From Candidatus Abyssobacteria bacterium SURF_5 (GTDB taxonomy: Bacteria > Abyssobacteria > SURF-5): DNA of 35,944 nucleotides. Within the stretch, counting starts at the first letter, position 1, and each line of letters begins with the position of its first letter. The notes beneath the pieces are model-generated. The model saw nothing but the letters and a program-made list of their open reading frames with translations. It did not search any database and was not told where the DNA came from. The stretch spans positions 1 through 35,944 of the forward strand of contig QZKU01000134.1 of NCBI GenBank assembly GCA_003598085.1. The letters run 5' to 3'. A program made the translations under genes and the position numbers. Of this stretch, positions 1 to 35,944 are shown one piece after another.

Positions 1-74
1 TTAGTGTTCGCAACTTGACTACCCATGAAAAGAAGTTCTTACTTAAAGAAGCTGCTCTTAAAATGATAACCGTC

Positions 75-91
75 GGACAGTCTCTCTGTCC
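75..91 (-). terminator. Possible weak hairpin downstream of the YfhO-like gene
   Basis: A 6-bp inverted repeat (GGACAG / CTGTCC, 5-nt loop) lies about 25 bases past the stop codon of the leftward gene ending at 115. On the minus strand it is followed by a mixed sequence and only later by a short T run, so it is a poor match to an intrinsic terminator. Nothing else recognisable is seen in bases 1-114. Confidence 0.25.
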
Positions 92-114
92 CCATATTTT
101 CCATATTTTCGCTC

Positions 115-2379
115 TTACTTGGAGGGGCGGGTACCTCTCAGGGAGATGAGGAAAAGAAGGAGCGCAGCAGTTATGCCGGTAAGTGACACCCACGCGCCGA
201 TTATCAGGCTTTTGGGGCGGAATACAAAGTCCACCACGTGATTTCCGTCATCGACGATGCATCCCATGAAATCGCCGTAAACCCGCAGAACAGGAAGGCG
301 CTTTCCGTCAACTTTCGCCTGCCATCCGCGATGATAACTCTCGGACAGCACGAGGAGCTGTTTGTTGTTTGACTGTGCGGCAATGCTGATTCTACCCGGC
401 CTGTCAGAAATAATAGTCGCGGAACCGGGCGATCCTTCCTGCAAGCCGATGTCGTGGTCGACCAGAGCCGTTGAGGCAATGTCGATCTTGTCGATATCCT
501 GCTGTATGTTCTCGCTTACGACCGCTTTTGTCACCAGCCTTACCCGCGGGAGAGGTTTGGGAAGAGTCATGCCGAAAGACCTCCCCCCGGAATATTTCGG
601 GGTTTTGCTCATGATCCATTGCGCGCCTGCTAGCCTCAATCGACTCTTGTCGAGAGGTTGGAGCTCTCGTTTCGGCGGTAAGCCGGCGTACCCGTCGGCG
701 AGATTCAGTCCCTTCATAATAAGGATGACATCGTCCGACTGAACCCGGTACTGCCCCGGGTTAGCGCCAGGAGTGGGAAATGATTTGAGGATATTATCAA
801 TAGGGCGAATCCCGTCGCTCCCGATTGTGGAATTCACGCCGTAGAACAGCAGATCAACAGCCGCCAGCAGGATCAATCCGAAGATCGCGATATCCTTTCC
901 GCGCGCCGCCAACAACACGAGCGCCGTGGCCGAAATCATGATCAGCGGTCCTGCAATAAGCATGTTTATTTTCGCGCTCATCCCGAGAACAAAATATTGA
1001 AGAAGGCTGGGAGAATCGACGGTTCTTCCGATGAGCGCGAGCAAGTAAGGCAAGATGGAAACCAGCGGCACTAACAAAAGCGGTGAGAGGGCCCGCCACG
1101 GTGTCCTTCCGCCATCCCGCACAAGCGCCGATACCGTGGCGAAGGCGATTGCGGCGCCAATCGACATAGTCAAATGAAACAGGAGAATATATCTGTTCGG
1201 CTCGCGGAAGAGTCCGACAATCGGCAGAAATGTCTGCAAACGGTAAACATATCCGTATTTCCCCATGGCCATTAGGATCGAGACGAGGTTGAGAAACAAA
1301 ACTCCGGCCGCCAGCTTTTTGAGAGGCCCCACTTGCGGCAGACGAAGGAGAAGGAAAACGACGAGAACCAGGGGCACCGCGCCGTTGTAGGCCTTCAAAC
1401 CGTACCCGATGTATTCGAAAACGGATTCATTGAAAAAATAAGGCGCCGCTATCTGAAGGAGATGAACGGGGCGAACCGACGGCCACATGAGAAAGTCCAG
1501 TGAGGGAATATCTCTGAATGAAGCCGCGACGCCCTCCCTATGCGCCAGCACCTGAATCGCTCCTATTGCCGCGCCCAATGCCTTCGCCGTCCCAAGCCTT
1601 ACATAAGCCGGAATATCGTTCCACGGCCGAATCAATAAGAGCGCATACAGTACCTCAGTTAGCGAAGAGTACCAGAATGCCTGCGGATTTCCCAGCAGCA
1701 GTTGGGAACCCGTCAGCAGCGCTAATCCGAACGCGAAAACGCTCCTCTTTCGGGTACTGGGGCTTCGCACCACCATGTCAATTGCCAGCAGCATCCATGG
1801 GATATGTGAGGCGACCGCGACAACGTTCATATGGACATAATGCAATACGGTAAACCCGGAGAAGGCGAAAACAAGAGCCCCGAGCATCGAGGCGTCGCGC
1901 GGCAGGTTCCAGCGGCGCAGGAAGAAAAACATTCCGGCCAGCATGAACGGATAACTGAGGAACAGCTCCAGATTGTACGCGATGTCGAGGGGCAGAAACC
2001 GGTAAAGAAGGAGATGAAGCGGGTGAAACATACCCACCTGTCCTTCACCATGCAGATAATATCCGCAATAGACGCTGGGGACCCACGTGAAGTTGTCGCC
2101 CGCTTTCAGACACTGCGCATAAAAATAGCGAAAAGGGAGGTGGTAGTTGTTGAGGTCATCGAACTCGTACACGGTTCCCCTGAACAAGGGAAGCGCAATC
2201 AAGACAAGAAGGAGACCTGCCGACGCCAACCCGAGGAGGAAAAGGCGGTTCTCGCCGGTATGAAAAAAACGCCTTGGCGGCAGTTGAAGACGCTGCTCTG
2301 CGATCATCTGAATTGACGAGCTTTGTTTCTTTTCATTAGAGACCGGCACGATAACAGCCCTTCCTGCCGGCGTCTTCAT
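115..2379 (-). CDS. YfhO-family multi-pass membrane protein (GT-C-like glycosyltransferase)
   Basis: A large polytopic inner-membrane protein of 754 aa, resembling the YfhO family of GT-C-type enzymes that use lipid-linked sugars. After a short cytoplasmic N terminus, the first membrane helix (about residues 45-68) is followed by an Asp-Asp pair at about 74-75 (FDDLNNYHLPF). This is the usual place of the catalytic acidic residues in the first external loop. A HGEGQ..FHP segment typical of the family follows, then about a dozen hydrophobic helices, a soluble beta-rich C-terminal region and a last helix near the C terminus. The start is taken at the ATG at 2379 because it overlaps the TGA of the upstream gene in an ATGA, indicating translational coupling; the frame stays open further upstream, but that would overlap the neighbour by about 150 bases. 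The acceptor and sugar are unknown. Confidence 0.8.
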   Translation of the reverse strand: MKTPAGRAVIVPVSNEKKQSSSIQMIAEQRLQLPPRRFFHTGENRLFLLGLASAGLLLVLIALPLFRGTVYEFDDLNNYHLPFRYFYAQCLKAGDNFTWVPSVYCGYYLHGEGQVGMFHPLHLLLYRFLPLDIAYNLELFLSYPFMLAGMFFFLRRWNLPRDASMLGALVFAFSGFTVLHYVHMNVVAVASHIPWMLLAIDMVVRSPSTRKRSVFAFGLALLTGSQLLLGNPQAFWYSSLTEVLYALLLIRPWNDIPAYVRLGTAKALGAAIGAIQVLAHREGVAASFRDIPSLDFLMWPSVRPVHLLQIAAPYFFNESVFEYIGYGLKAYNGAVPLVLVVFLLLRLPQVGPLKKLAAGVLFLNLVSILMAMGKYGYVYRLQTFLPIVGLFREPNRYILLFHLTMSIGAAIAFATVSALVRDGGRTPWRALSPLLLVPLVSILPYLLALIGRTVDSPSLLQYFVLGMSAKINMLIAGPLIMISATALVLLAARGKDIAIFGLILLAAVDLLFYGVNSTIGSDGIRPIDNILKSFPTPGANPGQYRVQSDDVILIMKGLNLADGYAGLPPKRELQPLDKSRLRLAGAQWIMSKTPKYSGGRSFGMTLPKPLPRVRLVTKAVVSENIQQDIDKIDIASTALVDHDIGLQEGSPGSATIISDRPGRISIAAQSNNKQLLVLSESYHRGWQAKVDGKRLPVLRVYGDFMGCIVDDGNHVVDFVFRPKSLIIGAWVSLTGITAALLLFLISLRGTRPSK

Positions 2380-3983
2380 CGGTTGGCATAACCGCTCCTC
2401 CCGGTCGAGTACACGCGCAGGGTTGGTCCGCGATTCTTGCCTCTGTCGGAAATCCATTCTTTCAGGAGTGGAAGATCGAAAACGTACTGGTACGTCTTGA
2501 AGCGCTGATCCTGATATCTTGCCCACTGCATCTCGCTGATGACGATAAGGTCGTAATCTTTTCGAATCTGTCTAATTGACAAATCAGATACAGTCCACAC
2601 ATAGCCCGCGTCAAGTTTGCCCGAATAGTAAAGTTGAGGGCAGTACGCCTCGTACAAAATGCGGCTGCTTGCGGGAACATTTTCAACAAGCCATTCATAG
2701 GCTTCTGTTCGGGTATCCGGCAGCTCTTGCTCCCGCAAGATTGCAAAGGCGGAATATAGTGCCATGGCCCCCGCCATCAGAACAGCAAGAGCAGAAAGAT
2801 ATGTTGATGAAGCCCTCCCCCGCTCGCCTCTTCTTGATGATATCCAATTAAGAATCGCCCCGAGCCCGACTACCACCAGACAATCCGCGATTGGAATCGC
2901 CATGAGAATATTGCGGCTGAAGTACACTCTGGCCATACTGACCATCCCGAGAAACAGGATAAGACAAAAACCCATCAGCGCAAGCGAATTGCGGAAGTTC
3001 TTCTGTTTGAACGACGCAGGCGACACCAAGGCAAATATGACCAGAACAGAATGTTGCTTGAACAGATCACTTGTCACCTTGAAAAAGGTAATCCCCTCAT
3101 CCGCTCCCGGATGACCTGACGAGTAATGGCGAAAATCGTAGATCATGCCGATATGAGGATCCAGAAATGTTTTCATATCGAGCAGAGCGTAAGGAGTGGT
3201 TGCGAAAAAGACGCAAATGGAAAGCAGAGCCCCAAGCGCAAGCAGCCGGAAACTCTTCGAAAACGGCGTTTTCACAATCCACAGCAGAATTGGAGCCGCA
3301 AAAAGAACGGCCGCTCCATTATATTTTACGCCCGCAGCCAGGCCGCCCAGTACCATTGCAGCCCAGAAATATCGCTCTTTCGGCTGTCCGCCTTCTTTGC
3401 TATCCGCAAATTTGACCATCATGAAGAGCGACGCAAGCGCGAAGAATGTCACCGGCATATCCACGGTAATGCTCGCGGCATTTTCAACAACCAGCTTGCT
3501 TCCAACAAAAGTGAAGCCCGCGACGCAGGCCAGCAGCGGCGTCGTAAGCCGCGATGTCAAGCGCAGCAGCAGAAACAGGGTTCCGAGAGAAAAGCAGACG
3601 GTGATGAAGCGTCCCCATTGATACAGAACGAACGCGTTTGGATCGATGCCGCGGACTCCCATGGCGAGGCCGTGCTCGAGCGGCAGGCCGATAAAGAGGT
3701 CCAGCAGTCTGTAGGCGGCTGCATTGATATAAAACAGAAGCGAAGGATAATGGAACCAGTGCGGATTCAGGTCGCCCGACAGGATCATGTGGACCGACCG
3801 AGCTACAACATCCGGCTCATCCGGATGATAAACGAAAGGGGCATCCACAAGCGCCAGTTTTCCCCATAGAAAAGCGGCAAATATACAGAGGGCGGCATGA
3901 ATTGCGAGCGCAACAGTATCTTGCCGCAGCGCCTTCTTCAGCAACATGATCTTTCCGGATTTTTGTACGGGAGGAACGATCAT
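2376..3983 (-). CDS. PMT-like (GT39/GT-C) membrane glycosyltransferase
   Basis: A 535-aa membrane protein resembling the dolichyl-phosphate-mannose-protein mannosyltransferase / ArnT superfamily (PMT_2). These enzymes move a sugar from a polyprenyl-phosphate donor to an acceptor on the outer face of the cytoplasmic membrane. The sequence shows a hydrophobic helix at about residues 24-46, then a YHPDEP motif (Asp55-Glu56) in the first external loop, which is the expected position of the catalytic acidic pair. A HWFHYPSL segment typical of GT-C enzymes follows, then some ten more helices and a soluble C-terminal tail. An internal Met at residue 13 is an alternative start. It is the first gene of a leftward two-gene unit and is coupled by ATGA to the YfhO-like gene. 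It probably works with the polyprenyl-phosphate sugar synthases encoded at 5713 and 16025; the substrate is inferred only. Confidence 0.8.
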   Translation of the reverse strand: MIVPPVQKSGKIMLLKKALRQDTVALAIHAALCIFAAFLWGKLALVDAPFVYHPDEPDVVARSVHMILSGDLNPHWFHYPSLLFYINAAAYRLLDLFIGLPLEHGLAMGVRGIDPNAFVLYQWGRFITVCFSLGTLFLLLRLTSRLTTPLLACVAGFTFVGSKLVVENAASITVDMPVTFFALASLFMMVKFADSKEGGQPKERYFWAAMVLGGLAAGVKYNGAAVLFAAPILLWIVKTPFSKSFRLLALGALLSICVFFATTPYALLDMKTFLDPHIGMIYDFRHYSSGHPGADEGITFFKVTSDLFKQHSVLVIFALVSPASFKQKNFRNSLALMGFCLILFLGMVSMARVYFSRNILMAIPIADCLVVVGLGAILNWISSRRGERGRASSTYLSALAVLMAGAMALYSAFAILREQELPDTRTEAYEWLVENVPASSRILYEAYCPQLYYSGKLDAGYVWTVSDLSIRQIRKDYDLIVISEMQWARYQDQRFKTYQYVFDLPLLKEWISDRGKNRGPTLRVYSTGRSGYANR

Positions 3984-4450
3984 GATACAGTTTGCCGGCC
4001 GGAGAAATAGCGGATTGTTCTAAAAAAGAAAGAGAAAGTAGGATTTAACCAAAAACACATCAATACCCGATTCCTGATAAACAGGATGAAACATGATCCG
4101 GTACGGGAGGTAGCAGATTATTTCTTGAATTTTCCTGCTGCTGGACTCAGATCAACATTAGCGTAAATATCCGCTAAAAGTCAAGCCATCATCGAGCACG
4201 CATAATTTCCTCCGCCTGTTGGAGTGAGCTTCCGCTGAGATCTCTCCAAGTCCTTGACATGAGCAACTTTGATATGATAATATTCAACCAAAACCTATTC
4301 TTGGAATGCTGATTTCTCGCATTCTTGATGTTGATTTCCAAGTCGTAAGGGAGCAGGTCTGCGACGGGTGACGGCGGTGGCTCGGGCTGCGGTGCAGCAT
4401 CACAACCCCCGCCGATTCTTTTTGATTCCTTTCCGGAAAAAGAAGGAACC
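3984..4450. other. 467-bp divergent intergenic region
   Basis: No convincing gene is seen here. The region separates the leftward PMT-like gene from the rightward dehydrogenase gene and should hold both promoters. The rightward one is clear (4254-4281). A leftward candidate is weaker: TTGACT (minus strand, 4179-4184), 16-bp spacer, GCTAAT (4157-4162). It sits across a small inverted repeat, TTAGCG / CGCTAA (4158-4163 and 4172-4177). The short open frames in this interval have no family resemblance I recognise. Confidence 0.5.
4254..4281 (+). promoter_or_regulatory. Sigma70-type promoter for the rightward glycan operon
   Basis: A perfect -35 TTGACA (4254-4259), 16-bp spacer and -10 GATAAT (4276-4281, 5 of 6 consensus) lie about 170 bp before the dehydrogenase start codon. 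The long leader has no obvious riboswitch. Confidence 0.55.
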
Positions 4451-5710
4451 ATGCCAAAGAAAATATGCGTGCTCGGTCTCGGCTACGTGGGACTGCCGAC
4501 GGCATGCATGTTTGCAGTGCAAGGCCACAAAGTCGTCGGTGTCGATGTGAAGCCCGGCCTGGTCGAGGCGATCGGCAAGGGAGAAGTCCATATCGAGGAA
4601 GCCGGCCTGAAGACAATGCTTCAGGCAGCCATCAACAGCCAAAACCTGGTGACGCGGCCCACCGTCGAACCGGCCGATGTTTTCATTATCTCTGTTCCGA
4701 CTCCGTTGACCTCCGACAAACGCGCCGATTTGACCTGCGTAGAAAAAGCGGGCCGCTCGATAGCGCCCGTCCTCGCTCCGCAAAATCTTGTGATCCTCGA
4801 ATCAACCGTTCCGCCGGGCACGACCGCCGGAATGCTCTGCACGATTCTTGCCGAGTCGAAGCTCAAGCCGGGCGTGGATTTCCATGTGGCCCACAGCCCG
4901 GAGCGCGTGCTGCCGGGCAACGTGTTCAGCGAACTCGTCACAAATGACCGGGTGGTCGGCGGCATAACGAAACCGTGCGCCGAAAAGGCGAGGGATCTTT
5001 ACAAAGCGTTTGTTGAAGGTGAGATCTTTCTGACCGACGCCACCACCGCCGAAATGGTCAAACTGACCGAGAACACGTTCCGCGACGTCAACATAGCCCT
5101 TGCCAATGAACTGGCCCAATTGGCCGCCGAGAACGGCGCCGATATCTTTGAAATCGTGTCGCTCGCGAACCGTCACTCGCGCGTGAAAGTCCACCAGCCG
5201 GGTCCCGGGGTGGGCGGCCACTGCATCCCTGTCGATCCCTGGTTCATCGTGGAAAGATCGAAAGACGCAGGCAACCTGATCCGGTACGCGCGCAAAATAA
5301 ACGATTCGGCTCCCGACCGCATCGCTGCCATCGTTGAGGATATTGTCGGCGGGAACAACGGCGCCAAGATAAGCATTTGGGGGGTCGCCTACAAGGGAAA
5401 CGTGGATGATACGCGCGAGACGCCGGCGTTACATATTATTGCCGATCTGCAAAGCAAAAATTACAGACTTGGCGTGTTCGATTTTCATGTCCGCAACTTC
5501 ACCTGCGAGCTCGACAGCCTTGAACAGTCGGTTACCGGCGCCGACGCGATTTTACTCCTCACCGACCACAAAGAGTTCAAATATCTCGATCCACACGTCA
5601 TTGGCAAGAAGATGCGCAAGCGCGTGGTCATTGATACCAGAAACTGCCTCGATTCAGCCAAATGGAAAGAGGCGGGATTCGACTTTTACCTCTTTCGAAA
5701 GAAGATGTAG
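4451..5710 (+). CDS. wecC: Nucleotide-sugar dehydrogenase, UDP-ManNAc dehydrogenase (WecC) type
   Basis: A 419-aa NAD-dependent UDP-sugar dehydrogenase that oxidises C6 of a UDP-hexose(amine) to a uronic acid in two steps in the cytoplasm. Visible features are an N-terminal Rossmann motif (GLGYVGLP, residues 9-16), SVPTP at 81-85, the SPERVLPG segment at 149-156 that is common in the UDP-N-acetylmannosamine dehydrogenase branch, the conserved Lys204 region (VKLTENTFRD) and the catalytic Cys258 in GPGVGGHCIPVDP. The C-terminal UDP-binding domain follows (WGVAYKGNVDDTRE). Length is normal for the family. AGAAGGA sits 3 bases before the ATG. It is the first gene of the rightward operon and overlaps or abuts the following GT2 gene (2-bp gap). 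WecC is the best call, but UDP-GlcNAc or UDP-glucose dehydrogenase specificity cannot be excluded. No epimerase partner (WecB) is in the window. Confidence 0.85.
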   Translation: MPKKICVLGLGYVGLPTACMFAVQGHKVVGVDVKPGLVEAIGKGEVHIEEAGLKTMLQAAINSQNLVTRPTVEPADVFIISVPTPLTSDKRADLTCVEKAGRSIAPVLAPQNLVILESTVPPGTTAGMLCTILAESKLKPGVDFHVAHSPERVLPGNVFSELVTNDRVVGGITKPCAEKARDLYKAFVEGEIFLTDATTAEMVKLTENTFRDVNIALANELAQLAAENGADIFEIVSLANRHSRVKVHQPGPGVGGHCIPVDPWFIVERSKDAGNLIRYARKINDSAPDRIAAIVEDIVGGNNGAKISIWGVAYKGNVDDTRETPALHIIADLQSKNYRLGVFDFHVRNFTCELDSLEQSVTGADAILLLTDHKEFKYLDPHVIGKKMRKRVVIDTRNCLDSAKWKEAGFDFYLFRKKM

Positions 5711-5712
5711 TA

Positions 5713-6738
5713 ATGCACGCAGATGTCAAATCTCAGTCCCCGGCGGAAAAAGCCGTGAACGAACGCGCATCGGACGGCGGCATCTATTGCAGTGTTGTCT
5801 CCCCCATGTTCAATGAGGAATCGAATATTGCGGCAACCGTCGATACGATAGATACGGTTATGGCCGGAGTTGGAATCGCGTGGGAGCTTATTCTGGTAAA
5901 CGACGGCTCGACTGACAAGACTCAACAGATTGCCGAACAGATCGCGCGAGAGCGCTCGCATGTTAAGCTGCTGTCGTACCGGCCCAATCGCGGCCGGGGA
6001 AAAGCGCTGAGGACCGGCTTTGCCGCGGCGCGCGGACGATATATCATCACCATCGAATCGGACCTGAGCTGGGACGCCTCGCTCATGCCCCAAATGCTAA
6101 GGGTGCTCGAGGAAGGCGCCGCTGATATGGTGCTGGCTTCCTCCTACGCGGAAGGCGGTCGGGCCGTGGGCGTTGCCCCTATTCGCCTGATGATCAGCCG
6201 CATGGGAAACTTCATTCTCAGCTTCGTGATCCCCGGCGGTTTCAAGATGGTGACGCAGATGTTCAGGGCATATCGGCGGGAGGTTATCGATTCGTTGGAA
6301 CTCGAGTCAGACGGCAAACAGATCCACCTCGAGATCCTTTCAAAGGCGCTGGCGCTCGGATATCGGGTGAAGGAAATTCCTGCAGTACTGAGATCGCGAG
6401 GAAGCGGGAAATCAAAGTTCAAATTCGGCAAAACCGCCGCCTCGCATCTCGCTTTTTCATATTTCGAAAAACCGCTTTTTCTGCTGGGGCTGATCGGATT
6501 GGTGTTTTTGGCGGGCGCCCTTGTTATCGGGCTGTATCTGCTGGCCGAGTTTTCGCGAGGGTCTTTGAATCCCGATCGCCCCCTCATGACGCTGCTGATC
6601 ATCCTGATCATTGGAGGATTGCAGTTTGTATCGCTTGGTCTCATCGGCACCCAGATCGCTCAACTCCGAAAGGAGATCTATCGGGTCCAGATGGAGAACC
6701 GGAGGCTGGAGCGAAAGATTACGGACGGAACGCTCTGA
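5713..6738 (+). CDS. GT2 polyprenyl-phosphate hexose synthase-like glycosyltransferase
   Basis: A 341-aa family 2 glycosyltransferase of the dolichyl-phosphate mannose synthase-like type, expected to load a sugar from a nucleotide donor onto a polyprenyl phosphate. The GT-A domain shows CSVVSPMFNEE (about 26-36), NDGSTDKT (63-70), the NRGRGKALRTG loop (92-102) and an acidic motif ESDLSWD (115-121) in the DXD position. Two C-terminal membrane helices (about 255-285 and 295-320) are followed by a short charged tail with coiled-coil character, typical of membrane-anchored GtrB/ArnC-like proteins. The start is set at the ATG at 5713, two bases after the dehydrogenase stop; the frame is open upstream, but that would overlap the dehydrogenase by 49 bases. 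Its product is a plausible donor for the GT-C proteins of the locus. Confidence 0.82.
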   Translation: MHADVKSQSPAEKAVNERASDGGIYCSVVSPMFNEESNIAATVDTIDTVMAGVGIAWELILVNDGSTDKTQQIAEQIARERSHVKLLSYRPNRGRGKALRTGFAAARGRYIITIESDLSWDASLMPQMLRVLEEGAADMVLASSYAEGGRAVGVAPIRLMISRMGNFILSFVIPGGFKMVTQMFRAYRREVIDSLELESDGKQIHLEILSKALALGYRVKEIPAVLRSRGSGKSKFKFGKTAASHLAFSYFEKPLFLLGLIGLVFLAGALVIGLYLLAEFSRGSLNPDRPLMTLLIILIIGGLQFVSLGLIGTQIAQLRKEIYRVQMENRRLERKITDGTL

Positions 6739-6739
6739 C

Positions 6740-7921
6740 GTGGAAGAATCCAGGCGCCAAAGCCGCTCAGTTTGCCTCATCACCAACACGTATCCCGATT
6801 TCCCGGAATCCAGCCGCGCCGTATTCATGCGCGACCTCGCACGACTGCTCTCTCAGAGAAACTGGACGGTCGCCGTCGTTGCCCCGAAAGTGTACGCCGA
6901 GAGCCGCCGCCACGAGCGAGAAGAGGCGGTCGAAGTTTTTCGATTCTCCTCATTCCTCGGTGGAAAATTGCTGGTCGAATATGACAGGATGCCGGTCTTC
7001 CGCCTGACAGGATACATGGTCTCCGGCATCATCAAAGCGGCGCGTCAATCGCAAAAGTGCGACCTGATCCATGCTCATTGGGTTATGCCGGCAGGCTTGA
7101 TTGCGCTCATCGCCGGAAGACTCACCCGGAAACCCGTCGTGGTAACCGCGCACGGCTCGGATATCCTTGTCATGCCAAAGAGGAGCTTTCTTCTCAGAAG
7201 GATAGCGCGGCATGTTTTGGAGCGTGCGGACGCAGTCACGTCGGTCGCCGAGCACGTGACCGCCGAAATCCGGAACCTCGATGTCCGGCGCGATGACATC
7301 CTTGCGTTCCCGATGAGCGTGCCGACTGAATCTTTCACACCGAACGGCGAAGGCGCGGAGGCGTGCGCGACCGAAACGCTCATATTCAGCAACCGAAGCC
7401 TGTATCCCATTTATGACCTCGAACTGCTGGTACGGGCGACCCCTCTCATCCTGCAGAGAGTGCCGGAAGCAAGCATCTGCATAGCCGGCAAAGGCCCGCA
7501 GCGGGAAGCGCTTTCCCAGCTCGCCGAGAAACTGGGCGTCTCCGGGAAGTTGACGTTTCTTGGCGAGATCCCTCACGAGCAGATGCCGAAGTATCTGCGG
7601 AAAACGGCGGCGTACGTTTCGACCGCGCTCTCCGATGGCGCTTCCGTATCGCTCTTGGAGGCAATGGCATGTGGCGCCGTGCCTGTTGTCGCGGATATTC
7701 CCGCCAACCGGGAATGGATACATGATGGGAGAAACGGTTTTCTTTTCGCTCCCGGAAATGCAGAAGCGCTGGCGGATAAGCTGGAACTGTGCCTGACGCA
7801 GCCCGATCTGAGGAAAACGGCACGCGAAATCAATACTCGGATTGTTCAACAGAGGGCCCAATGGAATTTGAACGTCGACAAGCTGCTGAATCTGTACGAG
7901 AGAATTTTGGCTCGGCAATGA
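6740..7921 (+). CDS. GT4-family glycosyltransferase (GTG start)
   Basis: A 393-aa GT-B-fold retaining glycosyltransferase of family 4, cytoplasmic or membrane-peripheral, that transfers a hexose from a nucleotide sugar to a growing glycan. The N-terminal half has a VCLITNTYPDFPESSRAVF segment (11-29) and an AHGSD motif (137-141). The C-terminal donor-binding half has FSNRSLYPIYDLELL, the GKGPQREAL loop and the E-x7-E-like DGASVSLLEAMACGAVPVV motif near residue 300. The start is chosen as GTG at 6740, one base after the previous stop and preceded by a purine-rich GGACGGA. An ATG 129 bases further upstream would overlap the GT2 gene almost completely out of frame and is unlikely. The gene overlaps the next gene by ATGA at 7918. 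Confidence 0.82.
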   Translation: MEESRRQSRSVCLITNTYPDFPESSRAVFMRDLARLLSQRNWTVAVVAPKVYAESRRHEREEAVEVFRFSSFLGGKLLVEYDRMPVFRLTGYMVSGIIKAARQSQKCDLIHAHWVMPAGLIALIAGRLTRKPVVVTAHGSDILVMPKRSFLLRRIARHVLERADAVTSVAEHVTAEIRNLDVRRDDILAFPMSVPTESFTPNGEGAEACATETLIFSNRSLYPIYDLELLVRATPLILQRVPEASICIAGKGPQREALSQLAEKLGVSGKLTFLGEIPHEQMPKYLRKTAAYVSTALSDGASVSLLEAMACGAVPVVADIPANREWIHDGRNGFLFAPGNAEALADKLELCLTQPDLRKTAREINTRIVQQRAQWNLNVDKLLNLYERILARQ

Positions 7922-9144
7922 GCGCGGTTCAAGGAGAACGATTGAACGTACTGTTCCTCGCGCTCACGGTGGACATGGGGGTTTACCAGGGAGACAGCAC
8001 ACACGTTGGCGAATTGACAGCTAACTTGCGGCGCATGGGATATCGTGTGCGCCTGGTTGCAAGGCGCAGCGGAAACCACAAGGGTTGGAAGGACCCGCTG
8101 TTCCACTGCGTGAGCAGATCACCCAAGCCTCCAGGCGATTTCATGAGGCTGCTCCAGTTGCTGCTCTCGATGATGCGCGGCGCATATTTTATCCTCCGGT
8201 ATCTTGGGAAGTCAGATCTTTTGTATACACGGGATCGCTTCTCGATGCTGCTGGCGTTCCTGCCTTCGAGATTCCTGCGCAAGCCGATCGTATATGAGGT
8301 GAATGGTCTTACAAGCGAACAGCGGAAGATGCATGGCGACTATTTTCTCAATTGGATGTATGTGAAGCTGTTGGAGACACTGGACAAACTGGCATTCATC
8401 AATGCGCACTCGGTCATCTGCGTGACCGATTCGATCAGAAACTTCTATTGCAAGCGCTACCCTCAGCTCGCGGATAAGTTCATCACGGTCAATAACGGCG
8501 TCAACAGGAAGCTGTTTCACCCGTTTCTTGATTACAAAGAGGTATTTGACCTGAGGGCGCGCCTGGGATTCGATGAGAGCGACGATATCATTGCCTATGT
8601 CGGGAACCTGTCGCTCTGGCAGGGAGTCGAGTATCTGGTGAGATGCGCGCCGGCTGTCGTGGAGAAAAACCCTGCGGTGAGGTTCATGATCATCGGCAGG
8701 GGCCCCACCTATGATACGTGTCTGAAACTCGCGGAAGAACTGAAGGTTGCTGATAAATTCAAGTTTGTAGGACAAGTTCCGTACCCGTCGCTGGCGCACT
8801 ACATCAATGTAGCCGATGTCTGCGTGGCGCCGTACACCCGCGACATTCCGAATTGCCCGATAAAGATTTACGAATATCTCGCGTGCGGGAAACCGGTTGT
8901 CTGCTCGGATATTCCCGGAATCGATAATCTCCGCAAAGACGGCCTGCTGACATTGGTTGAACCGTCCAATCCACAGGCGCTCGCATCGGCGCTGCTGAGC
9001 GTGCTTGCAGACATGGATGGCCGCCTCGCTCAGCGCGAAAACGCTCCCGCAAAGGTCGCAGACTACACATGGGAGAACTCGGCCAAGCGGGTCGCCGAAA
9101 TCTGCGATCAAACGACGGGAGTAAACAAACCGCATGCGGACTGA
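7918..9144 (+). CDS. GT4-family glycosyltransferase
   Basis: A second family 4 glycosyltransferase, 408 aa from the ATG that overlaps the previous TGA. The acceptor domain starts with LNVLFLALTVDMGVYQGDSTHV, a glycine-rich nucleotide/acceptor loop. The donor domain shows VNNGVNRKLFHP, YVGNLSLWQGVEYLV, IGRGPTYDTC and the family motif CPIKIYEYLACGKPVVCSDI near residue 320-340, which carries the conserved Glu of the UDP-sugar site. A TTG at 7942 with a strong AAGGAG five bases upstream is a real alternative start and would remove eight residues. The best overall resemblance is to WcaL/RfaB-like enzymes in exopolysaccharide or O-antigen clusters; the sugar is unknown. Confidence 0.82.
   Translation: MSAVQGERLNVLFLALTVDMGVYQGDSTHVGELTANLRRMGYRVRLVARRSGNHKGWKDPLFHCVSRSPKPPGDFMRLLQLLLSMMRGAYFILRYLGKSDLLYTRDRFSMLLAFLPSRFLRKPIVYEVNGLTSEQRKMHGDYFLNWMYVKLLETLDKLAFINAHSVICVTDSIRNFYCKRYPQLADKFITVNNGVNRKLFHPFLDYKEVFDLRARLGFDESDDIIAYVGNLSLWQGVEYLVRCAPAVVEKNPAVRFMIIGRGPTYDTCLKLAEELKVADKFKFVGQVPYPSLAHYINVADVCVAPYTRDIPNCPIKIYEYLACGKPVVCSDIPGIDNLRKDGLLTLVEPSNPQALASALLSVLADMDGRLAQRENAPAKVADYTWENSAKRVAEICDQTTGVNKPHAD
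7931..7936 (+). promoter_or_regulatory. Strong internal ribosome binding site (AAGGAG) before a TTG codon
   Basis: AAGGAG lies five bases before an in-frame TTG at 7942, eight codons inside the second GT4 gene. The ATGA overlap start at 7918 has no comparable site. The true N terminus could therefore be at 7942; either is compatible with the protein fold. Confidence 0.4.
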
Positions 9145-9297
9145 GAAGCAATCTTTGAGTCGCACGAAGGGCACGCTGAACACGACGGTAGACCGTAAAG
9201 GAAAAGCCGTTATCAAAGAGCATTTTTTCACCCGGGACTGCGGCCCACCATCTCATGCAGGGCCACCCACAAAGGCGCCGGCGCTGAAACCTGACTC

Positions 9298-10824
9298 ATG
9301 GCTCAACTAAGAGAGGATTTTCCCGCCCGTATGCGAGAATCCGATGGACTTCGCCAGAAGACCATAACCGGTGTCATCTGGAGCGCCCTCATGCAATTCG
9401 GCCAGTTGACGGCCTGGTTTCTGGTAACGGTGCTGCTGGCGCGTTTGCTGACGCCGAAGGATTTCGGCCTCATCGGAATGGTGACCGTATTCACCGGGTT
9501 TGCCGTGCTGATAAACGAATTCGGGTTCGGTTCTGCCCTTATTCAGCGCCAGGATATCGAAGAACGACACCTCAATTCCGTCTTCTGGTTGAATGTTGTC
9601 ACGGGATTCGCATTCACCGTGCTTTTTATCGCCGCATCGCCGCTGATCGCCCGTTTGTACAACGAGCCGGCCCTCATCCCCCTTACATCCGTCGTCGCGC
9701 TCTCTTTCGCGATCAGCTCTCTCAAAGTAGTGCAGCATGCCCTGCTGAACAAGAGCATGGATTTCCGGCGGTTGGCGATCATCAATGTGGCGGCTGTTTT
9801 CGTCGCCGGCCTTATTGCAGTCGGCATGGCGCTCACGGGTTTCGGAGTGTGGAGCCTTGTGGCCAACCTTTTGATCATGGCATCGATACAGGTCCTGCTC
9901 ATGTGGCGGCTTTCGCGATGGAGACCGAAATTTGAATGGGACACACAGGCAATCAGAGAGCTATTTGGATTCAGCGCCAACCTCGTCGGCTTCAGGGTGC
10001 TCAATTACTGGACCTCGAACGCCGATAATCTGCTCATCGGAAAATTCATCAGTGCAGCAGCCCTCGGGATATATGGGCGAGCCTACGAATTCAGAATACT
10101 CCCGCTGGTGCTGGGCTCCTGGGTTCTGGACAAGGTAATGTTCCCTGCGCTCTCCGCGATTCAACACGATAAGAGACGGGTTAAACAGTTCTTTCTCCGC
10201 GGAAACCGCACGATCGCCCTCCTTACGTTCCCGATGATGATGGGGCTGCTTGTCATTGCCCGACCGTTCACCCTGGCGGTTTTTGGACAGAAATGGGAGG
10301 CCGCAATCATCATCATCCAGATTTTTTGCGTCGAGGCGATGGGCCGCTCGATACTGACGACGAGCGGATGGATTTATCTCTCCCAGGGCAGAACCGATAT
10401 CCAGCTCCGTTGGGAGATTCTCGTGGGAATCGTGAGGTTCCTCTCGATCATTGTCGGCCTGCGATGGGGAGCCGCCGGCGTCGCCGCGGCATGGACTTTT
10501 TCCTTATATTTCATCCTGTGGTATCCGAGTTGGACCATTGTCGGCCGGCTGATAGGCATGCGAGCCACAGAGGTTCTTTCGAATGTGGCCTCCATTTTCC
10601 TCTGCTCCGCCATCATGGCTGGAGCCGTCTTTCTGGCGGGACTTGCCCTGCCGGAATCAAATTACTGGCTGCGGGTCGCGGTGCAAGTGCCCCTCGGCGC
10701 GGCGGTATATATGCTGGTTATCCACTTCCTCAAAGTGAGAGCATATCTTGAAGTCAGGGAACTGGTTGCGGAGCAGTGGCGGTTGCGATACGGAAAAACG
10801 GCCGACCTTGCCGTCCACTCGTGA
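9298..10824 (+). CDS. MOP-superfamily oligosaccharide flippase (Wzx/WzxC-like)
   Basis: A 508-aa polytopic membrane protein with about 12-14 predicted helices. It resembles the lipopolysaccharide/colanic-acid exporter branch of the MOP (polysaccharide transporter) superfamily, which moves polyprenyl-diphosphate-linked oligosaccharides across the cytoplasmic membrane. The N-terminal part is characteristic: LRQKTITGVIWSALMQFGQ followed by LLARLLTPKDFGLIGMVTVFTGFA, then a FGFGSALIQRQDI segment. These signatures recur in WzxC/TuaB-like proteins. A 153-bp gap separates it from the preceding GT4 gene; I see no gene in that gap. There is no clear ribosome binding site before the ATG at 9298, and an in-frame ATG at 9331 is a possible start. 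It should export the product of the flanking glycosyltransferases. Confidence 0.85.
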   Translation: MAQLREDFPARMRESDGLRQKTITGVIWSALMQFGQLTAWFLVTVLLARLLTPKDFGLIGMVTVFTGFAVLINEFGFGSALIQRQDIEERHLNSVFWLNVVTGFAFTVLFIAASPLIARLYNEPALIPLTSVVALSFAISSLKVVQHALLNKSMDFRRLAIINVAAVFVAGLIAVGMALTGFGVWSLVANLLIMASIQVLLMWRLSRWRPKFEWDTQAIRELFGFSANLVGFRVLNYWTSNADNLLIGKFISAAALGIYGRAYEFRILPLVLGSWVLDKVMFPALSAIQHDKRRVKQFFLRGNRTIALLTFPMMMGLLVIARPFTLAVFGQKWEAAIIIIQIFCVEAMGRSILTTSGWIYLSQGRTDIQLRWEILVGIVRFLSIIVGLRWGAAGVAAAWTFSLYFILWYPSWTIVGRLIGMRATEVLSNVASIFLCSAIMAGAVFLAGLALPESNYWLRVAVQVPLGAAVYMLVIHFLKVRAYLEVRELVAEQWRLRYGKTADLAVHS

Positions 10825-10930
10825 TTCCAGCACACGACACGAATGAAACACTGCGGAATGTGGCGCATGATCCGGAAATTTGTCTTAAACAGAGGCACAC
10901 GGGGCTCTCCAGACAGGATGAGCTGTTGAC

Positions 10931-12778
10931 ATGAAGAGCACTACGGCAAAGACAGTCGCCTTTCTGTTGATACTTTCCGTCCTGCCGTACCTGAACACCT
11001 TCAGTAACGACTTCGTCGGGTATGACGATCAGAATCTGATTCAGGCGAACGAGCAAATCCGAAGCTTGTCCGCCGACAATATAAAGCGGATGTTCACTCC
11101 CAGACTCAGGGGAAACTATCAGCCGCTCCGCGCATTATCGTATGCAATTGATTATGCGGTGTGGGGACCACAGCCGTTCGGGTTTCATCTAACGAACACG
11201 ATTTTGAACTCGATTTCGGTGGTTCTCGTGTGGCTGCTGCTGCGCCGGGTGATGGATGCCCGGACCGCCGCCGTTTCGGCCGCCATCTTCGCCGTCATGC
11301 CGATCCATGTGGAGAGTGTCGCCTGGATGTCGTCCCGAAAGGACGTCCTCTCGCTCGCTTTCTTCCTGCTCGCGATCCTGCTCTATGATGAGTCCTCTCT
11401 GCGAAAAAACAGGATACTCTATGCCGCCTCTTTGGCGGCAGCCGCTGGAGCGCTTCTCTCGAAACTGACGGCGGTAACCCTCCCGCTTTGCATCCTGCTC
11501 GTCCAAATTTGCAGAGACGGCTGGCCGGATGCGGCTGAATGGAAAAGGAAGGCGGCATGGCTGCTTCCCCATTTCATGCTCGTTGGGATCGTCATCGGAT
11601 TGAATTTCCTGCAGCCGCAAATGGGACCGCAGCACGGCGATGCCCTGGCAAGCCTTGAGGAAATCGGGCGGCCAGTGGCGGGGCATGTCTGGCTGAGCAT
11701 GCCGTTGGTGGTTTGGCGCTACGTTCGCCTCATGCTCGTTCCCTATCACCTGAGCACGCATTACGAGATCCTGCGCATCACCTCTCTTGCAGACGCACGC
11801 TTCTGGATTCCGTTCCTGGCGCTGCTCGCCGTTGTCGTAATGACGATTGCCCTTTTTGCCCGCGGGAAGCGCGCGCTCGCTTTCTGTTTCGCGTGGTTCT
11901 TCATGACGTTCCTGCCGACATCGAACATAATCCCGACGGCGGCGATGCTGGTGGATAGGTATATGCACACGCCCTCAATCGGGATCGCCGCTTTGATCGG
12001 AATCGCTTGTATGTATCCGGTCACTGTAATGGCCGGCAAAGGGAGCCCTTCTTACCGCCGCCTTGCACTGACGCCCATGATCGCCCTGATCATCCTCTTC
12101 ACGATACTGACGATCCGCCGCAACACCGACTGGCGAGACACCCAGTCCCTTTTCTCCCGAACGCTCTTGGTGAACCCGAGGAGTGTAGATGCCCGCCTCG
12201 CAATCGGCGCCGTACTGGAAAATGAAGGACAACTGAACCCGGCCATCGACATGTATCGCGAGGCTCTTGAAATCGACCCCGGCAATTACCGCGTTCTTTA
12301 CAACCTCGGCGTGGCTTTCCTGAAAAAGGGATCGTATCTCGAAGCGATCCGTGCGCTGGAAGAATCGAAGACCGCAAACCCCATCTTCAGCGCCACCCGC
12401 TTCAACCTGGCGCTCGCGTACTACCATCAGAAACGATTTGATCGCGCGATCGCCGAGCATACGGCTGCTCTGGAGCTGGACCCACATCTCGCTGTGTCCA
12501 ATGGGGCATTGGGACGCATTTACCTGGAATTGGGCGAATACGATCTGGCGATGAAGCATCTGAATCTCGCCCTGCGCGACCAGCCCGACTTGGTGCCCGC
12601 TCTTGTTGACAGGATCGAGTTGTACATGCAACAAGAGCGATATGAGCTGGCGGCGGAGGACTTGCAGCGGCTCTCATCCCTGGGATTTGACACGAGGCAG
12701 TTGCACGCGAGACTGCAAAAGGCGAAGGCTTCTAAAACATCTTCAACGCCTGACTCCTCATCCCTCCGCACTAATTGA
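10931..12778 (+). CDS. TMTC-like GT-C membrane protein with C-terminal TPR repeats
   Basis: A 615-aa protein with about ten membrane helices in residues 1-400 and roughly five tetratricopeptide repeats in about 415-590. The first external loop carries NDFVGYDDQNLI (Asp32-Asp33), then YQPLRALSYAIDYAVWG and a WMSSRKDVLSLAF motif. This arrangement matches bacterial relatives of the eukaryotic TMTC O-mannosyltransferases and other GT-C proteins with TPR tails. The TPRs show the usual alternation, e.g. YNLGVAFLKKGSYLEAI and NLALAYYHQKRFDRAI. The likely role is transfer of a sugar from a polyprenyl-phosphate donor to a protein or glycan on the external side, with the TPR domain binding the acceptor. 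AGGATGAG lies before the ATG. Its end overlaps the end of the opposite-strand gene by 8 bp. Function is inferred from fold only. Confidence 0.75.
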   Translation: MKSTTAKTVAFLLILSVLPYLNTFSNDFVGYDDQNLIQANEQIRSLSADNIKRMFTPRLRGNYQPLRALSYAIDYAVWGPQPFGFHLTNTILNSISVVLVWLLLRRVMDARTAAVSAAIFAVMPIHVESVAWMSSRKDVLSLAFFLLAILLYDESSLRKNRILYAASLAAAAGALLSKLTAVTLPLCILLVQICRDGWPDAAEWKRKAAWLLPHFMLVGIVIGLNFLQPQMGPQHGDALASLEEIGRPVAGHVWLSMPLVVWRYVRLMLVPYHLSTHYEILRITSLADARFWIPFLALLAVVVMTIALFARGKRALAFCFAWFFMTFLPTSNIIPTAAMLVDRYMHTPSIGIAALIGIACMYPVTVMAGKGSPSYRRLALTPMIALIILFTILTIRRNTDWRDTQSLFSRTLLVNPRSVDARLAIGAVLENEGQLNPAIDMYREALEIDPGNYRVLYNLGVAFLKKGSYLEAIRALEESKTANPIFSATRFNLALAYYHQKRFDRAIAEHTAALELDPHLAVSNGALGRIYLELGEYDLAMKHLNLALRDQPDLVPALVDRIELYMQQERYELAAEDLQRLSSLGFDTRQLHARLQKAKASKTSSTPDSSSLRTN

Positions 12779-14417
12779 GCGAATATAGACCCTGCAGGAT
12801 TACCTTTAAATGTTCCGGCGTTTCTGGAATCAAATGTCCCGGCCGGTAGACGAGAAAAGGAGAATTTCTGTATTCGGACCAATTGCTTATATAAGAAATA
12901 TTCGGTCTGAGATAAGGCAGACCCAGGAGAGGCACATATTCCGGCGCAGACACGGCTTGAGCAGACTGTCCAAGATAAACATTCCCGCCCATTGCCGAAA
13001 TCCTGAAATAGGCGTAGGCGGGGTTTGCCAGCATACCGGGCGTCACTTGATCAGGCAGGATAATACGTACCGCCCGCAGTGACGGATCGTTATAAGCCAG
13101 CCGCAGAGCATAGGAGAGGTTGTCGAACCTGAAGATGAATGCGCCGTCGTACGTGTCGGGCACGTTCAAGAAGAAGAAGGTAGTATCGGGGGCCGGCGCG
13201 GGGTAGGCGGCGGTTGTTCGCCAGACCAGGCGGGCCGCAGCGTCGGACGCTGTTTTCCACGTCACGCGCCTTTCATTCAAATAAGAGAAGCTCGTTGCGC
13301 TGAAAGCAAGCACAAGAAACGCGAGTATTGCGGTCGACGCGGCGACCGATCTGCGAGACAACCTGTCAGCAAATTTCCAAAAAACAATGGCTATCAACAC
13401 AGCCCCGCCGGCGGAAGAGAAGACGACATGCCTCTCCGAAGGAACTAATCCCAGCGCCACCACCGGAATGGCGCCTGCAAGAATCCATCCGATCAGAAAA
13501 ACGGCCGTGTACCTGCGCAGAAGCAACGGAACCCCTGCAACCGCTACCAGCGCAACTCCCGCAAGAACATAGAAAAACATACCGGCCGCTTGCCCCTTAT
13601 TGAACCAGTTGACCGCGAGCGCCCAGTCGATCGGCGAAAACGTCATCAGTAGCGCGTGCCAGAGCCCAAGCAACGACGTTGCTATTTGAAAAGAAGTCAG
13701 CGACGGAGGCAGGTTGGCCTGCTTCATGATGATTCCGCGCAGGATCACAAACAGCATCCCCAGCAGAACAAAGGGCCATGTGCTTTTTGCGCTTCGCTTT
13801 GCAGCCTGCCGAAAAGTGAAAGTCCCACCGAGCAAAGAGTCGTACAGAATCAATATGATAGGAAGCGCAACGGCTGATTCCTTCAGAAACAAGGCAAAAA
13901 CAAACAGCCCGAGGGAGCCGGCATAAAGCCAGGTATTCGGCTTCTGCCGCCACCGGATAAACACAATGAGCGCCGCCAGAGAAAAGATGTTTTCGACAAC
14001 GCCGTTGAGGCTGGAAATCCAGAAAATCGCCTGCGCGTGGACGGTCATTGTCATGAAAATGATGGCGGCCCCCCCCGCGACCAACATCTTCTTCGAGAGC
14101 AGGAAACCGAGCATATAGACCTGGATACAGAGAACGGAATAACAGAGCAGGCTGACAAGATGATATTTCGCCGGCTCAAGCTTGAAGCGGCTTTCAAGAA
14201 GGTCGAAAAATAAGGTGATTGCGGGGCGGTAATACAATCCCCACGAGGGCCGCGTGAATTCCTTCAGCGCGTCCGCGGGAGTATATCCCGTTTGCGAGGC
14301 ATGATAGAGGACCAGGTAATCGTCGGAATTGAAATTGTGGCTCGTCGTCTTTCTGAAAAGACAAAACACGAGAATGATGAGTAAAAGGATGATGAAAATA
14401 TGCGCCCGCTTCCTCAT
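12771..14417 (-). CDS. GT-C-like multi-pass membrane protein
   Basis: A 548-aa polytopic membrane protein with about 10-12 helices. After the first helix (residues 5-22) the external loop has NFNSDDYLVLYHA (Asp31-Asp32) and a GLYYRPAITLFFDL segment, similar in layout to the TMTC-like gene it faces but lacking TPRs. A helix-loop pattern with IFWISSLNGVVENIFSLAALI echoes the WMSSRKDVLSL region of that protein, suggesting distant relatives. The C-terminal 150 residues are soluble. It is the last of four overlapping leftward genes and is coupled to the methyltransferase upstream by ATGA (14414-14417). No family-level name is certain; a glycosyltransferase role is inferred from the acidic pair and the context. 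Confidence 0.7.
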   Translation of the reverse strand: MRKRAHIFIILLLIILVFCLFRKTTSHNFNSDDYLVLYHASQTGYTPADALKEFTRPSWGLYYRPAITLFFDLLESRFKLEPAKYHLVSLLCYSVLCIQVYMLGFLLSKKMLVAGGAAIIFMTMTVHAQAIFWISSLNGVVENIFSLAALIVFIRWRQKPNTWLYAGSLGLFVFALFLKESAVALPIILILYDSLLGGTFTFRQAAKRSAKSTWPFVLLGMLFVILRGIIMKQANLPPSLTSFQIATSLLGLWHALLMTFSPIDWALAVNWFNKGQAAGMFFYVLAGVALVAVAGVPLLLRRYTAVFLIGWILAGAIPVVALGLVPSERHVVFSSAGGAVLIAIVFWKFADRLSRRSVAASTAILAFLVLAFSATSFSYLNERRVTWKTASDAAARLVWRTTAAYPAPAPDTTFFFLNVPDTYDGAFIFRFDNLSYALRLAYNDPSLRAVRIILPDQVTPGMLANPAYAYFRISAMGGNVYLGQSAQAVSAPEYVPLLGLPYLRPNISYISNWSEYRNSPFLVYRPGHLIPETPEHLKVILQGLYSLN

Positions 14418-15154
14418 CTGGTTTGTTCCCGCGTCTTGCAGGCCACCACCATGAGGGACAACCCGAAGGGCAAGTCAAGGCGCTGGAGCAAGCGCCGCTC
14501 AAACCTCATTACCGCGAGCAGAATCTTATTGAGGAGCCGCCGATCCTCGTGATATTTGATACTTGCCGATCGGTTCGGGAGTTTGCCGAGCGTCAGGCGT
14601 ATCATCGCTACCAGAGGGAAGAGCGTCGTATTGAAGTAGCTGGCGCGTTGAATGAAATAGCCGGAATCAAGCATTTTCGCAATCAGTTCGCGTTTCGAGT
14701 ACCTTCGCTTATGATGGAGGGAAACATCATGTGAACTCCACAGGGCTTTATATGCCGGCACACTTACCAGCAGACGTCCGTTGTCTGCGATAACCCGGTG
14801 AAATTCCCTCAGAACCGCACCGTCGTCCTCGCAATGCTCGAGCAGATCGGCAGCGACAACCAAATCGAACGCGCTGGTCTTGAACGGCAGCGCGAGCGTG
14901 TCCCCCTGGCAGAGGCGCTTGATCCCCAGGCTTGAGCAGTGCTTAAGCGCCTCCAGGCTCTTGTCTATTCCGTAAACCTGACCGGCGCATGAGAATCGGC
15001 GCGTCATCAGTCCCGACCCGCAGCCGGCGTCCAGGATGAGATTCCCGTCCTTTTTGTCGAATCTGACGCTGGAAAAGAGAATGTCGCGCGTTCCGATAAA
15101 CCACCAGTGGGTTTCCCCGAGCCGGAAAAGCTGGGCGTATTCCTCAGGATTCAT
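14414..15154 (-). CDS. Class I SAM-dependent methyltransferase
   Basis: A 246-aa methyltransferase with a Rossmann-like SAM-binding core. Motif I is LDAGCGSG (41-48), followed by an acidic VYGIDKS strand end, then LPFKTSAFDLVVAADLLEHCEDD (motif IV region) and GRLLVSVPAYKALWSSHD. The last segment resembles methyltransferases found beside GT2 genes in glycan clusters. A C-terminal positively charged, partly hydrophobic region may touch the membrane. It overlaps both neighbours by four bases (ATGA at each end), so it is translated with them. The substrate may be a lipid-linked sugar or a lipid carrier, but nothing in the sequence fixes this. Confidence 0.78.
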   Translation of the reverse strand: MNPEEYAQLFRLGETHWWFIGTRDILFSSVRFDKKDGNLILDAGCGSGLMTRRFSCAGQVYGIDKSLEALKHCSSLGIKRLCQGDTLALPFKTSAFDLVVAADLLEHCEDDGAVLREFHRVIADNGRLLVSVPAYKALWSSHDVSLHHKRRYSKRELIAKMLDSGYFIQRASYFNTTLFPLVAMIRLTLGKLPNRSASIKYHEDRRLLNKILLAVMRFERRLLQRLDLPFGLSLMVVACKTREQTR

Positions 15155-16050
15155 TCGATTCCGCCAGTCTTTTTCCCGTAGACCAACATGATGTCGAACG
15201 GATTCACGTAGAGAACCCGATTGGCAAGGCGAAAGAGATGGGCGGCCCTTTTAAGCATTCCTTCAACTGAGGAACTGTAAAGGCCGGCCCTCTTGACAAA
15301 AAAGCCGACATCGACGTACTTGCCGACATGTTCCAGTCGCTCAGGTTGAAACCCCGTCTGGTGCAGAAGGCGCTTCATGGTTACGGGCGTAAAATAATAC
15401 AGATGCTCCTCGTCTTTGATGCCCATCCAGCGCGCTCCCGAGATGCGTGCCGGCCAGGATGCGATGTCGGGGGTGGTGAGCGCAATCAGCCCGCCCGGTT
15501 TCAATGCCTTGTTCGCAAGTTGAAGCTCGCGCAGGGGATCAAGACAGTGCTCGATGTAATCCCACATGGTGATCGCATCGAAGCCAGCCGGTTCCAATTG
15601 CGCATCGGCCATTGAGCCGCAATGAATCTTGATCTGCAAATTGTCACGAGCGAACCGGCAGGCAAATTCAGAGAGCTCGATGCCGAATGCTTCCCAACCC
15701 CGCTCGATGGCGACTTCCAACGAAAAGCCGGTAGCACAGCCTACGTCAAGGAGCTTCCCTTTATGTCCGATCCAGCGCTCGATCTCCCGGAGCCGCCGCT
15801 GAAATGTCCTCGTTATTTTGGCGCGGTCGGCGATGTAATCATCGTAACCGAGCGAGCCTGAATCGGTGCTGCGGAAATAGGACTCGGTATATATCTGTTT
15901 CAGCCGCTCAAATTTGGGAAGATGCCGATTTCGAATGAGGCCGCATTCGGGACATCTGACGATATGGAGCGCCGAATACAAAGGAAGCGATGAGGAGCAT
16001 CCGCAGAGGGCGCAACCTGAATCCTCAATTATTATTTGACGGCCGGTCAT
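15151..16050 (-). CDS. SAM-dependent methyltransferase with N-terminal zinc-ribbon-like Cys cluster
   Basis: A 299-aa protein. The N terminus carries CALCGC (Cys13, 16, 18) and RCPECG (Cys33, 36), a likely zinc knuckle of the kind found in sugar C-methyltransferases and related Methyltransf_23-type proteins. The SAM domain follows, with LLDVGCATGFS (about 100-110), FGIELSEFAC and the motif DAITMWDYIEHCLDP. A GGLIALTTPDIASWPARISG segment precedes the C-terminal region. It overlaps the GT2 gene upstream by 26 bases and the next methyltransferase by ATGA. A role in modifying a deoxysugar or lipid-linked sugar fits the context, but no substrate can be read from the sequence. Confidence 0.78.
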   Translation of the reverse strand: MTGRQIIIEDSGCALCGCSSSLPLYSALHIVRCPECGLIRNRHLPKFERLKQIYTESYFRSTDSGSLGYDDYIADRAKITRTFQRRLREIERWIGHKGKLLDVGCATGFSLEVAIERGWEAFGIELSEFACRFARDNLQIKIHCGSMADAQLEPAGFDAITMWDYIEHCLDPLRELQLANKALKPGGLIALTTPDIASWPARISGARWMGIKDEEHLYYFTPVTMKRLLHQTGFQPERLEHVGKYVDVGFFVKRAGLYSSSVEGMLKRAAHLFRLANRVLYVNPFDIMLVYGKKTGGIE

Positions 16051-16774
16051 ACAGCTTTTTCCTGTCGTTGAGCCGCACCTGCAGGACTTCGCGCAGCATC
16101 GGGAACGTATCTCTTACCACGCTCACTTTCGTGGACGGCGAATTCTGCCAGCGAACCGCCGTTTCCTCAATGCGAAATCCAAGTTTTTTGGCAAGAAAGA
16201 GAATCTCAACATCGAATCCGAATCCATCGATTCTGGAAAGAGAAAAAATCCTGCCGGCGCACCCGTTGGTGAAAAGCTTGAATCCGCACTGGGTATCGTG
16301 AATCCCCGGCACGGTAAGGAGCTGAACGATCTTGTTGAACACTTTCCCGCTCAATACCCTGTACCACGGGCGCCAGCCGATCACTTGCGACTCCTCCAAC
16401 GCCCTGGAGCCCACAACGACATCACAGCCATTCCTTGCCACATCCTGCAATTTCACAAAATCCTCGATCGGCGTCGCAAGATCGGCGTCCGTCAAAAGAA
16501 CATTATTCGCCTTCGCCTGCAACATCCCGGTCCTCACTGCATATCCCTTGCCCCGGTTCGGCGAGTACCCGGTGAGCTGAATCCGTTGGTTCTTTGCTGC
16601 ATAAGTGTTTACTGTCTGGATGGTTGAATCCGTGCTTCCGTCGCTGACAACGATGATCTCATACGGCGTCATCTGTGAGGCGAGAAAGGCGCTGACTGCA
16701 TCCAGCGTCGGACCGATTCGGCTGGCCTCATTATAGGCGGGAATGACTACGGAAAGATCCGGAATATCATGCAT
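16025..16774 (-). CDS. GT2 dolichyl/polyprenyl-phosphate glucose synthase-like glycosyltransferase (ALG5-like)
   Basis: A 249-aa family 2 glycosyltransferase resembling ALG5 / polyprenyl-phosphate hexose synthases. It shows LSVVIPAYNEASRI (7-20), VVSDGSTDST, NRGKGYAVRTG, the acidic DADLATP motif in the DXD position, VVGSRALEESQV and the family signature DTQCGFKLF with DGFGFDVEILFLAKKLG. No membrane helix is evident. The ATG at 16774 is preferred. A longer frame begins with TTG at 16837, but the promoter at 16847-16876 would start transcription only a few bases before that codon. It is the first gene of the leftward operon 16774-12771, and its product could feed the GT-C proteins of the locus. 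Confidence 0.83.
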   Translation of the reverse strand: MHDIPDLSVVIPAYNEASRIGPTLDAVSAFLASQMTPYEIIVVSDGSTDSTIQTVNTYAAKNQRIQLTGYSPNRGKGYAVRTGMLQAKANNVLLTDADLATPIEDFVKLQDVARNGCDVVVGSRALEESQVIGWRPWYRVLSGKVFNKIVQLLTVPGIHDTQCGFKLFTNGCAGRIFSLSRIDGFGFDVEILFLAKKLGFRIEETAVRWQNSPSTKVSVVRDTFPMLREVLQVRLNDRKKLYDRPSNNN

Positions 16775-16846
16775 AGTTCGGCAGGCTTGACTACGATATC
16801 CTATGGAAAAGAAGCTGCTGAAATATTTTTGGAACAATCAGTCATT

Positions 16847-16876
16847 ATTATACTTGTGGCAAGGGAAGCGTGTCAA
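16847..16876 (-). promoter_or_regulatory. Consensus sigma70-type promoter of the leftward four-gene operon
   Basis: On the minus strand there is a perfect -35 TTGACA (16871-16876), an 18-bp spacer and a perfect -10 TATAAT (16847-16852). Transcription would start near 16840, giving a leader of about 65 bases to the ATG at 16774. Confidence 0.7.
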
Positions 16877-17088
16877 ATAAGGGAAAACGGGCCGAAGCCG
16901 CACTTAAACACATGCGCTTCACGGTAAGTTCCGAATAACAAAAAACCTTATCGAAAATCAGATTCGATTTTACCCCCTTTGTAAAAGCCTTCTTCAGCGA
17001 ATGTCTCCCCTGTTTTTCGTTTCCGAAAAAGCGGTGCGGCGGCGCGCTTTGACCTCCCCTAATTTCCAGATAATTTGCACAACATAAT

Positions 17089-17117
17089 TTGACATATTTA
17101 ATGTCGTATGATATACT
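17089..17117 (+). promoter_or_regulatory. Sigma70-type promoter of the HU-family gene
   Basis: Perfect -35 TTGACA (17089-17094), 17-bp spacer, -10 TATACT (17112-17117, 5 of 6). The predicted start site near 17124 leaves a leader of about 130 bases before the HU ATG. Confidence 0.7.
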
Positions 17118-17252
17118 TAGCGCGATTTTGAGGAGGCGTTCCTGCGGTGGGCGTTTCTGGGAATATGCAATATCACACACCATCGATAAAAGGAAAAACC
17201 GCCGACTCCGAATCCCGAGAACGAACAGTAAAGAGGAAAGGAGTACTTTCTC

Positions 17253-17552
17253 ATGACGAAACGGGAACTGGTCATTGAAGTGGCCAAGCAGCTTGGATAT
17301 ACGCAGAATGACGTGGCGCGAGTGATCCAGGCCGCCTTCGACATCATCACCGATTCTCTCGCCCAAGGCAAACGACTCGAAATCAGGAACTTCGGAGTAT
17401 TCGAGGTGAAGACACGGGACGCTCGCATCGGACGCAATCCGAGGACCGGTGAAGAAGTGCCGATTCCTGAGAAGCGCGTAGCCACCTTCAAGGCCGGCAA
17501 ACTCATTAAGGAGAAAGTCGAGAACAACCGCTCCGAACCCGTTATAGAATAG
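17253..17552 (+). CDS. HU/IHF-family nucleoid DNA-binding protein
   Basis: A 99-aa protein of the HU/IHF family, a small homo- or heterodimeric DNA-bending protein of the nucleoid. The N-terminal helices (MTKRELVIEVAKQLGYTQNDVARVIQ) lead to the GKRLEIRNFGVFEVK strand and the classic DNA-binding arm, whose tip RIGRNPRTGEE carries the intercalating Pro (IGRNPRTG). VPIPEKRVATFKAGK closes the fold. Length is typical, with a short acidic tail. AAAGGAG lies ten bases before the ATG. It has its own strong promoter and is followed 47 bases later by thiE. HU alpha/beta versus IHF identity cannot be decided from sequence alone. Confidence 0.92.
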   Translation: MTKRELVIEVAKQLGYTQNDVARVIQAAFDIITDSLAQGKRLEIRNFGVFEVKTRDARIGRNPRTGEEVPIPEKRVATFKAGKLIKEKVENNRSEPVIE

Positions 17553-17567
17553 CTACTTTGCTATTCT
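17546..17567 (+). terminator. Hairpin overlapping the HU stop codon
   Basis: An 8-bp perfect inverted repeat (AGAATAGC / GCTATTCT, 6-nt loop) spans the HU stop codon (17550-17552). No T run follows, so it is more likely an mRNA-stabilising stem or weak attenuator than a classical intrinsic terminator before thiE. Confidence 0.35.
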
Positions 17568-17599
17568 CCAACTGAGTATCCCGCTGTTCAAGAGGCATT

Positions 17600-18286
17600 G
17601 TGGTGCGCGGTGGATTTGTTTTTGCAGAACCGACTGCTTCCTTTGATGTATATGTGATCATCGATCAAGGCCTTTGCGCTTCCTCTTCCATCGATGTCGG
17701 AAGGCTGATGAAGCATCTTTCGGATGCCGGAGCAGGGGCGATACAATACCGCGCCAAAAACCTTTCAAAGGCAAAATATTATCAGGACATCCAACCGCTT
17801 CTTTCCCTCGCGCGCAGTTTCAGGATTCCTCTCTTTGTCAACGATCACCTGGACATTGCGCTTGCACTGCGAACCGACGGCATTCATCTCGGGCAGAATG
17901 ATCTGCCGTATGAAGCCGCACAGAAACTGCTGCCCGAGAACATGATCCTGGGAGTCTCAACTCACTCGCTGGAGCAAGCTGTCGCGGCAGCACGGCTTAA
18001 ACCGGGTTATATGGCTATCGGACCCGTTTTTCCAACGACCACAAAGGCAAATCCCGACCCGGTCGTAGGTACCGATAGCATCCGCAACATTAAAGCCAGT
18101 ATCGGCTCCATTCCGTTGATCGCCATCGGCGGAATCACCTTGGAGAACGCGGCCGAAGTAATTCGTTCAGGCGCCGACGGAGTGGCCGTCGCTTCCTGCG
18201 TCATTCAGGCGAAGGAGCCCGCGATTGCCGTACAAGTTTTGAAAGAACGAGTGGCTGTCGCAAAGGCCGCCCGAGAAATGAATTGA
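17600..18286 (+). CDS. thiE: Thiamine-phosphate synthase
   Basis: A 228-aa TIM-barrel enzyme that joins HMP pyrophosphate and the thiazole phosphate to form thiamine monophosphate. Family motifs are all visible: IQYRAKNLS (48-56), the NDHLDIAL segment (81-88), the DGIHLGQNDLP signature (93-103), GVSTHSLEQA, IGPVFPTTTK (140-149) and the phosphate-binding IAIGGIT followed by GADGVAVAS. The GTG at 17600 is a weak start with AGAGG upstream; the GTG codon right after it is equally possible. No other thiamine gene and no TPP riboswitch is seen nearby, so this is an isolated thiE, possibly co-transcribed with the HU gene. Confidence 0.9.
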   Translation: MVRGGFVFAEPTASFDVYVIIDQGLCASSSIDVGRLMKHLSDAGAGAIQYRAKNLSKAKYYQDIQPLLSLARSFRIPLFVNDHLDIALALRTDGIHLGQNDLPYEAAQKLLPENMILGVSTHSLEQAVAAARLKPGYMAIGPVFPTTTKANPDPVVGTDSIRNIKASIGSIPLIAIGGITLENAAEVIRSGADGVAVASCVIQAKEPAIAVQVLKERVAVAKAAREMN

Positions 18287-18351
18287 AGTCCCTGCTGGTT
18301 GTTCTTCCCTCATCTTTTCCTTCTCTCGGAGACAACTGAATCATTTTTCTG

Positions 18352-18381
18352 TTGAAAACAGCGCCGCGCTTCGGTTATTCT
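18352..18381 (+). promoter_or_regulatory. Candidate promoter of the MFS gene
   Basis: TTGAAA (18352-18357, 5 of 6), 18-bp spacer, TATTCT (18376-18381, 4 of 6), about 45 bases before the likely start codon. Moderate match only. Confidence 0.3.
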
Positions 18382-18428
18382 GGTCATCTCTGCTCTTGCA
18401 TTACGGGTTTTTCAGGGGGGGCATGCAG

Positions 18429-19739
18429 ATGGGCATGGCTGTGAAGCAGAAGGTTTTCTACGGCTGGTGGATCGTGCTGGTCAGCTCGTTTGTTATCTTC
18501 TTTGGGACCGGCATCGGGTTTTACTCGTTCGGCGTTTTCGTGAAACCGCTGGAGGCGAGCTTCGGCTGGAGCCGCGCCGCGATCTCGGCCACCATTGCGG
18601 TCTGGGCACTTGTATATGGCGTCACCGGACCGGTCATCGGAGCGCTCTTGCACAAATACGGCGCCCGATACATCATAGCGGCCTCGGCCCTGATAGCAGG
18701 CATCTGTTGGCTCTTCCTCAGCAGGCTCACCGGTATGTCGCAGTTGTTTGTCCTGATGTTCTTCTCCGGCATTGGCACCGCAGGTATCACACTGATCCCG
18801 AATCAGACGCTGATCTCCAACTGGTTTGACAGATATCGGGGCCGCGCGATGGGGATAATGATGGTCGGCATCGGGCTCGGCGGGCTGACCATGCCGCCGC
18901 TCGCCAATTTCCTGATCACCACCTACAGTTGGAGAGTCTCATTTTTCGTCTTGGGACTGATTCTCCTTGGCATCATTCCGCCCGTGCTGCTATTCATCCG
19001 CACCAGACCGGCCGATATGGGACTTGAACCTGACGGCGTCATCCACGCCCACGATGGCGGCTCAGATTTGCAGGAGCGAGAAGCGCGTTCTGTTGTCGGC
19101 CTCAGTACAAATCAGGCGGTCAGGACATCTTCGTTCTGGCTGTTGTTTGGCGCCTTCGCGTGTCTCATTTTCGGAGAATCGGGATTAACTGTTCATTTCG
19201 TCGCTCTTATCGATGATGCCGGCGTATCGTCGCAGATGGCGGCGACCTATTGGGCAATTGCTGTAGGGATCAGTTCCGCCGGCCGTCTGGGCTTCGGATT
19301 CCTCTCCGACAGGTTCAACCCGAAAAATCTGATAGCCACCACTCATGGGCTTCATGCGGTTGCACTCGTGCTGCTGCTGGTGTTCTTTCTCTATCTGAAA
19401 ATTCAATCTCCCGCCGTTTTGCTCCCGTTTTCGATCCTTTACGGATTGTCGCTCGGCGGCTCAGCCGTTCTCCTTCCCGTCGTGGTTGCCCGCTGTTTCG
19501 GCATGCTCAGTTTCAGCAAACTGCTCGGCCTGCTGATGAGCGGATTTGCGCTCGGCGTAGTGGGCGGCCCGGTCGTCGCGGGCTCGATAGCCGATGCGAC
19601 TGGCAGCTATACGCTCGCGATCATCCTGTTTATTGCGGCCTTTTTGACCGCTGCCGCGGCGGTTTCTTTCGTCAGGCTCGACCTGGCGAAAAAACAGGTC
19701 AACCTAATCCCGTCCGGATCGCCCGGCATAGAAACTTAG
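18429..19739 (+). CDS. MFS transporter (monocarboxylate/OFA-like)
   Basis: A 436-aa major facilitator superfamily carrier with 12 predicted helices, resembling the monocarboxylate / oxalate-formate antiporter group. The N terminus shows the characteristic FYGWWIVLVSSFVIFFGTGIGFYSFGVF, then FGWSRAAISATIAVWALVYG and the A-like loop NWFDRYRGRAMGIMMVGIGLGG between helices 4 and 5. The second half has GRLGFGFLSDRF, the equivalent conserved loop between helices 8 and 9. A run of seven G after an A (18414-18421) gives a ribosome binding site seven bases from the ATG at 18429; the ATG at 18423 is too close to it. The substrate is probably a small carboxylate but unproven. It lies next to the catabolic cluster on the opposite strand, so it may or may not serve that pathway. 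Confidence 0.85.
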   Translation: MGMAVKQKVFYGWWIVLVSSFVIFFGTGIGFYSFGVFVKPLEASFGWSRAAISATIAVWALVYGVTGPVIGALLHKYGARYIIAASALIAGICWLFLSRLTGMSQLFVLMFFSGIGTAGITLIPNQTLISNWFDRYRGRAMGIMMVGIGLGGLTMPPLANFLITTYSWRVSFFVLGLILLGIIPPVLLFIRTRPADMGLEPDGVIHAHDGGSDLQEREARSVVGLSTNQAVRTSSFWLLFGAFACLIFGESGLTVHFVALIDDAGVSSQMAATYWAIAVGISSAGRLGFGFLSDRFNPKNLIATTHGLHAVALVLLLVFFLYLKIQSPAVLLPFSILYGLSLGGSAVLLPVVVARCFGMLSFSKLLGLLMSGFALGVVGGPVVAGSIADATGSYTLAIILFIAAFLTAAAAVSFVRLDLAKKQVNLIPSGSPGIET

Positions 19740-19804
19740 AGTCGTCGGGTAAATACTAAAATAGAGTACGTGGATAATAAATTCGCATGTAATGGGGGAT
19801 CGTC

Positions 19805-20002
19805 ATGATTTGCAGCATTGGCAAGATTAAAGAGAAGGACCTCGACGAGATAAAGGAACTGGAGGAAGAATTAGGAAAGACCATCCTCGCGTTCCAGTGC
19901 AGCCACAAGATGACGCCGGCGGAACTGAAAGAGGATGAATTGGAGCGCCTTCGGAAAACCGAGGAGAAACTGCACCTGACACTGGTTGCGGTCGACCATT
20001 GA
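19805..20002 (+). CDS. Small charged protein of unknown function (65 aa)
   Basis: I do not recognise a family. The frame codes for 65 residues, begins with ATG five bases after GGGGGA, and ends before the convergent RraA-like gene. It has two highly charged helical segments (about residues 9-24 and 38-55, rich in Glu, Lys and Leu) separated by KTILAFQCSH, and ends in a hydrophobic strand LTLVAV. Two cysteines (Cys3 and Cys32) could bind a metal or form a disulphide. The composition looks like a real small helical protein rather than a chance frame, and the ribosome binding site is good. It lies 65 bp after the MFS gene. Confidence 0.6.
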   Translation: MICSIGKIKEKDLDEIKELEEELGKTILAFQCSHKMTPAELKEDELERLRKTEEKLHLTLVAVDH

Positions 20003-20064
20003 CCGAGACGGCAGCCCTTTGGCTTTTCCGGAATAACGTCTGCGACAGCCGCGAAAAGGCGGGG

Positions 20065-20760
20065 TCATGAGACGGTATCATCCGTCTGCATGCCAAGCTG
20101 TTCGTAGACCCTGCGCCGGTTCCGCTTGTCCGTCTCGAGCTCGCGCCGGGCATATGCGGCAACAGAACGGGCAAGCTGTCTCGGTACCACGATGACTCCG
20201 TCGCCGTCGGCAACAACGATATCGCCCGGATTGACCACAACGCCTCCGACGCAGAGGGGAATATTCTTGGCCTCAAATTGCAGGCGGGCCTGCACCATGC
20301 TCTGTGAGATGAATTTCGACCACACCGGCGTCTTCTGGCGGATCAATTCATCGGTATCGCGCACTCCCCCTTCGATGACGTATCCGCGCACTCCCAGCAT
20401 GTAAAACGCAAGCGAATTGAAAGAACCCATCAACCCGCAATTGACGTTGCTCTGGTCGATCACCATCACGTCGCCTTGCTCGATATCCTCGTCCCACGGA
20501 TAGCTGCAAATCTCGCGATAATACCACTCGGACCACTCAGTATATTGGTCGGGAGTCATTTCCGGAACAGTTCCTTGAAATGGCAAATATCGAGCCGTCC
20601 GTGCGATTCCGACTACTCGTGTCCTGAACAGTGGCCTCATGTCGGGCGACATCGACCCGTAATGGTGCATCGAGTTCCAATCCATCCCATCGCGCACGTC
20701 CGATACGCGCAGGTCTTCGTAAAGTTCCAGAAGCTCTTTTCTCTCTTCCGAAGTTGCCAT
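20065..20760 (-). CDS. RraA-like / HMG-aldolase-family protein
   Basis: A 231-aa protein of the RraA fold, a family that includes 4-hydroxy-4-methyl-2-oxoglutarate and oxaloacetate aldolases/decarboxylases as well as the RNase E regulator RraA. It has SDVRDGMD near the N terminus, the substrate/metal motif GGVRDTDEL (131-139, with Arg134 and Asp135 in the usual positions) and the signature GGVVVNPGDIVVADGDGVIVVP (172-193). It is longer than RraA itself, by an insert around residues 55-95 containing WSEWYYREICSYPWDED. GAGGAG precedes the ATG. It is the last gene of the leftward catabolic unit, 24 bp after the GH2 gene, so a retro-aldol or decarboxylation step on a sugar-derived keto acid fits better than RNase regulation. 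Confidence 0.8.
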   Translation of the reverse strand: MATSEERKELLELYEDLRVSDVRDGMDWNSMHHYGSMSPDMRPLFRTRVVGIARTARYLPFQGTVPEMTPDQYTEWSEWYYREICSYPWDEDIEQGDVMVIDQSNVNCGLMGSFNSLAFYMLGVRGYVIEGGVRDTDELIRQKTPVWSKFISQSMVQARLQFEAKNIPLCVGGVVVNPGDIVVADGDGVIVVPRQLARSVAAYARRELETDKRNRRRVYEQLGMQTDDTVS

Positions 20761-20784
20761 CTCGCTCTCCTCAAATGCTCCCGC

Positions 20785-22560
20785 TCATGCTGAACTGCTG
20801 AATGCTTCATAAATTTCACAATTCAGCGCTCGCACCAAGTCCATGTCAAACTTCAAAATCTCTCTGTCATAGGTGAAGAAGCCGTTCGTTTCGATTTCGA
20901 CATCGGAGAACTGCGTATAGACTGCCGCGCCAAGACCGTGTGGAATCAATGGCATAATCTGTGTGCGTATCAGGTTTGCATATGCCTCATGAAGAGCGGC
21001 CTTTTCAGGAAACATCGCATAGCCGAATTCGCTCTCGCCGTTCCACAGATGCCCGGTTTCCTGATAGTTGTACCCGCCGTATTCTGAAATGAAGTAGATT
21101 CTTGTATCGTTTCGCGGCGGCTTCTTTAACTTGAGTACGTAGACGTGCCGGCTGCAAAAGTCGCCTGCGCCCTGCTCGAGCCAGCCGGAGGCGTGATCGA
21201 CTAGACGTGAAGGGTCTTGCCGCTTAACTGATTCCGAAATGCGGGCGGCATCAAACTGGCCCCAGGATTCGTTGAACGGAGTCCAGATAGCAATACTGGG
21301 CGCGTTCCGAAGGTGTTCGATCACTGCGGCAAGTTCCGCCTCAAAATCCCGGCGCGCCTCGGCAGATTCGCGCCATGCCTTTCGATAGGAGCGAGCGCCG
21401 GTGTCTTTGCGTTTCCTGTTTGAAAACATGACACGAACGATCTCGTCCTCGGCCAGCATATTCTTTCCGCCGGACGGCATATCCTGAATGACAAGCAACC
21501 CGAGGCGGTCGGCGTGATAGTACCAGCGGCGCGGCTCGACCTTCACGTGCTTGCGGGTCATGTTGAACCCAAGTTCAAGCGTCTTCTCGATATCGAAAAT
21601 CAACGCTTCATCCGAGGGAGGAGTCATGCCGCCATCCGGCCAATACCCTTGATCCAGCGGGCCGTGCAGGAATATGGGCTTGCCATTGAGCAAGATGCGC
21701 TTATGCCCGGACTGCCCCACCCCCGCCGATATCTTTCGCATGCCGAAGTAGCTTTCAACCGAATCGATAACTCCCGCCTCCTTGAGCAGGTCCACTTTCA
21801 AAGAGTAAAGAAATGGGTCCTGTGGAGACCAGAGATGAGGATTCGGCACCGGCAGCCGGAGCTTATGACCGGAGACGCCTTCAATCATCCCGACTTCAAC
21901 GCCTTCAGATGTGGCGGCAATCGATACTCTTCCCTCCGATCGCGTGAAAACCTCCACCTCCAGCGCTTCGTTGTCAACTTTCGGAACCAGCTTCAGGCGT
22001 ACGATGTAATTATCAGCATGGACCGGCTCGACCCACACCGTCTGCCAGATGCCGCTGGTGGCGGTGTAGTAGATAGATTCCGGCTGCAAAACCTGCTTCC
22101 CCTTCTGCTGCCAATGAGAGTCGGTGGGATCCCAAACAGAAACAACTAATTCGTTTTCTCCAGGAGCCAACACTTCAGAGATATCGAATGTAAAGGGAAC
22201 ATATCCGCCGGCGTGGGAGCCGACCTTTTGCCTGTTCACGTAACAGTCGCATTGCCAGTCCACTGCCTCGAAATGAAGCAGGATTCGTCTGTCTTTCCAA
22301 GTGTCGGGTATTGTGAAGAAGCGGCGGTACCACAATAACTGGTCGGGCAGCAAGGGGCGCTTTACTCCGGACAGGGCTGTCTCGATGGCGAACGGCACGA
22401 GTATCTTTCCCTCATACACCTCAGGGGAAGTCGCCGCGCGTGGCGTGACTGCGTAATCCCACAGGCCGTTCAAGCTCCGCCATTGCCGGCGAACCATCTG
22501 CGGGCGCGGATATTCCGGAAGGGGAGCGGCGGGGTCAAATTGCGCAGCCCACCGCGTCAT
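20785..22560 (-). CDS. Glycoside hydrolase family 2 protein (cytoplasmic)
   Basis: A 591-aa GH2 enzyme (beta-galactosidase / beta-glucuronidase / beta-mannosidase superfamily). The N-terminal sugar-binding domain shows RPQMVRRQWRSLNGLWDYAV and LWYRRFFTIPDTW; an immunoglobulin-like domain follows (about 185-270), then the TIM barrel with GFNMTRKHVKVEPRRWYYHADRLGLLVIQDMP. Catalytic residues appear intact: acid/base Glu431 in PFNESWGQFD and nucleophile Glu493 in ISEYGG. No signal peptide is present, so it should act on imported oligosaccharides or glycosides. The ATG at 22560 has AAGGGA six bases upstream; the ATG at 22593 with GGAG is an equal alternative and adds 11 residues. Specificity is not readable; it lies between the GH4 and RraA-like genes. 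Confidence 0.87.
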   Translation of the reverse strand: MTRWAAQFDPAAPLPEYPRPQMVRRQWRSLNGLWDYAVTPRAATSPEVYEGKILVPFAIETALSGVKRPLLPDQLLWYRRFFTIPDTWKDRRILLHFEAVDWQCDCYVNRQKVGSHAGGYVPFTFDISEVLAPGENELVVSVWDPTDSHWQQKGKQVLQPESIYYTATSGIWQTVWVEPVHADNYIVRLKLVPKVDNEALEVEVFTRSEGRVSIAATSEGVEVGMIEGVSGHKLRLPVPNPHLWSPQDPFLYSLKVDLLKEAGVIDSVESYFGMRKISAGVGQSGHKRILLNGKPIFLHGPLDQGYWPDGGMTPPSDEALIFDIEKTLELGFNMTRKHVKVEPRRWYYHADRLGLLVIQDMPSGGKNMLAEDEIVRVMFSNRKRKDTGARSYRKAWRESAEARRDFEAELAAVIEHLRNAPSIAIWTPFNESWGQFDAARISESVKRQDPSRLVDHASGWLEQGAGDFCSRHVYVLKLKKPPRNDTRIYFISEYGGYNYQETGHLWNGESEFGYAMFPEKAALHEAYANLIRTQIMPLIPHGLGAAVYTQFSDVEIETNGFFTYDREILKFDMDLVRALNCEIYEAFSSSA

Positions 22561-22728
22561 GATATTTCCCTTCACTGGTCGCCATTCTTTCATGCTGGGT
22601 CTCCGAAGTGAACGGGCGACTCGCCGAATCGCCCCCACAACCACCTGGAAATTTGACCGTCGCCCTCTATTCGCAACCTGAAGCCATAAATGCCGTGAAC
22701 AATAGGCCCGCCGATAGCCTTATTGAAA

Positions 22729-24039
22729 TTAGCTGTAGAAGCGCGGCAAATACGCCCGGTGCGCCTCGAGCATCGCGTCAAGACATTTTTCCGCAGTGAA
22801 ACGGTCGGGCACGACCGGGTCGAGCAGCATCGCCTCCAGCGCGGCCTGTCGGTCACCCTCCATCGCGGCCTTCGCGTTGAGCGAGTGAATCGCCGCATGC
22901 AGGTTGCACCATCCCGCTATGACTGGAGGAAGCGCGCCCACAACCTCGCCCTGCAGATGGTCTCCCCTGGTCGAGGTGGGGACCTCCACGATGCTGGTCG
23001 GCGGCAGATTGGAAATGTATCCATCGTTCGGAAGATTCAGCGCATTGAAACGCTCATGCCGGTCATGCGTAATAGCGGACACAATTTGCGCGACCACCTC
23101 TCCGCTGGGTATTTGAAGGAATTCCTCCGCCGGATAGCTGCCCCGGACCATCTTCGCGACGCGCTCGTCCACATCCTTCAGATACATCTGATAGGCCGAA
23201 AAGAAATCGAACGGCTCCATCTCCGACTCCCAGGCGGTTCGCCACACATGGCCGCCGGCGAGATATTCGCCTGCGTGACTGTCGCTGGTGACGCACAAAT
23301 AGCCCGTCAGCCGGAACAGGTCGGCCACCAGCAGGCGGTCCATATGCACGTTTCTCGGCGCCAGTTCGCGCACCATTGGGTATAAATCCTCTCCTGTTTC
23401 CTTATTGCGAACCTCGATATACCAAGTGAAGTGATTGAGACCTGCGGCGACCACATGCAGGCTCTCCTCCGGCATCTGGAGCAAGGACGAGAGATAGGCG
23501 TTGCCATCGACGATCTCGTGACAGCTCCCGACGAATTTGACACTCGTATAATCGTGCACCGCCTGAAGAATCCTGCTCATGGGATTGGCGAGGTTTATCA
23601 TCAACGCTTCTGGACATAGCTTCTCCACGTCCTGACAGATTTCCACCACAACCGGAATCTGGCGCATCGCATGAAAGAGGCCGCCCGGTCCGCCGTTTTC
23701 TCCCTGCGCCTGCTCGATGCCGAATTTCCTCGGAATGTGCTGGTCCATCTTCCAGAGCGGAAACCGATTGACCTCGACGCTTATTATGACGAAGTCGGCG
23801 CCGGGAAGCGCGCTGGCGCGGTCGGTTGTATATTCAAGTTTCAATTCGGCGCCGGCATACGCGATCAAGCGACGGCCGAGTTGATGCACCAGTTTCAACT
23901 TTTCCTCATTTACATCGACAAGGACGATCATGCTGCCGGAAAGGTCTTCGGTCTTGATGAAGTCCGAAATGAGCAAGGGGGCGAACTGCGTGCTGCCGCC
24001 CCCAAGAAAAACTATCTTTTTGTTTGACGCCAAGGTCAT
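22729..24039 (-). CDS. Glycoside hydrolase family 4 protein (NAD- and metal-dependent)
   Basis: A 436-aa GH4 enzyme, a family that cleaves glycosides through transient NAD-dependent oxidation at C3, elimination and re-addition. It has the Rossmann motif FLGGGSTQF (11-19), the family-specific ENGGPGG (114-120), the ANPMSRI loop (151-157), metal-binding Cys173-His174 in GSCHEI and Asn202-His203 in AGLNHFTW. All of these are in the expected order. The length is normal. The ATG has a strong AGGAGG overlapping upstream bases. GH4 includes alpha-glucosidases, alpha-galactosidases, alpha-glucuronidases and 6-phospho-glycosidases; ENGGPGG and the absence of a phosphotransferase nearby favour a non-phosphorylated substrate, but this is inference. 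It lies in a unit with two Gfo/Idh oxidoreductases and a GH2 enzyme. Confidence 0.87.
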   Translation of the reverse strand: MTLASNKKIVFLGGGSTQFAPLLISDFIKTEDLSGSMIVLVDVNEEKLKLVHQLGRRLIAYAGAELKLEYTTDRASALPGADFVIISVEVNRFPLWKMDQHIPRKFGIEQAQGENGGPGGLFHAMRQIPVVVEICQDVEKLCPEALMINLANPMSRILQAVHDYTSVKFVGSCHEIVDGNAYLSSLLQMPEESLHVVAAGLNHFTWYIEVRNKETGEDLYPMVRELAPRNVHMDRLLVADLFRLTGYLCVTSDSHAGEYLAGGHVWRTAWESEMEPFDFFSAYQMYLKDVDERVAKMVRGSYPAEEFLQIPSGEVVAQIVSAITHDRHERFNALNLPNDGYISNLPPTSIVEVPTSTRGDHLQGEVVGALPPVIAGWCNLHAAIHSLNAKAAMEGDRQAALEAMLLDPVVPDRFTAEKCLDAMLEAHRAYLPRFYS

Positions 24040-24122
24040 TTCCTCCTCTTCCAGTGGTTCACGCTCAAGCTCCCGATGGAAACTGCTCTCCTCATGCTCT
24101 CCTCCTCGGAGCCGCGATTAAG

Positions 24123-25199
24123 CTATGTCCCCAGCCATATCTGAATAGGCGTCTTTTCCATCGGAAGCGGTGAGGTCAAGTCGAGCGGCCTCTTCTCGCG
24201 CGCCGACAGATAACCCGCCGTCAGAATCCGCAGGACGCGTTCGCCGTCGAGCGCTGATTCCATCGGGATTTCCCCCGTTCGGAAGCAGCGCTCGAAGTCC
24301 TCAACCTGGCCGACATACCCGCCGCTTGCGAGGTACCTGTTCAGGCGCATGTCGAACTGGGCGGGAATGTCGATGTTCTCAACCTCTCCGTCAGCGTGAT
24401 AGAACGTCAGGAACTGAGGCGGAGGACTAAAGGCGGCCCGCAGTCGCCCCTTCTCCCCCTGCACTTCGTAATGAAAGCTCTCTTCTGTTTCGAGCCATGA
24501 ACTGACGCAGGTGATCTCGACGCCGTCTTTTGTCTCAAGAACGGCTTCGCCCTTCCCGTCAATGCCGCCGTCGGGCGCCTCCGCCAACACGCAGGATTTC
24601 ACTCGTTTAATCGGAGGCTTTCCCGTGAGGAACAGGACGCTTTCGAGCGTATGCGAGCCGAGGTCAAGATGGGCGCCGCCACCGGCGAACTGTGGTTTGC
24701 GGAACCAGCCGTTGGGCGGAGGGCCGCCATGACCGCAGAAGCCGAGCGCGCTCTTGACCGCGCCGAGTGCGCCATCGGCGATCATCTCGCGCGCCTTCAA
24801 GAGCAAGGGAGAATAAACCTGGTTCTCCGCGTATCCGATGGAGACGCCGGCCGCGGTTGCCGTCTCGGTCACTTTCTTCGCTTCGGCGAGAGTGATCGCG
24901 AGCGGTTTTTCGATAACGAGGTGTTTGCCCGCTCTGATCGCGGCAAGCGCGTGTTCCGCGTGAAGAGAGTTCGGGCTGAGCACGAAGACGATGTCGATGT
25001 CCTTGCGGGCGAGCATGTCCCCCAGATTGGAGAACGTGTATGGCGCCGCATCGAAAATTCTCGCCCTGTGCTCGGCGACCTCTTTCGACTGAGATGCGAT
25101 TGCAAGCAGTTTCAAGTTGGGATTGCTCCTTACCGCGAACAGATGCAGATAGGAAATGAATCCCGCTCCGATAAATGCCACTCCCGCAGGCTTATTCAT
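24123..25199 (-). CDS. Gfo/Idh/MocA-family NAD(P)-dependent oxidoreductase
   Basis: A 358-aa sugar dehydrogenase-type oxidoreductase. The N-terminal Rossmann fold begins with VAFIGAGFISYLHL (GxGxxS-like motif at 11-16), and the conserved EKP motif is at 97-99 (HLVIEKPLA). The C-terminal alpha/beta domain has GGGAHLDLGSHTLE (173-186), with a His at the place of the proton-relay His183. Length is normal. The start ATG overlaps the stop of the upstream oxidoreductase by 8 bases, so the two are translated together. Members of this family oxidise or reduce sugars, inositols or keto sugars; in a cluster with GH4 a C3-oxidation or 3-keto-sugar reduction is plausible, but not demonstrated. Confidence 0.85.
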   Translation of the reverse strand: MNKPAGVAFIGAGFISYLHLFAVRSNPNLKLLAIASQSKEVAEHRARIFDAAPYTFSNLGDMLARKDIDIVFVLSPNSLHAEHALAAIRAGKHLVIEKPLAITLAEAKKVTETATAAGVSIGYAENQVYSPLLLKAREMIADGALGAVKSALGFCGHGGPPPNGWFRKPQFAGGGAHLDLGSHTLESVLFLTGKPPIKRVKSCVLAEAPDGGIDGKGEAVLETKDGVEITCVSSWLETEESFHYEVQGEKGRLRAAFSPPPQFLTFYHADGEVENIDIPAQFDMRLNRYLASGGYVGQVEDFERCFRTGEIPMESALDGERVLRILTAGYLSAREKRPLDLTSPLPMEKTPIQIWLGT

Positions 25200-26334
25200 T
25201 GCGCGCCTCCTCGGGCCGCGGCCCCGAATTACTTTGCCGAATCATGGTTCGGGTGATTTCCTCGATTAATTCCATATCCTTCACCGCATCGCGGGCGCTC
25301 GTTAGTGGTTGGATACCCTTGGTTACAACTTCGTGGACATGCTTCCACTCGCACCGGAAGCCGGTCTCGAAGCGCCCTCCATGTGTTTCTTCCACCGTCA
25401 TCCCGTTCTTCTCGTACGTCGCTTTAAGCGACGAGGGCGCCGCGGCGGCGTAAGTCGGTGGGAATTTCACCTCGACTTGCAGGTCGGACCGTCGCGCGAG
25501 AAAGCCCCAGTCGGTCATTTTTGACTCATGGAATTCGGCCTGCATCAGAGTTCTGCCGATTCCGTGGTCAAGAATGATGTCCAGCGAGAGGCCGACGAGA
25601 TTCAGAGGACCATTCATGGCATGAGCGCGCGCGTAATCGACTTTGACCGGCTCGCCGACCATCCTGCGCATGACGGGGATGTCATGGATGACGAGGCCGA
25701 TCAGCAACCCGTGCGCGACTACAAAATTCACATCAAGGTCCGAACCGAACAATTCGGTGGCGACGGCGGCGAAATCCAGTTGACCGATGAGAGCCGGCCA
25801 GCGGTCTGCGATTGACGGCCTGATGGTCTGGAGAATCTCGTCGGCTGTGTATTTTTCGTTCGGCCCGAGAAACGTGCGGAATTGCGCGAACCGGAACGGC
25901 TGAGGTTCTCCCCAGAGTTCTTTTGCGCGCCGCGTCGCGGGGTCATACACATGCGGGTATCCCATGACAATGGGAACGCCGGATTCCTCCGAGGCCTCCG
26001 CCATCTTTCTCACGATTCGCGAATTGAGCGCCGGGGGCTTCTCGACGAGAGCCGCCTTCTTCTTGGCCTGGCAGGCCGCGAGCGCGTGGTCCACATGGTA
26101 TGAGTCGGGGGTTGCGATGACGACCACGTCAACGTCAGGGTCGCGAATCAAGTCGAACGGGTTCTCAACCGGGCGCGCGCCGGTTCTGTGGGCGACCTCG
26201 CCCATCACTTCGCGGCTCGCGTCGCTGCACGCTTCGATGCGATAGAGCGAGGCGAGGCTGTTGAGCGCCGGCACGTGGAGCGCCTGAATCGCCTCTCCGC
26301 ATCCCACAAGTCCCACCCTCAGTCGATTTGTCAT
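25192..26334 (-). CDS. Gfo/Idh/MocA-family oxidoreductase, second paralogue
   Basis: A 380-aa oxidoreductase with RVGLVGCGEAIQALHVPAL at the N terminus (Rossmann glycine motif at 9-13), VVIATPDSYHVDHALAACQAKKKAALVEKPPAL (EKP at 98-100) and a C-terminal domain of the family. It is clearly a different subgroup from the following oxidoreductase: a HDIPVMRRMVGEP segment replaces the GGG.HLDLGSH motif, suggesting a different sugar or a heteromeric partner. The frame is open to a TTG at 26358, but the ATG at 26334 is preferred and has GGAGA upstream. It is followed without a gap by its paralogue (8-bp overlap) and preceded by a URO-D-superfamily gene 57 bp away. Confidence 0.83.
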   Translation of the reverse strand: MTNRLRVGLVGCGEAIQALHVPALNSLASLYRIEACSDASREVMGEVAHRTGARPVENPFDLIRDPDVDVVVIATPDSYHVDHALAACQAKKKAALVEKPPALNSRIVRKMAEASEESGVPIVMGYPHVYDPATRRAKELWGEPQPFRFAQFRTFLGPNEKYTADEILQTIRPSIADRWPALIGQLDFAAVATELFGSDLDVNFVVAHGLLIGLVIHDIPVMRRMVGEPVKVDYARAHAMNGPLNLVGLSLDIILDHGIGRTLMQAEFHESKMTDWGFLARRSDLQVEVKFPPTYAAAAPSSLKATYEKNGMTVEETHGGRFETGFRCEWKHVHEVVTKGIQPLTSARDAVKDMELIEEITRTMIRQSNSGPRPEEARNE

Positions 26335-26391
26335 AAATTGTGCTTCTCCCTTCTCCAAGCGCCTATGTGTTTGGAGAGAAAGGCGCCTGCA

Positions 26392-27492
26392 TTAATGGGT
26401 TCGCTCTCCGATATCGCGAACCAACTTAAGGAAATACTCGAAATCTTCGAGCGAAACGTCCGGCGGCACATAATGGTCTATGCCGGGGAAATAGCCGCCT
26501 TCCTTCAGAAGCGCGGGTACTTTGGATTCGACCTCCTCGCGGATGGCTGTCGGGCCGAGCGCAAGCGCGCGCTTGTCTAATCCGCCCTCGATAATCAGCT
26601 TCTTGCCGTATTTCTGGCGGACTTGTCTGATATCCATTCCGGCCTGTGTCTCGAACGGCAGGAGTTTGTTGACGCCGACTTCGAGGAAGAGGGGAATGAG
26701 CGTGTGGACGTTACCGTCGGTGTCGACCTCGAACACCTCGACGCCTCGCGAGCGGACGCAATCGATGACGCGTCTATAGTAGGGGGACATGAATTCCTTG
26801 AATAAGGTCGGTCCGATCATCGGTCCGTTGCGATACGCCATATCTTCCCAGAAATCGATGGCGTCGAGTTTGGCCGAGGCGGTCATCTGTTCGATGATGC
26901 CCGTGTGGAGTTTCGCCCATTGTTCGCCGATAGCGTGAATCAGCTTGGGAGAATCGTAATAAGCGAACATGAGGTTGTCAAACCCGAGCAGGTGGCGCGC
27001 CAGGCCGAAGAGGCCGCAGATGTAGAGATAGAGCGGCATATCGGCCTCATTATAGAGAGCGGCGTTCTGGTCCCAGTCTTCGCCCAGCCGCTCGGGCGAC
27101 GCGGGGTCGAGACGCCACTTAAGGTCCTCGAACGACCGCATGTCTCGTACCGGAAATTCGAGAAACTGGGGCAAGGTGGACTGGCCGGTCTTGAATTCCT
27201 TGATTACGCTGCCGTAGCCGGTGCGCAGGACGCGGTAATTATCGGTCTCCTCGAACACCTGCTCCTCGAACGCCGGTGAGAATCCCGCGTTATATCCGCC
27301 GCCGAGAAAGATTGGGATACGCAAGCCCATCTCGAAATAGAAAAACGCAGTCAGCGTCTCCACGTCTTCCGGCAGTCCCTCGCCGCGCCACCGCTCGATC
27401 GTCTCGTTCCAGAATCCGATGGTCTCGAAGCGGAATGCCCGGTCAACCGGCTCGAACCTGCAGGTCGCATGGAATCGTTCACGGACATTCAC
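26392..27492 (-). CDS. URO-D-superfamily protein lacking the His-x-Cys motif
   Basis: A 366-aa TIM-barrel protein of the uroporphyrinogen decarboxylase superfamily, which also includes corrinoid-dependent methyltransferases such as MtaA/MtbA and aryl-ether O-demethylases. It is not HemE: the N-terminal RxxxxMRQAG motif is absent. Where methyltransferase members carry the zinc-binding His-x-Cys, this protein has DTDGN (257-261) followed by His263, and the late Cys is replaced in GGYFPGIDHYVPPDV (332-346). So zinc-type chemistry is doubtful; it may be a substrate-binding or metal-free variant. The start is GTG, with AAGGAG eight bases upstream and one base between it and the stop of the preceding URO-D gene, implying coupled translation of the two. 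Confidence 0.8.
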   Translation of the reverse strand: MNVRERFHATCRFEPVDRAFRFETIGFWNETIERWRGEGLPEDVETLTAFFYFEMGLRIPIFLGGGYNAGFSPAFEEQVFEETDNYRVLRTGYGSVIKEFKTGQSTLPQFLEFPVRDMRSFEDLKWRLDPASPERLGEDWDQNAALYNEADMPLYLYICGLFGLARHLLGFDNLMFAYYDSPKLIHAIGEQWAKLHTGIIEQMTASAKLDAIDFWEDMAYRNGPMIGPTLFKEFMSPYYRRVIDCVRSRGVEVFEVDTDGNVHTLIPLFLEVGVNKLLPFETQAGMDIRQVRQKYGKKLIIEGGLDKRALALGPTAIREEVESKVPALLKEGGYFPGIDHYVPPDVSLEDFEYFLKLVRDIGERTH

Positions 27493-27493
27493 T

Positions 27494-28549
27494 TTATTCT
27501 CTCCTTGCCTCGTCGAGCATGGCCAGGTAATTATCGGGATTCAGGTATGAGGCGACGCTGTTGCCGGTCCCGAGCGCGAAACGGCCGCTGGGAGCGCACG
27601 TCTCGATGATCTCGCGCACGCGCGCCCGGACCTCCTCTTCGGTCCCTCTCGTCAGCAAGTCCATATCGACTCCCCCGAGGATGGCGATACGGTCGGAATA
27701 GCGAGAGACGGCTTCCTCGACCGGTAGAATCTTATCTTGGAAGGAGTGTCGCGCGTCGATCCCGACATCTTCGATCAAGTCCTCCATTATTCCCTCGATA
27801 TTGCCGCAGGAATGCAGCAAATAGGAAACGCCCCGCTTATGGGCGGCTGCAACCATTTTCTTGTGCCATGGGAAGACGTATTTGCGAAGGTGGTTAGGAG
27901 AAAGCATGGTACCGGTTTGAAATCCTAGGTCTTCCCCGACGAATAGCGCCCCTACCCGGGGCGCTTGCAAGAGGTTCTCGGCGGCGGACAGCACAATCGC
28001 TCCCACCTTGGCAAAAAGTTCATCCACCAGCGGCGGATCATCAACGAGCATGTAGGAAAGCCCTTCGATTCCGGTAAGAAAAACGACGTTTTCAAACAAT
28101 CCCCCAACACGAGGGATGCTCATCATGCCGTCAGGCAGGACGGAGGCGGCGTATTCCAGTTGAGCGTAGTCGAGCGCTTGCGGGTCTGGCCAAAAATGCC
28201 GCTCGAAATCCTGGCGATTGCGGATGGTGGATGTCGCTTCCGATATCCACGAACGATCACTTTGCTCGGAAACCTGATAGGCCGCTCCGAAATACATGAA
28301 TGGGCAGACATCGATGTAATCGTATCCGAGTTTGTGGCGGAATTCAATCTCGTCGTCAATTCTTTTTCGGCCATCTTCCGGGTCGTTGGTGAAATCGGAA
28401 ACCGTCGGGCGGCCCAAAACTTTTTCTTTAAGAGCCTGGTCAACAAGCAAGTCCACCAATGGCAATCGGTCGGGGGGCCGTTCGCCGGTAAGCACATTCT
28501 TAAGACGAGTAAAATCGGGCGATGGTTTTGGCAAATCTGATAGTCTCAT
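27494..28549 (-). CDS. URO-D-superfamily corrinoid methyltransferase-like protein
   Basis: A 351-aa URO-D-superfamily protein with a complete zinc-ligand set expected in methyltransferase members: His246 and Cys248 in LLHSCGN, and Cys318 in ETCAPSGRFALGTGNSV. HemE-specific residues are absent. The barrel shows RPPDRLPLVDLLVDQ near the N terminus and GEDLGFQTGTMLSP before the HxC strand, as in MtaA-like and O-demethylase proteins. AGGAGA lies eight bases before the ATG. In this unit, together with a corrinoid protein and a methyl-tetrahydrofolate methyltransferase, it is a candidate MT-I, moving a methyl group from a substrate to Co(I). The substrate cannot be read from sequence. Confidence 0.82.
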   Translation of the reverse strand: MRLSDLPKPSPDFTRLKNVLTGERPPDRLPLVDLLVDQALKEKVLGRPTVSDFTNDPEDGRKRIDDEIEFRHKLGYDYIDVCPFMYFGAAYQVSEQSDRSWISEATSTIRNRQDFERHFWPDPQALDYAQLEYAASVLPDGMMSIPRVGGLFENVVFLTGIEGLSYMLVDDPPLVDELFAKVGAIVLSAAENLLQAPRVGALFVGEDLGFQTGTMLSPNHLRKYVFPWHKKMVAAAHKRGVSYLLHSCGNIEGIMEDLIEDVGIDARHSFQDKILPVEEAVSRYSDRIAILGGVDMDLLTRGTEEEVRARVREIIETCAPSGRFALGTGNSVASYLNPDNYLAMLDEARRE

Positions 28550-28600
28550 ACGATAAGTCTCCTGGATAGTCTGCGCCTCTGCGCCGAAGAAATGTCCCCT

Positions 28601-29521
28601 CTATGCGAGTATGCGGCGCATCATGAATTGGATGAATTCCTCCCGCCGAACATCTGTCGCCACCTTCACCGTGTTCCATTCTGCGTTCTTATAGCAGTTT
28701 ACCACAGTCAACCCCGCAGTAAATTCGCCTCTCGTCTCGATCACGACGTTAAGCATCATCGTATTTAGGAAATCAAGCGTAAATGCCGCGGAGCAGGCGA
28801 GGGCATCATGCATCGGCGTCTCTTTTTGTCCAATCACGTTCAACCAGATATCTGTCATGGCTGCGAGAAGATCGGTCGCAGCGGTATTGCGCTTCCTGAT
28901 CGATTCAAGATGCTCCTCCCTCAGCAGCGTCGGCATGGTTACGTTGCAGCCCACCAAAATAATAGGAACGCCGGAATCGAAAACGATGCGCACAGCCTCC
29001 GGGTCCGCAACAAAGTTGTAGTCGATCGGCCGTTCGCCGAAGAGTTCCATCTCTTTCAGGCCATAGAAAGGGGTTCCGCCCATAATGATAAACTGCTTGA
29101 TGAGAGCACCCAGTTCCGGCTTTGTCGACAGCAGTTTGCCGAAGTTCGTCTGCGGGCCTATAAGAACCACCGAAACTTCCTTGGGACGCTTTCTCAACAC
29201 CGACTCCACAAGCTCCAATGCCGGCACATCCGACAGCGCCACCTCTTCGCCCTCTTCGAATACGCCTTTGCCTTCGTGTCCCATCAGAAAAGCAGATCGA
29301 TCGGGATTCAGAGGAAGATTTTCGCCTGCCGCGACAGGAATGTCCGGTCTGCCCAACGCAATGAGCAGCTTCTTTGCAATGCGGGCGCGCAACCTTGCGT
29401 CGGCCCATACGGTCGTGACCGCTTCTATTTTGACCTCGGGGGAATTCGCCAGAAAAGCGAGCGCATACGCGTCGTCCACATCGGTCCCAATATCAGTGTC
29501 AATGATCACGCGTTCTGTCAT
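28601..29521 (-). CDS. Nucleoside hydrolase-family protein
   Basis: A 306-aa member of the inosine/uridine-preferring nucleoside hydrolase family, which cleaves N-glycosidic bonds of ribonucleosides using a calcium-bound Asp cluster. The N-terminal motif is DTDIGTDVDDAYAL (8-21, with Asp8, 10, 14, 16 and 17), a variant of the canonical DTDPGxDDA with one extra residue pair. Later conserved parts are present: IGPQTNF, IMGGTPF, the NFVADPEA segment (169-176) and His238-Asp239 in PMHDALACSAAF. It starts at the ATG at 29521 with AGAGG five bases upstream. In other bacteria this subgroup often sits with sugar-catabolism genes and may not act on nucleosides. Here it lies between the corrinoid protein and two URO-D genes. 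A 225-bp gap upstream holds no visible gene. Confidence 0.83.
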   Translation of the reverse strand: MTERVIIDTDIGTDVDDAYALAFLANSPEVKIEAVTTVWADARLRARIAKKLLIALGRPDIPVAAGENLPLNPDRSAFLMGHEGKGVFEEGEEVALSDVPALELVESVLRKRPKEVSVVLIGPQTNFGKLLSTKPELGALIKQFIIMGGTPFYGLKEMELFGERPIDYNFVADPEAVRIVFDSGVPIILVGCNVTMPTLLREEHLESIRKRNTAATDLLAAMTDIWLNVIGQKETPMHDALACSAAFTLDFLNTMMLNVVIETRGEFTAGLTVVNCYKNAEWNTVKVATDVRREEFIQFMMRRILA

Positions 29522-29746
29522 CACAGCCTCTTTCGCATCACTCAGATTGAACTTATCGGGCAACAGTTAGGGGGAATTTGAAGTTCTCCAGTTGAACATC
29601 CGGCGGAATAAGGAATGAACAAGGATGAATAATGATACACGGTAGCTTTTGCAACCGGTCGCTGGACGATTATCTTTGTGACTTGAGCGCTCACTGTTCT
29701 TCGGTTCCTTTGGCAAGCAATCCGTTTGATCGATTGTCGAGTGTCT

Positions 29747-30400
29747 CTATTTCGCGGCGCTTGCGGAGGTTTCGATGAACCGTCGCGCCACATCGACGGC
29801 GGCCGCCGCATCATCACCATAGCCGTCCGCTCCGATCTCTTCGGCGTACTCGCGGCTCACCGGAGCGCCTCCAACCATGATTTTGACTTTCCTTGTGAGT
29901 CCCGCCGCATGCAGCGCGTTGATGGTTTCGCGCAGTTTCGGCATGGTCGTGGAGAGAAGCGCCGACATCGCCACAATTTGGACGCCTTCTTCGCCCGCGG
30001 CCTCGACAAATCTCTGCGGCGGAACGTCAATCCCTATGTCTCTCACATGGAACCCAGCCCCTCGGAGCATCATGCCCACTAGGTTCTTGCCAATATCATG
30101 CAGGTCGGACTGCACGGTTCCCAGCACAACCTTCCCCACAGGCTTCGCCCCCGTCTCGGCGAGTTTTGGTTCGAGAACCGCAAGCCCGCCGTGCATTGCC
30201 CGAGCGGCAATCAGCACCTCGGGAATGAAAACTTCGTTCTTTTTGAATTTGGCTCCGATCACATCCATTCCGGCGATGAGGCCATTAGAGAGAATGTCTG
30301 CGGGTGAAAGCCCCGCGCCAAGAGATTCTCGAATCAGTCGTTCGACTTCCTTCATGTCGCCTCTCTGCAGCGCTTCAGAAAGTTGGTTCAGTTCCACCAT
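29747..30400 (-). CDS. Corrinoid (B12-binding) protein of a methyltransferase system
   Basis: A 217-aa protein like MtaC/MtbC/MttC and the O-demethylase corrinoid proteins. It carries the methyl group on cobalt between MT-I and MT-II. The N-terminal four-helix cap (about 1-85) includes the conserved LIAGMDVIGAKF and EVFIPEVLIAARAM. The B12 domain has the base-off lower-ligand motif SDLHDIGKNLV (Asp99, His101, Gly104), SALLSTTM (146-153) and GGAPV (177-181). Length is standard. AAAGGAG lies seven bases before the ATG. It follows the methyl-tetrahydrofolate methyltransferase by 54 bp in the same orientation. Because the activating ATPase/ferredoxin (RACE/RamA type) is not in the window, reactivation must be supplied from elsewhere. 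Confidence 0.9.
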   Translation of the reverse strand: MVELNQLSEALQRGDMKEVERLIRESLGAGLSPADILSNGLIAGMDVIGAKFKKNEVFIPEVLIAARAMHGGLAVLEPKLAETGAKPVGKVVLGTVQSDLHDIGKNLVGMMLRGAGFHVRDIGIDVPPQRFVEAAGEEGVQIVAMSALLSTTMPKLRETINALHAAGLTRKVKIMVGGAPVSREYAEEIGADGYGDDAAAAVDVARRFIETSASAAK

Positions 30401-30454
30401 CGTGTTCTCCTTTGACCAGTTCGTCAGGTACCGGACGCCCCGAAACCTGGACTT

Positions 30455-31270
30455 TCAAGGTAAATGTTTATCATTTGGTTCCAGTTTCTTTTCCCGATAG
30501 GCCGAAATATACGCCATACAATACTCATCATTCCCCAAAACGGCTCTGGCCGTGATGAGATTCGCCATCATCTGCCTGTCAAGCGGGTCAATGATCACCG
30601 CATCGAGCCCAGCCGCCATTGCGGCCACCAGAAAAACCCGGTTCATCATCCTCCGCGCAGGAAGCCCAAAGGATATGTTGCTCAGGCCGCAGATAGTGTG
30701 AATGCCGGGGTATCGCCGCTTGATTTCATGGATTACCTGCAGGGCAACCGCCCCGCTTCTCTGGTCGGTGCTGACCGCCATGATGAGGGGGTCAACATAG
30801 ACATGATCCAACGGAACTCCATCTGAAAGCAAATTATCGACCAGACCAAACCCAACTTTGAGCTTGTCTTCGAATCCCCCAGGAATTCCATTGTCGTCCA
30901 GACATAGGGCGACGGTTCTGCACTCATATTCCCGAATCAGTGGCAGCATGGCCGTGTAGTTTTCCTTCTCGGCGGTAATCGAGTTGACCATCATGCCCCG
31001 GCCGCACATGCTCAGCCCCTCTGCAATCACCTTTGGGTCTGTGCTGTCGATGCAGAGGGGCAAATCGTTCGCTTGCCTGACGCTCTTGATGATCCATTTG
31101 AGATTTTCGATTTCTCGCTCGGCGAACGTGCCGGCATTCACATCGAGAAAATGCGCGCCCGCAGCCGCTTGCATTCGGGCTTCGTCCCATATGGGGATGA
31201 TATTCCGATGCCGCGCCGCTTCCGCGACCTGTTTGCGGCTTGTGTTGATGCGCTCACCTACAATCAGCAT
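30455..31270 (-). CDS. Methyltetrahydrofolate:corrinoid methyltransferase (MtrH/AcsE-like, MT-II)
   Basis: A 271-aa pterin-binding TIM-barrel protein of the AcsE / MtvA / MtrH kind, which exchanges methyl between methyl-tetrahydrofolate and the corrinoid protein. It shows GERINTSR (5-12), the FLDVNAG strand (41-47), LCIDSTDP (72-79), Asn96 in MVNSI, a D-P pair (160-161) and GLSNISFGLP (195-204). These are the pterin site landmarks also found in MetH and AcsE. It is close in length to AcsE. The ATG at 31270 has AAAGGACGG upstream; a GTG at 31300 extends the frame but would leave almost no leader from the promoter at 31326-31355. It is the first gene of the leftward unit, directly downstream of the TetR operator. 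Confidence 0.88.
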   Translation of the reverse strand: MLIVGERINTSRKQVAEAARHRNIIPIWDEARMQAAAGAHFLDVNAGTFAEREIENLKWIIKSVRQANDLPLCIDSTDPKVIAEGLSMCGRGMMVNSITAEKENYTAMLPLIREYECRTVALCLDDNGIPGGFEDKLKVGFGLVDNLLSDGVPLDHVYVDPLIMAVSTDQRSGAVALQVIHEIKRRYPGIHTICGLSNISFGLPARRMMNRVFLVAAMAAGLDAVIIDPLDRQMMANLITARAVLGNDEYCMAYISAYREKKLEPNDKHLP

Positions 31271-31318
31271 TGCAAGCCGTCCTTTCTCATCATGGAGCAC
31301 GCACGGCCAGAAAAAAAT

Positions 31319-31332
31319 CTAGTAGATACTAG
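31319..31332. promoter_or_regulatory. Inverted repeat over the leftward promoter: probable TetR operator
   Basis: CTAGTA-GA-TACTAG is a perfect 6-bp inverted repeat with a 2-bp centre. It covers the -10 of the leftward promoter and resembles the core of the palindrome before the tetR gene (TAGTA-TA-TACTA there). Confidence 0.6.
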
Positions 31333-31355
31333 CATATCGCATCGTCGCTTGTCAA
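31326..31355 (-). promoter_or_regulatory. Promoter of the leftward methyltransferase/glycosidase unit
   Basis: Minus strand: perfect TTGACA (31350-31355), 18-bp spacer, TAGTAT (31326-31331) preceded by TGC, an extended -10. The -10 lies inside the inverted repeat at 31319-31332, so a bound regulator would block RNA polymerase. Confidence 0.6.
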
Positions 31356-31395
31356 GGTATTTTTCCCGGGGAAAAAGTCAATCGAAAAACAATCC

Positions 31396-31424
31396 TTGCT
31401 CTCCGGAAAGGAATATGTTAAAAT
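31396..31424 (+). promoter_or_regulatory. Candidate promoter of tetR and the rightward unit
   Basis: TTGCTC (31396-31401), 17-bp spacer, TAAAAT (31419-31424). The -35 is weak (3 of 6). A second possible -10, TATACT at 31466-31471, lies within the palindrome at 31456-31477 but has no good -35. Confidence 0.4.
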
Positions 31425-31455
31425 AAACACTAGGATCTAAGCAAATAGGAACTTG

Positions 31456-31477
31456 AAGAATAGTATATACTATTCTT
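31456..31477. promoter_or_regulatory. 22-bp perfect palindrome in the tetR leader: probable TetR operator
   Basis: A perfect palindrome with half-sites AAGAATAGTA and TACTATTCTT around a central TA. It lies between the candidate promoter and the tetR start codon at 31495, as expected for autorepression. Its core TAGTA-TA-TACTA matches that of the smaller repeat over the leftward promoter. Confidence 0.65.
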
Positions 31478-31494
31478 TGAAGAGGTTTGAGATC

Positions 31495-32133
31495 ATGGCA
31501 AATATAGGCAGGCGCGAAATCCGTGCCGCTCACGGGAAAAAGACGACACCACGAGCCGCAGCCCGGCGGGAACAGATACTCAAGGCGGCGACCCATGTTT
31601 TTGCCCGTGAAAATTATCACGGCGCCACTACCGCAAAGATTGCGGCGGCGGCCGGAATAACGGAGCCCGTTATCTACACGTATTTCGCCAACAAGAGGGA
31701 TCTTTTTCTTGAAGTTTTGCGGAAGAGCCGTGCCGATATTTTCACATGGAATGAAGAGGTCTTGAGAGAGCATGACGACCCCATCCAGCGATACAAGGTG
31801 TACACAGATAAGTACAAGCACTACGTCACAAAGGTGAATCGTGATTCCGCTATGATGTGGGCCGTGGCGGCCTCGGTGAACGATCCGGAGATTAAAGCCG
31901 AAATACGCGAATCCGACGAAGAAGTTCTCAATCAGTTGACGAACGATATTCGGCGAACCATGGAGGAAGGCAAGATCACCTCTCGACATGCGCCCCAAGT
32001 GTTGGCGAGAATCATTCACGGAGTCAATTCACACCTGGCGTGGTTGATTCTTGTGGGAGAGACACACACTCAGGATTGGATATACGAAGGTTTCAAGATA
32101 CTCATCGAAGACTTGGTCAAGAAAGAAGTCTGA
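31495..32133 (+). CDS. TetR-family transcriptional regulator
   Basis: A 212-aa regulator. The N-terminal domain shows AARREQILKAATHVFARENYHGATTAKIAAAAGITEPVIYTYFANKRDLFLEVL, with the helix-turn-helix at about residues 45-66; the first 20 residues are a basic arm. The C-terminal ligand/dimerisation domain (about 75-212) has no recognised ligand signature, as is usual. The start is the ATG at 31495 with AGAGG nine bases upstream; the frame stays open to a TTG at 31453, but that would put the palindrome inside the coding sequence. The gene is 3 bp from the downstream URO-D gene. The matched inverted repeats on both sides suggest it represses both transcription units until an inducer, perhaps the substrate or a sugar intermediate, binds. 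Confidence 0.88.
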   Translation: MANIGRREIRAAHGKKTTPRAAARREQILKAATHVFARENYHGATTAKIAAAAGITEPVIYTYFANKRDLFLEVLRKSRADIFTWNEEVLREHDDPIQRYKVYTDKYKHYVTKVNRDSAMMWAVAASVNDPEIKAEIRESDEEVLNQLTNDIRRTMEEGKITSRHAPQVLARIIHGVNSHLAWLILVGETHTQDWIYEGFKILIEDLVKKEV

Positions 32134-32136
32134 CAC

Positions 32137-33240
32137 ATGAACCCCTCGATTCAGCAGTTGCTTGAGCTGTATCTTCAACCCGCGCCCGTTCCGCCGGGCA
32201 TGACCAGCCGCGATATGGTCCTCAAAGCCATCAAGTTCGTACACCCGCCGCGTATCCCGTACAGTTTCATTTCGCCGGTCGAGAGCGACTTTTTTGAAGT
32301 GGCGGCCATACCGCAGTTCATGCATCTGGTCGAACCCGACGGCAAGGCGGCGAATATCTGGGTGAGCGCAGGGAAGAAGGGGGCGAAGGACCCCGGCGAT
32401 CGGTACCATGACGAGTGGGGTGTCGGCTGGGAAGTAACCGGCCGGCATTGGGATCATGCTTTCGACCATCCGCTTCGCGACCTGCGGAATCTCGACAGCT
32501 ATCGATTTCCCGATGTCGCCGACCCGGAAAAATATGATATGCTGAAGCCGTTTCTGGAGATGGGCCGGAAAGCCGGAAAATACACGGTGGGGTTCGACCC
32601 GATTCTCATGTTTGAGCGGATGCGCGCGCTCCTGGGATTTGAGGAACTGATGGTTTCCCCTTACACTCAGCCCCGGGGACTGGAACTGCTGCTTGACCGC
32701 CTGGCCGACCTAGAGAGCGCCGTCATCGAGCAATGGGCGCGGATCGGCGGAGTGGACGCGTACATGACGTGGGACGACTGGGGCCTGCAGACCTCGCTCC
32801 AGATGGACCCTGATACCTTTCGCAAATTCTACAAGCCGCGTTACAAACGAATTGTCGAGGCCGCTCACCAGCACGGCATGCATTACATCTGGCATAACTG
32901 CGGCCACATTATCGATATGATTCCCGATATGATCGATATTGGGGTGGATGTCGTGCAACTCGATCAGCCGCGCCTGATGGGGCACAGAAATCTGGCCGAC
33001 AAATTCGGCGGCGGCATCTGTTTCTGGAATACCGTGGACATCCAATGGTCGACGATGGAGAATCCGACCGAAGAGGAAATTGGGGCTGAAGTGGCGGAGA
33101 TGATTGCGGCATTCGACCGGTTCGGCGGCGGCTTTATGGCTCGCCAATATCCTGATCCGACCGATATCGAGATGTCCCCTGAGCGCCATGAAATGATCTA
33201 CCAAGCCTTTCTGGCGCATGGCTGTTCGCTGAGTGAATAA
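32137..33240 (+). CDS. URO-D-superfamily protein with His-x-Cys motif
   Basis: A 367-aa URO-D-superfamily TIM-barrel protein. HxC is present as His253-Cys255 in WHNCGHI, while the late Cys position has GGGFMARQYPDPTDIE instead, so only part of the zinc site seen in MtaA-like enzymes is conserved. TSRDMVLKAIKFVHPPRIPYSF near the N terminus and YMTWDDWGLQTSLQMDP before the HxC strand are typical of uncharacterised methyltransferase-like members that lie in C1 or sugar clusters. HemE motifs are absent. It begins 3 bp after tetR and overlaps the fucosidase gene by 8 bp, so it belongs to the regulated rightward unit. A methyltransferase role is inferred from family and context. Confidence 0.8.
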   Translation: MNPSIQQLLELYLQPAPVPPGMTSRDMVLKAIKFVHPPRIPYSFISPVESDFFEVAAIPQFMHLVEPDGKAANIWVSAGKKGAKDPGDRYHDEWGVGWEVTGRHWDHAFDHPLRDLRNLDSYRFPDVADPEKYDMLKPFLEMGRKAGKYTVGFDPILMFERMRALLGFEELMVSPYTQPRGLELLLDRLADLESAVIEQWARIGGVDAYMTWDDWGLQTSLQMDPDTFRKFYKPRYKRIVEAAHQHGMHYIWHNCGHIIDMIPDMIDIGVDVVQLDQPRLMGHRNLADKFGGGICFWNTVDIQWSTMENPTEEEIGAEVAEMIAAFDRFGGGFMARQYPDPTDIEMSPERHEMIYQAFLAHGCSLSE

Positions 33241-34687
33241 GGAGCTCATTGAGGAATTGAGACGGCAGTCCCTGCAGAACCGGCCGCTTTCGAAATGGTT
33301 CGACGACGCGAAGCTTGGGATATTCATTCATTGGGGCGTCTTTTCCATTCCTGCCTGGGCGCCCTTCGGCGACGACTATCAGACGCTCATTAAAAGGAAA
33401 GGGTATAGATATCAGCTTGCCCATAACCCGTATGCCGAATGGTACCTTAATACAATGAAGATCACGGGGAGCCCCACCTGCCGGCATCACATCGAAAAGT
33501 ATGGCGAGGATTTCTCTTATTATGATTTTGTGCCTCAGTTTGAAAGAGAAGCGGCTAAAATAAATCCCGGCGCCTGGGCCGAACTGTTCGCAAAAGCCGG
33601 CGCTCGCTACGTCGTAATGGTGACCAAACACCACGATGGCTACACTCTCTGGCCCACCGCGTACGAAAACCCCAGAAGGACCGGCTTGCATTCAGAACGG
33701 GATTTCGTGAAAGAAGTGACCGAGGCGGTCCGCACAGCGGGCTTGAAAATGGGCCTCTACTACTCGGGCGGGCTCGATTGGACTTTCAAGAAAACGGCCA
33801 TCAGCGACCCATACACCTTTCTGACCAACACGCCGCAAGAGGACGAATACGTCACCTACGCAACGAATCATTTCAGGGAACTCATCGATTGGTATAAACC
33901 CTCGGTCCTGTGGAACGACATCCGCTGGCCCCAGGACCCAAACCTGACCGACCTTTTTTCTTACTACTACAGCGTCGTACCCGACGGTGTTATCAACGAT
34001 CGGTGGAGCCAGACCACATATCCGGAGAACCGAATAATGCGCTCGATCATCAATACGGTGGCATGGTTCCGGGCAAAACATGCATCCGGCGAGCACAATC
34101 CGCCGCCAATACATTGCGATTACATTACACCCGAATACCGGGTGTTGGATCAGATCAGCGCGAAGAAGTGGGAGGCGTGCCGGGGTCTCGGGACTTCGTT
34201 TGGATATAACATGAATGAACCGGACGACAACCTGCTCACTGCGGAAGAGCTTATTCACAGCTTCGCGGACATCGTGAGCAAAAACGGGAATCTCCTGATC
34301 AATGTCGGGCCGATGGCCGACGGAACAATTCCCGACGCCCAGCGCGACCGCCTTATGGGGTTGGGCGCCTGGCTCGCCGTGAATGGAGACGCCATTTACA
34401 ATACGCGACCATGGGTAACGGCGGAAGACAAGACTCGAGACGGCAAGGGCGTACGCTTCACTCAAAAAGATGAGGCCCTCTACGCTATCATCCTCGGGCC
34501 AATAACAGACCCAGAGATCACCATCGAATCGTTGAGGTGCGCGCCAAACACGAAAATCCACCTCTTGGGCGAGAAAAAACCTCTCCACTGGCGACAGGAC
34601 GGAAGCGGCCTGACTATTCTTTTGCCGGAAGCCTTGCCGGATGCTCCGGCGTACTCGTTCAAGATGGCGCCCCGACCGGAGCGATAG
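33233..34687 (+). CDS. Alpha-L-fucosidase-type glycoside hydrolase family 29 protein
   Basis: A 484-aa GH29 enzyme. It has the family N-terminal motif FDDAKLGIFIHWGVFSIPAW (23-42), VVMVTKHHDGYTLWP (127-141), MGLYYSGGLDWTF and the catalytic nucleophile Asp229 in SVLWNDIRWP, in the same setting as characterised GH29 fucosidases. KWEACRGLGTSFGYN (about 312-326) is the usual later segment, and Glu313 is a candidate partner residue. A small C-terminal beta domain follows. There is no signal peptide, so it should be cytoplasmic, unlike many secreted fucosidases. The start is the GTG at 33233 that overlaps the preceding URO-D gene by 8 bases. Fucose or a methylated/other 6-deoxy sugar could be the leaving glycone; this is not decided by sequence. 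Confidence 0.87.
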   Translation: MNKELIEELRRQSLQNRPLSKWFDDAKLGIFIHWGVFSIPAWAPFGDDYQTLIKRKGYRYQLAHNPYAEWYLNTMKITGSPTCRHHIEKYGEDFSYYDFVPQFEREAAKINPGAWAELFAKAGARYVVMVTKHHDGYTLWPTAYENPRRTGLHSERDFVKEVTEAVRTAGLKMGLYYSGGLDWTFKKTAISDPYTFLTNTPQEDEYVTYATNHFRELIDWYKPSVLWNDIRWPQDPNLTDLFSYYYSVVPDGVINDRWSQTTYPENRIMRSIINTVAWFRAKHASGEHNPPPIHCDYITPEYRVLDQISAKKWEACRGLGTSFGYNMNEPDDNLLTAEELIHSFADIVSKNGNLLINVGPMADGTIPDAQRDRLMGLGAWLAVNGDAIYNTRPWVTAEDKTRDGKGVRFTQKDEALYAIILGPITDPEITIESLRCAPNTKIHLLGEKKPLHWRQDGSGLTILLPEALPDAPAYSFKMAPRPER

Positions 34688-34730
34688 ACTGAATGCATGA
34701 TCACCGTGAGGCGGGGAGGAAAAATATACT

Positions 34731-35852
34731 ATGTCAATGACTTCCAGGGAAAGGCTTTTGTGCGCGTTGAACAAGGGGAAACCGGACCGCATGCCGGTCT
34801 CAATCCATCAATGGCAAAGATACCATCTGGACACGTATCTGGGGGGGATTTCTGAACTGGATGCCTTCCGAGAATTTGGATTGGATGCCCAGGTCCAATT
34901 CCATCAAGGAATGGGCCAATTTTGGCTGGTTGACGGACAGGTGACAATGGTTAGCTCGCCCCATTGGCTCTATGAGGCAAAGGCGGTCGAAATGGACGGT
35001 GACGCAGTCGTAATGGAGCACGTAATCCAGACACCCGGCGGCCAGCTCTCATATAAGACGGCTACCAACCCGAAAACGACCTGGGTGCTCGACTACATGA
35101 TTAAGCGCGATGAGGATATCGAACTGATCCAAAAGTATATGCCCGTGCCGCGACTCGACGTGAAATGGGCCAACTCCATCCATGACTCGATCGGCGACGA
35201 CGGCATGCTCCGCGGCTTTGTATGGGGCGACCAGGCCGGGTGCTGGCAGCATGCATGCCTTCTGAAGGACGTGAACCAACTCATTCTGGATTGTTTCGAC
35301 AAACCAGATTGGGTCCATGAACTGCTTTCCATTCTTCTCGAAAAGAAACTACAGTTTGTCGAAACAATGCAGGGGGCCACATTCGACGTAGTGGAAACTG
35401 GGGGAGGCGCGGCATCCTCAACGCTTATCTCTCCTTCCCTGCACAGAGAATTCTGTCTGCCGTACGATCGCAAGATGCATGACGCATTGCATGCATTGGA
35501 TTTCAAGGTTACGTACCATACGTGCGGCGGCACGCGCGGAATTGAGGAGATGATTGTCGCCAACGGCGCCGACGCCTCGGAAACACTGGCGCCTCCGAGC
35601 ATCGGGGGAAACCAGGAGCCTTGGGAATTCAAGGCGAAGGTGGCGGGTCGAATGGCGTTGATCGGAGGAGTGGACCAGATCAACATCCTGACAAATGGGT
35701 CGGAGCAGCAAATTCGGAACGTGGTCATTGAGCTCTTTCAAAAAGTCGGGCATGACGGTGGCTACATCTGCTCGGCCGCCGATCATTTCTTTGAGACGCC
35801 GCCGGAGAACCTGAAGGTTTTTGCCGACGTCGCGCGGGAATGCGTCTACTAA
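34731..35852 (+). CDS. URO-D-superfamily corrinoid methyltransferase-like protein
   Basis: A 373-aa URO-D-superfamily protein with a full candidate zinc-ligand set: His263 and Cys265 in TYHTCGGTRG, and Cys347 in GGYICSAADHFFE. The N terminus TSRERLLCALNKGKPDRMPVSIHQW is the typical opening of methyltransferase-like members, whereas HemE-specific residues are missing. VVETGGGAASSTLISPSLHREFCLPYDRKMHDAL is the conserved stretch before the HxC strand. GGAGG lies about 11 bases before the ATG, and the gap to the fucosidase gene is 43 bp. It closes the visible rightward unit. With the corrinoid protein and MT-II encoded on the other side of tetR, it is a second strong candidate for MT-I. Confidence 0.82.
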   Translation: MSMTSRERLLCALNKGKPDRMPVSIHQWQRYHLDTYLGGISELDAFREFGLDAQVQFHQGMGQFWLVDGQVTMVSSPHWLYEAKAVEMDGDAVVMEHVIQTPGGQLSYKTATNPKTTWVLDYMIKRDEDIELIQKYMPVPRLDVKWANSIHDSIGDDGMLRGFVWGDQAGCWQHACLLKDVNQLILDCFDKPDWVHELLSILLEKKLQFVETMQGATFDVVETGGGAASSTLISPSLHREFCLPYDRKMHDALHALDFKVTYHTCGGTRGIEEMIVANGADASETLAPPSIGGNQEPWEFKAKVAGRMALIGGVDQINILTNGSEQQIRNVVIELFQKVGHDGGYICSAADHFFETPPENLKVFADVARECVY

Positions 35853-35873
35853 GAGCTTATCCGTAAATAATTA

Positions 35874-35902
35874 TTGTCTTTTATTATCGGCTGTGGTATG
35901 CT
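35874..35902 (+). promoter_or_regulatory. Candidate promoter near the window edge
   Basis: TTGTCT (35874-35879), 17-bp spacer, TATGCT (35897-35902) with a TGG extension just before it. A gene may begin immediately to the right, but only about 40 bases are available and two frames with ATG (35906 and 35910) remain open, so none is called. Confidence 0.3.
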
Positions 35903-35944
35903 CGTATGCATGAGCGCACTCAGATCATGGACGGTATCAGATGC

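Follow-up and report, generated by a model that had tools for sequence, protein, structure and literature searches.

The locus described here raises the question of how methyl groups might be removed from sugars without oxygen. Glycans of plants, algae, and microbes often carry methyl ethers. An O2-dependent P450 is the only established route to enzymatic removal of a sugar methyl group that was found in the open-access literature, as when porphyran-degrading marine bacteria oxidatively demethylate 6-O-methyl-D-galactose (PMC10033563), and no report of corrinoid demethylation of sugars was found among open-access papers. According to a 2025 study, anaerobes must have a mechanism of methyl-sugar demethylation, and this is still to be discovered (PMC12316285). 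The window analyzed here is the whole of a 35,944-nucleotide stretch of contig QZKU01000134.1 from Candidatus Abyssobacteria bacterium SURF_5, an organism of the deep subsurface. One locus within it is a good candidate for oxygen-free methyl removal from methylated sugars, for which it offers candidate enzymes that can be named, together with a protein to carry the methyl group and an enzyme to accept it.

Organization of the locus

The initial annotation had listed, at 20065-35852, an MT-II, a corrinoid protein, four URO-D proteins, GH2, GH4, and GH29 glycosidases, two Gfo/Idh oxidoreductases, a nucleoside hydrolase, an RraA-like protein, and a TetR gene. All were recovered with Pfam and NCBIfam:

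20065..20760, - strand: RraA-like aldolase/decarboxylase-family protein (Pfam PF03737, E 9.5e-25)
20785..22644, - strand: GH2 glycosidase, furanosidase type (beta-D-galactofuranosidase / alpha-L-arabinofuranosidase group; Pfam and solved relatives)
22729..24039, - strand: GH4 NAD-dependent glycosidase (Pfam PF02056/PF11975, E 2.9e-50)
24123..25199, - strand: Gfo/Idh/MocA sugar oxidoreductase 1, GFO1 (Pfam)
25192..26358, - strand: Gfo/Idh/MocA sugar oxidoreductase 2, GFO2 (Pfam; 8-nt overlap with GFO1)
26392..27492, - strand: URODa, URO-D protein without HxC, motif EVDTDGN (Pfam)
27494..28549, - strand: URODb, candidate MT-I, motif HSCGN (Pfam)
28601..29563, - strand: IU-nucleoside-hydrolase-family N-glycosidase (Pfam PF01156, E 1.4e-54)
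29747..30400, - strand: free-standing methyltransferase corrinoid protein, motif SDLHDIG (PF02607, helical cap; PF02310, B12-binding)
30455..31300, - strand: MT-II, methyl-THF:corrinoid methyltransferase (Pterin_bind; NCBIfam PRK07535)
31321..31330, no strand: operator-like site 1, ctAGTAGATACTag
31453..32133, + strand: TetR-family regulator (Pfam PF00440, E 1.3e-15)
31456..31477, no strand: operator-like site 2, perfect 22-nt palindrome AAGAATAGTATATACTATTCTT
32137..33240, + strand: URODc, candidate MT-I, motif HNCGH (Pfam URO-D, 3.6e-13)
33233..34687, + strand: GH29 alpha-L-fucosidase-family glycosidase (Pfam, E 7.5e-90; 8-nt overlap with URODc)
34731..35852, + strand: URODd, candidate MT-I, motif YHTCGG (Pfam)

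The four URO-D proteins match Pfam at E-values of 3e-13 to 1e-22. Within both arms the intergenic gaps run from -8 to +84 nt, an operon-like spacing from which only the genes for the nucleoside hydrolase and the corrinoid protein, 183 nt apart, depart. With its GH2, GH4, and GH29 glycosidases, two Gfo/Idh oxidoreductases, and TetR gene in two divergent operons, the locus has the make-up of a polysaccharide or glycoside utilization locus, and methyl-transfer and sugar genes are interleaved in both operons (URODc-GH29-URODd and GFO-URODa-URODb). The contig ends 92 nt past URODd, the last gene, and the extent of the locus is known up to that point.

The likely true start of TetR is the ATG at 31495, which places the palindrome of site 2 upstream of it. 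Within the window, AGTANATACT is confined to the divergent intergenic region (0.02 expected by chance), and the syntenic promoter of SURF_17, a genome of a second genus (about 65% AAI), carries a weaker pair of TAGTA-type sites at 6470 and 6585. Together these sites suggest that the locus is under the control of TetR from a shared divergent promoter. Because the spacing is operon-like, the synteny extends to SURF_17, and the operator-like pair is confined to the promoter, the locus is considered a real unit, beyond chance.

Conservation of the gene set

Around the matching promoter, SURF_17 retains nine of the genes: GH2 (67% identical), GFO1 (64%), GFO2 (67%), URODa (81%), URODb, URODc (71%), the corrinoid protein (71%), MT-II (64%), and TetR (68%). 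The RraA, nucleoside hydrolase, GH4, and GH29 genes are missing from the SURF_17 stretch and therefore look accessory; a GH51 and a sugar kinase stand in for the other glycosidases, and the stretch ends with an amidohydrolase of the PF04909 family. By gene content, an unrelated lineage (G041) holds an independent version of the glycosidase, corrinoid, and URO-D combination, encoding a GH4, a glucosamine-isomerase-like protein, a BadF-type sugar kinase, three DUF2961/GH172 proteins, a corrinoid protein, three members of the URODb family, and another URO-D; an MFS transporter is encoded close by. The earlier proposal that glycosidases and methyl-transfer genes belong to a single unit thus holds, the two halves being kept together in the second genus and joined independently in G041. 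Conservation of the whole set across genomes was found only in part: beyond SURF_17, with its four absences, and G041, the loci of MT-II, and likewise those of the corrinoid protein, are mostly not accompanied by glycosidases, and outside the SURF_5/SURF_17 family most relatives of MT-II and of the URO-Ds other than URODd are not linked to each other. Neighboring genes were identified by phmmer with the window proteins and by Pfam scans; phmmer alone missed many glycosidase families. The lone apparent MT-II/GH29 neighbor (L196) lies among genes for tRNA synthetases, DnaJ, and chorismate enzymes and looks like chance.

Candidate methyltransferases

Of the four URO-Ds that had been put forward as MT-Is, the three that carry HxC (URODb, URODc, and URODd) are good candidates by their sequences. 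URODa was dropped, since it lacks HxC and its best solved relative is UroD (4wsh, 1.1e-7), not MtbA; it is probably not a zinc-type MT-I, and a paralogue in its own genome is 64% identical. The suggested comparison of the 27494 and 34731 products with MtbA gave a match for both. A profile built from 14 relatives of URODb matched MtbA (4ay7, E 1.6e-4) and, weakly, CdmB (9rui, 0.059), and the methylcobalamin methyltransferase MtbA was likewise the top match of the URODd profile. It was also the best PDB fold match (4ay8, E 5.7e-14) of the AF2 model of URODd (pLDDT 88.6), which fits the UroD fold in general as well. The single-sequence AlphaFold model of URODb (pLDDT 39.6) was too low for use; its relatives, 33-47% identical and spread over many families, made an alignment too diverse for pattern search, and a search of viral contigs with URODb gave no match.

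All of 29 URODd sequences have the HxC motif, nearly all members of the URODb family do, and so do the three URODc relatives that were aligned. The third zinc ligand of MtbA is not evident; the Cys near URODd residue 347 varies across phyla, and HxC could have a role other than zinc ligation. None of the window URO-Ds reached the MtaA/MtbA/CmuA cut-offs (TIGR01463, NF040654, and NF041608), the best being URODd with 83 bits versus 235. With fold and motif both present, URODb, URODc, and URODd are candidates for MT-I activity toward the corrinoid protein.

That protein is MtgC/MtbC-like, and as a small protein with a helical cap and a DxHxxG motif it has the features of the carrier in three-component systems. 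The MT-II assignment stands at 326 bits against the PRK07535 cut-off of 259 (NCBIfam). A Pfam scan found no activase gene within the locus; the genome encodes three reductive activases (PF14574), all elsewhere. The Wood-Ljungdahl pathway has been reported for the SURF_5 MAG (PMC6121073).

The URODd family and a proposed shared corrinoid hub

Searches of genome contigs returned 448 relatives of URODd, the best 80 of which are 61-80% identical and come from many phyla. Their neighbors in other phyla include GH29, GH38, sugar-binding proteins, Gfo/Idh proteins, sulfatases, and L-fucose isomerase; a GH29 occurs in 18 of these best 80 loci, with 10 matches within 2 kb. A corrinoid protein or MT-II was found on the same stretch in 0 of the 80. 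A free-standing corrinoid protein is encoded elsewhere in 45 of 50 genomes holding URODd, and such proteins occur in 17 of 18 URO-D-bearing genomes versus 1 of 18 controls (p 3.6e-8). Because most URO-D relatives are not beside a corrinoid protein, the three components do not as a rule form one simple co-located cassette, and a shared hub fits better; our reading is that several methyltransferases would feed one corrinoid/MT-II pair.

Two alternatives bear on this distribution. The URO-Ds could be TIM-barrel enzymes acting on sugars themselves (as isomerase, lyase, or decarboxylase), unrelated to the corrinoid protein and MT-II. URO-D-family genes are indeed widespread in sugar contexts without an adjoining corrinoid gene, and URODa has the UroD-like character just described, but the near-universal co-occurrence with free-standing corrinoid proteins at the genome level, the invariant HxC of URODd, and its top fold match to MtbA make this very improbable. 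Alternatively, one regulator may serve two functions, a general methyl-intake module (corrinoid protein and MT-II, with scattered URO-Ds for thiols, aromatics, and halides) and a separate sugar module, joined only as starvation or scavenging genes. The SURF_5 genome has 20 URO-D matches versus just two methyltransferase corrinoid proteins (PF02607), one being the 29747..30400 product, which agrees with such an arrangement, as do the separation of MT-II and corrinoid protein from glycosidases in other lineages and that of URODd from corrinoid proteins. The halves are, however, interleaved in both operons and again in SURF_17 and G041, and we judge this explanation improbable.

Glycosidases and the nature of the substrate

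The closest solved relatives of the GH2 are 7sf2 (E 8e-154) and the beta-D-galactofuranosidase 9j6n (E 6.5e-152). The enzyme from Streptomyces sp. JHA19 (9J6M/9J6N), to which it is about as similar as to any solved protein, belongs to GH2_18, a furanose-specific group (PMC12243196). The motifs FNESWG and ISEYGG, with the NE catalytic motif of GH2_18 furanosidases, agree with this relationship; as judged from relatives and motifs, the GH2 is of furanosidase type, not a generic beta-glycosidase. We know of no GH2_18 beta-D-galactofuranosidase embedded with methyltransferases. The GH29 is nearest to the Thermotoga maritima alpha-L-fucosidase 2zwy (E 4e-110), and the GH4 to the 6-phospho-beta-glucosidases 5c3m and 1s6y, followed by the alpha-galacturonidase 3fef. 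Solved relatives of GFO1 include aldose-aldose oxidoreductase, sugar 3-ketoreductase, and DgpA, and the nearest to GFO2 is DgpA1 (1.4e-12, N-terminal part only).

The substrates could instead be methoxylated aromatic glycosides, the glycosidases stripping the sugar and the URO-Ds acting as aryl-ether O-demethylases as in MtvB/OdmB/MtoB. The characterized URO-D ether demethylases named in PMC13222342 do use methoxylated aromatics, and the Gfo/Idh relatives include DgpA-type C-glycoside enzymes. The RraA-like protein, a distant relative of LigK-type aldolases, and the PF04909 amidohydrolase of SURF_17 point the same way, but the former is missing from the SURF_17 stretch and falls under every NCBIfam equivalog cut-off, and the locus has no conserved ring-processing gene. 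Moreover, both the GH2 and the GH51 belong to furanosidase types, and across phyla the neighbors of URODd homologs include fucosidases, sulfatases, sugar-binding proteins, and a fucose isomerase. Aromatic substrates therefore appear rather unlikely.

Proposed pathway

The chances seem even that the locus encodes a cytoplasmic, TetR-controlled pathway for the anaerobic, corrinoid-dependent demethylation of O-methylated furanose or fucose glycosides to methyl-THF, the substrate being deduced. Methylated sugars would be released or trimmed from small O-methylated glycosides by GH2, GH29, and GH4 (GH51 in the sister genus), and the Gfo/Idh pair would oxidize or epimerize the released sugars. URODb, URODc, and URODd, each fitted to another methyl ether or position, would methylate the Co(I) of the 29747 corrinoid protein, and the MT-II at 30455 would pass the methyl group on to tetrahydrofolate, with methyl-THF consumed by the Wood-Ljungdahl pathway. 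The corrinoid/MT-II pair probably serves further URO-Ds scattered over the genome. We infer that the URO-Ds act as MT-Is, that a sugar ether donates the methyl group, and that transfer runs toward demethylation.

Sugar demethylation is weakened as an explanation because the 80 URODd loci are without a corrinoid protein or MT-II, the third zinc ligand of MtbA is hard to make out, the SURF_17 stretch has lost or never had RraA, the nucleoside hydrolase, GH4, and GH29, and the locus has no activase. An unactivated alkyl methyl ether is also harder to cleave than an aryl one, which counts against a sugar ether. The broader proposal extends corrinoid-dependent anaerobic demethylation of, e.g., O-methyl fucose, galactofuranose, or arabinofuranose from the locus to the widespread URODd family, with many sugar-specific URO-Ds encoded among glycosidases in many phyla feeding a shared corrinoid/MT-II hub, and is held tentatively, at somewhat less than even. 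A conserved URO-D family of many phyla, easily annotated as uroporphyrinogen decarboxylases, may then be sugar demethylases. If so, C1 units from glycans degraded in anoxic sediments, in the subsurface, and possibly in guts would pass straight into acetogenesis.

Comparison with known systems

If correct, the pathway would be an oxygen-free counterpart of the P450 route. Like that route, it would remove methyl groups from sugars in a context of polysaccharide degradation; the P450 route depends on O2 and yields formaldehyde, whereas the genes of the locus would give methyl-THF without oxygen. The vanillate/veratrole O-demethylases (MtvABC of Moorella; Odm/Vdm of Acetobacterium dehalogenans) and the archaeal MtoABC deliver methyl groups to C1 metabolism with a URO-D-superfamily MT-I, a small corrinoid protein, and an MT-II (PMC13222342, PMC8630106). 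These are, compared by description, the same three components as are proposed for the locus, which differs in its several divergent URO-Ds per corrinoid protein, its interleaved glycosidases and Gfo/Idh genes, and its sugar context. The CdmBCA chloromethane dehalogenase of A. dehalogenans also combines a URO-D MT-I, a corrinoid protein, and an MT-II, but it lacks glycosidases, and in CdmB the channel is hydrophobic, zinc is absent, and SFQGE takes the place of the HSCGN of URODb.

Type 1 mlp clusters (Kountz and Balskus, PMC10418091) likewise hold several URO-Ds and a corrinoid protein, and are defined by the clustering of Mlps, more than 25% identical to SCMTs, with a corrinoid protein and an activase. 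The locus, with glycosidases, an MT-II, no activase, and URO-Ds far below the MtaA/CmuA, MtaA, and MtbA cut-offs, was ruled out as such a cluster by its low SCMT similarity and lack of an activase. A candidate type 1 mlp cluster with its own activase is present on another SURF_5 contig (C70).

Organization and conservation of the locus

The source genome (Candidatus Abyssobacteria SURF_5) comprises 5,103,455 bases in 145 contigs, of which the window is contig C134. Every gene listed in the initial annotation was found at the locus (20065-35852), which consists of two divergent arms:

Left arm, leftward order
30455: MT-II (methyl-THF:corrinoid methyltransferase)
29747: corrinoid protein
nucleoside hydrolase
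27494: URODb (URO-D protein)
26392: URODa (URO-D protein)
Gfo/Idh 2
Gfo/Idh 1
GH4
GH2
RraA
Right arm
TetR
32137: URODc (URO-D protein)
GH29
34731: URODd (URO-D protein), with the contig end 92 nt beyond it

Sugar and methyl genes are interleaved within each of the two operons. Neighbouring genes in the arms overlap by up to 8 nt or lie at most 84 nt apart; the sole exception is a 183-nt gap that separates the nucleoside hydrolase gene from the corrinoid protein gene. The locus very likely represents one unit. In the whole window, AGTANATACT is found at two sites only, 31321 and 31462, both in the divergent promoter, and at 31462 it is the core of a perfect 22-nt palindrome; the chance expectation of 0.02 matches is optimistic since the pattern was picked after inspection of the promoter. 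The syntenic promoter in SURF_17, a relative in a second genus, carries two weaker matches to this operator-like pattern. A TetR dimer bound to the paired putative sites would govern both arms. The left half of the contig (115-17366) is a surface-polysaccharide region unrelated to the locus, encoding YfhO, PMT-type transferases, UDP-glucose dehydrogenase, several glycosyltransferases, a Polysacc_synt (flippase) protein, and two SAM methyltransferases.

The genome set included only three species from the phylum of the window. For both the SURF_5 and SURF_17 MAGs, which share ~65% amino-acid identity, the Wood-Ljungdahl pathway is reported to be complete, alongside multiple corrinoid methyltransferases (PMC6121073). 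The arrangement on SURF_17 contig C14 is as follows:

First side: URODb and URODa (contig edge), three LUD/LutB/LutA-like genes, corrinoid protein, MT-II
Divergent side, part 1: TetR, GH51, PfkB kinase, GH2, further URO-D
Divergent side, part 2: URODc, Gfo/Idh 2, Gfo/Idh 1, URO-D-related 360-aa protein

Identities to the window are near or over the genome average for the core genes: URODa 81%, corrinoid protein and URODc each 71%, TetR 68%, GH2 67%, the Gfo/Idh proteins 64 and 67%, MT-II 64%, and URODb 63% (for the portion present only). This synteny, together with the identities, indicates that nine genes form a conserved core while the other glycosidases turn over, which is the usual behaviour of glycan loci. 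The SURF_17 URODd is 80% identical and is located on a contig other than C14. The LUD/LutB/LutA-like iron-sulfur genes (1726-4621 of the SURF_17 stretch), which separate the URO-Ds from the corrinoid protein gene, occupy the place of the nucleoside hydrolase in the window and may tie lactate- or glycolate-type oxidation to the SURF_17 locus. A third family member (G001:C72; 3103-7042 of the stretch) groups its MT-II (60%) with genes for a corrinoid protein and an MttB-family methyltransferase; this set is a quaternary-amine-type system, not a sugar-type one.

Candidate MT-I proteins and a shared corrinoid carrier

All four URO-D proteins had been proposed as candidate MT-I, the enzyme that methylates the corrinoid protein from the substrate. 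This holds for URODb, URODc, and URODd, which carry the His-x-Cys (HxC) pair (HSCGN, HNCGH, and YHTCGG, respectively). URODa has EVDTDGN in place of HxC and matches UroD, and was therefore rejected as a zinc-type MT-I. The HxC of URODb and URODd aligns with HICG of MtbA, a methylcobalamin:CoM methyltransferase that is the best solved match by profile to both (E 1.6e-4 and 1.9e-3, respectively). In the structure comparison, which had been suggested for the 27494 and 34731 products, the top match to the URODd AlphaFold model (pLDDT 88.6) is MtbA (E 5.7e-14), followed by UroD. The third zinc ligand of MtbA is not conserved in URODd.

Free-standing corrinoid proteins, defined as PF02607 proteins in open frames of at most 300 aa, were present in 45 of the 50 URODd-holding genomes and in 17 of 18 genomes with members of the locus URO-D families, versus 1 of 18 controls lacking these families (Fisher p 1e-10 and 3.6e-8, respectively, uncorrected for kinship and lifestyle); the other controls had nothing or larger, mostly MetH-sized proteins. 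SURF_5 itself has 20 URO-D matches versus two free-standing corrinoid proteins. The simplest reading is that many candidate MT-Is share one carrier, with the carrier and its MT-II encoded in the window, and corrinoid methyl transfer at the locus is likely. The other SURF_5 corrinoid protein lies in a candidate type 1 mlp cluster (G000:C70 28000-42402; also stretches L001 and L002) with two MtaA-like URO-Ds and its own reductive activase.

URODd has 448 relatives in GTDB genomes, from Planctomycetota, Aminicenantes, Hydrogenedentota, Bacteroidota, Spirochaetes, Atribacteria, Acidobacteria, Chloroflexi, Latescibacterota, and others; the best 80 of the 448 are all 61-80% identical. Such proteins (stretches L101-L180) may be misannotated as uroporphyrinogen decarboxylase. 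One of these stretches, L178, comes from Calditrichales bacterium MX18-03, whose genome carries no MAG label and may be that of an isolate. Among Pfam-assigned proteins directly adjoining URODd were other URO-Ds (14 of 101), alpha-L-fucosidase (5), Gfo/Idh, sugar-binding proteins, aldo-keto reductases, sulfatases, and one L-fucose isomerase; in one genome (G280), URODd adjoins a GH38 mannosidase and two further URO-Ds. GH29 was found in 18 of 80 URODd loci versus 3 of 60 other loci (p 0.003, the control being a non-random convenience sample). None of the 80 URODd stretches (mean 13.9 kb) held a corrinoid protein or MT-II.

Putative substrates

GH2 matches a solved beta-D-galactofuranosidase (E 6.5e-152) nearly as well as its best match, 7sf2 (E 8e-154); the former belongs to subfamily GH2_18, a group acting on the furanoses beta-D-Galf and alpha-L-Araf. 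The SURF_17 stretch has an additional GH51-type arabinofuranosidase, and the closest solved protein to GH29 is a Thermotoga alpha-L-fucosidase. Inspection by eye of the N-terminal sequences revealed no obvious signal peptide in the locus glycosidases, and the substrates are thus likely small imported glycosides. Possible substrates include arabinogalactan-protein or RG-II fragments with 4-O-methyl-glucuronate or 2-O-methyl-fucose, and microbial methylated galactofuranosides. Speculatively, a keto group introduced by Gfo/Idh beside a methoxy group could ease ether cleavage. Trp, Gln, His, and Asp are abundant among the positions invariant in URODd (HQWQ, GDQAGCWQH, ETGGG, DHFF), a composition that would fit a polar sugar pocket better than the hydrophobic channel of CdmB. 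Methoxylated aromatic glycosides are an unlikely alternative class of substrate, and the chance that the methyl group comes from a sugar ether is about even.

Taken singly, the parts of the locus are of known kinds; within the open literature searched, neither their combination nor the substrate class proposed here has a precedent. How anaerobes demethylate methyl-galactose has been stated as not elucidated (PMC12316285), and the locus, as a testable candidate for anaerobic methyl-sugar demethylation, is therefore of real value.

Recurrence in other lineages

A comparable, independent, operon-like locus occurs in G041, a genome sharing only the domain with that of the window (contig C106, about 57-80 kb, stretches L201 and L078):

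Start: GH4, glucosamine-isomerase-like protein, BadF-type sugar kinase
Middle: three DUF2961 proteins, corrinoid protein, URODb, GntR regulator
End: three related proteins without family assignment, URODb, another URO-D, URODb

All of these genes are on the same strand, with an MFS transporter nearby and no MT-II near the locus; DUF2961 corresponds to the GH172 family. A second G041 locus combines two URODb and a GntR regulator with two DUF2961 proteins and one of GH94 type. Abyssubacteria are therefore not the only lineage with a corrinoid protein and URO-Ds inside a glycosidase operon. The co-occurrence of glycosidases and methyl transfer posited initially is borne out in SURF_17 and G041 but is rare around MT-II, with almost no glycosidases nearby among about 20 loci from other families; the best such case (L196) looks like chance. 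Some genomes (G146, G283, and G263; e.g., L063, L064, L066, and L084) have 34-54 candidate URO-D loci, several of them among sugar genes.
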